From contig NZ_JARNTW010000001.1 in the NCBI RefSeq assembly GCF_029433105.1, forward strand, positions 62,001-126,000: a stretch of 64,000 nt of DNA, read 5' to 3'. Below the pieces are notes generated by a model, which did not search any database, was not told the origin of the DNA, and saw nothing but the letters and a program-made list of their open reading frames with translations. Origin of the DNA: Runella sp. MFBS21 (GTDB lineage: Bacteria > Bacteroidota > Bacteroidia > Cytophagales > Spirosomataceae). Positions 1-64,000 of this stretch are shown piece after piece. Position 1 is the first letter of the stretch, and each line of letters starts with the position of its first letter. A program made the translations under genes and the position numbers.

Positions 1-37
1 GTAAAAAGGTATGTTGGGTATTTCTGTCTTTTTGGTG

Positions 38-53
38 AACAAATAGCTTGCCA
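38..53 (-). promoter_or_regulatory. Sigma-54-like promoter (off-window operon)
   Basis: On the minus strand the sequence reads TGGCAAGCTATTTGTT. The -24 GG is at positions 2-3 and TTG at 12-14, the canonical sigma-54 spacing. It differs by one base from the promoter in front of PadR2 (17758-17773). It points out of the window, and no ATG occurs between it and base 1. Confidence 0.72.
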
Positions 54-106
54 GTACAATAAAGTGCTGATATTGTGTGGTTTGTCTCTTAAAAAAGTTA
101 CTAAAA

Positions 107-143
107 TGTCCGAAATCGTACATGTTTTGTACATTTTCGTACA
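107..143. promoter_or_regulatory. Paired dyad enhancer site
   Basis: Two 16-bp dyads are present, TGTCCGAAATCGTACA (107-122) and TGTACATTTTCGTACA (128-143), with centres 21 bp apart. The midpoint lies 85 bp upstream of the -12 G of the promoter at 38-53. The first dyad is identical, base for base, to the first dyad of the PadR2 operon (17827-17842). Confidence 0.7.
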
Positions 144-212
144 CTTTGTATAGATTTTCAAAAAGTGATTTATAACTTTTTTGAGATTATTTTTAAAAAA
201 ATTGGAAAATAA

Positions 213-224
213 TATTAGGGTAAA
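213..224 (+). promoter_or_regulatory. Candidate ECF promoter motif upstream of the sigma gene
   Basis: TATTAGGGTAAA occurs here on the plus strand and again at 8589-8600 on the minus strand upstream of FecR. In both cases a run of the type TTTTT-n-AAAAA-TT lies roughly 10-12 bases further upstream. I infer a promoter shared by the sigma gene and the operon it should control. No transcription data are available. Confidence 0.4.
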
Positions 225-358
225 TTGAAGGATTAGGGTCTTAGTAAATAAAGGATATTCTAATCAATCGCTCTATCAAACAACTCAACTTCTATAACGC
301 ACTTTCTCCCGATTTTCGGCAAGACCAAGTTGCATCCTCAGAAGATGTAAACGAAGGG

Positions 359-955
359 ATGGTGTATTTGGATGAAGAATTATTTATTAGAAAGGCATTT
401 GAGGAAGATCCCAAAAAGGGCTGGGAATTGTTGTTTCGAGAATACTATACCCCTTTGTGTAGTCATGCCATTCGATACGTATATTCTCGCGAAGCTGCGA
501 GAGATTTGGTAAGTGAAGCTTTTTATGTTTTTTGGCAAAAAGAAATTTACCTTCACATTACTACTTCTTATCGTGCTTATCTATACACGATGGTGCGTCA
601 TAGAGGGCTAAAATACCTGCAACGGGAGTTTAATCGTGATGCCAATGTAATAAGCATAGAGGCATTTGATAGCGAAGATGGGGTTTTTGTGCCTCATAGC
701 CTTACCCCCGAAGATATCCTCAGCTATGATGAGTTATCCCAAAAAGTAGAATCTGTTATTGACAATTTATCTCCCCAAAGTCGCAAAGTGTTTATGATGA
801 ATCGGTTTGAGGGTAAGCGATACCAAGCCATTGCGGAAGAACTTCAAATTACGCTCAAGACCGTGGAAGCTCATATGAGTAAGGCGTTGGCAGGGTTGCG
901 AAAAGCCCTCAAAAATGATGGCGCTTGGCTCGTTTTATATTTTTTCATTTCGTAA
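359..955 (+). CDS. ECF sigma factor of the SusCD locus
   Basis: RNA polymerase sigma-70 family, ECF type, 198 residues. The sigma-2 region lies around residues 20-60 (FREYYTPLCSHAIRYVYS, then EAFYVFWQK). A helix-turn-helix sigma-4 region lies near the C-terminus (LSPQSRKVFMMNRFEGKRY, then LQITLKTVEAHMSKA). The proteins convergent to it are FecR, a SusC with an STN domain, SusD and a sulfatase. In this family such a sigma factor is usually held by FecR and released when the STN-bearing receptor binds its ligand. The ATG at 359 follows a GAAGGG purine run. The gene ends inside the stem of a bidirectional terminator (947-989). Family is certain; the pairing with FecR is inferred from position and from the shared TATTAGGGTAAA motif. 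Confidence 0.93.
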   Translation: MVYLDEELFIRKAFEEDPKKGWELLFREYYTPLCSHAIRYVYSREAARDLVSEAFYVFWQKEIYLHITTSYRAYLYTMVRHRGLKYLQREFNRDANVISIEAFDSEDGVFVPHSLTPEDILSYDELSQKVESVIDNLSPQSRKVFMMNRFEGKRYQAIAEELQITLKTVEAHMSKALAGLRKALKNDGAWLVLYFFIS

Positions 956-989
956 AAAAAGCCCGTTCTGCGGGCTTTTTTTACGAAAT
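947..989. terminator. Bidirectional terminator between sigma factor and sulfatase
   Basis: A perfect inverted repeat with 19-base arms (947-965 and 971-989) has a TTCTG loop. Its GC core is GCCCG/CGGGC, flanked by seven A on one side and seven T on the other, so it works as an intrinsic terminator in both directions. The stop codon of the sigma gene (953-955) is inside the left arm, and the sulfatase stop (999) is 10 bases beyond the right arm. Confidence 0.95.
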
Positions 990-998
990 GGCGTTGGA

Positions 999-2528
999 CT
1001 ATTCTTTAGCCCCCATTCGTGAGAATCCTTGCTCTCTTTGTTTTATCAAAAGCGATTTCATTTCAGAGGCAATTACGGGTTGTTTTTCCAGTAAATTAGA
1101 TGTTTCTCGTGGGTCGTTTTCAAGGTCATAAAGTTGAGCTTCCAGATGCTTCAAGGGCGATTCATCTTTCGACCAGCCTCCGCTACCCTGACCTTCTACG
1201 TATTTCCATTTACCTTTTCGAATAGCAAACATGCCACTAATAGAATGGTGTATGGTACTTACGCGATTAGCCTTGGTGGGGTTTTTGGATGTGAAATAAG
1301 TAGAAAAGTCAAAGCTATCTTGAGCACTGTGGGCAGGAAGACTTTGCTTAGTTAAAGTAGCAAAAGTCGCCATCATATCCGTGAGGCATACTGTTTGAGA
1401 TACACTACGAGGGTTTTTGAAAGCAGCAGGCCAACGCACTAAGAAAGGAACTCGATGCCCGCCTTCCCAAATGTCAGATTTTTGACCCCGATAGATATAA
1501 TTGGCTTGATGGGCTGGAAATTTTTCAGCATCACCAGGTTTCCAGTCAGCACCATTGTCGGAGGTAAATATCACTAAAGTATTGTCTTTGACTCCTGCTT
1601 CATCAAGAGTCTTCAAAATACGGCCTACTACATCGTCGGTATGAGTTACAAAATCACCGTAGATACCAGCCTTCGACTTACCCTGAAAATCGGCGGCGGG
1701 TAGCCAAGGAGTATGTGGACTGGTTAGGGGCAAATACAAAAAGAAAGGCTTTGTGTCTCGACTCGCTTGTTGGATGAAAGTTTGTGCTTGTTGGGTAAAG
1801 TGGTCGAGAGTTTGTTCGAGTTTAAAATGCTCTGCCCCTTTACCCGCTCTCCAAAAAACACCTCTTGGGTTGTTGTTGCCCGCAATATCGGTGATGACTC
1901 TTTCGGTAGGTTTGCCATTTTCGAGGTAAACATAAGGCGGAATATCCAACGACGAAGAAATAATATAACTATAATCAAAGCCGAGGTCATTAGGGCCTTT
2001 TACTAAATCACTTTTAAGGTCAACATTGGTTGCAGAAGCCTGTTCGGAAGGGCTGCCCAATTCTTGAGGCTTTAGGTTGGCATTGCTGGGCCAATTGAGT
2101 CCTAAATGCCACTTCCCGATAGCCGCTGTTTTGTAACCAGCTTGTTTTAGCAAATCAGCCACTGTAAATCTTTCTGGCTCAATCAGCATAGGAGAGTAGC
2201 CCCCTAATACCCCTTTTTTAAGTGGTGAACGAAAGGCATAACGACCCGTAAGCAAACCATAACGCGTAGGAGTACAAACGGCTGAACCTGAATGAGCATC
2301 CGTAAAGCGTAAACCTTCTTTTGCCAATTGGTTTAAGTGTGGTGTGAGAGTTTGGGCATTGGGATTGTTACATTGTGTATCACCATAGCCCATGTCATCG
2401 GCCAATATAATGATGATATTAGGGCGAGAGAGGTTGAACTCAGGTTTTGTTTTGGTAATGAAAGCCGAAAAACCGACCAATGTTACCGAGGCCAACGAAG
2501 CTAGAATTTTATGAGTGACGATTTTCAT
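999..2528 (-). CDS. Sulfatase (formylglycine type)
   Basis: Type I sulfatase / alkaline-phosphatase superfamily, 509 residues, hydrolysing a sulfate ester on an unidentified substrate. The formylglycine motif C-T-P-T-R has its catalytic cysteine at residue 85. Metal-binding ILADDMGYGD lies at about 41-50, the GKWHLG motif at about 138-143 and FTSDNGADW in the middle. A hydrophobic N-terminus (residues 8-25) suggests export. It is the last gene of the operon FecR-SusC-SusD-sulfatase, 23 bp after SusD. The setting suggests removal of sulfate from a glycan or glycoconjugate taken up by the SusC/D pair. The cysteine-type site needs an anaerobic-type or FGE maturase, which is not in this window. 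Confidence 0.93.
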   Translation of the reverse strand: MKIVTHKILASLASVTLVGFSAFITKTKPEFNLSRPNIIIILADDMGYGDTQCNNPNAQTLTPHLNQLAKEGLRFTDAHSGSAVCTPTRYGLLTGRYAFRSPLKKGVLGGYSPMLIEPERFTVADLLKQAGYKTAAIGKWHLGLNWPSNANLKPQELGSPSEQASATNVDLKSDLVKGPNDLGFDYSYIISSSLDIPPYVYLENGKPTERVITDIAGNNNPRGVFWRAGKGAEHFKLEQTLDHFTQQAQTFIQQASRDTKPFFLYLPLTSPHTPWLPAADFQGKSKAGIYGDFVTHTDDVVGRILKTLDEAGVKDNTLVIFTSDNGADWKPGDAEKFPAHQANYIYRGQKSDIWEGGHRVPFLVRWPAAFKNPRSVSQTVCLTDMMATFATLTKQSLPAHSAQDSFDFSTYFTSKNPTKANRVSTIHHSISGMFAIRKGKWKYVEGQGSGGWSKDESPLKHLEAQLYDLENDPRETSNLLEKQPVIASEMKSLLIKQREQGFSRMGAKE

Positions 2529-2551
2529 ATCTATAAAACAATAAATATCGG

Positions 2552-4063
2552 TTAATTATAGCCGGGATTTTGGTTTCCTAAACGAGCATTATTGATAAAT
2601 TCAGTAGCCGGAATGGGGTACAAATATTGTTTTTTATTGGTAATAGGATGAGTAATCGTACGCGCCGTAGGAAATTTTAACGCCAGTAAAGAGAGTTGTT
2701 GTTGGATAGTTGATTCCAAGATTCCCCAGCGGTTCAAATCAAAATACCGCTTCGTTTCAAATGCCAATTCAATACGGCGTTCGGCTCGTAGGGCTTTTCT
2801 AAAATCTGCTTGAGAGGGTAGTTGGGTAGCATCTAAGGCTGCTAAGCCCGCTTTTGTGCGTACTTGGTTTAATAGCACAAATGCTTGACTGTTTGATTGA
2901 TAGGTTTTTTCGTTGAGTGCTTCTGCTTTGGCTAGCAGGATTTCGGCATAGCGAATCAAGGGAAGATTCCAAGTGCTTCTTCCATTAGGGTCTTTGGTGT
3001 TGTAGTATTTGTGGACATAGTTTAAGCTACCGACAGGTTGGGAAGCATCAACAAAATTGGCTAATCCATAATTACTCAAAATCACCGCTTTACGCGTGTC
3101 TCCATTTTCAAATGCTTGTACGAAGCCATTGCCCGAAGAAGGCCCTCCGCCTTTGCCTTTTAAGTTGTCATCGGTTGGGAGAATTAGAGCGCTGCCATTA
3201 GGAGTACTAGTAGGGGCAAAAAAAGTACTCATATTGGTAGTGGTAGAAGCATCTATTCCGCCGTATTGAACTTCAAATAAAACGCCCGTACCGTTTTCGG
3301 CAGAACCATTAAAATAAGAAGCATAATCGGCCGCTAAACTGCGCTGTCCGATGATTTTATCGGTATTTTCAATGACCGCATCCCACTCCTCTAATTCCAA
3401 ATGAACCAATGCTTTGAGGGCTATGGCCGAAAGTTTGGTGGGGCGTCCAGCTTCATTTCCGCTGGTTCCGCCCGAATAAGTAAGGGGCAGTAATTCTATC
3501 GCACTCGTCAAATCATTTTTAATTTGTGTATAAACTTCGGGAATACTTGCCCGTGGTACTTCCGAATCATTTCTTTCTTTGATTTCTTTCACAATGAGAG
3601 GTACTCCTCCAAACAATCGAACCAAATTGAAGTAATAAAAAGCGCGTAAAAATTTGGCTTGCCCTTCGGTATAGCTTTTGGTTTGGGGATTTGAAAAGGT
3701 AGTTAATCCCAAATTGTCGATGACGGAGTTGGCCCGCGTAATACCTTGATAAGTAGACTGCCATACTGTTTGTGAATGTGTAAATACAGGCTCGGCCACA
3801 AACAAATCGGGCTCTAGCTCGTTACGCCAAGTCCAGCCGTCGTCGCTTGCCAAATCGGTGAGACGTTGCATAGGCCCTTTGTACAAGCCTTGGAGGGGCG
3901 CATATACACCGTTGAGGGCAGTGTTCATCCCAGCTTCGGTCGTAAATAAATTTTCTAAAGCAATTTGACCTTGCATTTGGGGTTCTAGGATGCTTTTACA
4001 GCTAGATACTAGCCAAAGCCCTAAAAACAATATCAGATAGGGAGGTTGTATGATCTTTTTCAT
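2552..4063 (-). CDS. SusD/RagB outer-membrane lipoprotein
   Basis: SusD-family surface glycan- or nutrient-binding lipoprotein, 503 residues. The signal peptide ends in a lipobox with the lipidation cysteine at residue 22 (LVSSC). Family features include the N-terminal TPR-rich fold (GQAKFLRAFYYFNLVRLFGG) and the C-terminal segment LRAERRIELAFETKRYFDL, followed by YLYPIPATEF. It starts 15 bp after the SusC stop, so the two are co-translated partners that form the lid and barrel of one importer. The substrate cannot be read from sequence, although the sulfatase next door points to a sulfated compound. Confidence 0.95.
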   Translation of the reverse strand: MKKIIQPPYLILFLGLWLVSSCKSILEPQMQGQIALENLFTTEAGMNTALNGVYAPLQGLYKGPMQRLTDLASDDGWTWRNELEPDLFVAEPVFTHSQTVWQSTYQGITRANSVIDNLGLTTFSNPQTKSYTEGQAKFLRAFYYFNLVRLFGGVPLIVKEIKERNDSEVPRASIPEVYTQIKNDLTSAIELLPLTYSGGTSGNEAGRPTKLSAIALKALVHLELEEWDAVIENTDKIIGQRSLAADYASYFNGSAENGTGVLFEVQYGGIDASTTTNMSTFFAPTSTPNGSALILPTDDNLKGKGGGPSSGNGFVQAFENGDTRKAVILSNYGLANFVDASQPVGSLNYVHKYYNTKDPNGRSTWNLPLIRYAEILLAKAEALNEKTYQSNSQAFVLLNQVRTKAGLAALDATQLPSQADFRKALRAERRIELAFETKRYFDLNRWGILESTIQQQLSLLALKFPTARTITHPITNKKQYLYPIPATEFINNARLGNQNPGYN

Positions 4064-4078
4064 AGAGTTGCTCTGATT

Positions 4079-7000
4079 TTAAAATCCGATTTGTAAAGAA
4101 GCCGAATACATTCGAGTAAGAGGATAAGGGGTATTGTCGATACCGGCTGATAGTAAGTCATTACGGCTAGAAGATTCGGGGTCTAATCCTTGATATTTGG
4201 TAAGCGTAAGCAAATTGACAGCCTGAAGAGAAACCCGTGCTCTACTAAGTTTAAGAACGTTGAGTAAAGAAGAAGGTAAATCGTAGGAAACACTTACGTC
4301 TTTCAAGCGAAGAAAATCGGCATTTTCGAGAAAGCGACTTGAGGCACGGGTGGCAAGATAGGTGGTATTGCCCCCCTGCGAAGGCCGAGGAATGGTATTA
4401 GAAGGGTTGGTGGGTGTCCAAAAATCGGCGACTTCGACGAGTTGTTGATTAAATGGTACAGAGCGGGCGTTTAGATTTCGCATCGAATTGTAAAGCTGAT
4501 TGCCCGCAGAAAATGTTGCAAATACTGAAAGGGAAAATGGCCCATAGCTGAAAGTATTGGTCAGTCCTCCAAAGAATTTGGGGTGAGGCGTGCCCAAAAT
4601 CGCTTTATCACCAATGTCAAATTTTCCATTTCCATTGATATCAGCATAGCGGGGGTCGCCTGGGACGGCTCCATACTGCGCTGCTAAGTCTTTGTCGGCA
4701 GTTTGCCAAATGCCCACAAACTCATAGAGATAAAAAGCTCCCACGGGCGAGCCTGCGCGGGTTAAATTGGCTGGCTCACCTGGCAACTCAAGCGTATAAC
4801 CTGGAATTTCTAAGGGAGCACCTATAGAATTGGTACCAATGTCTAAGACCTTGTTTTGATTATAAGTAAGATTGAAATCAGTGGTCCATGCAAACTTTCC
4901 GACAAAGTTGCGGGAAGAAAGTGCCAATTCCACACCTTGATTTTGTACAGAACCAATATTGATAGTAGGGTTTTCAAGTACACCCGCCGTAAAAGGTACG
5001 GGGGTTCTTACCAGTAGCTTTTCTGATTTTTTGGTATAATAATCAATGGTTACAGAAAGACGGTTTCGCAATAATCCAAAATCTATGCCCGCATCTAATT
5101 GCTTGGCTGATTCCCATTGCAAATTAGGGTTTCCAATATTTTGGGGGGCGTTTCCTACTACTACGGTATTGCCAAATACGTAGGGAGCCGCACCTGCACG
5201 GGTGATAAAAGCATAATCTCCAATGTTTTGATTTCCCGTAAGCCCATATCCGACGCGTATTTTAAGGTCACTCAACCAAGTTTGGTTTTGCATGAAAGCT
5301 TCTTCCGAAACGCGCCACGCGGCAGAAGCTGATGGAAATACCCCATATCTTTTGTTGGCCCCAAATTTGGAAGACCCATCTCTGCGAACAGTAGCGGTGA
5401 GTAAGTATTTACCTTCATATCCGTAATTTAATCGCCCAAATAAAGAGGCCAAACCAGAGGTAATGTCAAAGCCATTTCCTGTAAAATTGGTTTGATTGGA
5501 TAATTGATTGAGGGCATTGTCTACCGTCCCAGTACCAGTTATGTTACTACCTTTATTGATATAAGATTGAGCTGAAGTTCCAACCAAAGCTTTTATATCA
5601 TGTTTGCCAAAAGTTTTGGCGTATTGAAGGGTAGCATCTGTCACCCAGTTGATTTGCTGCCCCGTAGATGTAGTTGTACTACCTTGGTCAAGGGCATAGA
5701 TGCCTACTTTATAAACTGGTAAATAGGTAAAATCATTTTGGAAGACCAAATCTGCTCCTGCATTGCCCGAGAGAGTAAGCCCTGATAAAAGCTCCCAATC
5801 GGCTTTTATATTTCCTAATAGCCTACTGGAAGTAGATTTTCGAGTGGGTAAATATAAGTCAATGAGCGGATTACGATTTTCTCCAAAGTAAGGGTCTGCG
5901 GTATTTGTGATTCCTTTTAAATTACCATTTTGGTCAAAGGGCTCTACATAGCTATGTACCGAAATCGCACTTTTGTAAGCACCTCCGTGAAAACTGTCGT
6001 TGTTGACAGGGCTTTGCTCTTGGCGACTTCCTGATAAGCTAGTAGCAAGTCTAAATTTAGGACTAAAAGTAATGTCGTTGTTGGCCCGAAAGAAAAACGA
6101 GGATAAGTCAGAAGTTCGAATCACTCCTTTTCGATTCAAATAAGAAGCCGATACCGCAAAGCGGTTTTTTTCGCTACCCCCACTAATCCCTAAGTTGTAA
6201 TCTTGGCGGAAACCCGTTTGTGAAACCAGATCTTGCCAATCTGTATTGACACTCCAGGCAGGATTGCTGAGGTCTTCATAAGTGGTAGTGGTACGGTTGG
6301 TGTTTTTGAAAGCTTCAATAAAGAGCTGCCGTTGTTGTTCGGTACTCAACACATCATAGCGTTTGGCTATCTTTTCTACCGCTTGAGATGTACTAAAAGT
6401 AAACTCTGTTTTGCCCGCTTGTCCGCGACGAGTAGTGATGTTAAGAACGCCATTGGACGCGCGAGCACCATAAATAGCCGTTGCAGACGCATCTTTCAAA
6501 ACATCAATAGCTATAATATCCTTTGGGTTGATAGTAGAAAAATCGCTACTGAACAACGGAATCCCATCCACTACAATCAACGGATTGTTGCTGCCCGTCA
6601 CAGAACCTATGCCACGAATATTGATAGTAAAGCGCCCTGCCAAATCTCCGCCCGTTTGTTGAATTTGTACCCCACTTGCCCGGCCCTGTAGCGCTTCCTG
6701 AAAGTTAGAAACAGGCCGACTTTGTAACGTTTTTTCTGAAACTCTAGCCACTGAACCTGTAATATCACTTACTTTTTGGGTACCATATCCTACTACTACT
6801 ACCTCCGAAAGGGCCCGATTGTCAGGGGTCATTGAGATATTAAGAATTGAATTGCTACCTACTGCTACTTCCTGAGGATTGTATCCTAAAAAGCTGAAAA
6901 CAAGTATACTAGTGGTATTTGTTACAGAAATTTTGTAATTTCCTTCAGCATCAGAGTTGGTGCCATTGGAGGTTCCTTTCTCTACAATGTTGACGCCCGG

Positions 7001-7507
7001 TAAGCCTTTTCCATTTTCATCTTTTACATTCCCACTAACCGTGACTTGTATGGTATGAAGTGGTGTAGGCGCCAAATGACTTTTAGGTGTTTCTAAGGGG
7101 ATGTCTTGAATGATTGTACTGGTTTTTTCGGATTCGGTCGTAGGAGCTGTATCGGTCTTTTTATCAGGAAGAATGAGGTAAGTATCTTTACGGGTCTGCT
7201 CATATTTCAAACCTGATTTTTTGAGTAAAGTATGCAGCTTTTGGGGCAAACTTTGGGTACGATTGACCGATTGGGCATCCAAAGTGATGCCTTCTACTAA
7301 TTTTTCGTCAAAGACAATATTGACCTGATAGCGATTCTGCAAATCCAGTAAGGCATCGCGTAATTTAACCCGAATCGTCTGCGTAGATTCAGTGCGGGTT
7401 TTGACTCCTTGGTAGGCCATTGCTTGGCCTTGAGAAGGTACAGGATAAAGCAACCACATCCATATACACAAGCCGCAATGAAAGATAAAATGTAGGTATT
7501 TATACAT
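4079..7507 (-). CDS. SusC/RagA TonB-dependent receptor with STN domain
   Basis: Outer-membrane TonB-dependent importer, 1142 residues. Domains in order: signal sequence (about 1-28), STN secretin/TonB domain (about 45-112, from RVKLRDALLDLQNRY), carboxypeptidase-like regulatory domain (about 156-228, VSGNVKDENGKGLPGVNI), plug (from about 245, after SEVVVVGYGTQ) and a long beta-barrel ending in an aromatic C-terminus (ASLQIGF). The STN domain marks it as a transducer that can signal to FecR (7562-8548), not only a transporter. It lies 54 bp after FecR and 15 bp before SusD. Length is normal for the family. The imported molecule is unknown. Confidence 0.95.
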   Translation of the reverse strand: MYKYLHFIFHCGLCIWMWLLYPVPSQGQAMAYQGVKTRTESTQTIRVKLRDALLDLQNRYQVNIVFDEKLVEGITLDAQSVNRTQSLPQKLHTLLKKSGLKYEQTRKDTYLILPDKKTDTAPTTESEKTSTIIQDIPLETPKSHLAPTPLHTIQVTVSGNVKDENGKGLPGVNIVEKGTSNGTNSDAEGNYKISVTNTTSILVFSFLGYNPQEVAVGSNSILNISMTPDNRALSEVVVVGYGTQKVSDITGSVARVSEKTLQSRPVSNFQEALQGRASGVQIQQTGGDLAGRFTINIRGIGSVTGSNNPLIVVDGIPLFSSDFSTINPKDIIAIDVLKDASATAIYGARASNGVLNITTRRGQAGKTEFTFSTSQAVEKIAKRYDVLSTEQQRQLFIEAFKNTNRTTTTYEDLSNPAWSVNTDWQDLVSQTGFRQDYNLGISGGSEKNRFAVSASYLNRKGVIRTSDLSSFFFRANNDITFSPKFRLATSLSGSRQEQSPVNNDSFHGGAYKSAISVHSYVEPFDQNGNLKGITNTADPYFGENRNPLIDLYLPTRKSTSSRLLGNIKADWELLSGLTLSGNAGADLVFQNDFTYLPVYKVGIYALDQGSTTTSTGQQINWVTDATLQYAKTFGKHDIKALVGTSAQSYINKGSNITGTGTVDNALNQLSNQTNFTGNGFDITSGLASLFGRLNYGYEGKYLLTATVRRDGSSKFGANKRYGVFPSASAAWRVSEEAFMQNQTWLSDLKIRVGYGLTGNQNIGDYAFITRAGAAPYVFGNTVVVGNAPQNIGNPNLQWESAKQLDAGIDFGLLRNRLSVTIDYYTKKSEKLLVRTPVPFTAGVLENPTINIGSVQNQGVELALSSRNFVGKFAWTTDFNLTYNQNKVLDIGTNSIGAPLEIPGYTLELPGEPANLTRAGSPVGAFYLYEFVGIWQTADKDLAAQYGAVPGDPRYADINGNGKFDIGDKAILGTPHPKFFGGLTNTFSYGPFSLSVFATFSAGNQLYNSMRNLNARSVPFNQQLVEVADFWTPTNPSNTIPRPSQGGNTTYLATRASSRFLENADFLRLKDVSVSYDLPSSLLNVLKLSRARVSLQAVNLLTLTKYQGLDPESSSRNDLLSAGIDNTPYPLTRMYSASLQIGF

Positions 7508-7561
7508 AAGTAGAGGTTTAGGCTTGTTAAAAGTCTGAGAAAATAGGAGGAAATGAATACG

Positions 7562-8548
7562 TTATTTTTCTGATAATACTACCACTGACTCTTCGAGCCT
7601 TTGGAGTTGCAGATCAAGGAGACGGGTCATCATTTGTAGTAATTCTTCCGCATTGGTAGCGGGATAATTACCCGAGAGTTGTCGCATAGCCAAGGCAGAG
7701 TCAGGAATCTGTACAGTAACTCCAAACTGCTCTTGTATTTTGCGGGCTATTTCGATTAGGGGTGTTCTATTAAATACAAATCGATGCTCTTTCCAAGCTA
7801 CTTGCTCGGTTATGTTTTGTTGGGGTTGTAGATGGAAATGCCCTTGAACATTCACTGTAATTACATCTCCCGGACGAATGTCCACTGATTTTTGGTGTTT
7901 TAAGTGACGCAACTTTACTTTCCCGTGGCTAAGCGCCACTTTGGAACCGTGGCCACGGCTATATACTAAAAACTCTGTTCCTAATACTTCGACTTCTAGG
8001 TGGTCGGGAGTGTGTACAAAAAAACGGCGATGGTCTATCGTATGTACCACAGAAAATTCCGCTTCGCCTGATAACTTTACTTCACGATGATTACTCAAAA
8101 AAGCAAAGCGAGGAACTTGCAATGTTGAGTTTGCATTTAGCACCACGCGGCTATCATCGGGTAGGCGAAGGGTTTGGATTTGACCAAAACCAGTAGTGTA
8201 AGTTTTATAAAGAAGAAAATCTTGTGCCCACCAACATCCGATTAATAATAATATGACCGAAGCCGCGGCTATCCAAATCTTATAAATTGGTGATTTGTGA
8301 ATAGATTCGAGGGGTGATTCTGAAAACTGCGGCGTGGGTTCTGACAATTGTAGGGTGAGCCGTTTGAAATCTTCTTCTATATTAGGCTGGAACTGTAGGT
8401 TTTCTTTTTCCCATTCATGCAGCATTCGATAAAATATTTCGCGATTGGTTTCGCTCTGTAACCATTCTAGGATAAGCTGCTTCTGGATAGAAGTAGCGCG
8501 TCCTTCGAAATAAGCCCACAAAATATTTTTATTAAGTCGGGTGTCCAT
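7562..8548 (-). CDS. FecR-type anti-sigma factor
   Basis: Inner-membrane anti-sigma factor, 328 residues. The cytoplasmic N-terminal region (1-88) begins with LWAYFEGRATSIQKQLILEWL. One membrane helix lies at about 90-107. A periplasmic FecR domain follows (about 116-215, LRLPDDSRVVLNANSTLQVP and SGEAEFSV), then a DUF4974-like C-terminal domain (about 255-325) that in this family contacts the STN domain of the receptor. It is the first gene of the FecR-SusC-SusD-sulfatase operon. Its expected partner is the sigma factor at 359-955, about 6.6 kb away on the other strand instead of next to it, which is less common but known for such loci. Confidence 0.93.
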   Translation of the reverse strand: MDTRLNKNILWAYFEGRATSIQKQLILEWLQSETNREIFYRMLHEWEKENLQFQPNIEEDFKRLTLQLSEPTPQFSESPLESIHKSPIYKIWIAAASVILLLIGCWWAQDFLLYKTYTTGFGQIQTLRLPDDSRVVLNANSTLQVPRFAFLSNHREVKLSGEAEFSVVHTIDHRRFFVHTPDHLEVEVLGTEFLVYSRGHGSKVALSHGKVKLRHLKHQKSVDIRPGDVITVNVQGHFHLQPQQNITEQVAWKEHRFVFNRTPLIEIARKIQEQFGVTVQIPDSALAMRQLSGNYPATNAEELLQMMTRLLDLQLQRLEESVVVLSEK

Positions 8549-8588
8549 TGAATGAATGCCTTTTGTAATGAAGACCCCATTTATAATG

Positions 8589-8600
8589 TTTACCCTAATA
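8589..8600 (-). promoter_or_regulatory. Candidate ECF promoter motif upstream of FecR
   Basis: TATTAGGGTAAA on the minus strand, 41 bp upstream of the FecR start codon. It is an exact copy of the 12-mer at 213-224 upstream of the sigma gene, with a similar TTTTTT-C-AAAAATT tract further upstream. Likely the promoter of the FecR-SusC-SusD-sulfatase operon. Confidence 0.42.
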
Positions 8601-8690
8601 GGAGATTGAATAATTTTTGAAAAAACTATAGAGGAAAAGGCTTAACTCTAAAAATGCGTAACTATAAAATAGCTTTTATAAATAAAACAA

Positions 8691-8718
8691 AGCCCTTCCA
8701 AGACGTCTTGGAAGGGCT
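8691..8718 (-). terminator. Terminator of the PadR1-P1 operon
   Basis: A perfect 28-base palindrome (arms AGCCCTTCCAAGAC / GTCTTGGAAGGGCT) begins 58 bp after the P1 stop. On the minus strand it is followed by TTGTTTTATT, a U-rich tract, so it reads as an intrinsic terminator for leftward transcription. The arms are unrelated to the GTAGAGACG palindrome family found between the other permeases. Confidence 0.8.
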
Positions 8719-8776
8719 GATCTAGAATAGAAACTTACAAAGACTTACGTTAGCCCTGGTAAGTCTTAATATTTCT

Positions 8777-11431
8777 TTACTCTGCTTTCAGCGATTTTAC
8801 AGGATTGCCCAAAGCCGCTTTGATGGATTGAAAACTGACGGTGAAAAAGGCGATTAGAATCGACAATGCCGCCGCAATCACAAACGTCCAAACGCTGATG
8901 TCGATGCGGTATGGATAATTTTCGAGCCACTGTTTGATGGCATAATAAGCCACAGGAAAGGCAAAAACAAACGATAAACTGACCAGTTTCAAAAAATCAG
9001 CCGAAAGTAGCGTTGTGATACTTGCCACCGACGCGCCCAATACTTTACGAATACCAATTTCTTTGGTGCGCCGCTCGGCCGACAGCGTTGCCAAACCGAA
9101 AAGGCCAATGCACGAAATAAAAATCGTCAGAATCGCGCCAAAAAGCATGATTTGCTTCCATTTGGCTTCGGATTCGTAGCGCTTTTCGTTTTCTTCATCC
9201 ATAAACTTATACTCGTATGGATTCGTTGGAAAGAGTTTTTTGTAGGTTTTGGCAAGATGGCTTAGGCTCGCAGTTTCGCTTCCTTCTTTGATTTTGACGA
9301 ACACCTTTCCGTATTGATTTCTTGGCTTCATTGTAAACAATTGCGGCTTGATTTCTGAGGTAAGTGACTCAAAGTGAAAATCTTTCACTACGCCAACCAC
9401 TTTGTATTTTTCGCCTTCATTGTACCAAAAATCTACTACTTGCCCCAACGGGTTTGCCCAACCTGCTTTTTTCACAAAAGACTCATTGACCAATACCGAC
9501 GAAGTAGAATCAGAATTAAACTCCGCCGAAAAATTTCGCCCTTTGATAATCGGGATTTGTAACAGCGGAAAGTAGGTAGCATCTACGGTTTCATAGGCAA
9601 AATTAATTTCGGTTTGGCCGTTTACTTTGGCAATTGTGTACCAGTTTCCACCGTTTTTTGGGGCTACGTCCCGTATATTTTGATTTTTCAGTAGTTCATC
9701 TTTAAAGACCTTCGCTTCATTCCGACTCAAGCCCGACTTGCCCACCATTACGATACCTTTGTCATTATAACCTAAGTCTTTGTTGGTCAAATAGTTGAAC
9801 TGAGAATAAATAGTAAGCGTCGCAATGATTAAAAACGAAGCCAACGCAAACTGCAACACCACCAAGCCTTTTTGAAGGTAGTTTTTGCCCGAAAGGTTGA
9901 AGCGGCTGTAAAGCGTTTGAACAGGATTATAATTGGATAAAACCAACGCAGGATAAAAGCCCGCCAAAAGACCTGTGGCCAAAAACAAACCGATATAACC
10001 CGCCACTAATTTAGCATCAAACAAATACGAAAATGCCAATGCCTTGTTAGAAAGCTCATTGAAGGTAGGCAGCACCATTTGGACTAACAAAAGCGCAAAT
10101 CCAAAGGCCAAAAAGCACAGAATAAACGATTCGCCCAAAAATTGCATCACCAACTGCCCACGGCCGCCGCCAACGACCTTACGTACCCCAATTTCTTTGG
10201 CCCGTTTGAGCGAGCGTGCCACCGTCAGGTTCACGAAATTGATACACGCAATCAGTAAAATAAACATCGCAATACCCGAAAGGATGTACGAAAACATCGG
10301 GTTGCTGCCGTCCACCAAGCCGTTTTGGGCAGGCATATCTTTATTGAGATGCATATCAGTAAAAGGCTGCAACGTATAGATGACCTTATCCTTATCGCCG
10401 TATTTCTCGGCCATTTCCTTGATAGCGCCCTTGGCGTCGGCTTGATAAACGCGGTTCATGGTTGCTTCTACTTTTTTGAGATTGGCATTGGGTTGGAGCA
10501 CTACAAACGTATTTTGGAAAAAGCTGAACCAATTACTTTCATTGGCCATCTCAGCTTTGCTTACCACATAGGGAAAAAGAAAATCAAACTTAATCGAAGA
10601 ATTTTGAGGGCATTTTTTGGCAATTCCCGTCACGGTATAGGGTTCAAACTCCTTTGAATCTCCTTGCGAATTTCGCACTAAAAGAATTTTTCCTAAAACG
10701 TTGGTGGTTCCAAACTGTTTTTCGGCCATTTCTTCCGAAAGCACTACTGATTTTGGTTCTCTTAACGCCGTAGCAGGATTTCCGCTGACAAGTGGGAACG
10801 AAAACAGCGCAAAAAAACTGCTATCGGCATAAAATGATTCAAAACTTTTGACTTCTGTTCCCACTTTGATGTCACTTCGGTTGCTTTGGTAACGCACCGA
10901 CATTTTGATTTCGGGAACACCCGCCGCAAATTTAGGCCCTTGCAAGTACCCTGTATGGGTGTTGTACGACTGAAAAACCCCCGCAGGTGTAAACTGTTTG
11001 CTCGTAATGCGATAAATGTGAGGATTGTTGGCATGAAACCGGTCAAAACTCACCTCGTCTTTGGTGTAAAGCATGATTAACATAGCTGCTGCCAAGCCAA
11101 TACTCAAACCAATGACGTTGATGGATGAATACACCTTGTTGTGCGCCAAGGTTCGAAAAGCGATGGTAAAGTAATTGCGTAACATAGATGGCTGAATTAA
11201 GAAAGGGTTATGATAAGCTTGTTTTTTCTCGCGACGACGGACAAAAGGAGGCAATACCGATGCGACATTGAGCAAATACCTCCACGTTGCTTGGCGTTTG
11301 CCTGCGCGCTCGTACCAGTAAGCGTATAGTTCATCCAAATCACCTTCCACTTCTTCGAGGGTATCTTCGGGATGAAACCACCTCAAGACGCGGTTGGCCC
11401 ACTGAGGCGGATGAAGTTCGTTGGTTTTCAT
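8777..11431 (-). CDS. Prefix-domain ABC permease P1
   Basis: ABC3/MacB-FtsX-type permease, 884 residues. It is one of three here with a cytoplasmic prefix region (about 1-80: PPQWANRVLRWFHPEDTLEE, then GDLDELYAYWYERA). The membrane part begins at Met83 (MLRNYFTIAFRTL). Two MacB-like halves follow, each with one helix, a periplasmic domain and three more helices. The coupling segments that should dock on an ATPase are RAKEIGVRKVVGG and RRTKEIGIRKVLGAS. The tail is NPVKSLKAE. There is no ATP-binding motif. The start overlaps the PadR1 stop by 4 bp (ATGA), so the two are translationally coupled. The periplasmic regions resemble those of P5, which lacks the prefix. Substrate unknown. Confidence 0.93.
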   Translation of the reverse strand: MKTNELHPPQWANRVLRWFHPEDTLEEVEGDLDELYAYWYERAGKRQATWRYLLNVASVLPPFVRRREKKQAYHNPFLIQPSMLRNYFTIAFRTLAHNKVYSSINVIGLSIGLAAAMLIMLYTKDEVSFDRFHANNPHIYRITSKQFTPAGVFQSYNTHTGYLQGPKFAAGVPEIKMSVRYQSNRSDIKVGTEVKSFESFYADSSFFALFSFPLVSGNPATALREPKSVVLSEEMAEKQFGTTNVLGKILLVRNSQGDSKEFEPYTVTGIAKKCPQNSSIKFDFLFPYVVSKAEMANESNWFSFFQNTFVVLQPNANLKKVEATMNRVYQADAKGAIKEMAEKYGDKDKVIYTLQPFTDMHLNKDMPAQNGLVDGSNPMFSYILSGIAMFILLIACINFVNLTVARSLKRAKEIGVRKVVGGGRGQLVMQFLGESFILCFLAFGFALLLVQMVLPTFNELSNKALAFSYLFDAKLVAGYIGLFLATGLLAGFYPALVLSNYNPVQTLYSRFNLSGKNYLQKGLVVLQFALASFLIIATLTIYSQFNYLTNKDLGYNDKGIVMVGKSGLSRNEAKVFKDELLKNQNIRDVAPKNGGNWYTIAKVNGQTEINFAYETVDATYFPLLQIPIIKGRNFSAEFNSDSTSSVLVNESFVKKAGWANPLGQVVDFWYNEGEKYKVVGVVKDFHFESLTSEIKPQLFTMKPRNQYGKVFVKIKEGSETASLSHLAKTYKKLFPTNPYEYKFMDEENEKRYESEAKWKQIMLFGAILTIFISCIGLFGLATLSAERRTKEIGIRKVLGASVASITTLLSADFLKLVSLSFVFAFPVAYYAIKQWLENYPYRIDISVWTFVIAAALSILIAFFTVSFQSIKAALGNPVKSLKAE

Positions 11432-11766
11432 AGGCTGTTCAATTGCAATTTAGTCGGTGGTAAGAGTTGCCAAAGTTGTTGGCGCAGTTGTTGGATTTCC
11501 TGCAAAGCACGATTCCCCAGCGCCGTGACGTGAAAAAGACGTTTCCTCCTGCCACCGCGTTCGTTTGTTGCGCCACCGAGTTCGGAACCGACAAAGCCTT
11601 TTTCTTCCAACCGAATGAGCGTATTGTGCACCGTTCCAAAGGTCACGACCCGCCCCGTGTGTTCTTCCAACGCCTGACTGACCGTGACGCCATACGCCTC
11701 TCCATCGAGAATGGCAACCATCAGCAAAACTACTTCCTCAAATTCGCCTAAATAGGTTCGACGCAT
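11428..11766 (-). CDS. PadR-family regulator (PadR1)
   Basis: PadR-type winged-helix transcription factor, 112 residues. Visible motifs are YLGEFEEVVLLMVAIL, then AYGVTVSQALEEHTGR, the recognition part FGTVHNTLIRLEEKGFV and the basic wing GGRRKRLFHVT. PadR proteins are usually dimeric repressors that respond to small molecules or stress. It is the first gene of a two-gene operon with P1, overlapping it by 4 bp. PadR plus prefix-domain permease is a known pairing. The operon lies behind the sigma-54-like promoter at 11794-11809, so PadR1 may add a second control layer. Its operator was not identified. Confidence 0.92.
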   Translation of the reverse strand: MRRTYLGEFEEVVLLMVAILDGEAYGVTVSQALEEHTGRVVTFGTVHNTLIRLEEKGFVGSELGGATNERGGRRKRLFHVTALGNRALQEIQQLRQQLWQLLPPTKLQLNSL

Positions 11767-11793
11767 GGTATTATGATTAGTTTATATTTTATC

Positions 11794-11809
11794 GTACAAA
11801 TCCGTGCCA
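11794..11809 (-). promoter_or_regulatory. Sigma-54-like promoter of PadR1-P1 (short spacer)
   Basis: Minus strand TGGCACGGATTTGTAC. The -24 half is a perfect TGGCACG, but TTG falls at positions 11-13, one base short of canonical, and no GC is at 14-15. It lies 28-43 bp upstream of the PadR1 ATG. The paired dyads lie 96 bp upstream of the -12 position, about one helical turn further than in the other units. Confidence 0.6.
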
Positions 11810-11873
11810 GAAATACAAATGGCCCTTTTGGGCCTGTAAACACTGCTTTTAAGGATGTTCATGAAAAAATATT

Positions 11874-11910
11874 TGTCCGTTTACGGACAAACGTTGTCCT
11901 GAGTTGGACA
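11874..11910. promoter_or_regulatory. Paired dyad enhancer site (PadR1-P1)
   Basis: TGTCCGTTTACGGACA (11874-11889) has perfectly palindromic outer six bases on each side. TGTCCTGAGTTGGACA (11895-11910) follows. Centres are 21 bp apart. Same architecture as the site beside the response regulator gene. Confidence 0.75.
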
Positions 11911-11925
11911 GATGGGAAATTGATT

Positions 11926-11992
11926 GTAGAGACGTTGCATTGCAACGTCTCCACGGCAATACAACGCCTCCACGGCATTGCAACGTCTCTAC
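11926..11992. repeat. Palindromic repeat cluster after P2
   Basis: One near-complete copy, GTAGAGACGTTGCA / TGCAACGTCTCCAC (11926-11954), is followed by partial arms ending in CAACGTCTCTAC at 11992. The right end is 12 bp from the P2 stop codon. The cluster separates P2 from the dyads of the PadR1 operon. Confidence 0.85.
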
Positions 11993-12004
11993 GCGACAAT
12001 AAAT

Positions 12005-14641
12005 TTATTCTGATTTCAACGATTTTACAGGATTCGCCATCGCTGCCCGAATTGATTGATAACTCACTGTTAACAGGGTGATGGTCAATGCACCTCCCAC
12101 CGCCATTGCAAAAATCCACCACGAAATTTCGGTGTGGTATTTATAATCCTGCAACCAGTCGTTGAGATAATAATAAGCAATCGGAATGGCAATCAGGCAC
12201 GAAATAATCACCAATACAACAAAGTCTTTGGAAAGCATTCCCCACAAGTTGAATACGGAAGCACCAAGCACTTTGCGAACGCCAATTTCTTTGGTGCGCT
12301 GCTCCGCCACAAACGACGCCAATCCAAACAATCCCAAACACGAGATAAAAACGGCCAACAAAGCAAAAATGGCGGCAAGTTTACCAATGCGTTCTTCCGA
12401 TTGGAATTTTTTACCAAACTCTTGGTCGGCAAATTTATAATCGAACGGAGCGGCGGGAAGGTGTTTTTTGAACGTCGCTTCAATCATCGCCACCGACTCG
12501 GAGGCACTACGCGCGGGATTGAGTTTCATCGTCATCCAATTCACGTTTTCGTAGTTCATAAAATAAATAGTTTGCTTTACGGGTTCGTAAGGCGACTGCA
12601 TGAGCATGTCTTTAATGACCCCAACAATAGTAAAATGCCCCGCATCTTTTCCTTGCCCCCACTGTACTACCTTGCCCACAGGGTTTTGGATTCCCATAAA
12701 TTTTACGGCGGCTTCGTTGATGACAATCGCCACTGTATCGGTTGAGAAACTCCGAGAGAAATCGCGGCCTTCTTTAAATTTCCACCCTACTGTTTTACCA
12801 AAATCGTGCGTGACCCATATCGTGGCAAATTCAGCTTGCAGACTAGGATCTTTGCCTTTCCACTCAAACCCGCCGTTGTTTGACCAAACTGCCGTCAATG
12901 GACTCGACGATTCGGCCATTTCGACAATTGCGCCTTGTTTTTTCAACTCCGTACGAAGTAAATCATATTTTCCATAAAAATCAGGCGACATCATCTGCAT
13001 CATAATCAGGCCGTTGTTGTCGTACCCCATGGGGCGGTCTTTGGTATGCTGAATCTGACGATAGACAATCAGAGTTCCGATAATCAGTGTAATAGACACC
13101 GTAAATTGCACCACCACTAACACCTGACGCGGTACCGAAGCAAAACGCCCCGCCCTAAAAGTGCCTTTGAGTACTTTTACGGGCTGAAACGACGACAAAT
13201 ACAGGGCGGGATAACTTCCTGCCAGCACCCCCGTAAGGACAATAAAACCTACGCTTACGAGCCAAAATACGGGTTCGGCCCACGGGAAGACCATTTTTTT
13301 ATCGGTAATTTCGTTGAATAATGGCAAAACAGCTAATGTCACTCCCAGTGCTCCCCAAAAGGCAACAATTACCACCAAAAACGATTCGCTGAAAAACTGA
13401 TTGATTAACTGCGTCCGAATCGACCCTACCGCTTTGCGAATTCCTACCTCTTTGGCCCGTTTTTCGGAACGTGCGGTGCTTAGGTTCATAAAATTGATAC
13501 AAGCCAACAGCAATACAAACAGTCCAACGATGGCAAATAGCCATATGTATTGAATGAAACCGCCCGTTTTCACACCTTCTTCCCAGTTGGACTGCAAATG
13601 CCAGTCGCTCATCGGGTGTAAAAAAATCTCCGCTTTAAATTTCTTCTCTTCCGCATTTACTTTGTCCAGCTTCACATTTGTGATTTTGTCGCTCAGCTGC
13701 GTCATGTCAGCGTGATCGGCGATTTGGGCAAATAGCTGAAAGGAGTTGTTATCCCACTGCCCTTCGTCGAGGGCGCGTTGTACCCATTTTTGGGAAGAAA
13801 CGTAGAGTTTCCACGGGGCAATAAATTTTAAGTCGCGAGCGGAGGTATTAAAAGGCAAATCTTCATAAACTCCCGTCACTTTTACGTCCAACTTGTTGTC
13901 AATCCGCACGAGTTTACCCATGGGGTCTTCATTACCAAAAAGTGATTGGGCAACCGATTCAGAAAGTAAAATAGAGTTGAGTTCTTTCAGTCCGTCATGA
14001 TTGCCTTTGAGCATTTTCAATGAAAGCATGCGAGGAATGTCCACATCCATGTAGTTGCCAGAACGAGTGATTTTGGTTTCTCCATACGTGAGAATGCGGT
14101 CTCCTCCCCAGGTGGCCATGGCCAAATATTTAAAATCGCTCCCGTATTTTGCTCGTAGTTCCGCTTCCAATGGCATCGGAATAGACGATTCCGTTCCTCT
14201 GTGCCCATTAAAAGTCTGGTGTTGCATCACTTGCGCAAGGCGGTTGTAGTTTTGGTGGTACTTATCGTACGACAATTCATCGTAAATCCATAGGCCAATC
14301 ATCATGGCCACGGCCATACCAACGGCCAATCCACCAATATTGATGACCGAATACCCCGTATTCTTAACAAGATTGCGAAAAGCAATTTTTAAATAATTAC
14401 GTAACATAGAAGGACTGTATAAAAAAGTGAATGGATAGGAATTGGGTTTACGTTTCAAAGCAAAAGGACGAATAAAACTCAGGACGTTCAGCACGTACTG
14501 CTGTCGGGCTATTTTTACGCCAAACAGCGCCACCTGCCGCTCGAATCGCTCATGCAAATCCCCTTGAACCTCTTCCAATAGGTGAGGCGCACAGAAAAAT
14601 TCGAGCAGGCGTTCGGCCCAACGGGGCGGCTGGTTTTGCAT
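12005..14641 (-). CDS. Prefix-domain ABC permease P2
   Basis: ABC3/MacB-type permease, 878 residues from the chosen ATG at 14641 (MQNQPPRWAERLLEFF). The frame is open 66 bases further upstream, but those codons are the palindromic repeat, so I exclude them. Prefix region about 1-75; the membrane part begins with MLRNYLKIAFRNL. Coupling segments are KRAKEVGIRKAVGS and QRTKEIGVRKVLGAS; the tail is NPVKSLKSE. It is strikingly similar to P8 through the first periplasmic domain (YHQNY...AQVMQH.TFNG, then LLSESVAQSLFG), although P8 has no prefix. It follows P3 with an 83-bp gap that holds a repeat. Confidence 0.92.
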   Translation of the reverse strand: MQNQPPRWAERLLEFFCAPHLLEEVQGDLHERFERQVALFGVKIARQQYVLNVLSFIRPFALKRKPNSYPFTFLYSPSMLRNYLKIAFRNLVKNTGYSVINIGGLAVGMAVAMMIGLWIYDELSYDKYHQNYNRLAQVMQHQTFNGHRGTESSIPMPLEAELRAKYGSDFKYLAMATWGGDRILTYGETKITRSGNYMDVDIPRMLSLKMLKGNHDGLKELNSILLSESVAQSLFGNEDPMGKLVRIDNKLDVKVTGVYEDLPFNTSARDLKFIAPWKLYVSSQKWVQRALDEGQWDNNSFQLFAQIADHADMTQLSDKITNVKLDKVNAEEKKFKAEIFLHPMSDWHLQSNWEEGVKTGGFIQYIWLFAIVGLFVLLLACINFMNLSTARSEKRAKEVGIRKAVGSIRTQLINQFFSESFLVVIVAFWGALGVTLAVLPLFNEITDKKMVFPWAEPVFWLVSVGFIVLTGVLAGSYPALYLSSFQPVKVLKGTFRAGRFASVPRQVLVVVQFTVSITLIIGTLIVYRQIQHTKDRPMGYDNNGLIMMQMMSPDFYGKYDLLRTELKKQGAIVEMAESSSPLTAVWSNNGGFEWKGKDPSLQAEFATIWVTHDFGKTVGWKFKEGRDFSRSFSTDTVAIVINEAAVKFMGIQNPVGKVVQWGQGKDAGHFTIVGVIKDMLMQSPYEPVKQTIYFMNYENVNWMTMKLNPARSASESVAMIEATFKKHLPAAPFDYKFADQEFGKKFQSEERIGKLAAIFALLAVFISCLGLFGLASFVAEQRTKEIGVRKVLGASVFNLWGMLSKDFVVLVIISCLIAIPIAYYYLNDWLQDYKYHTEISWWIFAMAVGGALTITLLTVSYQSIRAAMANPVKSLKSE

Positions 14642-14673
14642 ATAATGATTGTATTGTAAAATGGGATGGAATT

Positions 14674-14716
14674 GTAGAGACGTTGCATGCAACGTCTCCG
14701 CATGCAACGTCTCTAC
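14674..14716. repeat. Palindromic repeat, P3-P2 gap
   Basis: A full palindrome with arms GTAGAGACGTTG and CAACGTCTCCG starts at 14674. It is followed directly by a second right half, CATGCAACGTCTCTAC, ending at 14716. It lies 8 bp after the P3 stop and 33 bp before the P2 start, inside one operon. Confidence 0.9.
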
Positions 14717-14724
14717 AGGGGGAT

Positions 14725-17391
14725 TTATTCTGATTTCAAGGTTGTTACAGGATTTATCAGTGCCGCTTTCAAGGTCTGATAGCTAACCGTAAACAGAGAA
14801 ATGGCTACAATCGCTATACCCGCAACGGCAAAACTTTCCCAACCTACCTCCGTACGATACACAAAACCTTCGAGCCACTTATTCATGGCATAATACGACA
14901 AAGGAGACGCGATGGCAAGTGCAACCAAAACGGGTTTGAGAAACTCTCTGGAAAGCAGTGTTGTAATACTAATCACACTGGCGCCCAGCACTTTCCGAAC
15001 ACCGATTTCTTTGGTACGCTGCTCCGCCGTAAACATTGCCAAGCCAAAAAGCCCTAAGCAACTGATAAGAATGGCGATGAAGGTGAATGAATTGATAATC
15101 TGGCGCAGTGTTTTTTCTTCTATGTATTGTTTTTGAATCTCTTCATCCAAAAACGAATACTGTAATGGGAAGCTAGGGATAAGTTTTTTCCAGATTTGTT
15201 CAACATTCGCCATCAAGCCCTCGTAGTTGTCGGTTTGGACTTCCAAAACCATGTACTCTGGCTGAGCACTATAGTGCATCATCAATGGCTTGATTTCTTC
15301 TTTCAAAGAGTTATTGATGTAATCTTTGTAAACCCCAATCACTGTATACGCATCGATATTGTCGCCAGTTCCCGTGAATACCTCGATACCCACGGCTGTT
15401 TCCGTGGTTAAGTTCAAATCTCTGACACTTTTTTCGCTCAAAATCACTTGGTTGTTGGTATCGGCAGGAGTAAAGTTTCTTCCTGCAATGAGCTTAATAC
15501 CGAGTGTTTTGAAAAACCCTTCGTCTACGACGTTGTTTTTGATTAACAATCCTTTATCCATACTACCCCCCGATTTAAAGACCAACATATCCTGTAAAAA
15601 ACTTTGTGAAGGATAGTATCGAACTCCTCCGATGCTTTTAATCTGGTGCTGATTCAACAGCTCATTTTTCAAGGCTGTAAACTGTCTTTGGACATTTTCG
15701 TTGGAAAGCGACACTACAATCTTTTGATTTTTGTTAAAGCCTAGGTCTTTGTTTTGCATAAAATCCAACTGCTTCGAAATCACCAACACTCCGATAATGA
15801 GCACAATGGCAATCGAGAACTGAAAAACAACCAAGCCTTTGCGAAGAACTACCGAAGCGGGATTGAATTTAAACGTTCCTTTCAACACACTTACGGGTTT
15901 GAAACTTGATAAATAAATGGCAGGATAAATGCCCGCCAACAAGCCAGTCGCCAATGCTACCAACACTGTAATCAATAAAATATCAAGGTTTTGGGTAATA
16001 GTAAGCGCTAACGTACTGTCAGTAAGCGAGTTTAGAAATGGCAAAAGGAGCTTGACAATCGGCAAAGCCAAGAAAATAGAGATAAAAGCAATCAGCATCG
16101 ACTCGCCCAAAAACTGCCCAATCAACACCGACCTAAAGGCTCCAACGGCTTTTCTAACACCCACTTCTTTGGCGCGGCGCACCGAGCGGGCCGTGGTTAG
16201 GTTGACAAAATTGATGCAAGCAATCAATTGAATAAAAGCCGCGATGGTCAATAAAATGTACAAAAACGAAATATCGGACACTTTATCCGTTTGGTTCGTT
16301 ATGCCTTTTGAATACAGGTGAATATCCGTTACTTTTTGCAGCAAAACCGTTTTTTTCATCCCCAACTCCGCAATTCTTTTTCCACCATAACGCTGCAAAA
16401 GCGCAGGCATTTTAGCGTTTACACTTTCGGGATTGACGTTGGGTTTGAGCTTTACGTACGAATAAATAAAGTTATTGCCGCCCCATTCGGTGTTATTTCG
16501 GGCAAACTCCCCAAGCCCACCGCTGTTTAGGCTGACCAAAAAGCTGGGTCGAAGGTGCGATTTGCCAAAACTATCGTCATACACCCCTGTTACGGTATAG
16601 GTGGTGGTATTGATATTGGTACCCACTTTGATGCGCTTGTTAATCGCCTTCTCTTCCCCAAACATTTTTTTTGCAAGTGTTTTCGAAAGAACTGCCGTAT
16701 AGGGCGTATCCAAAGAATGCTCTGGCGAACCTTCCAAGAAGCGGTAAGTAAAGACGTTGAAAAACGTTGAATCCACCAAAAAGCCTTTGTCGTCAATGAA
16801 CGTTTCGGTTTTTCCTTCTACCCCCAAAAGGTTATTTTTTGCGGTAAAGAAATTGAGCACCCGCGTATATTCCACCACTTCGGGAAAGTCCTTTTTCATG
16901 GTAGGCGCGATGATGGGCGAACTCGTGCCGCTGTTGAACATGGGCTGATCGCCACCGTTGTGTAAAATGTTTGTTTGGAGTCGGTAAATGTTCTCGGCGT
17001 CTTTGTGGTAGTTGTCGTAGCCAAATTGGTCTTTGACATACAACAAAATATACAAACAGCACACCGTCCCGACGGTCAGACCGAGAATATTGAGCGAGCT
17101 GAACATCTTGTGGCGAACAAGATTCCGAAAAGCGATTTTTAGATAATTGATTAACATGGTCGGGCTGTATAAAAAAGTGGTTGAAAACTCGGATTTTTTA
17201 CGTTTGAGGGCAAAAGGGCGAATAAAACTCAGGACATTCCACGCGTATTGTTGTCGGGCTATTTTTACTCCAAACAGCGCCGCCTGCCGCTCAAATCGTT
17301 CATAGAGATCTCCCTGCACTTCTTCCAAAAGGTCAGGCGCACAAAAGAATTCGAGCAGGCGTTCGGCCCAGCGGGGTGGGTGGTTTTGCAT
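14725..17391 (-). CDS. Prefix-domain ABC permease P3
   Basis: ABC3/MacB-type permease, 888 residues from the ATG at 17391 (MQNHPPRWAERLLEFF). A longer open frame upstream overlaps PadR2 in another frame and is rejected. The prefix is almost identical to that of P2 (EEVQGDLYERFERQAALFGV), so the two prefixes share a recent origin. The membrane part begins with MLINYLKIAFRNL. Coupling segments are RRAKEVGVRKAVGA and QRTKEIGVRKVLGAS; the tail is NPVTTLKSE. The start codon is one base past the PadR2 stop, so translation is coupled. First permease of PadR2-P3-P2. Confidence 0.92.
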   Translation of the reverse strand: MQNHPPRWAERLLEFFCAPDLLEEVQGDLYERFERQAALFGVKIARQQYAWNVLSFIRPFALKRKKSEFSTTFLYSPTMLINYLKIAFRNLVRHKMFSSLNILGLTVGTVCCLYILLYVKDQFGYDNYHKDAENIYRLQTNILHNGGDQPMFNSGTSSPIIAPTMKKDFPEVVEYTRVLNFFTAKNNLLGVEGKTETFIDDKGFLVDSTFFNVFTYRFLEGSPEHSLDTPYTAVLSKTLAKKMFGEEKAINKRIKVGTNINTTTYTVTGVYDDSFGKSHLRPSFLVSLNSGGLGEFARNNTEWGGNNFIYSYVKLKPNVNPESVNAKMPALLQRYGGKRIAELGMKKTVLLQKVTDIHLYSKGITNQTDKVSDISFLYILLTIAAFIQLIACINFVNLTTARSVRRAKEVGVRKAVGAFRSVLIGQFLGESMLIAFISIFLALPIVKLLLPFLNSLTDSTLALTITQNLDILLITVLVALATGLLAGIYPAIYLSSFKPVSVLKGTFKFNPASVVLRKGLVVFQFSIAIVLIIGVLVISKQLDFMQNKDLGFNKNQKIVVSLSNENVQRQFTALKNELLNQHQIKSIGGVRYYPSQSFLQDMLVFKSGGSMDKGLLIKNNVVDEGFFKTLGIKLIAGRNFTPADTNNQVILSEKSVRDLNLTTETAVGIEVFTGTGDNIDAYTVIGVYKDYINNSLKEEIKPLMMHYSAQPEYMVLEVQTDNYEGLMANVEQIWKKLIPSFPLQYSFLDEEIQKQYIEEKTLRQIINSFTFIAILISCLGLFGLAMFTAEQRTKEIGVRKVLGASVISITTLLSREFLKPVLVALAIASPLSYYAMNKWLEGFVYRTEVGWESFAVAGIAIVAISLFTVSYQTLKAALINPVTTLKSE

Positions 17392-17392
17392 A

Positions 17393-17731
17393 TTACATTC
17401 CCAAAACAGGTAACGTCTGAGGTGCAATAGCATCCCATAAACGATTTCGTTGGTCGCGCACTTCTTGGAGTGTTTTACTACCAATCACTGTCACCCGAAA
17501 GAGACGCTTGCGCCGCCCACCTCGTTCGGCGGTAGCCTCTCCCATAAATGACGACAGCATTCCTTTTTCTTCGAGGCGATGCAGGGCGGCATGAACCGCA
17601 CTAATGCTTACAGTTCGTCCCGTTTGGCGGTCGAGCTCGTCGGTAATAGCTACTCCATATGCCCCTTCTCCTAGGATTGCGACGGTCAAGAGTACAATTT
17701 CTTCAAATTCACCTAAGTACGTTCGTTTCAT
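17393..17731 (-). CDS. PadR-family regulator (PadR2)
   Basis: PadR-type winged-helix regulator, 112 residues from the ATG at 17731; a TTG codon immediately before it is a possible alternative. Motifs are YLGEFEEIVLLTVAIL, AYGVAITDELDRQTGR, then ISAVHAALHRLEEKGML and the wing GGRRKRLFRVT. Clearly a paralogue of PadR1. First gene of the operon with P3 and P2, under a sigma-54-like promoter at 17758-17773 that leaves a leader of only about 15 nt. Likely represses or tunes its own operon; operator not seen. Confidence 0.92.
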   Translation of the reverse strand: MKRTYLGEFEEIVLLTVAILGEGAYGVAITDELDRQTGRTVSISAVHAALHRLEEKGMLSSFMGEATAERGGRRKRLFRVTVIGSKTLQEVRDQRNRLWDAIAPQTLPVLGM

Positions 17732-17757
17732 CAAAAAAATATTATTAACTTTTGTAG

Positions 17758-17773
17758 AACAAATAGTTTGCCA
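17758..17773 (-). promoter_or_regulatory. Sigma-54-like promoter of PadR2-P3-P2
   Basis: Minus strand TGGCAAACTATTTGTT, with GG at 2-3 and TTG at 12-14 as in the sigma-54 consensus. It lies 27 bp upstream of the PadR2 ATG. The paired dyads sit 84.5 bp upstream of the -12 G. Confidence 0.75.
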
Positions 17774-17826
17774 GCTACCTAAACCTGCATTTTTAGCCTG
17801 TATAAGGGGATTTTAAGATTGTTATT

Positions 17827-17862
17827 TGTCCGAAATCGTACACTATTGTCCAGTAGTGTACA
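17827..17862. promoter_or_regulatory. Paired dyad enhancer site (PadR2-P3-P2)
   Basis: TGTCCGAAATCGTACA (17827-17842) and TGTCCAGTAGTGTACA (17847-17862), centres 20 bp apart. Half-sites are TGTCC on the left and GTACA on the right, the same mixed type as the left-edge site at 107-143. Confidence 0.7.
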
Positions 17863-17885
17863 ACATATTCAATGGTTTATTGGTG

Positions 17886-17949
17886 GTAGAGGCGTTGCAT
17901 GCTGTAGAGACGTTGCATGCTGTGGAGACGTTGCATGCAACGTCTCTAC
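17886..17949. repeat. Palindromic repeat with tandem left arms, after P4
   Basis: Three successive left halves (GTAGAGGCGTTGCATGCT, GTAGAGACGTTGCATGCT, then GTGGAGACGTTG) are closed by one right arm CAACGTCTCTAC ending at 17949. It begins 8 bp after the P4 stop. Shows that half-units of the palindrome can be amplified in tandem. Confidence 0.9.
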
Positions 17950-17957
17950 CAGGCGGT

Positions 17958-20354
17958 TTATTCGGATTTCAATGCTTTAACAGGATTCATCAAGGCCGCT
18001 TTTATGGTATGAAAGCTTACAGTAAGCAACGTAATAAGCAATACCAAGGCCGCCGCAAGAATAAACGACAAGGGGTGCAATTCGGTTTTGTAGGGAAAAG
18101 GCTCCAACCATTCGTTCATAAAATACCACGCAATAGGGAAGGCAATGAGACAAGAAATACCTACTAGATACAAGAAACTTTTAGCAACTAATGTGACAAT
18201 ATGCCCCGTCTCGGCTCCCATCACTTTCCGAACACTGATTTCTCTTCGACGCTGCTCGGTTGTAAATGCTACTAACCCTAAAAGCCCTAAACACGAAATC
18301 AAAACGGTAAGTAAGGAGAAAGTTGTAAAGAGCGAACCACGTTTTTGATCGGCGGCAAACTGTGATTGAAAAGTTTGGTCTAAGAAATCATACCGAAATA
18401 GATATTGAGGAAAAATGGTTTTGTAACTTTTTTCGATGAAAGCCAATGTACTCGGAATATTCTCAGCATTGATTTTGACTTGTACCGAACCGTTGCTTTC
18501 GCGATATACCAACGCCATTGGTTCAATAGGATTATAAAGTGATTTTTGGTGAAAGTCTTTGAATACCCCAATCACTTCAGCTGTGTTTACAGAATCTCCG
18601 GCATACCTAATCTTCTTTCCTAAGGCATCGCTCCAACCCATTTTTTTGACAAGTGCTTCATTTACAATGATTCGACGTAGAGAATCGGCCCGGTCTAAAT
18701 CCGTAAAGTTGCGGCCTTTGACAAGTTGAATCCCCAATGTAGGGAGATAACTAGGGTCAATTCCATATACTTCGATGGCGTAGTTGGTAAAGCCCGCTTT
18801 TCCTTCAATTTCCATGAGGTTGACACTCTGAGACGCGCTACTAGGTACATACCACGACGAACTGATGGATTGGACATTAGGATTTTTTTGAAATTCTGAT
18901 TTCATCCGTTTTATCATAGTGCTCCGTGCGCCAGAATTGATAGAAGGCATATCAATCACCACCACTTGCTCTTTATTATAGCCCAATTCTTTGTGTTGAA
19001 GATAACGAAGTTGGTCATAAACCACCCACGTACTAATAAGCATAACCATCGAAATTGTAAATTGGACAATCACCAATGTACGCCGCAATGGGGCATTGGT
19101 AGAGGCTTTGGCCAAATTCCCTTTTAATACATTCAAGGGATTGAAACCTGATAAGTAAAAAGCAGGGTAACTACCTCCTAAAAAGCCTGTGACGATAACG
19201 ATGAGCCCTATCCCCAAAAGCGTGCTAGGACGGAGTAAAGTCTGTATGGTAAATGTTTTGCCCGAAATATCATTAAATACAGGAAGCAACAGGGCAATCA
19301 AAACCAAGCTGAGCAACAACGACGTCAACGTCAATACTACTGATTCGGTTAAGAATTGAAAAATGAGGTGGCTTTGCAACGAACCCGATACTTTACGGAT
19401 ACCAATTTCTTTGGAGCGTCGCGCCGACCGTGCCGTAGTCAGATTCATGTAGTTGATGCACGCAATCAAAATCATAAATACTGCAATTGCCGAAAATATG
19501 TAGATATACGACATGCTACCCAATTCTTCGGGCTCATTGTCGAAGTCGGACTTGAGGTGAATCTCGGTAATGGGCTGAACAAGGTAGGTGATCTTAACAT
19601 TGAAGGGAGCAAAAATCGCCGCCATATATTTTTCATACAAAGCGGGTAATTTCTTCTCTAATTGGCCGGGGCTTACGTTTGGTTTGAGCAATACATAAGT
19701 GTAATGGCTAAAATTACCCCAATTGTCAGAAAAGTTTTTTTCCAAACTAGACACAGAAACCAGCCCGTTGAAACGAAAATGAGAATTGTTAGGGACATCT
19801 TCAATGACTGCCGTAATGTTATAGGTTTCGTTGTTTCGTCCTTGCAACGATTTTCCTACCACATTTTGGGTAGTTTGGAAAAATTTCTCGGCCAATGATT
19901 TGGTCAATACCAGTGAGTTGGGCGCTTTCAATGCGTTTTTGGCATCTCCTGCAATGAATTTGTAGGTAAAAATATCAAAGAAGGCACTGTCAGTATAATA
20001 AACTTTTGGTTCTAAAAACTGCAACTCACCCTTTTTCAACAATTTTGGATTTTCTGGTTGAGCCAATCGTGCCGCATACTCAACTTCTGGATATTCTTTT
20101 TTGAGTGTCGGCCCCAAAAGAAAGGGTGTAATCGCAATACGCCCCGAACGTTCGGGTTCTTGTAAGATGCTGTTGATTCGAAAAATGCGGTCGGCATTTT
20201 CGTGATAACGATCAAAGCTAAGTTCGTCAGTTACGTAAAAAAAGAGAAATAACCCAAACGTAAGGCCAAGGGTAAGGCCTATTAAATTGAGTGCTGTGTA
20301 GCCTTTGTCTTTCAGAAGGCTTCGTACGGCGATTTTGAGGTAGTTTTTAAACAT
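17958..20354 (-). CDS. ABC permease P4
   Basis: ABC3/MacB-type permease without prefix, 798 residues, starting MFKNYLKIAVRSLLKDK. The first coupling segment is RRSKEIGIRKVSGS. The second is the most divergent of the set (QRRREISVRKVMGAE instead of QRTKEIGIRKVLGAS). The tail is NPVKALKSE. The first periplasmic domain carries the family signature (DSAFFDIFTYKFIAGDAKNAL, with DVPNNSHFRF later). It is the last gene of the inferred operon P9 to P4 and starts 30 bp after P5; this junction has no palindromic repeat. Confidence 0.92.
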   Translation of the reverse strand: MFKNYLKIAVRSLLKDKGYTALNLIGLTLGLTFGLFLFFYVTDELSFDRYHENADRIFRINSILQEPERSGRIAITPFLLGPTLKKEYPEVEYAARLAQPENPKLLKKGELQFLEPKVYYTDSAFFDIFTYKFIAGDAKNALKAPNSLVLTKSLAEKFFQTTQNVVGKSLQGRNNETYNITAVIEDVPNNSHFRFNGLVSVSSLEKNFSDNWGNFSHYTYVLLKPNVSPGQLEKKLPALYEKYMAAIFAPFNVKITYLVQPITEIHLKSDFDNEPEELGSMSYIYIFSAIAVFMILIACINYMNLTTARSARRSKEIGIRKVSGSLQSHLIFQFLTESVVLTLTSLLLSLVLIALLLPVFNDISGKTFTIQTLLRPSTLLGIGLIVIVTGFLGGSYPAFYLSGFNPLNVLKGNLAKASTNAPLRRTLVIVQFTISMVMLISTWVVYDQLRYLQHKELGYNKEQVVVIDMPSINSGARSTMIKRMKSEFQKNPNVQSISSSWYVPSSASQSVNLMEIEGKAGFTNYAIEVYGIDPSYLPTLGIQLVKGRNFTDLDRADSLRRIIVNEALVKKMGWSDALGKKIRYAGDSVNTAEVIGVFKDFHQKSLYNPIEPMALVYRESNGSVQVKINAENIPSTLAFIEKSYKTIFPQYLFRYDFLDQTFQSQFAADQKRGSLFTTFSLLTVLISCLGLLGLVAFTTEQRRREISVRKVMGAETGHIVTLVAKSFLYLVGISCLIAFPIAWYFMNEWLEPFPYKTELHPLSFILAAALVLLITLLTVSFHTIKAALMNPVKALKSE

Positions 20355-20384
20355 GGCTTTATGGTAAAGAATAGAGAGAGAGAA

Positions 20385-22802
20385 TTATTCCGTTTTCAAT
20401 GTATGGGCAGGATTGGCCAAAGCCGTTTTAAGGGCTTGGTACGCAACGGTTCCTAAGGCAACCACCATCGCTATGACGCCCGCAAACACAAACACCCAAG
20501 CATTTATCTCAATGCGGTACGCAAAGTCTTGAAGCCACTGATTACCAAAGTAGTAGGCTACGGGACAAGCAATGAAAATGCCGATAAGCACCAGTTTCAG
20601 GAAGTCTTTTGACAAAAGCGCCACAATGCTCGTTACGCCTGCCCCCAGCACTTTCCGAATACCAATTTCTTTGGTACGTTGTTCGGTCACGAAAGTGGCC
20701 AAGCCAAACAATCCCAAGCAGGCAATCAAAATAGCCACCAGCGACGTATAGGTTAAAATTTGCTTCCAGCGCAAGTCGTCGGCGTAACGCTCCATCCGAA
20801 AATCTTCCAAGAAGTAGTATTCCAAAGGAAGGTAAGGGACGTACTTTTTATAGACTTTCTTAATCTGCGCCAGTGCTTCTTTTTGGTGATTAGGAGTCAG
20901 TTGGATGTGAATACAGCCTGCTTGTCGGCGGGTATCGCGCGCCCACACGATGGGTTTTATTTTCTCCTTAAACGAAGCATAGTGGAAGTCTTTCACAATG
21001 CCGACGATGTTCAATGCTTTATCCCGTTGGCGAATAGACAGAGTAAAAGGGTTTTGACCTTTGGGGACAAATTCCCGTACAAAAGCCTCGTTGACAATGA
21101 TATTTGAAACCGTATCCAACGCATATTTTGGCGAAAAATACCGCCCTTGCACCAACGGAATACCCATCAATTGCAAATGATTTTCGTCGATGTACTCGTA
21201 GTAAGTATAGTCGGTGCTTTTGCCATTGATTTGGTAAATCGTACTGTTCCAATCTCCTGATTTGTTGGAAACTTTTTCGACGTAAGGCAACTGCGCCAAC
21301 TCATTTTTGAGCGGTGCGGCTACTCTTTCTATTTGATCCCAAGGCAACCAAAAGCGAAGAATGTTGTCGGTTTTGTAACCAAGTTCGGCCTGAGCGATGT
21401 AATTAAACTGACGAGTCGCAATAACCGTCCCGATAATCAACACGCCTGCCAACACAAACTGAAACACGACCAATGCTTTCCCGAATGTTTGTCGGCCTGT
21501 CAGTTTAAATGGCCCACGCAAAGTTTCGATCGGGCGAAAACCTGACAGCACCAACGCAGGGTAAAATCCTGCTAAAAGCGCCACCAAGAGCAATAACCCG
21601 CCAAAAAGCCCCAAGGTAGTCGGTTGAAAAAGGTAGGTGCTTTCTAAATGTTTGTCGGTCAATTCGCTGAACGTAGGCAGCAACAGGTAAGCCAACAACC
21701 ACGACGGAACAAACGCCAAAGCCGTCAGCAAAAACGATTCTCCCAAAAACTGCGCTAAAATGTGCTGACGCGTGCCTCCCGTTGCCTTTCGGATGCCAAT
21801 TTCTTTGGCGCGTTTGAGCGAGCGAGCCAGCGTAAGGTTCACAAAATTGATGCAGGCAATGACCAAAACCAACAACGCCAGCCCCGATAAAATCTTCGGA
21901 TAACGCTCATTTGACCAATATTGCAAGCCATTAGAAGCATAATAGTCAGGATTTAAGTGCATTTCGTACAAAGGTTGCAGCTTAAACTTAATCTCGTACG
22001 TTTTGCCTTCACTATTGTCTTTACGCACACTTTCTAAAAAATCAGAGGTGTACTTCTTAGTCACTGCCTCCATTTTTTTGCCCAACTGTGCCACGTTCAC
22101 TTTCGGATTGACCAACAAAAACGTATTCAAACTTGCATTAAACCAATTTTCGTCGTTGGCGCGCTGCTGAGGGTCAGGTGAAATGAGGTGGTCGATAGAC
22201 ATCAACATATCAAACTGAATCGACGAATTGGCGGGTGGGTGTTTGACGACGGCCGCCACCACAAACGGCTTAAAAGCCGCCCCTTCATCACCGATTTGCA
22301 TTAGTTTACCTACGGGGTCTTGGCTTCCAAAATACTTTTCGGCCATTCGGTCGGTAATCACCACGTTTTTTAAATCCTTGAGAGCTGTGCGGGCGTCTCC
22401 TGCCACTACCTCAAACGAAAACATGGTCAACACGGAGTTGTCGGCGTACATCAAATTCTCTTTAATCCCTTCATTACCTTTCTTCACGAGGGTATTCCAG
22501 CCGTTTTTAAAGCGGCAATACGCCTCAAAATCACCTAGTTCGCGTACAAACGCGGGGCCTTGCGGCATCCCTGTGTTTCCCATTTTACTCAGATTTCCCT
22601 GCAGGTCTTTGCGGTCTTGTATCAACCGAAAAATCTGCGGTCCTTTCGCGTGCATACGGTCAAAGGACAAATCGTCTTTGACGTACAGCATAATCAGCAT
22701 CACCACCGTCAGTCCGAGGGTAAGTCCTGAGAGGTTAACAAAGGAATACACTTTGTTTTGCCAAAGGTTCCGAAATGCGATTTTGAGGTAGTTGCGTAGC
22801 AT
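20385..22802 (-). CDS. ABC permease P5
   Basis: ABC3/MacB-type permease, 805 residues from the ATG at 22802 (MLRNYLKIAFRNLWQNK). The open frame extends 45 bases upstream into the palindromic repeat and is not counted. Coupling segments are KRAKEIGIRKATGG and QRTKEIGIRKVLGAG; the tail NPAHTLKTE is one of the less conserved. Periplasmic segments resemble P1 (NSSIQFDMLMS, and the second-domain stretch GDWNSTIYQINGKS). Lies 60 bp after P6, with a repeat in the gap. Confidence 0.92.
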   Translation of the reverse strand: MLRNYLKIAFRNLWQNKVYSFVNLSGLTLGLTVVMLIMLYVKDDLSFDRMHAKGPQIFRLIQDRKDLQGNLSKMGNTGMPQGPAFVRELGDFEAYCRFKNGWNTLVKKGNEGIKENLMYADNSVLTMFSFEVVAGDARTALKDLKNVVITDRMAEKYFGSQDPVGKLMQIGDEGAAFKPFVVAAVVKHPPANSSIQFDMLMSIDHLISPDPQQRANDENWFNASLNTFLLVNPKVNVAQLGKKMEAVTKKYTSDFLESVRKDNSEGKTYEIKFKLQPLYEMHLNPDYYASNGLQYWSNERYPKILSGLALLVLVIACINFVNLTLARSLKRAKEIGIRKATGGTRQHILAQFLGESFLLTALAFVPSWLLAYLLLPTFSELTDKHLESTYLFQPTTLGLFGGLLLLVALLAGFYPALVLSGFRPIETLRGPFKLTGRQTFGKALVVFQFVLAGVLIIGTVIATRQFNYIAQAELGYKTDNILRFWLPWDQIERVAAPLKNELAQLPYVEKVSNKSGDWNSTIYQINGKSTDYTYYEYIDENHLQLMGIPLVQGRYFSPKYALDTVSNIIVNEAFVREFVPKGQNPFTLSIRQRDKALNIVGIVKDFHYASFKEKIKPIVWARDTRRQAGCIHIQLTPNHQKEALAQIKKVYKKYVPYLPLEYYFLEDFRMERYADDLRWKQILTYTSLVAILIACLGLFGLATFVTEQRTKEIGIRKVLGAGVTSIVALLSKDFLKLVLIGIFIACPVAYYFGNQWLQDFAYRIEINAWVFVFAGVIAMVVALGTVAYQALKTALANPAHTLKTE

Positions 22803-22828
22803 AACGATATAATTTTTATGGCGATGAC

Positions 22829-22856
22829 GTAGAGACGTTGCATGCAACGTCTCTAC
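22829..22856. repeat. Palindromic repeat, P6-P5 gap
   Basis: A perfect 28-base palindrome with arms GTAGAGACGTTG and CAACGTCTCTAC around CATG. It lies 6 bp after the P6 stop and 26 bp before the P5 start. In RNA it would form a 12-bp stem. No U-run follows, so it is not an obvious terminator. Confidence 0.95.
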
Positions 22857-22862
22857 AGGGAA

Positions 22863-25226
22863 TTATTCCGATTTCAATGATTTGACAGGATTCATCAGGG
22901 CGGCTTTAATCGACTGGTAACTAACCGTAAACAAAGCAATAACGACCGTTACAAGTCCTGCTAAAACAAAAACCAAAGGATTGATCGTGATTTTGTAGGT
23001 ATAGTCTTCCAACCATTTATTCATTATCCAGTACGACAGCGGACTCGCAATCAGAAAGGCCAATAGCACTGGCGTAACAAATCCTTTTGACATCAATAGC
23101 ACAATTTGCCCTATTCCCGCTCCTAAGACTTTACGAATGCCAATTTCCTTGGTTTTTTGCTGGGCTAACGACGTGGCCAAACCAAGTAAGCCTAAACAAG
23201 TGATAAAAATGGTCAAGAACGCAAAACCTTGTGCCATAAACGATAACCGCTCTACACTTGCAAATTTTTCATTGTAAGCATCGTCCACAAAATGATACTC
23301 AAAAGGGTAATTGGGATTGTATTTCCTAAAAATGGCTTTTGCATTTTCTAGGTTTTCTTTGATAGGTTTTTCGGGGTTGTATTTGACATGAATCGCGTTG
23401 AAAAAATTCATTTTCGCCCCCGCAATTGTCACCGCATTCACTTCTCGAAAAGGCGATTGCATCACAAAATCTTTCACCACCCCAATCACCTGAAACTCCC
23501 AACCACCGTCGGTGATTTTTTCGCCAATGGGGTTTTTGAAACCCATCATCTTCTTGGCTGTTTCGTTAATAATTACCCCCGAAGAATCGGTTGGATAGGC
23601 TTTTAAATCAAAATCACGCCCTTCGATAATCTCTAAACCAAGCGTTTTTACAATTTGGTCGTCTGCTCCAAAACGGTCAATGTTCCTGTGGTCGTCTGTC
23701 GCTTTGCCCCGCCATTTCATTCCACCTGTGTTACTCCACGTTTCGGTAATAGGTGAAAATGTTTTTACTACCGAAACCGCCACGTTGTTTTTCAACAATT
23801 CAGCTTTTATGAGGTCAAAGTTTTTAGAAATATCGCCCTCTACGGGGTGATAGACCAGGTTTGCTTTGTCGTATCCTGATTTTCTGTTTTGGGCATAATC
23901 CAACTGTTGCTTGATAATCATGGTACAAGAAATGAGCAAAACAGAGAACACAAATTGACAAACGACGAGTATTTTTCTGGGAGTAATTGGAGAAGAGATA
24001 TTGAAATAACTTCCTTTCAATACTTGCAAAGGGTCAAAACTCGAAAGGAATAGCGCAGGATAAGACCCTGCCACCAATCCCGTGACAACAACAAAACCCA
24101 ACGAATAGGCAATCCATTGAGCATCCCACCAATCAATCACAATTTTGGACTCAATGAGTTGATTGAACGCGGGGAGACTGACCATAATAATGCCAATTGC
24201 CAACACCCCTGCCAACAATGAGGTGAGAATAGACTCGGAATAAAACAGCTTAATGAGGGATAAACGGCTAGCTCCCGACGCCTTTCGGACTCCTACTTCT
24301 TTGGCCCGTTTGTCGCTTCGGGACGTGCTCAAATTCATGAAGTTGATGCACGCAATCAGCAATATCAAAAGGGCAATGACCGTAAAGTTGCGAACTTGTT
24401 CGATTTTACCACCTTCTTCCACTCCATTTTTAAAGCTTCCGTAAAGCCGCAATCGCTCAAAAGGATACACGAAGGTCTCCCAAGAGGCGGTTTCTTTGTC
24501 ATACTGCTTTCTTAGATGTTTGACTTTTAGGTTGAAAGCCTGAGCGTCAGTGTTCTTTTTTAACAACACATAAGTAGTGGTAGAGTTGTTGCCCCAGTGC
24601 AAACTCTCCATGTTATTGACTACCTTGAACCGCCACGGCACCAAACAATCAAAATTAAAATTGGTGTTGGTTGGAAGTGATTTCACTACGCCTGTCACCA
24701 CAAAATCGCTTTCGTTATTGAGCTTGACGATTTGGCCAAGTGGCTCATTATTTCCAAATAGTTTTTGGGCAAAATCTTGCGTAATTACCAAATTATTGAC
24801 CCCGTTTAGGCAGGTTTTGATATCTCCTTTGAGCAATGGAAACGTGAATACGTCCAAAAAAGTAGAATCCACTATCTGAACCGTCCCTTTTATTTTTGTC
24901 TCTTTCGCTTGAACCAAATATTTGTCTGCCCAATCGACCCGCACCATTTTTTCAACTTCGGGATAGTCTTTTTGCAGGGCGGGTCCCATGGATTGTGGAG
25001 TGACGTTCCAACTACTGGTTTTGCCTTTTTCGGTGACTTGGTTCCACGCCTGAAAAATCCGCTCTCGGTTTTCGTGGGTGTTTTCAAAGTTCATTTCGTC
25101 ATTGACCCAAAGTAAAATCAACGCCGATGCCGAAAATCCTATCGCCAAGCCTAGGATATTGATACTGCTAAATACTTTGTCGTTCAGTAGGTTCCGAAAT
25201 GCGATTTTGAGGTAGTTGCGTAGCAT
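22863..25226 (-). CDS. ABC permease P6
   Basis: ABC3/MacB-type permease, 787 residues from the ATG at 25226 (MLRNYLKIAFRNLLNDK); the upstream 45 bases of open frame are repeat sequence. Coupling segments are KRAKEVGVRKASGA and QKTKEIGIRKVLGAG; the tail is NPVKSLKSE. The loop before the second helix (RLRLYGSFKNGVEEGGKIEQ) is of the same type as in P2, P8 and P16 (SNW..G...GG.I.Y), grouping these four. Within the P9-P4 operon, 59 bp after P7. Confidence 0.92.
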   Translation of the reverse strand: MLRNYLKIAFRNLLNDKVFSSINILGLAIGFSASALILLWVNDEMNFENTHENRERIFQAWNQVTEKGKTSSWNVTPQSMGPALQKDYPEVEKMVRVDWADKYLVQAKETKIKGTVQIVDSTFLDVFTFPLLKGDIKTCLNGVNNLVITQDFAQKLFGNNEPLGQIVKLNNESDFVVTGVVKSLPTNTNFNFDCLVPWRFKVVNNMESLHWGNNSTTTYVLLKKNTDAQAFNLKVKHLRKQYDKETASWETFVYPFERLRLYGSFKNGVEEGGKIEQVRNFTVIALLILLIACINFMNLSTSRSDKRAKEVGVRKASGASRLSLIKLFYSESILTSLLAGVLAIGIIMVSLPAFNQLIESKIVIDWWDAQWIAYSLGFVVVTGLVAGSYPALFLSSFDPLQVLKGSYFNISSPITPRKILVVCQFVFSVLLISCTMIIKQQLDYAQNRKSGYDKANLVYHPVEGDISKNFDLIKAELLKNNVAVSVVKTFSPITETWSNTGGMKWRGKATDDHRNIDRFGADDQIVKTLGLEIIEGRDFDLKAYPTDSSGVIINETAKKMMGFKNPIGEKITDGGWEFQVIGVVKDFVMQSPFREVNAVTIAGAKMNFFNAIHVKYNPEKPIKENLENAKAIFRKYNPNYPFEYHFVDDAYNEKFASVERLSFMAQGFAFLTIFITCLGLLGLATSLAQQKTKEIGIRKVLGAGIGQIVLLMSKGFVTPVLLAFLIASPLSYWIMNKWLEDYTYKITINPLVFVLAGLVTVVIALFTVSYQSIKAALMNPVKSLKSE

Positions 25227-25252
25227 AACGATGTAATTTTTATGGTGGTGAC

Positions 25253-25280
25253 GTAGAGACGTTGCATGCAACGTCTCTAC
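25253..25280. repeat. Palindromic repeat, P7-P6 gap
   Basis: A perfect 28-base palindrome identical to the copy at 22829-22856. It lies 5 bp after the P7 stop codon and 26 bp before the P6 start. The bases around it (to the ATG) are nearly the same as in the P6-P5 gap, so the gap was copied together with the repeat. Confidence 0.95.
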
Positions 25281-25285
25281 GGGTA

Positions 25286-27718
25286 TTATTCCGATTTCAA
25301 TGATTTAACAGGATTCATCAGGGCGGCCTTAATCGACTGGAAACTAACCGTCAAAAACGCCAACAACATCGTAGCCACGCCCGCTGCCACAAAAATCCAC
25401 CACGGAATTTCGACCCGAAACGCGAAGTCTTCGAGCCAAGTGTTCATCGCGAAGTAGGCCAACGGCGCGGCAATCAAAAAGGCGATTCCTACCAATTTCA
25501 AAAAGTCTTTGGAAAGAAGTCCCACGATGCTCCACAAGCTAGCTCCCAGCACCTTCCGAACGCCGATTTCTTTGGTACGCTGCTCGGCGATGTAGGTAAT
25601 GAGCCCGAACAAGCCCAAACAAGCAATAAAAATCGTCAGAATGGCAAAAATGAGCGCAATAGTACCAACGCGCTGTTCGGCCTGATACATTTCGTTGAAA
25701 GAATCATCAAGAAAATGGTAATTGAACGGCATCCCCGTCGAGAGTTGTTTCCACTTTCCTTCGATTTGTTTTACCAATTGTTGCGACTCCGACGTATTTA
25801 TTTTAAATGCCATATCCCAGCCACTACGCCCGTACCGAAAGCACAAAGGGCCGACGTTTTCCCGCATCGACGAATAATGAAAATTTTTCACCACTCCAAT
25901 AATCGTCAGCGTACTTGTTTCGGAAGCATTGCCAGTACCCGCATAGAGATTTTTGCCCACGGGGTCTTCATAGCCTAACATCTTCGCCGTTTCTTCATTG
26001 ATAATAATCGAGCTAGAATCTGCCCCAAATGCTTTGGAAAAATTACGCCCCTTGATGATTTTCATGCCCAAAGTCGGGATGTATTCTTCATCAATCACCC
26101 AGTTTTGCATATTAAACCCATTTTTTACGTCGATAACCGCCGTTTTAGAGTAGGTATTATCGCTGCGCGACGAGTTGGCCACGGGTAAATACCCCGCAAA
26201 AGCCCCCGCTTTTACCCCCGCCATTTTTTTGACTTCTTCCTTAAAAACGCGGTTATTTTCGCCCAACGACGACGTACCCGTCACCACCAACACTTGGTCT
26301 TTCGAAAACCCGAGGTTTTTGTGTTGAATGTAATTGAGTTGGCGGTAAATGATAAAAGTAGAAATGACCAATACCAACGACGTCACAAATTGGAACGTCA
26401 CCAACGCATTTCGGAAATTGGAGCGTTTAAAATTGGCATTGAGCTTGCTTTTGAGCACTTCAATTGGCTTAAACGACGACAAGAAAAAGGAAGGATAATA
26501 GCCTGCCAACGCCCCAACGCCAAGCGGCAACGCCAATAAAAAAGGCAAGTACACAGGTTGGTAAATCGTAGTCGGCGTAAATTCTTTGCCCGCAATTTGA
26601 TTAAAATAAGGAAGCAATGCCGTCGTAAATACCAACGCAATACCAAATGCCAAATAACTCGTCAGTATCGACTCCGCCATAAACTGTCCAATCAAGCTAT
26701 TTCGTTCGGTGCCTAATACCTTCCGAATCCCCACTTCTTTGGCGCGGTTGGCCGAGCGAGCCGTGCTCAAATTCATAAAATTGATGCAGGCAATGAGCAG
26801 TAAAAACAAAGCTACAATCGAAAAGATATACACATATTCGATATTACCGTTGACCCCAAACTCGTATAATTTGTTGGATTTTAGGTGAATGTCCAGCAGC
26901 GGCATCAGCGAATACTGAATGTAATTCCCCGCTTTTTTGAACTCGTCCATGCTTTTAATATCTATGAAGGCTTTGGCTTGAGGAAGAATATATTTGTTGA
27001 TAAAGCCGTCAAATTTTTTCTCAAACTGCTTATAATCAACGCCTTCTTTCAATTTGACATACGTATAAAAATTGTGACTCAAGAAGTTTCCAAAGGTGTA
27101 GTCCACATTTTTGAACGAAAAAATAATATTCGTCCGAAGGTGAGAATTCTGCGGTATGTCTTCATAGACCGCCGTTACTTTATACTCTTGGGGATTGTTA
27201 ACTCCCGTCGAAAGGATTTTCCCCACCGCAGGGCCATCGCCAAAGTATTTCTTCGCTACCGACTTACTAATAGCCACTGTATTGGGGGCATTGAGGGCTG
27301 TTTTGCCGTCTCCTTCGAGCACATGAAGTGGAAAAACCTCAAAAAACGTCGAATCCGCATTTACGCAGTTGTTTTCTACCAAAAACTCATTGCCTTTTCG
27401 GATAAATCGGCGACTGTTTTGGGCGAACAAACGCACGTATTGCTCCACCTCAGGATAATCTTTTTTGAGCGTTGGGCCAAAAGGGTCGGAGCTCAAGGCC
27501 ATTTTCATTTCGGTTCCCCCAAATTTGATGTCCGAATGTATGCGATAAATACGAGCCGCGTCTTTGAGGTAGCGGTCGTAGCTCAATTCATCGACTACGT
27601 ACAACGAAATCAACAAAAAACAGGTAAGCCCAATGGCCAACCCGAAAATGTTGATGATGCTGTATAGTTTGTTTTTGAGGAGGTTTCTCCAAGCGATTTT
27701 GAGGTAATTCCGTAGCAT
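25286..27718 (-). CDS. ABC permease P7
   Basis: ABC3/MacB-type permease, 810 residues from the ATG at 27718 (MLRNYLKIAWRNLLKNK); 60 upstream open bases are repeat. Coupling segments are NRAKEVGIRKVLGT and QRTKEIGVRKVLGAS; the tail is NPVKSLKSE. The first periplasmic domain has the stretch FEKKFDGFINKYILPQAKAF, which is closest to P12 (FETKLKQIITTYVKPQAEKL), so the two are probable paralogous relatives. It lies in the P9-P4 operon, 79 bp after P8. Confidence 0.92.
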   Translation of the reverse strand: MLRNYLKIAWRNLLKNKLYSIINIFGLAIGLTCFLLISLYVVDELSYDRYLKDAARIYRIHSDIKFGGTEMKMALSSDPFGPTLKKDYPEVEQYVRLFAQNSRRFIRKGNEFLVENNCVNADSTFFEVFPLHVLEGDGKTALNAPNTVAISKSVAKKYFGDGPAVGKILSTGVNNPQEYKVTAVYEDIPQNSHLRTNIIFSFKNVDYTFGNFLSHNFYTYVKLKEGVDYKQFEKKFDGFINKYILPQAKAFIDIKSMDEFKKAGNYIQYSLMPLLDIHLKSNKLYEFGVNGNIEYVYIFSIVALFLLLIACINFMNLSTARSANRAKEVGIRKVLGTERNSLIGQFMAESILTSYLAFGIALVFTTALLPYFNQIAGKEFTPTTIYQPVYLPFLLALPLGVGALAGYYPSFFLSSFKPIEVLKSKLNANFKRSNFRNALVTFQFVTSLVLVISTFIIYRQLNYIQHKNLGFSKDQVLVVTGTSSLGENNRVFKEEVKKMAGVKAGAFAGYLPVANSSRSDNTYSKTAVIDVKNGFNMQNWVIDEEYIPTLGMKIIKGRNFSKAFGADSSSIIINEETAKMLGYEDPVGKNLYAGTGNASETSTLTIIGVVKNFHYSSMRENVGPLCFRYGRSGWDMAFKINTSESQQLVKQIEGKWKQLSTGMPFNYHFLDDSFNEMYQAEQRVGTIALIFAILTIFIACLGLFGLITYIAEQRTKEIGVRKVLGASLWSIVGLLSKDFLKLVGIAFLIAAPLAYFAMNTWLEDFAFRVEIPWWIFVAAGVATMLLAFLTVSFQSIKAALMNPVKSLKSE

Positions 27719-27744
27719 GATGATATGGTTATTATGGCGATGCC

Positions 27745-27787
27745 GTAGAGACGTTGCATGTAGAGACGTTGCATGCAACGTCTCTAC
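27745..27787. repeat. Palindromic repeat with extra half, P8-P7 gap
   Basis: One extra left half (GTAGAGACGTTGCAT, 27745-27759) is followed by a complete palindrome (27760-27787). It starts 10 bp after the P8 stop and ends 26 bp before the P7 start. Confidence 0.95.
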
Positions 27788-27797
27788 GGCGAATGGA

Positions 27798-30179
27798 TTA
27801 TTCTGATTTCAATGATTTTACAGGATTGACCAAGGCGGCACGTAAGGTTTGGTAACTGACCGTCAGCAACGTAATGACCAATGCACCAGCGGCAGCTATC
27901 GCAAACACCCACCACGAGATTTCGACGTGATAATCGTAGCCTTTCAACCAATCGTTGAGGTAGTAGTACGCAATAGGGCTGGCAATGAGGCTCGAAAGTA
28001 ATACCAAACCGACAAAATCGCCCGAGAGCATTCGCCACAAATTAGGCACGCTTGCACCCAATACCTTCCGAATGCCGATTTCTTTGGTGCGTTGTTCGGC
28101 CACGAAGCTCGCCATTCCGAAAAGTCCCAAACACGAAATCAGGATGGCCAAGACCGCAAAGTAGAGCGAAAGCGTACCGATACGCTCTTCGGCCTTGAAC
28201 TTATTACCGTATTGTTGGTCAATAAATTCGTACGAAAAAGGCACATTCTGTACGTACTTTTTCCAGATACGTTCGAGGGTGGCGATGGATTTGCTTGAAC
28301 TTTGAGCAGGGTTGAGTTTGATGGTAAGATTATACAAATCCTTGTCGCGGGTATGGTACAACGACGGGCGCACGGGATAAAACGGCGACTCGGCCATAAT
28401 ATCACTCACTACCCCAATAATGGTGTAAGGCTTACCATTCCATTTTAAAATTTTGCCAATGGGGTCTTTGAACCCCAAAAACTTCGCCGCTGCCTCGTTG
28501 ATGATAAACGCCGCCGAATCGGTGGCAAACTCACGCGAGAAATCGCGGCCTTGTTTGATTTTCCAGCCCACGGTTTTGCCCCATTCTTTGGTAACGCGGC
28601 TGTTTGGAAAATCAACGCCCAAATTCGGGTCTTTCCCTTCCCAATCGAAACCGCCGTTGGTATTCCATACGCCCGTAAGTGGGCTGTTGGAAGCCGTCAA
28701 TTCTTCAATTGCTCCCGCCGATTTTAGCTCCCCTCTGAATGCCTCAAAGTGATCCTGAATTTCTTTGTCCATCCCCATGCTTATCAGGCCGTTGCGTTCG
28801 TAGCCAATGGGGCGATTTTTGGCGTGTTGAATTTGCTGATACACAACGATGGTTCCAATAATCAATACCACCGAAACCGTAAACTGAATCATTACCAATG
28901 CCTTGCGCGGAATGGCGGCCCATTTTCCCACCCGAAACGTCCCTTTGAGGACTTTCAAGGGCTGGAAAGACGATAAGTATAACGCTGGATAACTTCCCGC
29001 CAACAAACCCGTAAGCGAAATAAATGACAAACTAAGCAGCCAAAAAACGGGATTTGCCCAAGGAAGTTCAATTTTCTTATCAGCTACTTCATTAAAAAAT
29101 GGCAGGCACAGTGTGACCAATACCAGTGATACCACAAAAGCAAACACCACCACCATGTACGACTCCGAAAAGAACTGATTAATCAACTGCGACCGCACCG
29201 ACCCTACGGCTTTGCGAATACCCACTTCTTTGGCGCGTTTTTCGCTGCGGGCGGTGGCTAGGTTCATAAAATTGATGCAAGCCAACATCAACACAAACAC
29301 CCCAATGATACCAAACATCCACACGTAGCGAATGCTTCCTCCTGTGTTGATGCCTTCTTTAAACTCACTTTCCAACGCCCATTTACTCATGGGGTGCAAA
29401 AACGCCTCCCATTTGTACTTCAATTCTTCCTTACTTAGGTTGTTGGCTTTGACATTTTTAATGCGTTTGGAAGCTGCCTCCATTGATACATTATCTGCGA
29501 CTTGGACGAATGTCTGGCTAAAATTGCTATCCCAAGGGTCTTCCATTGTTTTTACCCACGGATTGTCAATCAACCAAAGCGACCAGGGCATGATGACCTT
29601 TACGTTGCGAAACGAGGTATTGTAAGGCAAATCTTCGTAAACGCCCGTCACCTTAACGTCGTAGGTTCGGTTGATTTTCAGTGTTTTATCCAGCGGGTTT
29701 TGGTCACCAAAGAGCGATTTAGCCACCGATTCCGACAACATAATCGAATAGGGGTCTTTCAAACCTGCGTACGTTCCATAGCGCATCTTGAGGCTAAGCA
29801 TCTCAGGGGCACCTTCTTCAAAGTAAATCCCCGATTTTGTTATGTGATTATTCCCCAGCGACAACACATACGAGCCTTCCCACGAGGCTTGCACTACGTG
29901 TTTGAAGCTACTTCCGTATTTTGCCCGAATTTCGGGGCTCATTTGGGCAGGATTAGAGGTTTGGGTTCCCACTTTTCCGTTGAAAGTAGCGTGTTGCATA
30001 ACCTGCGCGATACGCTCATAATTTTGGTGGTAGGTATCAAACGACAATTCATCGTTGACCCAAAGTCCAATCATCATAGCTACTGCCATGCCCACAGCCA
30101 GTCCACCAATATTGATGAAACTGTACATTTTGTTTTTAGTGAGGTTGCGCCACGCAACTTTGAGGTAATTCCGTATCAT
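27798..30179 (-). CDS. ABC permease P8
   Basis: ABC3/MacB-type permease without prefix, 793 residues, starting MIRNYLKVAWRNLTKNK. Coupling segments are KRAKEVGIRKAVGS and QRTKEIGIRKVLGAS; the tail is NPVKSLKSE. It is the closest relative of P2 in the window: both share YHQNY, AQVMQH.TFNG, EIRAKYGS / ELRAKYGS, then HPMSKWALESEFKEG / HPMSDWHLQSNWEEG in the same places. P2 carries the PadR-linked prefix and P8 does not, so one of them gained or lost it. Located in the P9-P4 operon, 65 bp after P9. Confidence 0.92.
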   Translation of the reverse strand: MIRNYLKVAWRNLTKNKMYSFINIGGLAVGMAVAMMIGLWVNDELSFDTYHQNYERIAQVMQHATFNGKVGTQTSNPAQMSPEIRAKYGSSFKHVVQASWEGSYVLSLGNNHITKSGIYFEEGAPEMLSLKMRYGTYAGLKDPYSIMLSESVAKSLFGDQNPLDKTLKINRTYDVKVTGVYEDLPYNTSFRNVKVIMPWSLWLIDNPWVKTMEDPWDSNFSQTFVQVADNVSMEAASKRIKNVKANNLSKEELKYKWEAFLHPMSKWALESEFKEGINTGGSIRYVWMFGIIGVFVLMLACINFMNLATARSEKRAKEVGIRKAVGSVRSQLINQFFSESYMVVVFAFVVSLVLVTLCLPFFNEVADKKIELPWANPVFWLLSLSFISLTGLLAGSYPALYLSSFQPLKVLKGTFRVGKWAAIPRKALVMIQFTVSVVLIIGTIVVYQQIQHAKNRPIGYERNGLISMGMDKEIQDHFEAFRGELKSAGAIEELTASNSPLTGVWNTNGGFDWEGKDPNLGVDFPNSRVTKEWGKTVGWKIKQGRDFSREFATDSAAFIINEAAAKFLGFKDPIGKILKWNGKPYTIIGVVSDIMAESPFYPVRPSLYHTRDKDLYNLTIKLNPAQSSSKSIATLERIWKKYVQNVPFSYEFIDQQYGNKFKAEERIGTLSLYFAVLAILISCLGLFGMASFVAEQRTKEIGIRKVLGASVPNLWRMLSGDFVGLVLLSSLIASPIAYYYLNDWLKGYDYHVEISWWVFAIAAAGALVITLLTVSYQTLRAALVNPVKSLKSE

Positions 30180-30206
30180 GGTTGTATAGGATTATTGATA
30201 TATTAT

Positions 30207-30234
30207 GTAGAGACGTAGCATGCTACGTCTCTAC
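30207..30234. repeat. Compensated palindrome variant, P9-P8 gap
   Basis: A 28-base palindrome whose arms are GTAGAGACGTAG and CTACGTCTCTAC around CATG. One base pair differs from the standard copies, and the change is present on both arms, so pairing is kept. It lies 10 bp after the P9 stop. Confidence 0.95.
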
Positions 30235-30244
30235 GGCGTATGGA

Positions 30245-32674
30245 TTATTCTGTTTTCAATGATTTCACAGGATTCATCAGCGCTGCTTTGACTGCCTGAA
30301 AACCTACCGTTAGCAATGCAATCACGATGGCTAATAGCCCCGCCGCCGCAAACAACCACCAGCTAAGTGCAATGCGAGAGGCAAAATCTTTTAGCCATTT
30401 GTCCATGAAGTACCATGCAATAGGAGTAGCAATGAGAATCGCAATAAGCACTAACTTGAGAAAGTCTTTGGACAATAAAGCCATGATTCCAAATACCGAT
30501 GCCCCCAATACTTTGCGAATCCCTATTTCTTTGGTACGCGACTCAACGGTGAAGGTGGCCAAGCCAAACAAACCTAAACAAGCAATGAAAATTGCCCATA
30601 ACGACGCCGTCGTGAACATACGGCTGTATTGTTGTTCAGAAACATAAAGTTTGTTGTAATTGTCATCCACAAAAGAGTAGTCAAATGGGTTGCCAGGAAA
30701 GTAAGTCTTGTACAGTTTATCCAAAGCGGCTATTTTTTCGGGCATTCGGTCGGCCGTCAAGCGAATAGTGAAATAAGCACTGTTGTTTTGGGGATAAAAA
30801 ATAATGGGGTCAATGGCTCTTTTTAATCCTGCGTGATGGTAGTTTTTCACCACCCCAATCACCTCCAAATAACGCTCATCCCACTTGATTTTGGTGCGAA
30901 GGGCTTCTTCTGCACTGGAAAATCCTAATAACTCTACCGCTCTTTCATTGAGTAGTACCTTGCTGTTTTGGTTCCACTCTACATCACATTCAGCCGGGGT
31001 AAAATTGCGCCCCGCTTTGAGATTGATTTGGTACGTTTTTAGAAAACGGTCGCCAATAATGGCAAATGAATACGAGATGAGCTCATCGCCTGGCTTAGAT
31101 TTGGGCTGGGTAAAGCCTGAAGTTGCAAAATTGTACCAACCACTCGGTACACTTCCTGAGGTCGCATAATCTTTCACAAATGTTTGCTGCGTTAGCTCAT
31201 TCTGAAACGTGGTTTTGCGTATTTTGTAGGTAGCATCTCTGCCCACTTCTGGCCCACGAACAACCAACAATTGCTGTGTATTTAGTCCCAAGCTTTGCGT
31301 TTGCATGTGGTGTAGCTGACGATAAATCACCAGCGTTGTAACGACCAAACACACCGAAATCGCAAACTGAAACACCACCAATGATTTCCGAAGTAGCCCA
31401 CCACCCGACGTTTTGGCTAACTGACCTTTTAAGGTTTTAACAGGGTTGTAATTGGAAAGTGAAAAGGCTGTGTAACCTCCAGAAAATAACGAACCTAAAA
31501 GCAAAATGCCCAATCCCCAAGCCCAAACCGATGTGTAGCCTAAGGAGGAAAAAGATAACGGCGTCCCAATAAGTTCATTAAAAAATGGCTGAAGTAAGAC
31601 CACTATTAGCAAAGCTAATCCAAAACTTAGGAGATTGACCAACAGCGATTCGCCCAAAAACTGCCGCACCAAATGGCTTTGCGTTGCGCCAATTACTTTG
31701 CGAACGCCTACTTCATTGGCTCGTTTGAGCGACTGAGCCGTCGAAAGATTGACGTAGTTGAACCAGCCGATTACTAGAATCAAAAACGCAATTCCACCCA
31801 ACATATACACGTATTTAAGGTTTCCTTGCGTGAGATAAGTATCGCTCAATGAAGCTGCCAAGTGCACATTTTTGAGGGAGACCAGACGAAACTTTACCCC
31901 ATCATTTTCTTTACTAAGTTCGTTTCTTAGGGCTGTTAGTTTCTTCTCAAAAGCTACTGGGTTTACCTTTTCATTGAGCTGGAAAAATGTATTAATGTAT
32001 TGATTGTCAAGGTTGTTTACGTTGGCCCAGTCGTTCCCATGCAAATTGGCTGGATTACGCAATGTTTCCAATGAAAAGACCATGTCATACCGAATATCTG
32101 AGTTGGTGGGCATGTCGGCGTAAATACCTTCTACCGTAAAAGGATTAGTATCAAATTGATTGGACAGTAGTAATATTTTTCCCAAAGGATTTTCAGAGCC
32201 AAAGTATTTTTTAGCGGAGCTAGCCGACAAAAACACTACATTCGTCTTTTCCAATGCCTTGGGAGAGCCTGCGGTAAGTGGAAAACTAAAGAATGAGAAA
32301 AAATTGCCCTCTGCGTAGCTAATGTTGGTTTCGCGGAATGCTTCGGTTTTAGCACCTTCTCTTCGTACAATGCCTTGCGCCATTCCGTCCGCAAAACGGC
32401 AATAGTCTTTGATGTCGGGGAAGCGTTGTTTGGCACGCGTAGCCCAGCCTGGTTCTACTTCGCTCCACATCTCTCCTTTTACATCTTCGTTGAGAAGTCG
32501 ATATATGGAAGGCGCATTGGCATGAAACTGGTTAAAGCTTTTTTCGTGACTTACGTATTGCAAAATCAACACAAAAGCCGCGATACCCATCGCCAAGCCA
32601 GTGATGTTGATAACGCTGTATGTTTTGTTTCGGACTAAGTTTCGAAAAGCGATTTTGAGGTAGTTCTGTAGCAT
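30245..32674 (-). CDS. ABC permease P9
   Basis: ABC3/MacB-type permease, 809 residues from the ATG at 32674 (MLQNYLKIAFRNLVRNK). An in-frame ATG at 32713 is rejected because the sigma-54-like promoter (32702-32717) lies between the two. Coupling segments are KRANEVGVRKVIGA (N for the usual K) and SRTKEIGIRKVLGAS; the tail is NPVKSLKTE. The second-helix motif, usually IACINF, is VIGWFNYVNL here. It is the first gene of a six-permease operon (P9, P8, P7, P6, P5, P4), with a leader of roughly 18 nt. Confidence 0.92.
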   Translation of the reverse strand: MLQNYLKIAFRNLVRNKTYSVINITGLAMGIAAFVLILQYVSHEKSFNQFHANAPSIYRLLNEDVKGEMWSEVEPGWATRAKQRFPDIKDYCRFADGMAQGIVRREGAKTEAFRETNISYAEGNFFSFFSFPLTAGSPKALEKTNVVFLSASSAKKYFGSENPLGKILLLSNQFDTNPFTVEGIYADMPTNSDIRYDMVFSLETLRNPANLHGNDWANVNNLDNQYINTFFQLNEKVNPVAFEKKLTALRNELSKENDGVKFRLVSLKNVHLAASLSDTYLTQGNLKYVYMLGGIAFLILVIGWFNYVNLSTAQSLKRANEVGVRKVIGATQSHLVRQFLGESLLVNLLSFGLALLIVVLLQPFFNELIGTPLSFSSLGYTSVWAWGLGILLLGSLFSGGYTAFSLSNYNPVKTLKGQLAKTSGGGLLRKSLVVFQFAISVCLVVTTLVIYRQLHHMQTQSLGLNTQQLLVVRGPEVGRDATYKIRKTTFQNELTQQTFVKDYATSGSVPSGWYNFATSGFTQPKSKPGDELISYSFAIIGDRFLKTYQINLKAGRNFTPAECDVEWNQNSKVLLNERAVELLGFSSAEEALRTKIKWDERYLEVIGVVKNYHHAGLKRAIDPIIFYPQNNSAYFTIRLTADRMPEKIAALDKLYKTYFPGNPFDYSFVDDNYNKLYVSEQQYSRMFTTASLWAIFIACLGLFGLATFTVESRTKEIGIRKVLGASVFGIMALLSKDFLKLVLIAILIATPIAWYFMDKWLKDFASRIALSWWLFAAAGLLAIVIALLTVGFQAVKAALMNPVKSLKTE

Positions 32675-32701
32675 AGGACGATTGGGATTTGTAGTATTTT
32701 T

Positions 32702-32717
32702 CCCAAATGCCATACCA
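32702..32717 (-). promoter_or_regulatory. Sigma-54-like promoter of P9-P4 operon
   Basis: Minus strand TGGTATGGCATTTGGG. The -24 GG is at 2-3 and TTG at 12-14. It is 28 bp upstream of the P9 ATG. The dyad midpoint is 86 bp upstream of the -12 G. The -24 half deviates (TGGTA for TGGCA). Confidence 0.65.
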
Positions 32718-32771
32718 GAAACTTAATGTATTGATTATAAGTTATTTGTAATTGTGAAAAATAAAGAAAAT

Positions 32772-32808
32772 TGTCCGTTTATGGACAATTTTAGTTCGTT
32801 TATGGACA
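32772..32808. promoter_or_regulatory. Paired dyad enhancer site (P9-P4)
   Basis: TGTCCGTTTATGGACA (32772-32787) is well conserved. AGTTCGTTTATGGACA (32793-32808) keeps only the right half-site. Centres are 21 bp apart. Confidence 0.68.
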
Positions 32809-32817
32809 GGGTCGTAT

Positions 32818-32838
32818 CATCGTTGCATTGCAACGATG
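32818..32838. repeat. Related palindrome with different arms
   Basis: CATCGTTGCA and TGCAACGATG flank one T. The core TTGCATTGCAA is that of the GTAGAGACG family, but the outer bases are ATCG instead of AGACG, again matched on both sides. It is next to a standard copy at 32874-32901. Confidence 0.8.
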
Positions 32839-32873
32839 GGGCGATAGACCAACGATGCCAGGATACCGCAACG

Positions 32874-32901
32874 GTAGAGACGTTGCATGCAACGTCTCTA
32901 C
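32874..32901. repeat. Palindromic repeat after P10
   Basis: A perfect 28-base copy (arms GTAGAGACGTTG / CAACGTCTCTAC), 12 bp after the P10 stop codon. It separates P10 from the control region of the P9 operon. Confidence 0.95.
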
Positions 32902-32913
32902 AAGGACGTTGAT

Positions 32914-35310
32914 TTATTCCGATTTCAACGATTTTACAGGATTTGTCAAAGCGGCTTTGGTAGCTTGAATAGCGACGGTCAAAAGAGCGATAAAAATGGC
33001 TAAGCCGCCCGCCAATGCAAAAATGTCGATTTTCAGTTGGACTTGATAGGCAAAATCTTGCAGCCATCGGGTGGCGGCATAATACGCAATCGGAAACGCA
33101 ATGACATTGGCCACGATAACCAACCGAAGAAAATCTTTTGAAAGCATCGTAACAATGTTGGCAACACTTGCCCCCAGTACTTTTCGTACGCCAATTTCTT
33201 TCGTTTTTTGTTCGGCCGTAAACGTGATAAGCCCAAAAAGACCCATACAGGCAATAAAAATGGCAATGACCGTAAAACCTGAGAAAAGGTAGCCCATTCG
33301 TTGTTCGGCGCGGTATTGTTTGTTAAACGCCTCGTCCAAAAAGTAATACTCGAACGGGGCATTAGGCTCATATTTTTTATAGCTTTTTTCAATCGAAGCT
33401 ATCTTTTGTCGGACATCTGCCTTGGGGTCTAAGCGCAAATAAAGAGCCCGTAACTGCGTTGTATCTTTGACAACTTTTAACATCATGGCTTCCACTTTTG
33501 ACTGCAAAGAAGCGAAGTTAAAATCTTTCAAAACACCAACGATTTCGGCTTTTTTTGATTCTTTATCAAACACATCCAGTTTCTGTCCGATAGGTTTATC
33601 GCTTATTTTTAATTTACCCACTGCCGTTTCATTGACCACCAATTGGTTTCTATGAGCCAGTTCTTCGAGGTTATCGGGCTTGTGCTTCCATTCAAGACCT
33701 AAGAGTTCGATAAAGTTTTCGTCCACCACCATATTATTGAGGCTCACATCTTCATTGGTAGTCGGAGTTTTGGTAAAAAACATATTCCAGCCTCCCGTAA
33801 ATAAACTCAGTGACGAAGCGCCCAACTGACGAATACCCACGCTTTGAACCAAGTCATTCCGAAACGCAGCATAGTGTTTTTGCGCTTCTTTGGAAAGCGT
33901 GATGACCAACACTTGCTCTTTGTTCATGCCTATTTTCTTGGTTTGCATGTAGTGTAATTGCCGCTGCACTACCATACTGAAAATAATCAGCACAATTGAT
34001 GCCCCAAACTGAAAGACAATAAACACGCGCCGCACACGACCTCCTTGGCCTGCTGCCGAAAACTTGCCTTTTAAAATGCTGACAGGTGAAAACTTTGACA
34101 ATAGCAACGAAGGATACGAGCCTGCGATAAGTGCCGTAGCAATAACTAACCCCAACAAAATAGACAAAAATAAAGGGCCTGTCACAAACGAATCGTCGAT
34201 GGATAAGGATAAAAGTTGGTAAAAGGGGGTTTTTAGGAGCTGAAACAGCAATAAGGCAAGGGCAAAAGAAAGCAAGCTTATGAGCACTGACTCTCCGTAA
34301 AACTGCGATGCTAAGTGATGGCGATGTGCTCCAAGTACTTTACGGACGCCTACTTCCTTGGCTCGAATCGTTGAACGAGCTGTGGTAAGGCTCATATAAT
34401 TGATAAGCGCCAACAGCAACACGATGCCTGCAATACACAGAAATATCATCACATACTTGGTGTTCGAAGAATCACCCCAGTTGTTTCCGAGGTGAGTTTC
34501 CAAAAAAGGTGTTAGCTGATACTTTGAATGCGACTCTAATTCTCCTTTTTTATCTGTGAGTAGCGTTGGAATTATAGCTTCTACTTTTGCAACAGCTTCA
34601 GGATTTTTAAGCAAAAAATAGGTTTCATAACTCCCCATACCCACGACATCGTCTGCCTCGTAACGCTGGTTTGGGTCGCGTTTCATAATCCCCTCAAACG
34701 TTGGCAACGAAGCAATAAAGTCAAAGTGAAGCGATGAGTTGGTGGGCAATTTCTTCACCACTGCGGTCACCTTCAACGCTTCATTTTTGTTATAAATCAA
34801 GGTTTTACCAACAGGGTTTGTGTTCCCAAAGTATTTTTTAGCCATGGTCTCTGTCATTACCACCGCGTTGGGTTCGTTCAGGGCCGAAGCGGCACTCCCA
34901 TTGACAAATTCAAACGCAAATACGTTGAACAACGAGGGCTCAGAAAAGTAAAATCCTCGCTCAAAAAACTGATGACTTTCATCGGATTTTATAACTACAT
35001 CGCCACGAAACGAAGAAGCAATTCGTACAAAATCTTCGACCTCTGAGTTAGCCTGTTTTATGGCTGGGCCAAAGTTTTTGGAAAGCTGGTTAAACTGAAC
35101 GGTATTGCCCCCAAAATTCATTTGGATAAAGGTATGAAAGATGCGTTTTCCCTTAGGATGAAAACGGTCATAGCTCAGTTCGTGCGAAACGTACAGCAAA
35201 ATCAGCATACTTACAGCCATTCCAACAGCAAGTCCCGTGACATTAATAAAGCTAAAAACCTTGTTTTTAAGCAAATTTCGCCAAGCGATTTTGAGGTAAT
35301 TATGTAGCAT
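32914..35310 (-). CDS. ABC permease P10
   Basis: ABC3/MacB-type permease, 798 residues from the ATG at 35310 (MLHNYLKIAWRNLLKNK). The open frame continues 189 bases upstream through a palindromic repeat into the 3' end of P11 in another frame; that extension is rejected. Coupling segments are IRAKEVGVRKVLGA and QKTKEIGVRKVLGAS; the tail is NPVKSLKSE. Periplasmic signature PSLFNVFAFEFVNG, with KKLPTNSSLHFDF later. Last gene of P12-P11-P10, 71 bp after P11. Confidence 0.92.
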   Translation of the reverse strand: MLHNYLKIAWRNLLKNKVFSFINVTGLAVGMAVSMLILLYVSHELSYDRFHPKGKRIFHTFIQMNFGGNTVQFNQLSKNFGPAIKQANSEVEDFVRIASSFRGDVVIKSDESHQFFERGFYFSEPSLFNVFAFEFVNGSAASALNEPNAVVMTETMAKKYFGNTNPVGKTLIYNKNEALKVTAVVKKLPTNSSLHFDFIASLPTFEGIMKRDPNQRYEADDVVGMGSYETYFLLKNPEAVAKVEAIIPTLLTDKKGELESHSKYQLTPFLETHLGNNWGDSSNTKYVMIFLCIAGIVLLLALINYMSLTTARSTIRAKEVGVRKVLGAHRHHLASQFYGESVLISLLSFALALLLFQLLKTPFYQLLSLSIDDSFVTGPLFLSILLGLVIATALIAGSYPSLLLSKFSPVSILKGKFSAAGQGGRVRRVFIVFQFGASIVLIIFSMVVQRQLHYMQTKKIGMNKEQVLVITLSKEAQKHYAAFRNDLVQSVGIRQLGASSLSLFTGGWNMFFTKTPTTNEDVSLNNMVVDENFIELLGLEWKHKPDNLEELAHRNQLVVNETAVGKLKISDKPIGQKLDVFDKESKKAEIVGVLKDFNFASLQSKVEAMMLKVVKDTTQLRALYLRLDPKADVRQKIASIEKSYKKYEPNAPFEYYFLDEAFNKQYRAEQRMGYLFSGFTVIAIFIACMGLFGLITFTAEQKTKEIGVRKVLGASVANIVTMLSKDFLRLVIVANVIAFPIAYYAATRWLQDFAYQVQLKIDIFALAGGLAIFIALLTVAIQATKAALTNPVKSLKSE

Positions 35311-35342
35311 AATTTTTTCGTTTTTGCCGTTGTAATGTGGTT

Positions 35343-35370
35343 GTAGAGACGTTGCATGCAACGTCTCTAC
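35343..35370. repeat. Palindromic repeat, P11-P10 gap
   Basis: A perfect 28-base copy, 11 bp after the P11 stop and 32 bp before the P10 start, inside an operon. Confidence 0.95.
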
Positions 35371-35381
35371 GCGATGTTGAT

Positions 35382-37790
35382 TTATTCCGATTTCAACGAT
35401 TTCACAGGGTTGGTCAAGGCAGCTTTGATCGACTGCGTACTTACTGTTACCAACGCAATACCAACAGCCGTAAGCCCAGCTACCACAAACACCCACCATT
35501 CTATCTCAATTCGATACGCAAAATCATTGAGCCAGTAGGTCATCGCATACCATGCTAAGGGAGAAGCGATGAGGATGGCTATCAGCACTAATTTTAGAAA
35601 ATCGGCAGATAAAAGCGTCGTGATGCTGGCAGTGGATGCGCCAAGCACTTTGCGGATTCCAATTTCTTTGGTACGCTGTGCCGTGACGTAGGCCGACAAG
35701 CCCAACAGACCTAAACAAGCCAGCAAAACGGCCAAGGCAGAAAAATATGTAAACACCTGATTGATACGGCTTTCATTGGCATACATTTGGTTGTATTCGT
35801 CGTTTAAAAACGTGTAGGTAAACGGACGATGTGGCGCAAACGTTTTCCATTTATTTTCCAAAAAAGTCAGTGTTTGTGGGAGATTATTTCCCGTCAACTT
35901 TACCAACAAGACATTCCCCCAAGTGACTGGAAAAATTACCAATGGGCCAATCGGTTGTTTCATCGACGCAAAATGGAAATCCCGAACAATGCCTTTGACT
36001 TCGCCCGTTCGGCCTCCCACACGTACTTTTTTACCAATCGCTTCGGCAGGCTTCCAGCCCAATTGCTTTATCATCGTTTCGTTCAGCAAAAAGCGATAAT
36101 CGGCTTGGCTCTCGTCTTTGCCTTTGAGTCGTTCCATGTCTTCTGATGATAAATCATTTCCTGCAACCAACTCCAAATTGAGCGTTTCGGCCATGTCTTC
36201 ATCACAGGGAAAAGCGGTAATCATTTTTTGCACAGGCGCCGATGTTCCCACCGTTTCAAGCCCATCGCCCCACTTAATGAACGTGGGAGTTTCGTAGGCC
36301 AGCGAAATACTTTTTACATTCGGATTTTGCCGCAGTTCGTTCTTCAAAGCAGGCAAATTTTTGTTAGTTCGCTCGTCGGTCGTGAGCGCAATTACGTGTT
36401 GTTTTTCGTACCCCAGCTTTGTGTTTTGAATAAAATGCAGTTGGTTCTTAACCACCAACGTTCCAATGACCAAAAACACCGAAATCATAAACTGCAACAC
36501 AATCAGCGACTTACGAAGGGCCAAGCCCGAAGCCGTATTCTTAAATGCGCCTTTTAGCACTTTAATCGGTTGAAAATACGATAACGCCACCGACGGATAA
36601 CTCCCTGCAATACAACTGACAACCAACCACGCTCCTACCAACGCCCCTATTCCTGCGGGTTGAAGTAGTATTTGCAAAGTCAGTTCGCGTTCGGACAGGG
36701 TATTAAATACAGGCAACAACAACACTGTCAGCAGGATACTGAGCAGCAAAGCCACCAGCGTCACCACCATTGATTCGCCCAAAAATTGCAAAAACAATTG
36801 CCCACGTACTGCCCCCATCACTTTCCGAACCCCCACTTCTTTGGCACGCTCCGTCGCACGGGCCGTTGTAAGATTCATGTAGTTGGTGGTCGCAATAATC
36901 AAAATGAGCAACGCAATCACCGAGAAAATATAAATGTAACGAATATCGCCAGAAGCAATAATACCGCCTTCTGCCTCAGACCGAAGGTGGACGTCCGTAA
37001 GAGGTTCAAATTGATACGTCAGAAAGTTATTTCCTGTCATTTCAGTTTCTGCTGACTGCTTACGCATGTAAGCAGGTAGTTTGGCTTGCAGCTGCGATGC
37101 CGAAGCAGATGGTTTCAACAAAAAGTAAGTGACATAATTGGCGGTCCACCACATTTCTGTTTTGGCGGCTGAGAGCGACATAAACGACGCCACAAAATCA
37201 AACTGAAGTTGAGAATTGGAAGGGGCATCGGCCGCAACGCCCGTTACGGTATAATCCACTCGGTCTTCTAACCGTAAGATTTGACCAATAGGGTTTTCAT
37301 TCCCAAAATACTTTCGCGCCATCGCTTCCGTCACCACCACTTTGTTGGTGCCATTCAGGGCCGTTGCCGCGTCGCCCTTCACCAACGAAAACGAGAATAC
37401 ATCAAAAAACGTAGAATCAGCCCACAAAAAGCGAGATTCATTAAACTGTTGTTCTCCTTTTTTTATGACTACTTTTTGTTGCGAAAAGGCGGGGTCAGCC
37501 ACGCGTACAAACTGCTCAATTTCAGGAAAGTCGCGTTTCAACGCAGGCCCTACTTTCGTTCCCGTCATTACTGTTTTATTGGCCGTTCCTTCGATGCTAT
37601 AGTGCATTATCGTACGAACGATCTGCTGCTTGTTTTTGTGAAATTGGTCAAAACTCAGCTCGTGCTGAATGTACAACACAATCAACATGCAGGCCGTCAA
37701 GCCTGCCGCCAAACCAAAAACATTAATGAAAGTAAATGTTTTGTGTTTCCAGAGGGTTCGGAGCGTGGTTTTTAGGTAGTTTTGAAACAT
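35382..37790 (-). CDS. ABC permease P11
   Basis: ABC3/MacB-type permease, 802 residues, starting MFQNYLKTTLRTLWKHK (a T-rich variant of the usual KIAFRNL). Coupling segments are ERAKEVGVRKVMGA and QRTKEIGIRKVLGAS; the tail is NPVKSLKSE. It begins only 2 bases after the P12 stop codon, the tightest permease junction in the window and one of the few without a palindrome, so translation is almost certainly coupled to P12. Periplasmic signature DSTFFDVFSFSLVKGDAATAL. Confidence 0.93.
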   Translation of the reverse strand: MFQNYLKTTLRTLWKHKTFTFINVFGLAAGLTACMLIVLYIQHELSFDQFHKNKQQIVRTIMHYSIEGTANKTVMTGTKVGPALKRDFPEIEQFVRVADPAFSQQKVVIKKGEQQFNESRFLWADSTFFDVFSFSLVKGDAATALNGTNKVVVTEAMARKYFGNENPIGQILRLEDRVDYTVTGVAADAPSNSQLQFDFVASFMSLSAAKTEMWWTANYVTYFLLKPSASASQLQAKLPAYMRKQSAETEMTGNNFLTYQFEPLTDVHLRSEAEGGIIASGDIRYIYIFSVIALLILIIATTNYMNLTTARATERAKEVGVRKVMGAVRGQLFLQFLGESMVVTLVALLLSILLTVLLLPVFNTLSERELTLQILLQPAGIGALVGAWLVVSCIAGSYPSVALSYFQPIKVLKGAFKNTASGLALRKSLIVLQFMISVFLVIGTLVVKNQLHFIQNTKLGYEKQHVIALTTDERTNKNLPALKNELRQNPNVKSISLAYETPTFIKWGDGLETVGTSAPVQKMITAFPCDEDMAETLNLELVAGNDLSSEDMERLKGKDESQADYRFLLNETMIKQLGWKPAEAIGKKVRVGGRTGEVKGIVRDFHFASMKQPIGPLVIFPVTWGNVLLVKLTGNNLPQTLTFLENKWKTFAPHRPFTYTFLNDEYNQMYANESRINQVFTYFSALAVLLACLGLLGLSAYVTAQRTKEIGIRKVLGASTASITTLLSADFLKLVLIAILIASPLAWYAMTYWLNDFAYRIEIEWWVFVVAGLTAVGIALVTVSTQSIKAALTNPVKSLKSE

Positions 37791-37792
37791 AG

Positions 37793-40234
37793 CTATTCGG
37801 ATTTTAACGCTTTGACGGGATTTCTTAGTGCTGTCTTTATGCTTTGTGAACTAATGGTTGCAAAGGCGATTAGCAAGGTAAAAAAACTGGCTATCACAAA
37901 CATCCACCAACGTATTTCGATGCGATACGCAAAATGTTGTAGCCAATTGGTCATGGCAAAATAAGTAATTGGCCATGCAATAAGATTGGCCACAACAATC
38001 CAACCAAGGAAGGGTTTTGAAATCGTAAATACCAATTCCGCTAATGATGCCCCCAATACCTTACGGATTCCGATTTCTTTTGTTTTCTGCTCTGCAATCA
38101 ACACCGCCAAGCCAAATAAGCCCAAACAAGCTATGAATATAGCCCATGCCGAAAACAACGTTGCAATGATGTTTACCTTTCGTTCAGTTGCATAAAGACG
38201 TTCCAAGTTTTCATCCATAAATCCATAACGGCAGGTTTCTCCCTTGGCAAAGAGCTTCCAGGTTTTTTCTAAATGTGCCAATGCCGCATCAGGATTGCCT
38301 GCCCGTAAACGTACTGTTAGAAGGCTGCTAGCTTGCCGAACCGCACTCAAATGAAATGCCAATGGACGAATTTCGCGATGGAGCGATTCGTAGTTAAAAT
38401 CTTTAATCACGCCTATAATGGTATATGTCTCAGGTTGATTCTGGTTATTAATAACTGTCAGTGTTTTATTCAGTACCGAACGACTAGGCAATTCTTTGAG
38501 TGCCGCTTCATTGATGATGATAGCCGCGCTATCAGTCGGAAAGTCTTTGGAAAAAAATCGTCCTTCTTTTAATTGCAGTCCAAAGGTTTTGAGAAAGTCA
38601 GTATCAATATCCAACGCTTGAAGTAATACAGGGTCGGTGGTAGCTTTTTTATCAAACAAAAAGCCTTTTCCTGGAACTCCCGATGAAAATATTAAAGAAC
38701 TATTGGTTGCCGCTTCGATATGCGGACTTTTTAAGAGTTCTTGTTTGAACGCGGATATTTGCTTACCAAGCGCATTGGCATTATCAATCGATAGCAAATA
38801 TTCTTTCTTGAAACCCAAATTTTGCTCTTGGATATGATTAAGTTGGCTTTTAACCACAATCATCCCAATAATCAACGCTGCCGAAATCGAAAATTGAACC
38901 ACTACCAACGCACTCCGAAAACCAATTTTACGCTTTAGAGTTGTTTTGAGGAAAATATCAATTGGTTTAAAGGACGATAAGAAGAAGGCAGGATAACTCC
39001 CAGCCAATGCTCCTACTGCCAAGGTGAAGAGCAGTAGTGCAGGAACAGCGTAAAGATTCTCTACCAAGTTTAATGTCAAGTGGCGATCAATCAATAGATT
39101 GAATAGAGGTAAGGTGATTTGGAGAAGGGCCAATGCCAGCACTACCGCAAAAAAAGTAATCAGTACTGACTCGGTAATGAATTGCTGAATAATCGACTTA
39201 CGGTCAGAGCCAAGCGTTTTTTTGATGCCTACTTCTTTTGCCCGTTTTTCAGAGCGAGCGGTGCTTAGGTTCATAAAGTTAATGACCGCGATCAGCAAAA
39301 TAAACAAAGCCACAATTCCAAAAATATACACATAGGTAATGTCGCCAAATTTCATTGCTCCCCACTCAGTATTGGTATCAATGCCATATGTTGCTTGAGA
39401 ATACAAATAGATAGATGTGAGAGGCTGAACTTTAAGCTCGTAGGCATTTCCACGGGCTAAAAAGTTGTCAAACGGGATTCCCAAAAGTTTTTCGGCCTGT
39501 GGTTTTACGTAGGTAGTAATGATTTGCTTTAGCTTAGTTTCAAACTGAGAAACATTGACCCCTGCTTTCAGCAAAATATAGGTAGTATAATCGAGTCCCA
39601 GCCAGTAATCAGTGTTTGCTTCTTTGGTATAGGTAGCCATAGAGAGCAAAAAATCGCAACGGAAATGCGATTTTTCAGGAAAATCTTTCATTACTCCCGT
39701 CACCAAATACGAAGAGTTTCCGTCGACAAGTAGCGTTTTTCCAACGGGATTAACCGTTCCAAAATACTTTGCCGCAGTGGTTTCTGTCAAAACTACTTGG
39801 TTAGGTCCGTTTAACGCTGTTTTGGGATTGCCATAAACAAAAGGGAACGAAAAAACTGAGAAATAGGTCGAATCAACCGTATAAATGCTGCGTTCGCGGA
39901 ATGTTTTGTCACTGTACTGGAGTATATGTTGCCCAAAATACCCAATACGAGTATATGACATTACTTCAGGGATGTCTTTAAGTAACGATGCACCTAATGG
40001 AGCGGCAGATTTTGAGTTGTTGGTTTCTTGCCCATTGATATTCGAATGAACGTATACACGACAAATCCGGTCGGCATTTGCATGAAAGCTGTCGTAGTTT
40101 AATTCGTCAAGTACAAACAACGCTAGTGTTAGAAAACATATGATTCCCAACGATAAACCGAGAATATTGAGTGCCGAAAAAAGCTTGTTGACTTTTAGGC
40201 TTCGCCAAGCGATTTTGAGGTAATTGAAAATCAT
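37793..40234 (-). CDS. ABC permease P12
   Basis: ABC3/MacB-type permease, 813 residues, starting MIFNYLKIAWRSLKVNK. Coupling segments are KRAKEVGIKKTLGS (K where nearly all others have R) and QKTKEIGIRKVLGAS; the tail is NPVKALKSE. The first periplasmic domain is most like P7. It is the first gene of P12-P11-P10, with a leader of about 130 nt behind the sigma-54-like promoter at 40374-40389, longer than the leaders of P9, P13 or the PadR operons. Confidence 0.93.
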   Translation of the reverse strand: MIFNYLKIAWRSLKVNKLFSALNILGLSLGIICFLTLALFVLDELNYDSFHANADRICRVYVHSNINGQETNNSKSAAPLGASLLKDIPEVMSYTRIGYFGQHILQYSDKTFRERSIYTVDSTYFSVFSFPFVYGNPKTALNGPNQVVLTETTAAKYFGTVNPVGKTLLVDGNSSYLVTGVMKDFPEKSHFRCDFLLSMATYTKEANTDYWLGLDYTTYILLKAGVNVSQFETKLKQIITTYVKPQAEKLLGIPFDNFLARGNAYELKVQPLTSIYLYSQATYGIDTNTEWGAMKFGDITYVYIFGIVALFILLIAVINFMNLSTARSEKRAKEVGIKKTLGSDRKSIIQQFITESVLITFFAVVLALALLQITLPLFNLLIDRHLTLNLVENLYAVPALLLFTLAVGALAGSYPAFFLSSFKPIDIFLKTTLKRKIGFRSALVVVQFSISAALIIGMIVVKSQLNHIQEQNLGFKKEYLLSIDNANALGKQISAFKQELLKSPHIEAATNSSLIFSSGVPGKGFLFDKKATTDPVLLQALDIDTDFLKTFGLQLKEGRFFSKDFPTDSAAIIINEAALKELPSRSVLNKTLTVINNQNQPETYTIIGVIKDFNYESLHREIRPLAFHLSAVRQASSLLTVRLRAGNPDAALAHLEKTWKLFAKGETCRYGFMDENLERLYATERKVNIIATLFSAWAIFIACLGLFGLAVLIAEQKTKEIGIRKVLGASLAELVFTISKPFLGWIVVANLIAWPITYFAMTNWLQHFAYRIEIRWWMFVIASFFTLLIAFATISSQSIKTALRNPVKALKSE

Positions 40235-40373
40235 GGTTGTAGTAAAGGAGAAAGATTAACAGATAGAAAATGGAGAAAAGACTCAATAACACAATTCCTT
40301 TCTCCTAATATTTCCTTTTCCTGTGCTTAAAATTAAGAATGGCTGTATGAATATTAATATTGTTCTTTAATTC

Positions 40374-40389
40374 TGCCAAAGCTATGCCA
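40374..40389 (-). promoter_or_regulatory. Sigma-54-like promoter of P12-P11-P10
   Basis: Minus strand TGGCATAGCTTTGGCA. GG is at 2-3 and GC at 14-15, matching the two invariant dinucleotides of sigma-54 promoters, although the T-run is shifted by one. The dyad midpoint is 85 bp upstream of the -12 G. Confidence 0.72.
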
Positions 40390-40442
40390 GATAGTCAATT
40401 TTTTAAAAATCAGCAAATTACATTGCCGTAAAAATAAAAAAG

Positions 40443-40479
40443 TGTCCGAATCTGGACACTTTTTGTACGCGAGTGGACA
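40443..40479. promoter_or_regulatory. Paired dyad enhancer site (P12-P11-P10)
   Basis: TGTCCGAATCTGGACA (40443-40458) and TGTACGCGAGTGGACA (40464-40479), centres 21 bp apart. Lies 83 bp after the P13 stop. Confidence 0.74.
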
Positions 40480-40561
40480 ACGTTATTCAAAATTTTTGTG
40501 CTAGTATTCTTTGACGTAAATGAGCAAAAGTATGAAGATGATTTCTATTTTGTAATTACTT

Positions 40562-42991
40562 TTATTCTGATTTTAAACTATTTATCGGATTTGTCAAGGC
40601 TGCTTTCAACGTTTGAAAACTAACGGTGATTAACGCTATGATAATGGCAGAAGCACCAACACCGACAAAAATCCACGCACTGATTTCGATGCGGTAAGTG
40701 TAGCTATCCAGCCATTTTTGCATCAGAAACCAAGCCAATGGAATGGTAATGGCCAAAGCAATCAATATCAGTTTGATAAAGTCCTTTGAAAGTACAATGA
40801 CGAGGTTGGGAAGACCAGCTCCCAACACTTTACGGATACCGATTTCTTTGGTTCGCTGTTCAATCACCAGCAAGGCAACCGCAAACAGCCCCAAACAAGA
40901 TAAGAAAATGGCAATCCCCGCCGCTAGACTAAAAACCTGCGACATCATTTCTTCATCTTGGTACCAATCGTCAATATTTTTATCCAAAAATGTGCCCATG
41001 AATTCGGCCTGCGGCGCTACTTCTTTCCATACATTTTTCAATTTGTCCATTGATCTAACCAAGCTTTGGGGCGTGACTCGAACAAAGATATAATGAATGG
41101 TTTCGGTGTTAGAAATGTGCATCGTAATCGGCCTACTTTCTGAAGTCAACGAATACAAATGAAAGTCAGGCACAACCCCGATGATTTGGGATTTAGCACT
41201 TGTCGTATCGCCATCATCTCCCAACAGCAAACCCACTGGATTCTTTTCGCCCATCGCTTTGGCCATACTCGCCGTAATCACCAACCGATTGACCGAATCG
41301 CTTGGATAAGCTGGGTCAAAATCCCGTCCTGCTGCTACTTTGATATTCAGTGTTTTGAGGTAATCATAATCCACCAACAACCAGTCGGTGGCTATTTCTC
41401 TGCCTTTGTAAGTGAACCCAACCACCGACCTCGAACTGACGCGATCTTTACCTTTTCCCAAATTGACGCCAGTACCCGTTACAGAAACGATAGCAGGGTT
41501 ATTGGCCAATTTATTCCTCATTCGTTGAAGTACCTGCCGACCATTTGTGTAATTGCCAACAGGAATACTGATGACTTGTTCTTTCTGAAAACCGAGCGGC
41601 TGTTGACGTAAATAACCGACCTGTTGAAGCGCAATAATGGTGGCACAAGCCAATAAACAAGACATGGAAAATTGCACGACAAGGAGTGAATTTCGTAAAA
41701 GCCCTGGACGTTTTAGGGAAACTTTCCCTTTTAGTACTTCTACAGGATTGAACTTAATCATTTGCCAAGCAGGGTAGCCTCCCGCAATAAATGTAACCAA
41801 AACGAACAGGAGCAACATAACGGCCATAAACCCAGGCTGGAATGCGTACTCAAGTTGAATTTTAGCATTAAATTGGGCATTAAACTCAGACAAAAACGAA
41901 AAAGCCAGAAGAATGCCCACCCCAAATCCTATAAAGCAGATGATGGTTGACTCGCTCCAAATTTGAATAAATAGCTGTTTTTTTAAAGCACCCAACGATT
42001 TTCGGACACCCATTTCTTTGGCACGTGTAAACGAACGGGCGATGCTCAAATTGATAAAATTGATGCAGGCAATCAACAAAATAAAGAAACCTATACCCAA
42101 CAGCACATAAATCAAAGCAATAGGAGTTCCCTTACCCCCATCAATATCCCGAGCAAAATGAACATCGGCCAAAGGTTGAAGCCGAATAGTAAACAAATCA
42201 CCACGCTCATCCGACTTGACACCCTTTTTGACAAGTGTCTCAATCACTCCCGCATAATATTTTTTTGCAAACGACTTTAATCGATTTTCTAATGTAGCTT
42301 GCGTCACTTGTGGGTTTGTTTTGACAAAAACCAAATGAGAGTTATTCAACCAGTTGTCCTTTTCAGATTGGTAATTGGCTAGGCTTTCAACCCTAATCAA
42401 AGCATCGTACTGAATCGTCGAATTATAGGGGGCATCACTCAAAATACCCGTAACAATGTATTGTTTCTGAGTTCCTTCATTCCCAATTTTTAATGATTTT
42501 CCAAGAGGGTCTTCGTTTCCAAAAATAGCCTTGGCGGTGTTTTCACTAAGTACAATGCTGCTCAATTCTTGAAGGACTACTTCGCGATTCCCCTTGCGCA
42601 AAGGAAATGAGAATACCTTCATAAAATCTGGGTCGGTCAGAGTCACTAATTTATCAAAGTATTTCCCTTGGTATTCAATTAAACTCTTCCTCCCCGATAC
42701 TATTCTCGCGGCGGCTTCAATCTCAGGATATTCTGTTTTTAAAGCGGGCGTCAACGGTATCGGCATCGTACCCGATTTGCGAGCGCTTTCTGGGTCATTG
42801 TTGACGAAATATGTTTGAAAAACTCGGTTGCCGTCGGTATGAAAAGCATCAAAAGTTAGTTGTAAATAGGCTATTAAAAACAAAAACAAGCAGATACATA
42901 CTGCTACGGCAATACCTACTACATTGATAGCGGCATAACCTTTGCTTTTAAGTAGATTTCGATAGGCGATTTTGAAATAGTTACTTAACAT
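40562..42991 (-). CDS. ABC permease P13
   Basis: ABC3/MacB-type permease, 809 residues, starting MLSNYFKIAYRNLLKSK. Coupling segments are TRAKEMGVRKSLGA and QRTKEIGIRKVLGAG; the tail is NPINSLKSE. The periplasmic domains differ from the others (for example KKYYAGVIETLVKKGVKSDE in the first). It is a single-gene unit with its own promoter (43030-43045) and dyads (43099-43136). Its downstream gap has no palindromic repeat, unlike most of the array. Confidence 0.93.
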   Translation of the reverse strand: MLSNYFKIAYRNLLKSKGYAAINVVGIAVAVCICLFLFLIAYLQLTFDAFHTDGNRVFQTYFVNNDPESARKSGTMPIPLTPALKTEYPEIEAAARIVSGRKSLIEYQGKYFDKLVTLTDPDFMKVFSFPLRKGNREVVLQELSSIVLSENTAKAIFGNEDPLGKSLKIGNEGTQKQYIVTGILSDAPYNSTIQYDALIRVESLANYQSEKDNWLNNSHLVFVKTNPQVTQATLENRLKSFAKKYYAGVIETLVKKGVKSDERGDLFTIRLQPLADVHFARDIDGGKGTPIALIYVLLGIGFFILLIACINFINLSIARSFTRAKEMGVRKSLGALKKQLFIQIWSESTIICFIGFGVGILLAFSFLSEFNAQFNAKIQLEYAFQPGFMAVMLLLFVLVTFIAGGYPAWQMIKFNPVEVLKGKVSLKRPGLLRNSLLVVQFSMSCLLACATIIALQQVGYLRQQPLGFQKEQVISIPVGNYTNGRQVLQRMRNKLANNPAIVSVTGTGVNLGKGKDRVSSRSVVGFTYKGREIATDWLLVDYDYLKTLNIKVAAGRDFDPAYPSDSVNRLVITASMAKAMGEKNPVGLLLGDDGDTTSAKSQIIGVVPDFHLYSLTSESRPITMHISNTETIHYIFVRVTPQSLVRSMDKLKNVWKEVAPQAEFMGTFLDKNIDDWYQDEEMMSQVFSLAAGIAIFLSCLGLFAVALLVIEQRTKEIGIRKVLGAGLPNLVIVLSKDFIKLILIALAITIPLAWFLMQKWLDSYTYRIEISAWIFVGVGASAIIIALITVSFQTLKAALTNPINSLKSE

Positions 42992-43029
42992 AGCTGCGTT
43001 GGGTTTTCATGTCTTAATCTACAGGACGG

Positions 43030-43045
43030 GACAATACTTATGCCA
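43030..43045 (-). promoter_or_regulatory. Sigma-54-like promoter of P13
   Basis: Minus strand TGGCATAAGTATTGTC, GG at 2-3 and TTG at 12-14. It is 39 bp upstream of the P13 ATG. The dyad midpoint is 85.5 bp upstream of the -12 G. Confidence 0.73.
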
Positions 43046-43098
43046 CATACATATCTATTTAATAATCAGAAAATTACATAAATCCACAAACACAAAAA

Positions 43099-43136
43099 TG
43101 TCCGTAAATGGACGATTTTTCGTTCACTTACGGACA
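43099..43136. promoter_or_regulatory. Paired dyad enhancer site (P13)
   Basis: TGTCCGTAAATGGACG (43099-43114) and CGTTCACTTACGGACA (43121-43136), centres 22 bp apart. The outer half-site of each pair is the better conserved. Ends 27 bp from the stop codon of the neighbouring hydrolase. Confidence 0.66.
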
Positions 43137-43162
43137 GGAGAAATGGAATGATTAAGGTTGTA

Positions 43163-44581
43163 TTATTTCATGAGCGCCTCCAGTGCTTTTTTTCCGTATT
43201 CATTCTGGGAGTTCAGTTCCAATGATTTTTTGTACATTCGGATGGCCTCTTCTTTTTGACCATTCTTCATAAGCGCCTCGCCATAACTGTCATACACATT
43301 CCAACTATCGGGATAGAGATACACATTCAGATGAAAAAGTGGGAGGGCTTCGGTTAGTCGACCTTTACTAAGAAGCCTATAAGCCCAATCATTCAAATCT
43401 GGTTCCGAAGGCGGAATACCGCCCTTTGCTTTTTGTTCTTTTACAATCGCAATCGCTTGGTCAAAACCTTGTTTGCGAAGCTGGATGTGAAGTGCCGTAA
43501 GCGGGTCAGAAGCGGGGATTTCTGGGTTGAAGCATCCCGCCAATTCATCAATAAAATCTTCGGGAGAAGCTCCTGATAGATTGGTCAAGACCACAATCGT
43601 TAAATCATCTTCGGGATACACAAAGAAGGCCGACCGTCCGCCACCCGTAGCAACTACAGCCGAGTGTTTCGCGCGAGGTTTAGTCATCCACCCCAATGCC
43701 CATTGCGTAGGCTTACCATTGTTGTATGTGCCTGCGGTCCAAAGCGTTTTGATGGCTGTTTTAGTTTTTAGCAAATTTCCTTTTTGTAATGCTATAATCC
43801 ACTTAGCTATATCTTCGGCAGTGCTGTTCATTCCCGAGGCTGTCCGGCGAAATGGCGGAAATTCAGCATTAAAATTAATGATTTTTTCCTCTTTCAATTT
43901 TTGCCCATTAAGACTTGAAACATATTTATAGCTTTGAGTCATGTTGGGAATGACATCGCGATAATCACCAAAACCAGTATTGGGCATTCCAGCCGCTTGA
44001 AATTGTAATTCCTTAAAAACCTCAGCAAAAGGTTTTTGGCGGTATTTATCAATGATTTTTCCCAACAGCGCATAGTTGGTTTGATTGTAGCTAAACTGCG
44101 TTCCTGTAGTAAAACTCATCGGGGCTATAGTCGTTTTGGCCCATGCTGCTTCTTCGGAGAGATTGGGAGGCGAAGTTTCTAAAACTCTAAGAATGTCAGG
44201 AAGGCCTGATACATGAGTGAGTAGTTGACGTACTTTGACTGGTTGCCATGCTTGTGGAAGGCTATCCAGATAGCGTGACACAGGCGCCTCAAGGTCTATC
44301 TTTCCTTCCTCTACTAGTTGCATAATGGCTACACCCGTAAAGGCTTTGGTGCAGGAATTAATTTGAAAAATGCTTTTTGAAGTGACGGGAATAGCGTATT
44401 GGAGATTGGCTATGCCGTACGATTTCGATAATACAATTTGCCCTCGTTGAACCACGGCAATTTGCAAGCCAGGAATTCGCCGTTCTTGCATTTCACGTTT
44501 GATAATTGATTCAAGTTGAGGATTTTGTGCAAAGATGGGAGCAACAAAAAGAATAAAAAGAAATGAGAGGGCTGTTTTCAT
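43163..44581 (-). CDS. Serine hydrolase (class C beta-lactamase fold) with TPR tail
   Basis: Exported serine hydrolase of the beta-lactamase class C / esterase / D-aminopeptidase family, 472 residues. Signal peptide 1-19 (ends IFAQ). Nucleophile motif S-C-T-K with Ser76 and Lys79. The second motif, normally Y-x-N, reads Y-N-Q here (FSYNQTNYALLG). The third region is ATGGGRSAFF instead of the usual H-x-G or K-T-G. The last about 70 residues form TPR-type helices (DSYGEALMKNGQKEEAIRMY). It resembles the hydrolase at 48104-49645 in architecture. Substrate unknown; the altered second and third motifs leave open whether it is a peptidase, an esterase or weakly active. Confidence 0.88.
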   Translation of the reverse strand: MKTALSFLFILFVAPIFAQNPQLESIIKREMQERRIPGLQIAVVQRGQIVLSKSYGIANLQYAIPVTSKSIFQINSCTKAFTGVAIMQLVEEGKIDLEAPVSRYLDSLPQAWQPVKVRQLLTHVSGLPDILRVLETSPPNLSEEAAWAKTTIAPMSFTTGTQFSYNQTNYALLGKIIDKYRQKPFAEVFKELQFQAAGMPNTGFGDYRDVIPNMTQSYKYVSSLNGQKLKEEKIINFNAEFPPFRRTASGMNSTAEDIAKWIIALQKGNLLKTKTAIKTLWTAGTYNNGKPTQWALGWMTKPRAKHSAVVATGGGRSAFFVYPEDDLTIVVLTNLSGASPEDFIDELAGCFNPEIPASDPLTALHIQLRKQGFDQAIAIVKEQKAKGGIPPSEPDLNDWAYRLLSKGRLTEALPLFHLNVYLYPDSWNVYDSYGEALMKNGQKEEAIRMYKKSLELNSQNEYGKKALEALMK

Positions 44582-44654
44582 AAACAGGGAAATAGGTGTG
44601 GTTTAAAAGATTGATAAACATGAGTCACCCCGAATTTTAGGTAATCTTATGCAG

Positions 44655-44707
44655 CCATATAAGGGCATTTAAGTTGGGCTCTCAGCAACTCCCATGCCCT
44701 TATATGG
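44655..44707. repeat. Long stem-loop between DUF4097-A2 and hydrolase
   Basis: Inverted repeat with 14-base arms CCATATAAGGGCAT (44655-44668) and ATGCCCTTATATGG (44694-44707). Its loop contains a second small stem AGTTG/CAACT. It begins 11 bp after the stop of the DUF4097 gene and could end or protect that transcript. No clear U-run follows on the minus strand. Confidence 0.7.
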
Positions 44708-44717
44708 TTCAAAAAAA

Positions 44718-45548
44718 CTATTTGGCCTTTCGGATATAAATATTACCGTGCATGTTTTTCATCATTACTTCGCTGCCGCCCCCGTTGACTTTGCCTTCTA
44801 CCCAGTCGTCGATGCTTACTTTATAAAGACCGTCTTTCGTAACCTTGTTGGCTTTAGGAGTAGTTTTGTCTACATCTACGTCAAAGTCGCTGTAAATTTC
44901 GCCTCGGTCAGATTTAAGCTTAACGTTAAACTTGGCTGTTGGAGGGAAAGTCACATCCAATCGTCCATTGAGGGATGTAAAAGCCATAGGAGTATCGGTA
45001 TTTACACTTTTGAAATTGGCTTTTACTTCACCGTTTACGGTAGTAGCCACCGCCGAACCCGAAACGTTGTTGAGGTGAATGGCACCATTTACATTGCTGA
45101 TTTCCAGTACTCCCGTTACATTTTCGACTACTATGTCTCCATGATTGACTGTGCTGATTTGAAGCGAAAATTGTTGTGGTACTTTAATCGCCAAATCCAT
45201 GGGACGTTTCATAAAGTGCGAAGAGACTTTCACGTTGTTGTTACGTTCTTCGGCAGTCAGGTCAATCCCCCCGCGCGTCGAAATCTTCTTCATTCCTGTG
45301 GCGAGTTCATCTGTTTTTTCTTTAGGGTGGGGTTTAGGAGCCTCGCTCGTAGCATCTATGATGATTTCTTTGCCACTGTAGCCTGTTATTTTGATGGAGC
45401 CATTCACCATATTAAGGCGCAAACTACCTGGTTTGTTGGGGTCGGTCAAGGGTACTACCAATTGCTCTTTGATGTCATTTTGAGCGTTTACCGACAAGTG
45501 GGTAGTTATGAATACAAAAGCTGCGAAAGATAATTGAATGATTTTCAT
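44718..45548 (-). CDS. DUF4097 beta-repeat protein A2
   Basis: Exported DUF4097-family protein (putative adhesin-like beta-helix), 276 residues. Signal peptide about 1-22 (VNAQ). It holds the family opening LRLNMVNGSIKITGYSGKEI, then regularly spaced short beta repeats (GDIVVENVTG, NGAIHLNNVSG, NGEVKANF). The C-terminus NGGGSEVMMKNMHGNIYIRK is shared in form with the other three DUF4097 proteins here. Last gene of module A (sigma - anti-sigma - A1 - A2), 82 bp after A1. Role unknown; probably a cell-surface or periplasmic structural protein made on demand of the module's sigma factor. Confidence 0.85.
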   Translation of the reverse strand: MKIIQLSFAAFVFITTHLSVNAQNDIKEQLVVPLTDPNKPGSLRLNMVNGSIKITGYSGKEIIIDATSEAPKPHPKEKTDELATGMKKISTRGGIDLTAEERNNNVKVSSHFMKRPMDLAIKVPQQFSLQISTVNHGDIVVENVTGVLEISNVNGAIHLNNVSGSAVATTVNGEVKANFKSVNTDTPMAFTSLNGRLDVTFPPTAKFNVKLKSDRGEIYSDFDVDVDKTTPKANKVTKDGLYKVSIDDWVEGKVNGGGSEVMMKNMHGNIYIRKAK

Positions 45549-45630
45549 AGTATTAATAGGGCCTTCTTTTCGGAAAGTTAGGACTTGTTTTGTTTATCCT
45601 ACACCAATGGAGGATAAGAAAATTGGGTGA

Positions 45631-46500
45631 TTATGATTGTTTTTTGATATAAATATTACCATTGAAGGTCTCAAATCGGAAGATTTTGCCGCCATTTCCA
45701 ATCCGAACGGAGGTTTCGGTATTGAGTTTATACACCGTGGTTTTTCCTTCTTTTTGATCCTGATTTTTGACCACTTTGACAGGCAGATTTTCTACATTTT
45801 CAAAATCAGTATAAAACTCTCCTCGAAAGCTCTTAAACTCACAGTCGGCTGATAAAGCCGCAGGATAGGTGATTCGGATATCTCCATTGAGGGTTTTGTA
45901 ATCAGATTTTCCGGGCGGAATAGCCGTATAGTTGGCGGTCACATTGCCATTAACGGTGCGGGCTTCGGTAGCACCTTTGGCATTGGTGAGCGTAATAGCA
46001 CCATTGACATTATAGGCTTGGAGCGCACCATCTACATTTTCTACGGTGACATTTCCGCCGTTGACGGTTGAGATGTGAATGCTCATCGCTCGCGGTATTT
46101 TGATGGTAAAATCGAGGTCGTAGCGGTATTCTATACGTCGATTGTAGTTTCGATCTTTCCAATTGCGATTGGGACGGGAATCATAGGGCTCCAAAATATA
46201 AGCGATGATGCTGTCGGGTTTTTGTTCAAACATCAGTTTAAATTCGGCTTTGCCTTGCTCCAAAATTTCCTTAGTTTTGGCCGAAATCGTCTGGTCAACT
46301 TCTATCAGTACTTTGTCGCCTGAGTAGCCTTCTACTTTAATGGATCCATTGATGTTGTAAATGGCTAAAGTACTATTGGCGGCATTTTGTTGGAGCGTAA
46401 ATTCCTTCTTGACTTGTTCCTTAAAATCAAGAGATTGGGCGGAGGTTTGGGTACAAGAGAGTACCACGCCCGCCAGTAGGGCGAGAAAAATAGGTTTCAT
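45631..46500 (-). CDS. DUF4097 beta-repeat protein A1
   Basis: DUF4097-family exported protein, 289 residues. N-terminal signal MKPIFLALLAGVVLSC, possibly a lipoprotein signal with Cys16, although the lipobox is atypical and cleavage after TSAQ is equally possible. Family motif YNINGSIKVEGYSGDKVLIE. Beta repeats GNVTVENVDG, NGAITLTNAKG, then NGNVTANY, and the end GNIYIKKQS. Paralogous to A2 and to B1/B2 across the module boundary. It follows the HEAT anti-sigma gene by 76 bp and is presumably in the same transcript. Confidence 0.85.
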   Translation of the reverse strand: MKPIFLALLAGVVLSCTQTSAQSLDFKEQVKKEFTLQQNAANSTLAIYNINGSIKVEGYSGDKVLIEVDQTISAKTKEILEQGKAEFKLMFEQKPDSIIAYILEPYDSRPNRNWKDRNYNRRIEYRYDLDFTIKIPRAMSIHISTVNGGNVTVENVDGALQAYNVNGAITLTNAKGATEARTVNGNVTANYTAIPPGKSDYKTLNGDIRITYPAALSADCEFKSFRGEFYTDFENVENLPVKVVKNQDQKEGKTTVYKLNTETSVRIGNGGKIFRFETFNGNIYIKKQS

Positions 46501-46576
46501 AGCTATTGGAGAGATTATTTTATTTAGAGCGTTTTTTTGTAACTGTCTGACTGTGAGTTATTGCTGTTGCTTGAGG

Positions 46577-47392
46577 CTATGACAAGTCTTTGATGGTTTG
46601 TTGGATTTTTGTTTTTACCAAATCATTCAAATCATCACGACGGAGCATTTGCTTAAATGCCCTGATAGAGCGTTTTTCTTGCAGTTTTACCATCAAATCG
46701 GCCAAGGCTACTTGCACCAGCGGCGACTCTTGTTGGGGAAGCGATTGCACCAAACCCTCCCTCACGTGAGGGTCTTTTGCCATTTGGGCCAGCGCTTCTA
46801 AAGTCACTAAACGCACATTGACGTTGGGGTCGTTGTTGAGAGTTGTAAACAAAGCTTCTAGCACGCGGCTGTCTATTTCGTTGATTTCTTTGGTATAGCT
46901 TACAGCACGTAGGCGCTCGCTTGCCGAAGGGTTTTCAATCAGCGAAAGCATCATCATTTGGCGCATATCTTGTACTTCTTTTGTAAGAGTATCCAGTTGC
47001 TCCTGATAGGCCATTTCTTTGGGGCGAGTTAGCCAGTATCCCCCTAGCAAACCTATGCTTATGAGACAAATACTATAAGCCAATCGAAGAGCTAGTTGTG
47101 GGGTCCAAAAACGTTGCCATTTTTGGATAAATTCTTGCCATACATTCGTCTTTTTGGGTGCTTCCGTTTCTTTAAAATGGTTGAGCATTGCATAAAAACC
47201 CTCTCGCAAATGCTCAGTAGGTTGGGGTATAGTTACCTTTCCCATTAGCTGCCACAGTTGGCGGTCGGTTTCAAATTCGCGCTGACAATCCGGGCATTCA
47301 ATTAAATGTTTATTGAGGGCTTCTTGTTCGGACTCAGTTAGTTGGTGATTTAGCCAGCCCGTTAGCCGTTGTTTTGACTCTTCACAGTTCAT
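46577..47392 (-). CDS. Anti-sigma factor A with zinc finger and HEAT repeats
   Basis: Membrane anti-sigma factor, 271 residues from the ATG at 47392, preceded by AAGGAAG; an upstream TTG at 47413 is less likely. The N-terminal zf-HC2 domain has H29-x3-C33-x2-C36 plus Cys3. One membrane helix lies at about 102-120. The part beyond the membrane (about 155-270) consists of HEAT-like helical repeats (NVNVRLVTLEALAQMAKD, VREGLVQSL), so the sensory part appears to be a protein-binding solenoid. It overlaps the sigma gene by 11 bp, the usual arrangement for a sigma/anti-sigma pair. The C-terminal half is homologous to the anti-sigma at 50262. Confidence 0.88.
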   Translation of the reverse strand: MNCEESKQRLTGWLNHQLTESEQEALNKHLIECPDCQREFETDRQLWQLMGKVTIPQPTEHLREGFYAMLNHFKETEAPKKTNVWQEFIQKWQRFWTPQLALRLAYSICLISIGLLGGYWLTRPKEMAYQEQLDTLTKEVQDMRQMMMLSLIENPSASERLRAVSYTKEINEIDSRVLEALFTTLNNDPNVNVRLVTLEALAQMAKDPHVREGLVQSLPQQESPLVQVALADLMVKLQEKRSIRAFKQMLRRDDLNDLVKTKIQQTIKDLS

Positions 47393-47957
47393 GAGCTTTG
47401 CTTCCTTTTTCAATGTGTAAATAATTTTTTTTTAATTCTCCCAAAGCACGGTGCACTCTCACTTTGATGGCGCCTTCGGTAGTATTCAGAATCTTGGCGA
47501 TTTCTTCGTATTTTAATTCTTGGTATCGGCTCATTATCAGCACTTCTCTATGTTCGGGGCTAAGTTTGGCCATAGCGTCTTGTAATGCTTCTAATTCTTG
47601 CTTCTTTTCGAGTTGTTCGTCGGCCGCTACACCCCCGCCGAGCTTTTCGGCCAATTCGGCTATGTCGTATTTGGGGCCTCCCCAGCGTTCTTGTTGACGG
47701 AAGGAATCATTCAAAATATTCCGTGCCAAATGATACATCCAAGTTCTAAACTCCCCATCACCATTGAAAGTATGGCGATATTTGAGCATTCTATAAAATA
47801 CATTTTGAACCAAATCTTCGCAAGCATGGGCTTGGCCAGTCATGTGGTACAAAAAGGCGAACAATGGCCGATGATAACGCTCAAAGAGCAAGCCCATCTT
47901 GTCTAAATCTCCGGCTTTTACCCGAAGCATAAGCGCATTGTCCGATAATGTATTCAA
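47382..47957 (-). CDS. ECF sigma factor A
   Basis: ECF-type sigma-70 factor, 191 residues, with sigma-2 (FERYHRPLFAFLYHMTGQAH, then EDLVQNVFYRMLKYR) and sigma-4 (LSPEHREVLIMSRYQELKYE, then LNTTEGAIKVRVHRALGEL). The start is taken as TTG at 47957, because the N-terminal SDNALMLRVKAGDLDKMG is typical of the family; the next Met is at 47930. An in-frame stop lies shortly upstream. First gene of module A, overlapping its anti-sigma. A 40-bp element upstream (47983-48022) is shared with the promoter region of the hydrolase at 48104-49645. Confidence 0.9.
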   Translation of the reverse strand: MNTLSDNALMLRVKAGDLDKMGLLFERYHRPLFAFLYHMTGQAHACEDLVQNVFYRMLKYRHTFNGDGEFRTWMYHLARNILNDSFRQQERWGGPKYDIAELAEKLGGGVAADEQLEKKQELEALQDAMAKLSPEHREVLIMSRYQELKYEEIAKILNTTEGAIKVRVHRALGELKKNYLHIEKGSKAHEL

Positions 47958-47982
47958 GTGTTTCGAGGATGATTAATGAGGT

Positions 47983-48022
47983 GATTTGTACGTGGAAACT
48001 TCCGAAGCGTAAGAAGGTTACA
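47983..48022 (-). promoter_or_regulatory. Shared 40-bp element, sigma A promoter region
   Basis: On the minus strand it starts with TGTAAC and ends with GAAGTTTCCACGTACAAATC. The 40-bp element at 49675-49714 has the same length and the same two ends (18 of 20 bases identical at the latter end). TGTAAC is a common -35 element for ECF sigma factors. It lies 25 bp upstream of the sigma A start, so self-regulation is the simplest reading. Confidence 0.5.
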
Positions 48023-48103
48023 GGAAAAAGAGTTTTTTTTGCAATAAATATAAAAAACAAATACAATTGTCAGATAATCAGGTAGCTATGTCTATCTGAG
48101 TTG

Positions 48104-49645
48104 CTATTCCTTTTGTCCTTCTAATTCTTTCAGTGCCCGCTTTCCTTCCTCATTGTTAGGAGATAACACAATAGATTTTCGGTACATCGCAATCGCCGCT
48201 TCTTTCTTGCCGCTTTTGGCTAAAGCATACGCGTAACTGTCGTAGGTATTGCCGCTTTTTGGATAAAGTAAGGTATTGATTTTAAATACTTCCAACGACA
48301 ATTCATTATGATTAGGAAAAGGCGCTTTGAGCAAGTCATAGCCTAAGCGATTCATTTCTAGTTCATCTACGTAATAATTGGTGCTGTCATTTTTTAATTC
48401 GTTGAACTTAGTGGCGGCGTCATCAATACCTTTGTTTACCAATATTTCTCCATAAACTTTTGCCAATGATTTGGTGAGCCGAATGGGTAAGGCAGGCGTG
48501 CCATTCAACAAATTAGAAATCGAAACCATGACTTGTATTGGATTATTTTCAGTATTGTCGTAGAAGAGAATCGTTTGCTTTTTAGTGAGATTGCGGTGCA
48601 TAAATGTGGTTAGACCAATAATGCGCCCATCATGAAAAATAGAGGTGTCGGCGGGTTCGGCCTTACTTGTATAAACATTCCACCCTAAACCGTAAGAGCG
48701 CGTACTGCTGCCCATGCGAAATGGCTTCCCGTCGTTTAGTACAACGGGCATAAAGGCTGTTTTCATCAGTGTCAAAGAGAGGAGCTTGCCAGCAGCAAAG
48801 GCATTGTCAAAATGCCACAAATCTTCTATCGTACTTATGATGTTATTGGGCCCTATTAGACTGCCCAAATGATAATAAGTATAATGCTCGGCGGGGTTTA
48901 GAGAATCGACATTATGGTAGGTGGGGCTGTAAAAATTGAGTAATGTATATCGTGATGTATTGGCCATGCCAAGTTCTCGGACGTAGGTTTTTTTCATACC
49001 TGCAGGGGTGAAAACATTCTTTTTCATGTAGTAAGCAAAAGAGGTTTGGCTTAATTTCTCCACCAACAATGCCAATAAAAAATAATTGGCATTGTTGTAC
49101 TGCCATCGATTCCCCGCCGTAAAGTTCAATGGTTTGTTTAAGGAAACTAGATGTTCATAGGCTTTTTGAGTACTAATAATTTCCTTTGGGTACGCTTTTA
49201 TGTACTCCTCCTCGTAGCGTTCTACGACAGGAATACCTGATGTTTGGGTCAGTAAATGCTGAATTGTAATTGCCGTGTAGGGAAAATTGGGGAAATAGCT
49301 AGCAAAGGTATCTGTTAGTTTTAGCAGCCCTTTTTGTACCAATTGAAGCACCGCAATCGCCGTAAAAGGTTTGGATAAAGAAGCCAAGTTGAAAAGACTG
49401 GTGTCGGTATTGGGTATGCCCCGCCCAAAATCAGCATACCCTAAGGATTTTTTATAGATAACTTTTCCCTCCTCGGCTACCAAAAGAGTTCCATTGAATA
49501 AATGATGATTGGCTAAAGAGGTTACAAAAGAATCAATTCGAGCTACTTTTTGATTGATAGGTATCGTTTGCTGCGAAAACCCAGCTTGGTAGCTCATAAT
49601 AAATAAGAGAAAGAAGGCGCTCTCAAAAAGGCTGTTTTTTTTCAT
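48104..49645 (-). CDS. Serine hydrolase with TPR tail (between sigma modules)
   Basis: Exported serine hydrolase of the class C beta-lactamase-like family, 513 residues. Signal peptide about 1-24 (AGFSQ). Catalytic S-L-S-K with Ser89 and Lys92. Y-x-N motif as YNN (WQYNNANYFLLA). Third motif H-D-G (SIFHDGRIIGL), more canonical than in the hydrolase at 43163. The C-terminus carries TPR-like helices (DSYAYALAKSGKKEAAIAMY). It is transcribed toward module A and diverges from sigma factor B. Its upstream element matches that of sigma A, so it may belong to that sigma factor's regulon. Substrate unknown (cell-wall peptide or ester are the family options). Confidence 0.9.
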   Translation of the reverse strand: MKKNSLFESAFFLLFIMSYQAGFSQQTIPINQKVARIDSFVTSLANHHLFNGTLLVAEEGKVIYKKSLGYADFGRGIPNTDTSLFNLASLSKPFTAIAVLQLVQKGLLKLTDTFASYFPNFPYTAITIQHLLTQTSGIPVVERYEEEYIKAYPKEIISTQKAYEHLVSLNKPLNFTAGNRWQYNNANYFLLALLVEKLSQTSFAYYMKKNVFTPAGMKKTYVRELGMANTSRYTLLNFYSPTYHNVDSLNPAEHYTYYHLGSLIGPNNIISTIEDLWHFDNAFAAGKLLSLTLMKTAFMPVVLNDGKPFRMGSSTRSYGLGWNVYTSKAEPADTSIFHDGRIIGLTTFMHRNLTKKQTILFYDNTENNPIQVMVSISNLLNGTPALPIRLTKSLAKVYGEILVNKGIDDAATKFNELKNDSTNYYVDELEMNRLGYDLLKAPFPNHNELSLEVFKINTLLYPKSGNTYDSYAYALAKSGKKEAAIAMYRKSIVLSPNNEEGKRALKELEGQKE

Positions 49646-49674
49646 ATAGAGTAAATGAGAAAAAGGTTGTGGAG

Positions 49675-49714
49675 GATTTGGACGTGAAAACTTCGCTTCT
49701 CAAAAAAAGTTACA
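49675..49714 (-). promoter_or_regulatory. Shared 40-bp element, hydrolase promoter region
   Basis: Minus strand begins TGTAAC and ends GAAGTTTTCACGTCCAAATC, matching the element at 47983-48022 in both ends and in length. It is 29 bp upstream of the hydrolase start codon. The TGTAAC forms the left half of the palindrome at 49710-49726. Confidence 0.5.
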
Positions 49715-49726
49715 AATAATTTGTAA
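49710..49726. promoter_or_regulatory. Divergent ECF promoter palindrome
   Basis: TTACAAATAATTTGTAA is a perfect 17-base palindrome between the hydrolase (-) and sigma factor B (+). On the plus strand TGTAAT is followed 16 bases later by CGTC (49744-49747), an ECF-like -35/-10 pair, leaving only a few bases to the sigma B ATG. On the minus strand it gives TGTAAC for the hydrolase. Inferred back-to-back promoters. Confidence 0.45.
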
Positions 49727-49759
49727 TGTTTTTTGAGCTCAATCGTCTTTGCTATTGAA

Positions 49760-50278
49760 ATGGATTTAAAAGCTTTTACACAACTCGTTCTTCCTACCCA
49801 AGGGCGCCTTTATAGGATAGCCAAGCTATTTCTTCGCAGTCGTGAGGAAGCGGAAGATACATTGCAGGATGTGCTGCTGAAGTTGTGGAGCAACCGTCAA
49901 CAACTTGACAATTACCAGAGTGTAGAAGCGTTGGCCGTACAGATGACCCGAAATATGTGCTTGGATAAACTAAAGTCTAAAGTATATCAAAGTACCGAAG
50001 CAGAGACAAACTTGCCAGAAATAAGTACCAATGCAAAGTCACCGTATCAGCAGGCCGAACTCTCAGACAGCGCTGCCCTGATGCGCCAACTTATAGAGGC
50101 ATTGCCAGAGCAGCATAGGCTTATTTTGCATTTGCGAGATGTGGAAGAGTATTCTTTTGAAGAAATTCAAGAAATAACCGGAATGACCATCAACAACATA
50201 AGGGTGGCATTGTCGAGGGCGCGGAAGGAAGTGAGAGACGGGTATTTAAAAGTAAATAATTATGAATCAGGACATTGA
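49760..50278 (+). CDS. ECF sigma factor B
   Basis: ECF-type sigma-70 factor, 172 residues from the ATG at 49760 (MDLKAFTQLVLPTQGRLYRI). The open frame runs up to a TTG at 49733, but that would include the candidate -10 element. Sigma-2: SREEAEDTLQDVLLKLWSNR; sigma-4: LPEQHRLILHLRDVEEYSFE, then ITGMTINNIRVALSRARKEV. First gene of module B (sigma - anti-sigma - DUF4097 - DUF4097), which mirrors module A. Its stop overlaps the next gene by 17 bp. Confidence 0.9.
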   Translation: MDLKAFTQLVLPTQGRLYRIAKLFLRSREEAEDTLQDVLLKLWSNRQQLDNYQSVEALAVQMTRNMCLDKLKSKVYQSTEAETNLPEISTNAKSPYQQAELSDSAALMRQLIEALPEQHRLILHLRDVEEYSFEEIQEITGMTINNIRVALSRARKEVRDGYLKVNNYESGH

Positions 50279-51017
50279 AGCATTGTTAGATAAATATTAT
50301 GAAGGCGAAACGTCTTTGGATGAAGAGCGGCAATTGCGCGATTTTTTTCAGCAAGAAGGCATTCCTGTTCATTTACAAAGTCACGCAGCACAATTTCGCT
50401 ATGCTACCGATGCCCGCACGCAAGAGCCGTCGGCAGGGGTAAGCTATCGTATAGTGAATCAACTCCACAATCGCACCAAAGTACGTACACTCACTACATG
50501 GGGTTTACGGGTGGCGGCGGGTGTGACCTTGATTTTGGTTGGATTTGCGGGCGGAAGGGGGTACACACTTTATAAATCTCAAGCAATGGATATACAGAGC
50601 CACGAGATGATAGCCATGAAGAAAAGCTTGGATTTGAGCCAATCCCACACCTCGGCTAGTGAGCGTATTTGGGCGGTCAATCAGGTAAGTAATCTCTCTG
50701 AGGTGGATGCTGAAATTACCCAAATTCTCATCAATACCATGAATTTTGATGACAACATAAACGTCCGTTTAGCGGCATGTCAGGCGTTACGGCGGTTTGA
50801 AAATGAGCCTTTGGTAAGGGAAGGGTTGATTCAATCACTCAAGATTCAGACCGACCCCAATGTGCAACTTACATTGATTGAAATTTTGGTGTCTATCAAA
50901 GAAAAACGCGCCGCCGACGCCATGCAACGTTTAGCCCAAAATCAAGAAGCATTGGAGATTGTGCGTCAAAAAGCAGAAGAAGGCGTCATGCAATTGAAGA
51001 AAAAATCAACCTCTTAA
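50262..51017 (+). CDS. Anti-sigma factor B with HEAT repeats, no zinc finger
   Basis: Predicted membrane anti-sigma factor, 251 residues. The cytoplasmic N-terminus (1-78) has the form of other short anti-sigma domains (IEALLDKYYEGETSLDEERQ) but lacks the H-x3-C-x2-C zinc motif of anti-sigma A. One membrane helix lies at about 83-98. The distal part (about 130-245) is HEAT-like and homologous to that of anti-sigma A: both have SASER, NVRLAACQAL / NVRLVTLEAL and VREGLIQSL / VREGLVQSL. It overlaps sigma B by 17 bp. The shared outer domain suggests that both modules sense the same kind of ligand. Confidence 0.84.
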   Translation: MNQDIEALLDKYYEGETSLDEERQLRDFFQQEGIPVHLQSHAAQFRYATDARTQEPSAGVSYRIVNQLHNRTKVRTLTTWGLRVAAGVTLILVGFAGGRGYTLYKSQAMDIQSHEMIAMKKSLDLSQSHTSASERIWAVNQVSNLSEVDAEITQILINTMNFDDNINVRLAACQALRRFENEPLVREGLIQSLKIQTDPNVQLTLIEILVSIKEKRAADAMQRLAQNQEALEIVRQKAEEGVMQLKKKSTS

Positions 51018-51059
51018 AGAGAGGCCAAAACAATACATCTTACTTTACAATATCAAACC

Positions 51060-51836
51060 ATGAAACGAAACATTTTAGTAGGCACCTTATTGTTGGGGTG
51101 TGTTGGGGGAGTTTTTGCCCAAGAGTTTAAAACCAAATTTGCCAATTCGAAAGAGCAAAAAATTGTGATTGAGATGGATGCCGGAAATCTCAAAATCGAA
51201 GGCTACGATGGCAATGAAGTAATCATTAAGGGAAATGGATTTCAGGCTCCACCCGAGCAGGCCAAAGGACTCAGACCTTTGTATAATTCGGCTATTGATA
51301 ATACGGGTGTTGGGCTAGCGGTGACCACCCAAAACAACGTACTCAAAATCGAAAAGGCATCTCGTAAAAATTCCAATTACGAAATCCGAGTTCCTAAAAA
51401 AGCGGCTATTTTTTATGAACAAGCCAACTGGCACTCTGCTGATATTTACATCAAAAATATGGATGGAGATTTAGAAATCAAGACCAAAAATGGAAAAATT
51501 GAACTCTATGACGTCACCGGCCCTGTGGTGGCCAATAGTACAAGTGGCGATGTAAAAGTAGTGTATTCGAATGTCAATCAGACAAAGCCAAGTGCTATTT
51601 CGGTGATTAGCGGGTTTATTGATGTGACATTGCCAGCCAATACCAAAGCCAATTTAAGTCTTCGGTCGATTACTGGTGAAATGTATACTGATTTTGACCT
51701 TGGTCTTAAAACTTCCAAAGAAGGGATGCCCCGAGTAGGTGGCGGTAATAATATCGACGCTACCACCAATGGAGGCGGGGTAGAAATTAAACTCAATAGT
51801 ATAAGTAGCAATATTTACCTCCGGAAACAAAAATAA
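51060..51836 (+). CDS. DUF4097 beta-repeat protein B1
   Basis: DUF4097-family exported protein, 258 residues. Signal peptide about 1-20 (GGVFAQ). Family motif MDAGNLKIEGYDGNEVIIKG. Beta repeats DLEIKTKNGKIELYDVTG, then SGDVKVVYSNV. C-terminus NGGGVEIKLNSISSNIYLRK. It follows the anti-sigma gene by 42 bp and precedes B2 by 21 bp, so module B is one transcript. Equivalent in position to A1. Biochemical role unknown. Confidence 0.85.
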   Translation: MKRNILVGTLLLGCVGGVFAQEFKTKFANSKEQKIVIEMDAGNLKIEGYDGNEVIIKGNGFQAPPEQAKGLRPLYNSAIDNTGVGLAVTTQNNVLKIEKASRKNSNYEIRVPKKAAIFYEQANWHSADIYIKNMDGDLEIKTKNGKIELYDVTGPVVANSTSGDVKVVYSNVNQTKPSAISVISGFIDVTLPANTKANLSLRSITGEMYTDFDLGLKTSKEGMPRVGGGNNIDATTNGGGVEIKLNSISSNIYLRKQK

Positions 51837-51857
51837 CCCTCTACAACTCATACTGCC

Positions 51858-52556
51858 ATGAAAACTTTTTCACTTTTGCTGGGAGCCTTATTGGTGATTA
51901 ATACAGCTTTTTCTCAAAAAATCATTGAAAAGAAAATTCCTTTTTCGGCTAAACAAACCGTAAACCTAAATCTAAAATTTGGTGATAGCATTCAGGTAAG
52001 ATACTGGGACAAATCCGAAGTCTCCATAAGGATTGAAGTAACCATAAACAGCGGTCACCTCAATGATGCCCTTACTGTCGAATCATCTTCTAGCGCTGAA
52101 GAGATTGTATTCAAAACTGATTTTGACAAAGAAATGATGAAACAAGGCAAAGCGGAGGATTGCCCTGGGTCTAAATCTACTTGGCGCACAGAGCGCAATG
52201 GCAATGATTACTATGTGTGTAGTAAAATCAATTATCAAGTGTATTTGCCCAAGCAAGCTAAGTTGAAGCTAGAAACTATCAATGGCAATATCGACATCAA
52301 AGGTGCTAGCAGTCCTGTATTTGCCAAAACCATCAGCGGCTATGTGGATTTTAGTTGGCCCACAACCCAAGGGGTTAATTTGGCTATGAAGACCATTACA
52401 GGAGAGGTTTATACAGATTTAAATATTGATTTTAAATCTAAAAATCAGAAAAATCCGATAGTTGGGTATTTGTTAGAAGGAACCGTAAACGGTGGCGGGC
52501 CAGAGGTACGATTAGAATCAATCAGCAACAATCTGTATGTCCGAAAAAATCCGTAG
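51858..52556 (+). CDS. DUF4097-like beta-repeat protein B2
   Basis: Exported protein, 232 residues, the shortest and most divergent of the four DUF4097-type proteins. Signal peptide about 1-19 (NTAFSQ). The opening LKFGDSIQVRYWDKSEVSIR replaces the usual GSIKIEGYSG. It has an extra cysteine-containing stretch near residues 95-125 (EDCPGSKSTW, then YVCSKINYQVYLPK) that could form a disulfide. C-terminus NGGGPEVRLESISNNLYVRK. The TAG stop codon (52554-52556) is made by the first bases of a GTAGAGACG palindromic repeat, so the repeat ended up exactly at the end of the gene. Confidence 0.82.
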   Translation: MKTFSLLLGALLVINTAFSQKIIEKKIPFSAKQTVNLNLKFGDSIQVRYWDKSEVSIRIEVTINSGHLNDALTVESSSSAEEIVFKTDFDKEMMKQGKAEDCPGSKSTWRTERNGNDYYVCSKINYQVYLPKQAKLKLETINGNIDIKGASSPVFAKTISGYVDFSWPTTQGVNLAMKTITGEVYTDLNIDFKSKNQKNPIVGYLLEGTVNGGGPEVRLESISNNLYVRKNP

Positions 52557-52580
52557 AGACGTTGCATGCAACGTCTGTCT
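52553..52580. repeat. Palindromic repeat overlapping a stop codon
   Basis: Left arm GTAGAGACGTTG is intact; the right arm is degenerate (CAACGTCTGTCT). Bases 52554-52556 are the stop codon of the DUF4097 gene B2. The copy leads straight into the tandem AACGTCT array. Confidence 0.88.
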
Positions 52581-52709
52581 GTATTCAACGTCTTGTATAA
52601 CGTCTGTCTGTATTCAACGTCTTGTATAACGTCTGTTTGTATTCAACGTCTGTCTGTATAACGTCTATATTCAACGTCTGCACGCAATGTCTATATAACG
52701 TCTGTCTGC
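52570..52709. repeat. Tandem AACGTCT array
   Basis: About ten units, each beginning AACGTCT (one AATGTCT), start at 52570, 52587, 52599, 52616, 52628, 52645, 52660, 52673, 52686 and 52697. Spacings of 17 and 12 alternate at first, giving a 29-base higher unit, and then drift. AACGTCT is the right arm of the neighbouring palindrome. No reading frame or other signal is visible. Confidence 0.85.
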
Positions 52710-52739
52710 AAGACCCGTAGATGTGGATGATGCCAATGT

Positions 52740-52767
52740 GTAGAGACGTTGCATGCAACGTCTCTAC
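52740..52767. repeat. Palindromic repeat after P14
   Basis: A perfect 28-base copy. It is 40 bp from the P14 stop codon, the longest such distance in the window, and lies between the convergent ends of B2 (+) and P14 (-). Confidence 0.95.
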
Positions 52768-52807
52768 TGCAATCGTACAGGCAATCGTAATACGGGCAAT
52801 ACACCAA

Positions 52808-55279
52808 TTATTCGGTTTTTAATGATTTTACAGGATCTGATAATGCCGCTTTGACAGATTGAAAACCAACCGTCAAAAGGGCAATCAAAACGGCTAATCC
52901 TCCTGCAATCGCAAACATCCACCACGAAATACTGATGCGATAAGCAAAATCTTGTAGCCACGCCGACATCAAATACCAAGCAATAGGAGAAGCAATCACA
53001 ATCGCGATAATCACAAGCTTGAGGAAGTCTTTGGAAAGTAGTGCTGTGATGCCTAACACAGAAGCGCCCAAGACTTTGCGAATGCCAATTTCTTTGGTAC
53101 GCACTTCAGCCGAAAATGTGGCTAGGGCAAACAATCCCAAACAGCCAATGATAAGTGCCAAAGCCGTAAATACCCCTAGAATCAAACTGACTTTGTTTTC
53201 TGTATGATATAACGTCTTGAAAGAAGCATCCAAAAAGTCAAACTCAAACGGAACATTAGGGATACTCTTTTGCCATAAAGATTCGATTTTGGCGATGGCC
53301 GCTTTTTCGGTATGAGGTTGTAATTTGACCGCTAGGTACGAACCCCAAGTTTGGTAAGTTTTAGAAGATTTATGAAAAATCGCTACAGGCTCAATAGCTG
53401 CTCTAATCGACCCAATGTGAAAATCTTTCATAATTCCTACTACCTGAAAGCGTTGGTTTCGATTGCCAGGGTAGCGCATCCATTTACCTATGGGTTTTTG
53501 CCAGCCAATGGCTTTTACTGCTGCTTCGTTAAGAATAACTGAAGTAGAATCAAGGGTCGAATTATGAACAAAATTTCTACCTTCTAACAATTGAATTCCC
53601 AAAGTTGGTACAAAATACTCGTCGGTTAAAAAAGAAGAAATAGGTAAATTTTGAACAACAGGACTGGTTTGAGTACCTTGCTCTGGCTCATAAAAATCCC
53701 CAAAACTTCCTAAAGAAGGCAAGAAAGTCGAATGTGTTACTTGCTGCACTTCGGGTAGTTGGAGCAATTTTTGTCTGAAAGTTTCTCTGGTACTTTCAGA
53801 TTCTAGGTGTCGTACATTTTCTACAATCAAGATGTTTTTGCGCTGTAAACCAGCCGATTGGTTTTGTGCAAATTGTAATTGCCAATAAACGACCGTGGCG
53901 CATATCATCAAGGTGATAGAAACCGCAAACTGAAATACCACCAAACTACTACGGAGCCAGCCCTGTCCGCCTTTGGCCGAAGGAGTCGCAGCTTTGAAGA
54001 TATCTACAGGCTTAAATTTGGATAAATAAAGGGCAGGATAGATTCCTCCTAAAAGCGTACTTATGAAGGGTAATATCAGCATCAAACCAACGGTATTTGG
54101 TGAAAAAAGCTCCTTGAAAGTCCATACATGGTCGGTGAGTTGATTGAACAGCGGCAGAGCTAAAGATGCTAGAATCATAGTTAGGCCTAGTGCCATTAGA
54201 CTAAACAAGAATGCTTCTATTAAAAATTGACCAATGATGGTGCTACGTTGCGAGCCAATCGCCTTTCTTACTCCTACTTCGCGAGCTCTTTGTAAGGAGC
54301 GTGCGGTAGTAAGGTTGGTAAAATTGACGCAGGCAATGATTAGTATCAACACACTGATGATACTAAATAACTCAACTTGTTGGGCATCCCCCAAAGTATT
54401 GAGTCTGGAAGAGAGGCCCGGCTGATGCAGATGCAGAGACTTTAAAGGTAAAAGTTCGACTTTATAACGGTCTCCGCGCTTCATGTTTTCCTCAAAATTT
54501 TGGCCAATGCGTTGATAAGCCGCGGGTGCATGAGTACGTACCATGAGATCAAACCTATCGGTAAGCGCTGCCAATGCCTCAGGAGTAAGAGGCTTACGAA
54601 GGCGTACCCATGTATCCATTTGGAGCCATACCCAGCTCCACGAAAAACGCTCCACTACTTTGAAATTGGTCATTGAAACCAAAAAATCAAATTGAACAGA
54701 AGAGTTGGAAGGAATGTCTTTAACGATACCAGTAATGCTAAAAGGGCGGTCATTAATCGTCAAGGAGCGACCCATTGCATCCAAATTACCAAAGTATTTT
54801 TTTGCCATTTTTTCGGTCAACACCACACTATTAGGCTTATCCAGTACCAATGATACATCACCTTGCTGCATCGGAAAACCAAATAATTCGAGAAAGGCAG
54901 TATCAGCTGCCATAATCCCGTCTTCATTAAAAAGTAGGGGTTTTTGGTTTGGCAAGTCCCGTTGAATGACAGTGGTGCCTAGGTCAAACGTTCGGGCAAA
55001 CATCTCAATTTCAGGATAATCAATCGCCAACTGCGGCCCTAAAGGGGGCGGGGTATTGGTAGTACGACCTTCATCCTGCCCCATTTTGATGTTGAGTGCT
55101 ACTGCGTGTGTACGCTCAGCATATGGCAAAAATTCATCATAGCTTTTTTCATGTTGTACATAAAGCATAATCAACCAACAAGCCGTTAGGCCCATTGCCA
55201 AACCTGCTATATTGATAATACTGTACACCTTATTTCGAGTTAAGTTACGAAAGGCGATTTTGAGATAGTTTTGTACCAT
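52808..55279 (-). CDS. ABC permease P14
   Basis: ABC3/MacB-type permease, 823 residues, starting MVQNYLKIAFRNLTRNK. Coupling segments are QRAREVGVRKAIGS (R for the usual K) and VRTKEIGIRKVLGAS; the tail is DPVKSLKTE. Periplasmic signature DTAFLELFGFPMQQGDVSLVL. Last gene of the inferred operon HlyD-ATPase-P16-P15-P14, 72 bp or more after P15, with an unusual palindrome in the gap (55297-55333). Confidence 0.93.
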   Translation of the reverse strand: MVQNYLKIAFRNLTRNKVYSIINIAGLAMGLTACWLIMLYVQHEKSYDEFLPYAERTHAVALNIKMGQDEGRTTNTPPPLGPQLAIDYPEIEMFARTFDLGTTVIQRDLPNQKPLLFNEDGIMAADTAFLELFGFPMQQGDVSLVLDKPNSVVLTEKMAKKYFGNLDAMGRSLTINDRPFSITGIVKDIPSNSSVQFDFLVSMTNFKVVERFSWSWVWLQMDTWVRLRKPLTPEALAALTDRFDLMVRTHAPAAYQRIGQNFEENMKRGDRYKVELLPLKSLHLHQPGLSSRLNTLGDAQQVELFSIISVLILIIACVNFTNLTTARSLQRAREVGVRKAIGSQRSTIIGQFLIEAFLFSLMALGLTMILASLALPLFNQLTDHVWTFKELFSPNTVGLMLILPFISTLLGGIYPALYLSKFKPVDIFKAATPSAKGGQGWLRSSLVVFQFAVSITLMICATVVYWQLQFAQNQSAGLQRKNILIVENVRHLESESTRETFRQKLLQLPEVQQVTHSTFLPSLGSFGDFYEPEQGTQTSPVVQNLPISSFLTDEYFVPTLGIQLLEGRNFVHNSTLDSTSVILNEAAVKAIGWQKPIGKWMRYPGNRNQRFQVVGIMKDFHIGSIRAAIEPVAIFHKSSKTYQTWGSYLAVKLQPHTEKAAIAKIESLWQKSIPNVPFEFDFLDASFKTLYHTENKVSLILGVFTALALIIGCLGLFALATFSAEVRTKEIGIRKVLGASVLGITALLSKDFLKLVIIAIVIASPIAWYLMSAWLQDFAYRISISWWMFAIAGGLAVLIALLTVGFQSVKAALSDPVKSLKTE

Positions 55280-55296
55280 GATGATATAGATTATTT

Positions 55297-55333
55297 GTTG
55301 GAATGGTCATTGCATTGCAACGACCATTCCAAC
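55297..55333. repeat. Variant palindrome with exchanged arms, P15-P14 gap
   Basis: 37 bases: arms GTTGGAATGGTC and GACCATTCCAAC flank the core ATTGCATTGCAAC, with one A/C mismatch. The core TTGCATTGCAA is that of the GTAGAGACG family, but the outer arms are wholly different and still pair. It lies 18 bp after the P15 stop. Confidence 0.88.
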
Positions 55334-55351
55334 GGCCCTGCACGCATAAAT

Positions 55352-57763
55352 TTATTCCGATTTCAATGATTTTACGGGATTTACCAAAGCAGCTTTGGTC
55401 GCGTAATAAGCAATCGCTCCAATGGCCACAGTCAACACTACCCCAAAAAACAGAACCATCAAGCCTATGTTTAACCCTGCATAAAAAGTAAACATCTTAT
55501 TCATAAACATATTCTCAACCAATCCAATCGGTAAAGCGACCACTGCTGCAATAAACAATAGTTTCAAAAAACTCCACGACAAAATCCGAACCACTTCCCA
55601 TACGCTTGCTCCCATTACTTTCCGAATCCCGATTTCTTTGTAGCGTTTTTCGGTACTGTATGTCACCATGCCTAGCAATCCCATAAGGGCAATTACAAAA
55701 ATGATGACTGAGGCCAAGCCCATGATTTTCATATCTTCTGCCGGATAGTAGCGGTCATATAGTTCTTTTTCGTACCACGAATACCCTAGTTCTTTGTAAG
55801 GATGGTGTTTTTTCCAAATGGTCTTCATATCGGCCAAGAAAGCATCCTGATGCACTTGTGGGTTGACTTTCACCGACAGCATCGCAAATTGTGACGGATT
55901 GTACTGGAAAACCAACGGTTCTTTTTTGTATTGGTAATGGAAATGACAAAAATCTTTGACTATGCCCACAATTTGGGCAGGAAAACCATTGTTCAAAAAT
56001 ACCTGCTGCCCAATCGTTTCGCGAGGCGTGCCGAGGCGCAGACGCTGCACGGCGGTTTCGTTGAGTAAGATAAAATGCCCCGTCGAGTCGGTAGAAGAAA
56101 AGGGTAAATTTTTACCTGCTACCAACGTCAGATTCATGTTTTCGATGAAGTTTTTATCGACCGAATAATAGTATGTGGATGAATTTTCATCCTTTTCGTG
56201 CACTTTAATGGCTTGCTGCGAAGGCACACCTCCAAAGGGCATGGAGACCAAACCTATTTTTTCTACATCTTTATGCTTTTTGATGTCATCTATCAACACA
56301 CGATAATCTTGCCCTGCCAATGATAAATTAAAAATTCCTTTTCGGTTAAAATTATCGTTTTCGGTAGCCATATAACTAAACTGATTGTACATATGACCAA
56401 TCATAAACAAGAACCCCAACGTAGCTACAAACTGAATGACAATCAGGCTTTTTCGGAAGTTTACTTTTCCAAATGAAATCGGGCCTAACATACCTTTCAA
56501 GACCATAGCAGGCTGAAATTTTGACAAAATAACGGCTGGTAATGCCCCTGCCAAAATACCCAACACCAAAGTAAAAATCACAAACATTCCTCCGATTAGC
56601 GTTTTATTTTCGACCTCCCAGGTAAGCCATTGTACTTGAAGGTTTTGTTTCATAAAATACAACAACACTAACCCAATCCCAAAGGCAAAAAAGGCAATGA
56701 TAAGCGCTTCACAAATAAACTGAATCACCAACTGAACCCGAATTGCCCCCATCACTTTGCGTACACCTACTTCTTTGGAGCGACTCAACGACCGCGCCAA
56801 TGTCAGGTTGGTGTAATTGAAACCGGCCAACAACAAAATCATTAAAGGAATGAAAAAATTGAAATAAATATCTTCCATAGAGTCTACATAGGGATTGTAT
56901 CTCAAATCCTCGACACTTGGAGATATATCGGCCAAAGCCTGTTTCCGAAACAGATTGGTCTTTTTGGTAGCGGTTAGGTTGATATTCGTCTTTTTAGCCA
57001 CTCCTTGTAGTGCCAAATCTAAAGCATTTGAAGGCGCATTAGGCTGGACTCTCACAAAGGTGTGGGTTTCGTAGGTTCCCCATTCCGCGTTTTGTTTTAT
57101 CTCTGGCCGAAATTTTTCTAACGTCGCTATCGATACCATTACATCGCTTCGAAACTGCGTTTGCTTTTTAAAAGGCTTCAACACGCCCGTTACCGTCATG
57201 GGGCCGTAGGTAGGATGTACCAATGTTTGTCCAATAGGATTGGCATCATTAAAAAACCTTTTAGCGGCTTCAGTACTCAACATCAACGTATTGGGAGCTA
57301 TTGAAATGCTTCCTTTGGTGAGCGAAAACCCAAAAAGTTCGAAAAAACTGGGCTCTACGTACAAGGTGTTTACTTTCAACGACTTAAACGGAGTAGTTAG
57401 CTCCCAGCCAAAATCCCGCACCACTTTGGTGGCTTTTTCAATGCTAGGGTAGTTGTTTTTTAACTCATCTGCTAGTAAGTAGGGCGACGAAGCATACTTT
57501 GTCACTGTTCCTTCGCGGGTTATTTCGTTGGTCAAAACTCGATAAATGCGTTCGGGATGAGGGTGGAAATTGTCAAACTCAAAAGTGCTTTGAAGATGCA
57601 TCAAGGCCAATAGCGCAAAAGGAATAGCCAACCCCAAACCCATGATGTTGATGAAGGAGAAAAGCTTGTTTTTCCAGAGATTTCGAAACGCTATTTTGAT
57701 ATAATTGGCCGCCATGCCAGCCTCCCAACCTGCAATAGGGAAGAAATTATTTGATGTTTTCAT
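55352..57763 (-). CDS. ABC permease P15 (divergent)
   Basis: ABC3/MacB-type permease, 803 residues from the ATG at 57763. An internal ATG at 57715 (MAANYIKIAFRNLWKNK) lines up with the starts of all other permeases and has GGGAGG before it, so it may be the true start. The first 21 codons of the longest frame are repeat and are excluded. Coupling segments are SRSKEVGVRKVMGA and KRYKEIGIRKVMGAS, the latter unusual (Y for T). The tail is NPVKSLKSE. The periplasmic domains look the least like the rest (DISPSVEDLRYNPYVDSMED). Middle permease of the operon behind the ATPase. Confidence 0.9.
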   Translation of the reverse strand: MKTSNNFFPIAGWEAGMAANYIKIAFRNLWKNKLFSFINIMGLGLAIPFALLALMHLQSTFEFDNFHPHPERIYRVLTNEITREGTVTKYASSPYLLADELKNNYPSIEKATKVVRDFGWELTTPFKSLKVNTLYVEPSFFELFGFSLTKGSISIAPNTLMLSTEAAKRFFNDANPIGQTLVHPTYGPMTVTGVLKPFKKQTQFRSDVMVSIATLEKFRPEIKQNAEWGTYETHTFVRVQPNAPSNALDLALQGVAKKTNINLTATKKTNLFRKQALADISPSVEDLRYNPYVDSMEDIYFNFFIPLMILLLAGFNYTNLTLARSLSRSKEVGVRKVMGAIRVQLVIQFICEALIIAFFAFGIGLVLLYFMKQNLQVQWLTWEVENKTLIGGMFVIFTLVLGILAGALPAVILSKFQPAMVLKGMLGPISFGKVNFRKSLIVIQFVATLGFLFMIGHMYNQFSYMATENDNFNRKGIFNLSLAGQDYRVLIDDIKKHKDVEKIGLVSMPFGGVPSQQAIKVHEKDENSSTYYYSVDKNFIENMNLTLVAGKNLPFSSTDSTGHFILLNETAVQRLRLGTPRETIGQQVFLNNGFPAQIVGIVKDFCHFHYQYKKEPLVFQYNPSQFAMLSVKVNPQVHQDAFLADMKTIWKKHHPYKELGYSWYEKELYDRYYPAEDMKIMGLASVIIFVIALMGLLGMVTYSTEKRYKEIGIRKVMGASVWEVVRILSWSFLKLLFIAAVVALPIGLVENMFMNKMFTFYAGLNIGLMVLFFGVVLTVAIGAIAYYATKAALVNPVKSLKSE

Positions 57764-57789
57764 ATTTCTATTTTCCGTGTTGGGGTATT

Positions 57790-57835
57790 GTAGAGACGTT
57801 GCATGCAACGTCTCTACAGCATGCAACGTCTCTAC
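57790..57835. repeat. Palindromic repeat with extra half, P16-P15 gap
   Basis: A full 28-base copy (57790-57817) is followed by an additional right half GCATGCAACGTCTCTAC (57819-57835). It starts 12 bp after the P16 stop and ends before the P15 start, inside the operon. Confidence 0.95.
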
Positions 57836-57847
57836 GTGACAATGAAT

Positions 57848-60205
57848 TTATTCTGATTTCAACGATTTCACGGGATTCATCAATGCCGCCTTGATAGCCT
57901 GAAAACTGACCGTAAGAAGCGCAATCACCAACGCACTAACGGCGGCTATTAAAAAATACCACCATTCCATATCGATGCGATACGCGTATTTTTGAAGCCA
58001 ATCCTTTAGGAAATACCATGCAATAGGAAAGGCGATGAGCGTGGCAATGAACACTAATTTCAGAAAATCCAAAGAAAGCATTTGGACTAAGTTGCCTACG
58101 CTTGCGCCCAATACTTTTCGCACGCCGATTTCTTTGGTACGTTGTTCGGCAGTAAATGCGGCCAATCCAAATAGACCCAAACAGGAAATAAAAATGGCTA
58201 AGAAGGCAAAGTAGTTGGAGAGATTGCTGACTACATTTTCGCTTTTGTACTGTTTGGCAAGTTCTTGGTCAGCAAAGAAGTACTTGAATGGAAAATGAGG
58301 ATTAAACTGCTTAAAGATTTTTTCGGTGCTAGCGATAGCCGTTGGGATTTTTCCAGCCTCGGTACGAATTACTACTACGCCCCAATTTTCGTCTTTGGGC
58401 TGTAATCGCAAAATCAAAGGCTCGATGGCTACATGAAGTGTATTGTGATGAAAATCTTTCATCAAGCCTACAATCGTCCCTTTGCGCCCCCACATGGTCA
58501 TTTCTTTGCCAACGGGGTCTTTGTAGCCCATTTTGCGAGCGGTGGCTTCATTGATGATATAGTTGGTGGTATCCATACCAAATTGAGGGCCAAAATCACG
58601 TCCTTCAATCAGCTGTATGCCCATGGTTTGGATATAGTCATAAGAGATAGAATTGTTGGCAAAAAGGAGAAGCTGAGTAGTATCTTTGCCAGGCCAAGAC
58701 ACCCCTTGGGTAGAAGAACCCACTTCCAAAGGATTGGCCTGTGAAGAAGTGACAAGCTTGATGCCGGGTTGATTTTGAAGTGCTTGCTTAAACGAAGCGA
58801 AATTTTTCTGTAAATCTCCCTCCAATGGCATATAAAGCAGGTTTTCGCGGTCAAATCCTATATTTTTGGTCTGTAAAAAATTGATTTGGCGGTGTACGAT
58901 AATCATCCCCACAATCAGGATAATAGATAATGCAAACTGAAATACCACCAGCCCCTTGCGAAAATAAGTGGCACTAGGTTTGAATTTAAGTGCTCCTTTC
59001 AAGACTACGACAGGATTGAGCGACGACATAAACAAGGCTGGATAACTCCCCGCTACAAATCCCGTAAGAAGGGTTAGAATAACTAAAAAGAGCCAGAAAC
59101 TGCCTTCAGTAAAGTTGAGAGAAAGCTCTTTTTCGGTAAGCAGATTGAAAGTAGGTAACAACAAAAACACAATCAATAGGGCTATCACAAGAGACATAAA
59201 AGTGATAAGAATAGCTTCCCCGATAAACTGGCCAATCAAAACACTTTTCATGGCACCGATTACTTTTCTGACTCCTACTTCCTTGGCTCGCTTGACCGAA
59301 CGTGCCGTGGCTAAATTCATAAAATTGATGCACGCAATTGCCAAAATAATAATGGCAACAATGGCAAAAATACGAACGTAATCAATCCGACCGCCGTTTT
59401 GACGACCACTGTCCCAGTTAGAATATAAATATGACTCTTGGTATGACTGTAAAAATAATTCTACGTTGCTGTCTTTGTTTTTGGTTTTAATATACTTTTT
59501 GATTTTGGCATTTACTTTTTCTATAGAAGCACCTTTGACGAGCATTACGTAGCAGCGGGGGCCATTGTTGCCCCATTCTTTGGCCCATGCGTTGGTTTTA
59601 TGCCAACGGTCGTAGCTCATCAAAAAGTCAAATTTAAGGGAGGAGTTTTTGGGGATTTCGGCCAGAATACCCGTCACCATCATGTCATCTTTGCTATCAA
59701 TTCGGATGGTTTTGCCTAAGGCATCTTGATTGGGAAAATATTTATCCGCCAATTTTTTAGAAATCACAATGCCGTCGGGGCGTTTGAGGGCAGTCCGAGC
59801 ATCTCCTTTGCCTAGTTTAAAGCTAAACATTGTCAGAAAATCGCCTTGTACATAGCGGCCTTTTTCTTTATCGAAATTGTTGCCAACCGTAAAAAGCGGT
59901 TCTTCTTCCCATAGCATCTGACTTGCTTTTTCTATTTCAGGAATATCCTTTACGATATTTTCGGCCAAAATGCCAGGTGTAGAAGCATAAGTCTCAATTT
60001 TACCAGAATAAAACTGATTTTCCATCACCCGATAAAGACGAGAGCCATTTTCATGGAAAGAATCCATCGCTACTTCATCTTGTACCCATAGCATAATGAT
60101 AAGGCTACAAGCCATTCCGAGGGCTAGCCCTAAAATATTGATAGCCGAAAAAGCCTTGTTTTTTTGAAGATTACGAAGGGCTATCTTGAAGTAATTACTA
60201 AACAT
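57848..60205 (-). CDS. ABC permease P16
   Basis: ABC3/MacB-type permease, 785 residues, the shortest of the set, starting MFSNYFKIALRNLQKNK. Coupling segments are KRAKEVGVRKVIGA and QRTKEIGVRKVLGAS; the tail is NPVKSLKSE. The loop LYSNWDSGRQNGGRIDYVR groups it with P2, P6 and P8. It is the permease nearest to the ATPase gene, 205 bp downstream of it and separated by a strong hairpin (60364-60402). No separate sigma-54-like promoter was found in that gap, so it is likely read from the HlyD promoter. Confidence 0.93.
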   Translation of the reverse strand: MFSNYFKIALRNLQKNKAFSAINILGLALGMACSLIIMLWVQDEVAMDSFHENGSRLYRVMENQFYSGKIETYASTPGILAENIVKDIPEIEKASQMLWEEEPLFTVGNNFDKEKGRYVQGDFLTMFSFKLGKGDARTALKRPDGIVISKKLADKYFPNQDALGKTIRIDSKDDMMVTGILAEIPKNSSLKFDFLMSYDRWHKTNAWAKEWGNNGPRCYVMLVKGASIEKVNAKIKKYIKTKNKDSNVELFLQSYQESYLYSNWDSGRQNGGRIDYVRIFAIVAIIILAIACINFMNLATARSVKRAKEVGVRKVIGAMKSVLIGQFIGEAILITFMSLVIALLIVFLLLPTFNLLTEKELSLNFTEGSFWLFLVILTLLTGFVAGSYPALFMSSLNPVVVLKGALKFKPSATYFRKGLVVFQFALSIILIVGMIIVHRQINFLQTKNIGFDRENLLYMPLEGDLQKNFASFKQALQNQPGIKLVTSSQANPLEVGSSTQGVSWPGKDTTQLLLFANNSISYDYIQTMGIQLIEGRDFGPQFGMDTTNYIINEATARKMGYKDPVGKEMTMWGRKGTIVGLMKDFHHNTLHVAIEPLILRLQPKDENWGVVVIRTEAGKIPTAIASTEKIFKQFNPHFPFKYFFADQELAKQYKSENVVSNLSNYFAFLAIFISCLGLFGLAAFTAEQRTKEIGVRKVLGASVGNLVQMLSLDFLKLVFIATLIAFPIAWYFLKDWLQKYAYRIDMEWWYFLIAAVSALVIALLTVSFQAIKAALMNPVKSLKSE

Positions 60206-60363
60206 GATTAAAAGAGCTGTTGAATAGGTTTTTGAGAAATGAGAAAAGGAAAAAACAGCGTTGTACTCACTTTGTGTTTTTTATAGCAGCATTACACAAA
60301 CAGCACTGTCTCACTCAAGACAAGTGGTATGAAGAAAAAAATGTGCTGTATGAGATAGATATC

Positions 60364-60402
60364 AAGGAGAGAAAAGTAAACAATTCTTACTTTTCTCTCC
60401 TT
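60364..60402 (-). terminator. Hairpin between ATPase and P16
   Basis: Perfect inverted repeat with 16-base arms AAGGAGAGAAAAGTAA (60364-60379) and TTACTTTTCTCTCCTT (60387-60402), loop of 7. It begins 8 bp after the ATPase stop codon. Not GC-rich and not followed by a clear U-run, so it may be a partial terminator or an RNA-stabilising element that sets different levels for HlyD/ATPase and the permeases downstream. Unlike the palindromes at other junctions. Confidence 0.7.
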
Positions 60403-60410
60403 AGAAGGGT

Positions 60411-61088
60411 TTAAACCCGCATTTTTTCGGTTACTACTTTTCCGTCAAATAAATTGACAATACGGTGGGCAAAGCCAGCATCGTAAGGTGAGTGAGTCAC
60501 CATGATGATGCTTGTGCCTTCGTCGTTGAGTTGAGAGAGGAGTTTCATCACTTCTTCGCCATTAGCAGAGTCCAAATTTCCGGTAGGCTCATCGGCCAAG
60601 ATTAATTTGGGTTTTGCTACTACTGCCCGCGCGATTGCGGTCCGTTGTTGCTGTCCACCAGAGAGTTGTTGAGGAAAGTGATTGCGACGGTGCATGATAT
60701 TCATACGGGTCAAAACAGTCTCTACCATATCCTTGCGCTCATTGGCAGGCACTTTGAGATAAAGCAAAGGAAGCTCTACGTTTTCGTACACCGTTAGCTC
60801 GTCGATAAGGTTAAAACTTTGGAATACGAATCCAATATTGCCTTTACGAAGCTGAGCGCGTTGGCGTTCGGAGAGTTTGGCTACTTCGGTGCCATGAAAA
60901 TCGTAGCTGCCATCAGAAGGATTGTCAAGCAATCCTAGGATATTGAGAAGGGTGGATTTTCCACATCCAGATGGCCCCATGATAGCTACAAATTCGCCAT
61001 CTTTTACTTCCAAATCTATTCCGTTCAGGGCTGTTGTTTCTACTTCTTCGGTAGTGAAGATTTTTTGGAGATTAGTTGTTTTTATCAT
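60411..61088 (-). CDS. ABC transporter ATPase (MacB/LolD type)
   Basis: Stand-alone nucleotide-binding subunit, 225 residues, full length for the LolD/MacB class. Walker A GPSGCGKS at 38-45, Q-loop Gln90, signature LSGGQ at 142-146, Walker B LILADE at 162-167 and switch His199 (MVTHS) are all present. The sequence [20 protein letters not shown] is typical for this class. It should dimerise under the cytoplasmic coupling segments of a permease. It is the only ATPase gene in a window with sixteen permeases that lack one. It lies 99 bp after the HlyD gene and upstream of P16. Confidence 0.95.
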
Positions 61089-61187
61089 CGTAAAGTCAAA
61101 ATTATGGATTCAAGAATTGTGAGGATGAAAATGGCTACTCGATAAGAGACTCAATATAAAACCGAGGGTTTCTTTCTTAGGGGTTGA

Positions 61188-62498
61188 TTAATTTAATTCC
61201 AATACTTCTTTATCTCCAAAATTGGCGTACGAACTTGTAATCACTTTTTCACCATTTTGAAGGCCCTCCAATACTTCATAATACTCGGGGTTTTTGCGGC
61301 CTAAAGTGATATTTCTTTTGACGGCCCGCTTGCCGCTGTTGTCTAAGACATAGACCCAGTTGCCACCTGTATCGGAGAAAAACCCACCTACTGGCAATAA
61401 AAGAGCCTTTTCTGCTTTACCTAGCCAAAGACGGATGGGGGTAGATTGTCCACGTTTGATTCCTTCAGCAGCGCCGGTGGCAGGGAAAATCATATCCACT
61501 TCAAAGCGACCATTGCGTACTTCAGGGTATATTCTAGAAATGGTGAGGGGGTTTTCTTTTCCGTTAAAATCAAAAGTACCTTTCAGACCTACAAAAATCC
61601 GTGAGATATAGTGTTCATCGATAGCAACCCGCATTTTGAAGCCGTTGAGGTCGTCGATTTGTCCGATGTTTTGTCCTTGGCTGATATTAGAACCCACTTC
61701 TACATCAATCGAAGACAGTACCCCGCTTACGGGTGCTTTTACCACTAAGTTGTCGAGGGTTTGTCGCCACAGCTCAACGTTTTTCTGAGTACGTGAGAGC
61801 GTACCTTCTAGCTGTGCGATTTGCATCTTGGCGTTTTCTTCCTGATAGTTTTGTGATTCGGTTTCGATTTCTTTTTGTTTTACCAAAAGCTCATAATCAC
61901 GTTTTGATTTCAAAAAATCAGACTCAGGCAATACTTTATCTTTGAAGAGTTTCTGATTGCGTTCATAAATATCCTTCGCTTGGTCGATTCTGAACTCTAG
62001 ATCGTTGAGAGTACGGCGAATATTGAAGCGATTGACTTTCAGTTGTTGGCGGGTATTTTGGAGGTCGTTTACCAAGCGGCTTGCTTCGGTTTCTGACTGC
62101 AAGAAGCTCAACTTTAAATTTTGATTCTCAAGTTTGAGCAATATCTGTCCTTGATTGACCATACTACCACCTTCTACAAGTTTTTCTTTAACGTACCCTC
62201 CTACAATCGCATCTAAGCGGATGATTTTGAGGGGTTGTACCACCCCTGTTACCACAATAAACTCATCAAACGAACCTCTTGAGACTGAGGAAACCGTGAG
62301 TTTTTCGGCTTCTACGTTAAGTTTAGAGCGTTTATCTGCAAAAAATACTTGATAAACGACAAAAGCCACGAGGGCTGCCCCGCCCGCAAACATGAGCATG
62401 CGTTGGGTATTCCAAAATTTCTTTTTGCGTACGCGGTCCATTGAGCCTTGAGTATGGTTGCCCGTGGTTTGGTTGATGAGCGGATTCTTAACTTCCAT
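61188..62498 (-). CDS. HlyD/MacA-type membrane-fusion protein
   Basis: Periplasmic adaptor of a tripartite efflux system, 436 residues. One N-terminal membrane helix (about 33-53). First lipoyl half (about 90-125, VGGYVKEKLVEGGSMVNQGQ). Long coiled-coil hairpin (about 128-250). Second lipoyl half (about 250-285, VVKAPVSGVLSSIDVEVG). Beta-barrel and membrane-proximal domains follow, with GFFSDTGGNWVYVL near the end. It should link a permease to a TolC-like channel, which is absent from this window. First gene of the operon with the ATPase, about 135 nt downstream of a sigma-54-like promoter at 62647-62662. The ATG at 62498 fits the short cytoplasmic tail. Confidence 0.94.
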   Translation of the reverse strand: MEVKNPLINQTTGNHTQGSMDRVRKKKFWNTQRMLMFAGGAALVAFVVYQVFFADKRSKLNVEAEKLTVSSVSRGSFDEFIVVTGVVQPLKIIRLDAIVGGYVKEKLVEGGSMVNQGQILLKLENQNLKLSFLQSETEASRLVNDLQNTRQQLKVNRFNIRRTLNDLEFRIDQAKDIYERNQKLFKDKVLPESDFLKSKRDYELLVKQKEIETESQNYQEENAKMQIAQLEGTLSRTQKNVELWRQTLDNLVVKAPVSGVLSSIDVEVGSNISQGQNIGQIDDLNGFKMRVAIDEHYISRIFVGLKGTFDFNGKENPLTISRIYPEVRNGRFEVDMIFPATGAAEGIKRGQSTPIRLWLGKAEKALLLPVGGFFSDTGGNWVYVLDNSGKRAVKRNITLGRKNPEYYEVLEGLQNGEKVITSSYANFGDKEVLELN

Positions 62499-62646
62499 GT
62501 GAAATAAATTTAAGCAAAATAATTTTTAGAAAAATGGTAAACAAAATGGCTGTTAATAACAACGCCTTGTCTGGCTCACGCTTCTCTTAACCTAAACTAA
62601 TTTTCAAATCGTGTTTTTATGGCTGTATGAGTTCATTTACAATGCT

Positions 62647-62662
62647 GCCAATACCCGTGCCA
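62647..62662 (-). promoter_or_regulatory. Sigma-54-like promoter of HlyD-ATPase operon
   Basis: Minus strand TGGCACGGGTATTGGC: perfect TGGCACG -24 half, TTG at 12-14. The dyad midpoint lies 86 bp upstream of the -12 G. Leader to the HlyD ATG about 135 nt. Confidence 0.78.
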
Positions 62663-62716
62663 GAAATATAAGTACCTGTATATGAGCGATTTGTTTTTGG
62701 AGAATGATTCGCAAAT

Positions 62717-62753
62717 TGTCCGAAAACGGACAACCGTTGTACGGCTTTGGACA
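62717..62753. promoter_or_regulatory. Paired dyad enhancer site shared by divergent promoters
   Basis: TGTCCGAAAACGGACA (62717-62732) is a perfect dyad. TGTACGGCTTTGGACA (62738-62753) is imperfect. Centres are 21 bp apart. The midpoint is 86 bp from the leftward and 85 bp from the rightward -12 G. It is the likely binding site of the response regulator encoded next to it. Confidence 0.8.
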
Positions 62754-62806
62754 AGAATAAAAATAGCCTTATTTCTTAATGGTTGATAATGAGGGATTTC
62801 GTATTT

Positions 62807-62822
62807 TGGCATCCTAATTGGG
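62807..62822 (+). promoter_or_regulatory. Sigma-54-like promoter of the response regulator
   Basis: Plus strand TGGCATCCTAATTGGG, GG at 2-3 and TTG at 12-14. It is the only sigma-54-like promoter on the plus strand in the window and uses the same dyads as the HlyD promoter, 85 bp away. Points to self-activation of the regulator gene. Confidence 0.7.
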
Positions 62823-62894
62823 TAATAAATAATACAGAAAGTCTTCTTAAGATTACAGAGAAAAAATTAAATCGTCCATTCACAAATATCTCAA

Positions 62895-64000
62895 ATGCAG
62901 ACAGCCAAAATATTAATTGTTGACGACGACGTGGATGTCCTTAGTGCAGCTAAGTTGCTCTTAAAGCGTCATTTTAGCCAAGTCGATATTGAAAAAAATC
63001 CGCAGCGCATCCCTTTTTTAGTCACCAATGGAGATTATGATGCCATTTTGCTTGACATGAACTTTACGCGGGATGTTATCAGTGGCAAAGAAGGATTTGA
63101 TTGGCTTGATCGTATCTTGGATATTGACCCCTTAGCGGTGGTGGTTCTTTTTACGGCGTTTGGCGATGTCGAAATGGCGGTTAGAGCTATGAAAGCTGGG
63201 GCAATGGATTTTGTTTTAAAACCTTGGGAAAACGACAAACTCTTGGCTACGATGCAAGCAGGAGTTCAGAAAAGGGCTAATGATAAAGCACAGGTGGGTA
63301 TAGCGGCCCCCATGACTACTAACAAAGCAACACCCCCTCACCAAAATTCTAGTATCAATTTGGTATTTGTAAGTTCGCTCATGCAGCAGCTCTTTGAAAC
63401 CGCCGAGCGCGTAGCCGTTACGGATGCTACTATATTGATTTTGGGAGAAAATGGTACCGGAAAAAGCGATTTGGCACAGTTGATTCATCAAAAATCCAAA
63501 CGTGCTGAAAAGCCTTTTGTCACAGTCGATTTGGGGGCTATTCCAGAAAGCTTGTTTGAAGGAGAATTGTTTGGACACGTCAAAGGGGCTTATACTGATG
63601 CAAAGGAAGACCGAGCGGGGCGTTTTGAAGAAGCCAATGGTGGCACTCTCTTCTTGGACGAAATCGGCAATTTGTCGTTGCCGATGCAGGCCAAATTGCT
63701 AACCGTTTTACAAAGCCGGGTCGTAACTAGGGTAGGCTCCAATAAGCCAAAACAGGTAGATGTTAGGATTATATGTGCTACCAATCAGCCACTGGGACAG
63801 ATGGTTGCCGAACGAGCCTTTCGTCAAGATTTACTATATCGTATCAATACCATTGAGCTGCGTTTGCCTGCTTTGCGAGAGCGCCCTGAAGACATTATGC
63901 CTCTGGCTGAGTTTTTCTTAAAGCAGTATCGGCACCAATATAAGCGCGTAGTTACTACTTTCAGTGCGCCACTGGTCAAACAATTACAACGGTATAATTG
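62895..64000 (+). CDS. Sigma-54-dependent response regulator (NtrC type), 3' end cut
   Basis: Bacterial enhancer-binding protein; 368 codons are visible and the gene runs off the window. The receiver domain (1-120) has acidic pocket D10-D12, phospho-acceptor Asp54, Thr87 and Lys109. The AAA+ domain has Walker A GENGTGKS at 184-191 and Walker B TLFLDEIG at 251-258. The sigma-54 contact loop is GAYTDA at 231-236, instead of the textbook GAFTGA. The arginine-finger region is FRQDLLYRIN. A C-terminal helix-turn-helix is expected outside the window. It lies divergent to HlyD with shared dyads, so it is the best candidate activator of all dyad-bearing promoters here. A partner kinase is not in view. 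Confidence 0.95.
   Translation, partial: MQTAKILIVDDDVDVLSAAKLLLKRHFSQVDIEKNPQRIPFLVTNGDYDAILLDMNFTRDVISGKEGFDWLDRILDIDPLAVVVLFTAFGDVEMAVRAMKAGAMDFVLKPWENDKLLATMQAGVQKRANDKAQVGIAAPMTTNKATPPHQNSSINLVFVSSLMQQLFETAERVAVTDATILILGENGTGKSDLAQLIHQKSKRAEKPFVTVDLGAIPESLFEGELFGHVKGAYTDAKEDRAGRFEEANGGTLFLDEIGNLSLPMQAKLLTVLQSRVVTRVGSNKPKQVDVRIICATNQPLGQMVAERAFRQDLLYRINTIELRLPALRERPEDIMPLAEFFLKQYRHQYKRVVTTFSAPLVKQLQRYN

Follow-up and report, generated by a model that had tools for sequence, protein, structure and literature searches.

Bce-type modules use a response regulator of the OmpR family. In the Firmicutes, the BceRS-BceAB and VirRS-VirAB-AnrAB systems, as described in the accessible text of PMC7828314, share several features with the locus analyzed here: the kinase lacks an extracellular sensor domain, the permeases carry a large extracytoplasmic domain, and the regulator governs a further transporter (AnrAB). 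A second close system is DVU2106/orp of Desulfovibrio vulgaris, for which the accessible parts of PMC3897727 and PMC4641369 report an enhancer-binding protein, -24/-12 promoters, divergent promoters and IHF sites between enhancer and promoter, as in our case; DVU2106 carries a GAFTDA loop, close to the GAYTDA of the Runella regulator. Variants of the GAFTGA loop of such a kind are held able to activate in the available portion of PMC4641369, and the activity of one GAFTDA protein is left open in that of PMC10714721. A 2025 prediction, made by COG enrichment, places COG0577 permeases of Bacteroidia under sigma-54, with a filter for enhancer-binding proteins that, according to the accessible text, retained GAFTGA proteins only (PMC12316311).

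Here, we describe a locus of Runella sp. MFBS21 contained in a window of 64 kb, that is, the whole stretch of DNA that was analyzed. Its sites, their geometry, targets, conservation and linkage to a regulator gene are read from the sequence, and we put at about 0.85 the probability that they represent an autoregulated sigma-54 regulon under the response regulator encoded at 62895.

Architecture of the Locus

Most of the operons considered here lie on the minus strand: a PadR gene with a permease (8777..11766), a PadR gene with two permeases (12005..17734), and runs of six permeases (17958..32713), three permeases (32914..40234) and one permease (40562..42991). These are followed, on the same strand, by the adaptor-ATPase operon, comprising a HlyD/MacA-like periplasmic adaptor (61188..62498), an ABC ATPase of the MacB/LolD type (60411..61088), and, after the ATPase, three duplicated FtsX/MacB permeases (52808..60205). 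A profile built from this ATPase found no other in C1:1-146000. On the plus strand, the gene of the 456-aa NtrC-type response regulator (62895..64000) continues beyond the window, and a kinase gene overlaps its end.

Seven dyad pairs, starting at 107, 11874, 17827, 32772, 40443, 43099 and 62717, were all found where the first-pass annotation had placed them. The first (107..143) has its promoter TGGCAAGCTATTTG at 40..53 on the minus strand, 85 bp from the pair midpoint, and serves a gene left of the window, then unseen, which turned out to encode a 792-aa permease. The remaining minus-strand promoters are TGGCACGGATTTG (11797..11809; one base short, 95 bp), belonging to the pair at 11874..11910 and the PadR-permease operon; TGGCAAACTATTTG (17760..17773; 84.5 bp), with the pair at 17827..17862, for the PadR gene and two permeases; TGGTATGGCATTTG (32704..32717; 86 bp), with the pair at 32772..32808, for the six-permease run; TGGCATAGCTTTGG (40376..40389; 84-85 bp, with the TTG one base near and the canonical G also present), with the pair at 40443..40479, for three permeases; TGGCATAAGTATTG (43032..43045; 85.5 bp), with the pair at 43099..43136, for one permease; and TGGCACGGGTATTG (62649..62662; 86 bp), with the pair at 62717..62753, for the adaptor-ATPase operon. 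This last pair is bidirectional and common to two divergent promoters, since a plus-strand promoter, TGGCATCCTAATTG (62807..62820), overlooked in the first-pass annotation, faces the regulator-kinase operon at 85 bp; the window thus holds eight promoters, not seven.

Recomputed from pair midpoint to -12 G, the distances are 85, 95, 84.5, 86, 84, 85.5 and 86 bp, so that five of the earlier values stand and two were 1 bp off. The values first given were 85, 96, 84.5, 86, 85, 85.5 and 86 bp, all within 1 bp of the new ones. The minus-strand TGGCA/TGGTA...TTG motif said to follow each pair has the form TGG[CT]A-N6-TTG at five of the seven. At 11874 and 40443 the TTG is closer by one base; the promoter at 40443 nevertheless keeps the canonical -12 G, and the one at 11874 lacks it. 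In eight Runella sequences, the pair at 62717 sits between the regulator and adaptor operons, the dyads and both promoters of this pair form conserved islands amid diverging flanks, and the palindrome centres change symmetrically.

Distribution of the Paired Dyads

In the 7.88-Mb genome, the strict pair pattern gives 10 forward and 8 reverse matches, corresponding to 11 places, seven of which are the pairs of the window; weaker units also exist. Each of the 11 lies in front of a MacB/FtsX permease or adaptor-ATPase operon, and the pattern is thus not scattered through the genome without relation to them. The canonical -12 G is missing in three of the 11 strict units, two of which read TTTT and one of which is a base short. 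Among the 39 duplicated permeases of the genome, at least four belong to operons that lack a unit, another four have a pair and no promoter at the proper place, and two are located on contig C23, which carries no strict pair.

The strict pair is present in 86 of 150 genomes of the family, and in two of 245 genomes of the class outside the genus, which led us to reject it as a code of the whole class. One of these two out-of-genus places precedes a permease and has a promoter at 82 bp (L083); at the other (L082), no promoter was found. Read backwards, the pattern gave no match in the Runella genome, in the 150 family genomes or in 247 class genomes. A chance origin of the pairs is thereby ruled out, and the earlier statement that motif, pairing and distance recur together beyond chance is borne out.

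Strict pairs were found in 82 of the 113 genomes with the regulator (the other 31 having none) and in four of the 37 without it (Fisher p 3.7e-11, phylogeny ignored). In one of these four genomes (G089), the regulator gene is split across both ends of its contig; its pairs comprise one with permeases and a promoter (L310), one with a permease and no promoter by our search pattern (L308), and one for which neither permease nor promoter was found (L312). Another (G023) has a 49% homolog and an adaptor gene close to its pair. The last two are assemblies 71% (G067) and 66% (G025) complete, and the promoter of the G067 pair L307 is directed at the contig end.

Regulator and Kinase

The protein encoded at 62895 has the Pfam domains Response_reg and Sigma54_activat, plus a C-terminal Fis-type HTH read by eye from an alignment. 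Its loop is GAYTDA instead of GAFTGA, and its relatives carry GAFTDA or GAYTDA. Of 44 loci with the regulator gene, 25 have a dyad in the 350 bp upstream of it (0.30 expected; none with the backward control), which makes this regulator the likely binder of the dyads; none was found in the other 19. Outside the family, this holds for 17 of 29 loci (records L234-L262); in other families, too, the regulator gene is repeatedly preceded by single dyads of a related kind. Together with the co-occurrence across genomes described above, where phylogeny is ignored, these upstream dyads support the earlier proposal of the NtrC-type regulator as activator.

The kinase has two transmembrane helices by hydropathy (8-26 and 31-49), joined by a loop of about four residues that leaves no periplasmic sensor, and it may therefore read the state of the permeases. 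Two membrane helices with a very short loop are the layout of the intramembrane-sensing kinases of Bce-type modules. Two hydropathy segments over the cut were present in 15 of the 21 kinases examined.

The genome encodes RpoN twice (two Sigma54_DBD matches), as a sigma-54 regulon requires. It contains six strong Sigma54_activat proteins, the regulator at 62895 included, so the dyads could be sigma-54 enhancers bound by another of these proteins, or shared with the paralog at C1:541322-542731. The latter is 44% identical to the regulator and possesses a unit of its own, whose single dyad, TGTTCGATTTCGAACA, is related, which makes cross-binding conceivable. Even so, we regard another binder as improbable: the paralog adjoins a different, single dyad, whereas the paired dyad stands between the regulator and adaptor operons in the eight Runella sequences and tracks the regulator gene, both upstream of it and in its presence across genomes.

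Targets and Spacing of the Units

The collected set comprises 120 units with 114 promoters, which form 65 clusters at 60% identity. Promoters were scored as the number of matching consensus letters out of 10. A sigma-54-like site lies at 73-109 bp in 107 of the 120 units; none scoring at least 7 was found in 13. The first recognized gene behind the 114 promoters encodes a permease in 43 cases, PadR in 32, an adaptor in 11, an ATPase in six and a regulator in two, with none recognized in 20; genes of the DUF5916, DUF4097 and DUF3244-like types are unrelated targets with a dyad-pair/promoter unit. The frequent first position of PadR would suit dyads that are operators of another kind of protein, such as a PadR-type repressor, next to sigma-54 promoters activated otherwise. 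However, we hold this to be very unlikely, because so many units stand before PadR-less operons, permease-first or adaptor-first, and because the narrow distances to the -24/-12 elements fit the need of an enhancer, not of an operator.

Sites scoring at least 9 number 33 at 60-130 bp, where the 150-800 bp region would predict 0.2. The good sites of the 120 units cluster at 84-87 and 94-98 bp, with few at 75 and 107 bp, and no site scoring at least 8 was found at 88-93 bp. Between 70 and 110 bp, 82 of the 83 sites scoring at least 8 fall within 2.1 bp of a 10.6-bp ladder that was picked post hoc, and when each cluster contributes a single promoter, 60 of the 65 lie at 84-87 or 94-98 bp. Lowering the score to its loosest value (7) adds one site at 89 bp as well as sites at 101, 103 and 123 bp. 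A periodicity test singled out no 10.5-bp period (R 0.77 at 9.5 bp, 0.82 at 10.5, 0.83 at 11 and 0.80 at 12), as two main peaks of distance would lead one to expect. Judging from these positions, spacing apparently changes in steps of whole helical turns. That many promoters sit at about 85 or 96 bp, few at 75 and 107 bp, and no good ones between is evidence, of a comparative kind, that a short enhancer loop has to stay in helical phase. It is scarcely credible that duplication of permease operons left the units behind as passive remnants, with a geometry inherited and not selected: even though the permeases form one large family of paralogs and the clustering of the promoters shows many units to be related, dyads and promoters are conserved against diverging flanks, palindrome centres change symmetrically, the two distances are kept by nearly all cluster representatives, and unrelated targets carry the unit as well.

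Between enhancer and promoter, a candidate site at 32724..32736 (minus strand), AATCAATACATTA, resembles the IHF consensus. Of the 114 spacers, searched on one strand, 15 contain the relaxed pattern WATCAR-N4-TTR (mean of 0.5 in mononucleotide-shuffled ones). Permease-led 85-bp clusters have IHF-like sites in 8/19 and terminator-like hairpins (z<-2) in 3/19; in PadR-led 96-bp clusters the figures are 1/20 and 9/20, respectively. An IHF site as a uniform rule is therefore unsupported, the PadR-led clusters showing hairpins instead.

Proposed Mechanism

From this arrangement we infer regulator binding, activation, sigma-54 dependence and looping in the following way. The adjoining kinase would phosphorylate the regulator, whose oligomer would bind the paired TGTCCG-N4-CGGACA dyads, whose centres are separated by about 21 bp, or two helical turns. 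A short loop, which in many units an IHF/HU-like protein would bend, would then bring the regulator to the RNA polymerase-sigma-54 complex at a few helical phases (about 75, 85, 96 and 107 bp), switching on the PadR-permease, permease and adaptor-ATPase operons. The bidirectional pair at 62717 would also drive the regulator's own operon, resulting in a positive feedback switch. More speculatively, the kinase may sense the state of the permeases, as BceS does with BceAB, and the lone ATPase may power many of them.

To our knowledge, the large PadR-linked FtsX/MacB permease families of Bacteroidota have no known role or signal. The analysis provides them with a likely regulator and a DNA code, along with a set of genes predicted to be co-regulated, for the adaptor, the ATPase, DUF4097, DUF5916 and small secreted proteins. 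This suggests a response to envelope or peptide stress, and one that can be tested.

Comparison with Known Systems

Some of these operons resemble ADOP permeases (NCBIfam TIGR03434) with their PadR genes (TIGR03433), in that a duplicated permease stands beside PadR. Three of three Runella permeases tested score 295.7, 322.4 and 326.3 bits, below the TIGR03434 cut-off of 622.3, and the two PadR proteins tested are under the curated cut-off of TIGR03433; perm_prefix_2 (NF038404) is over its cut-off in both PadR-linked permeases tested.

The first-pass annotation knew of no regulon in which one enhancer-binding protein controls a series of such permease operons. This has to be qualified, since the accessible text of PMC12316311 had already predicted the same permease class under the same sigma factor; it gives no regulator, enhancer sites or geometry, and with its GAFTGA-only filter the GAYTDA regulator would drop out. 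No paper on this regulon was found in the literature, judged by titles and abstracts. The machinery is of a known type, and the regulon and its spacing rule look undescribed.

Compared with DVU2106/orp, as far as the accessible text describes it, Runella has a two-component regulator, its dyads are paired, and they serve about a dozen operons in a single genome. The targets are ABC permeases, one shared pair would allow autoregulation, and the distances form two main classes about one helical turn apart. Tentatively, and with the odds somewhat against it, the regulon might be a Gram-negative, sigma-54-wired counterpart of the Bce/Vir systems, where a sensor-less membrane kinase reads the working state of FtsX/MacB-type permeases and acts through the autoregulated enhancer-binding protein, some 28 of the 39 duplicated permeases are raised, perhaps sharing one ATPase, and distance has evolved only in whole turns. 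Most of the permeases raised in this way have no ATPase gene of their own. If this reading were true, the promoters of the whole family would be a natural experiment on enhancer-promoter distance. With respect to the Bce/Vir systems in the accessible part of PMC7828314, Runella, where sensing by way of the permease is conjectural, differs in being Gram-negative, in its predicted sigma-54 wiring with a regulator of the NtrC-type AAA+ and not the OmpR family, and in its duplicated, fused permeases, most of which lack an accompanying ATPase gene.

Probable sigma-54 units and their candidate target operons

All seven dyad pairs of the TGTCC-N6-GGACA type that the first-pass annotation had located in the window were recovered in place, each as part of a unit, meaning the pair (a putative enhancer) with its sigma-54-like -24/-12 promoter, named by the start of the pair. 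Re-measured from the midpoint of the pair to the G of the -12 element, the distances are 85, 95, 84.5, 86, 84, 85.5 and 86 bp, five of them as annotated, with 95 instead of 96 bp at 11874 and 84 instead of 85 bp at 40443. The promoter motif, TGG[CT]A-N6-TTG, also holds for five of the seven; in the 11874 and 40443 promoters the TTG sits one base closer to the -24 element, and at 40443 a second G occupies the canonical -12 position. The permease and adaptor-ATPase operons proposed as targets are supported by Pfam in the downstream genes tested, which encode a PadR protein (PF03551), an HlyD-type adaptor, an ABC ATPase and five permeases with MacB_PCD and FtsX domains, and the gene left of the window edge encodes a 792-aa permease.

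The genome holding the window (7.88 Mb, 72 contigs; the window is C1:62001-126000) was searched with a strict pair pattern, TGTMC-N6-GKACR-N3..7-NGTNC-N6-GKACA, which matched 18 times, counting both strands, at 11 places; reversed as a control, it gave no match genome-wide. Four places lie outside the window (contig positions C1:20473, C1:27484, C12:375443 and C22:11304), and all 11 precede a permease or adaptor-ATPase operon, the relation expected in the first-pass annotation. At C22:11304 two 100-aa genes come between, the permease starting 746 bp past the -24 element; at C1:20473 and C1:27484 a good -24 is followed by TTTT at the -12. A second pattern, one perfect dyad plus a promoter, gained C22:6243 (permeases), C1:549534 (the paralog system) and C5:131761, whose targets are three small secreted proteins, two of them scanned against the DUF3244 Pfam cut-off, one falling above and one below. 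Another match, C1:407269, looks like a chance occurrence.

In the stretches analysed, 129 operon leaders were scanned with a matrix, and a pair scoring above 15 preceded 14 of the 27 operons that carry ABC-type, PadR or regulator genes, against 2 of the 102 others, both divergent from an already counted unit; the matrix was trained on units including most of those scanned, so this is a completeness check and no independent proof. By hand count of open frames longer than 780 aa, the genome has 39 duplicated permeases, 28 of them in operons with a unit, a figure that takes three permeases after the ATPase gene (206-bp gap) to belong to one operon. Among the others, C1:53190 (one permease) has a pair and a weak promoter, C1:49809 (four permeases) has a pair with no promoter found at the right place, four permeases have no unit (C1:29958, two at C1:59080, and C22:15609), and the strict pair is absent from contig C23, with two permeases. 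Only one ATPase gene of the MacB/LolD kind was found within C1:1-146000.

Across genomes, the first recognised gene after 114 promoters is a permease (43), a PadR gene (32), an adaptor (11), an ATPase (6) or the regulator (2), with none recognised in 20. Four of these 20 have a permease 746-790 bp further, and four are second sides of units already facing a target; the rest have DUF5916-type (four), DUF4097-type (two), small secreted DUF3244-like (five) or 220-aa secreted (one) proteins, each DUF type being assigned from one scanned example and by likeness to it. Taken as a whole, the target set resembles an envelope regulon. Proteins of about 100 aa starting MAHIAIP form a family (L018:11456-12062, L089 and L120) that occurs in tandem in two regulon loci; the one member scanned gave no match in Pfam or NCBIfam.

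Other features were seen in the window. The palindromic repeat GAGACGTTGCATGCAACGTCTC is present at 3860-57832 in 31 half copies, mainly where permease genes meet; the genome has 28 copies with at most one mismatch (on C1, C22, C4 and others), 15 within C1:6893-119814 and 1 in the C22 permease cluster, and the repeat may have helped permease duplication. At 44718-52556, two similar modules stand back to back, each with an apparent ECF sigma factor, a HEAT-repeat protein and two secreted proteins; one HEAT-repeat protein has an anti-sigma-like zinc finger, and one secreted protein matches DUF4097. The stretch at 359-8548, with an ECF-like sigma factor (by eye) on the plus strand and FecR, TonB-dependent receptor, SusD-like and sulfatase genes on the minus strand, is an ordinary uptake locus and has no unit itself.

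Stepped spacing between enhancer and promoter

Geometry was analysed in 120 units, a subset of all places, taken from among the matches listed in scans of this genome, its family and its class, and spanning nine genera of the family together with two genomes of the class from other families. Sigma-54-like sites matching the consensus at 9 or more of its 10 letters number 33 at 60-130 bp (0.2 expected) versus 2 at 150-800 bp; at 60-130 bp, 84 sites score at least 8 (2.6 expected) and 118 at least 7 (17 expected). Those 84 fall at 84-87 bp (54) and 94-98 bp (26), with single ones at 75, 82, 107 and 123 bp and none at 88-93 bp in the 120 units; there is one score-7 site at 89 bp. One or more promoters at 73-109 bp are present in 107 units, and in the other 13 none was found at score 7. 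With one promoter per cluster (60% identity, 65 clusters), 34 lie at 84-87 bp, 26 at 94-98 bp and 5 elsewhere (75 twice, 82, 103 and 107 bp), and none at 88-93 bp. The 96-bp distance is preferred in PadR-led clusters (20/26) and the 85-bp one in permease-led clusters (16/18; Fisher p 3.5e-5).

At 70-110 bp, 82 of the 83 sites scoring at least 8 are no more than 2.1 bp off 10.6-bp steps from 85.5 bp, a ladder chosen post hoc. In the periodicity test R hardly changes (0.77 at 9.5 bp, 0.82 at 10.5, 0.83 at 11 and 0.80 at 12); two main peaks cannot fix the period, so the helical reading relies on the gap of about 10.5-11 bp between them and on the handful of sites at 75 and 107 bp. The spacers between dyads measure 4-7 bp under a search pattern permitting 4-8 only, and are mostly 5 bp (58/98), thus placing the dyad centres about two turns apart.

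Between the enhancer and the promoter, an IHF-like element lies around -20 or -31 relative to the -24 T. WATCAR-N4-TTR, which we take to be the IHF consensus, occurs on the forward strand in 15 of 114 spacers versus a mean of 0.5 after mononucleotide shuffling. In many PadR-led 96-bp units this element is replaced by a terminator-like hairpin, with z below -2 in 9 of 20 PadR-led clusters. Hairpins with a T-run are seen in this position at loci L084, L123, L164 and L180, for example, and could insulate the promoter from read-through.

The regulator and its kinase

The NtrC-type regulator (window 62895, plus strand) has a receiver-AAA+-HTH architecture in which GAYTDA replaces GAFTGA; among the other five strong enhancer-binding proteins of the genome, GAFTDA is found in the paralog and GAFTGA or GSFTGA in the remaining four. 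In PMC4641369, GAFTDA and GAYTDA are held to retain activity; what such a change does is treated as an open question in PMC10714721.

The 62717 pair is flanked by two promoters, 86 bp away on one side and 85 bp on the other. When eight Runella sequences, counting that of the window, were aligned with one from Emticicia, both dyads proved to be conserved islands, and the centre of the first palindrome has changed symmetrically from AAAA to TTTT. All aligned sequences retain the adaptor-side promoter (first T of the -24 changed to C in 2/8), and the regulator-side promoter is present in 8/8 Runella and lost in Emticicia. Since promoters lie on both sides and the regulator-side one is kept in eight Runella, self-activation of the regulator is very likely.

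The regulator, 98% identical to its Runella zeae counterpart, had been annotated as the activator, an assignment that gains from two lines of evidence. Orthologs were called at best E below 1e-135 in 150 family genomes, which were also scanned for the pair: it is present in 82 of 113 genomes with an ortholog versus 4 of 37 without, counts uncorrected for relatedness, and the strict pair is absent from 31 family genomes with the regulator. Pair and regulator are lost together in one genome of the window's genus (G129) and three of genus g28 (G074, G118 and G128). As for the four genomes with a pair and no ortholog called, the regulator gene of G089 is split across contig ends (62% identity), the pair's contig in G023 also encodes a homolog of 49% identity, and the genomes of G067 and G025 are incomplete.

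The second line comes from 44 of 79 regulator loci (L218-L232 and L234-L262), after dropping L233, which starts inside the gene, and the partial or weak matches L263-L296. Of the 44, 25 (17/29 in L234-L262) carry a single TGTNC-N6-GNACA dyad no more than 350 bp upstream of the regulator, where 0.30 were expected from the remainder of the loci and the reversed control gave 0; several dyad-bearing loci are close relatives (Cyclobacterium, Belliella) and therefore not independent. By arithmetic on positions, a pair has its promoter about 96 bp away at L259 and about 75 bp away at L242. The divergent arrangement with adaptor, ATPase or permease genes is retained at many loci outside the family. 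The strongest argument for the regulator as the binding protein comes from these loci.

The genes for kinase and regulator overlap, and the kinase has two membrane segments separated by about four residues, resembling the intramembrane-sensing kinases that partner BceAB transporters (PMC7828314). From this likeness it might be proposed, tentatively and at rather low odds, that the kinase senses through a permease.

A paralogous response regulator-kinase pair is encoded at C1:539296-549620, with an adaptor, an outer-membrane-factor-like protein, an ATPase and two short permeases upstream, and with a single dyad, TGTTCGATTTCGAACA, plus a -24/-12 site. This locus probably represents another sigma-54 module, serving a complete MacAB-TolC-like pump. 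The genome has two RpoN genes, at C12:133438 and C1:327302, the second directly upstream of another enhancer-binding regulator.

Comparison with known systems

A conserved and autoregulated sigma-54 regulon is very likely real. A search of open-licence PMC papers found no published description of the regulator, the dyad or the spacing rule. For Bacteroidia, sigma-54 enrichment of COG0577 permeases is reported and termed first evidence, with a filter for enhancer-binding proteins that demanded GAFTGA (PMC12316311), and a Flavobacterium sigma-54 regulon with envelope-stress functions has been mapped (PMC9723704). The machinery is known, and the regulon, the sensor arrangement and the stepped spacing look new.
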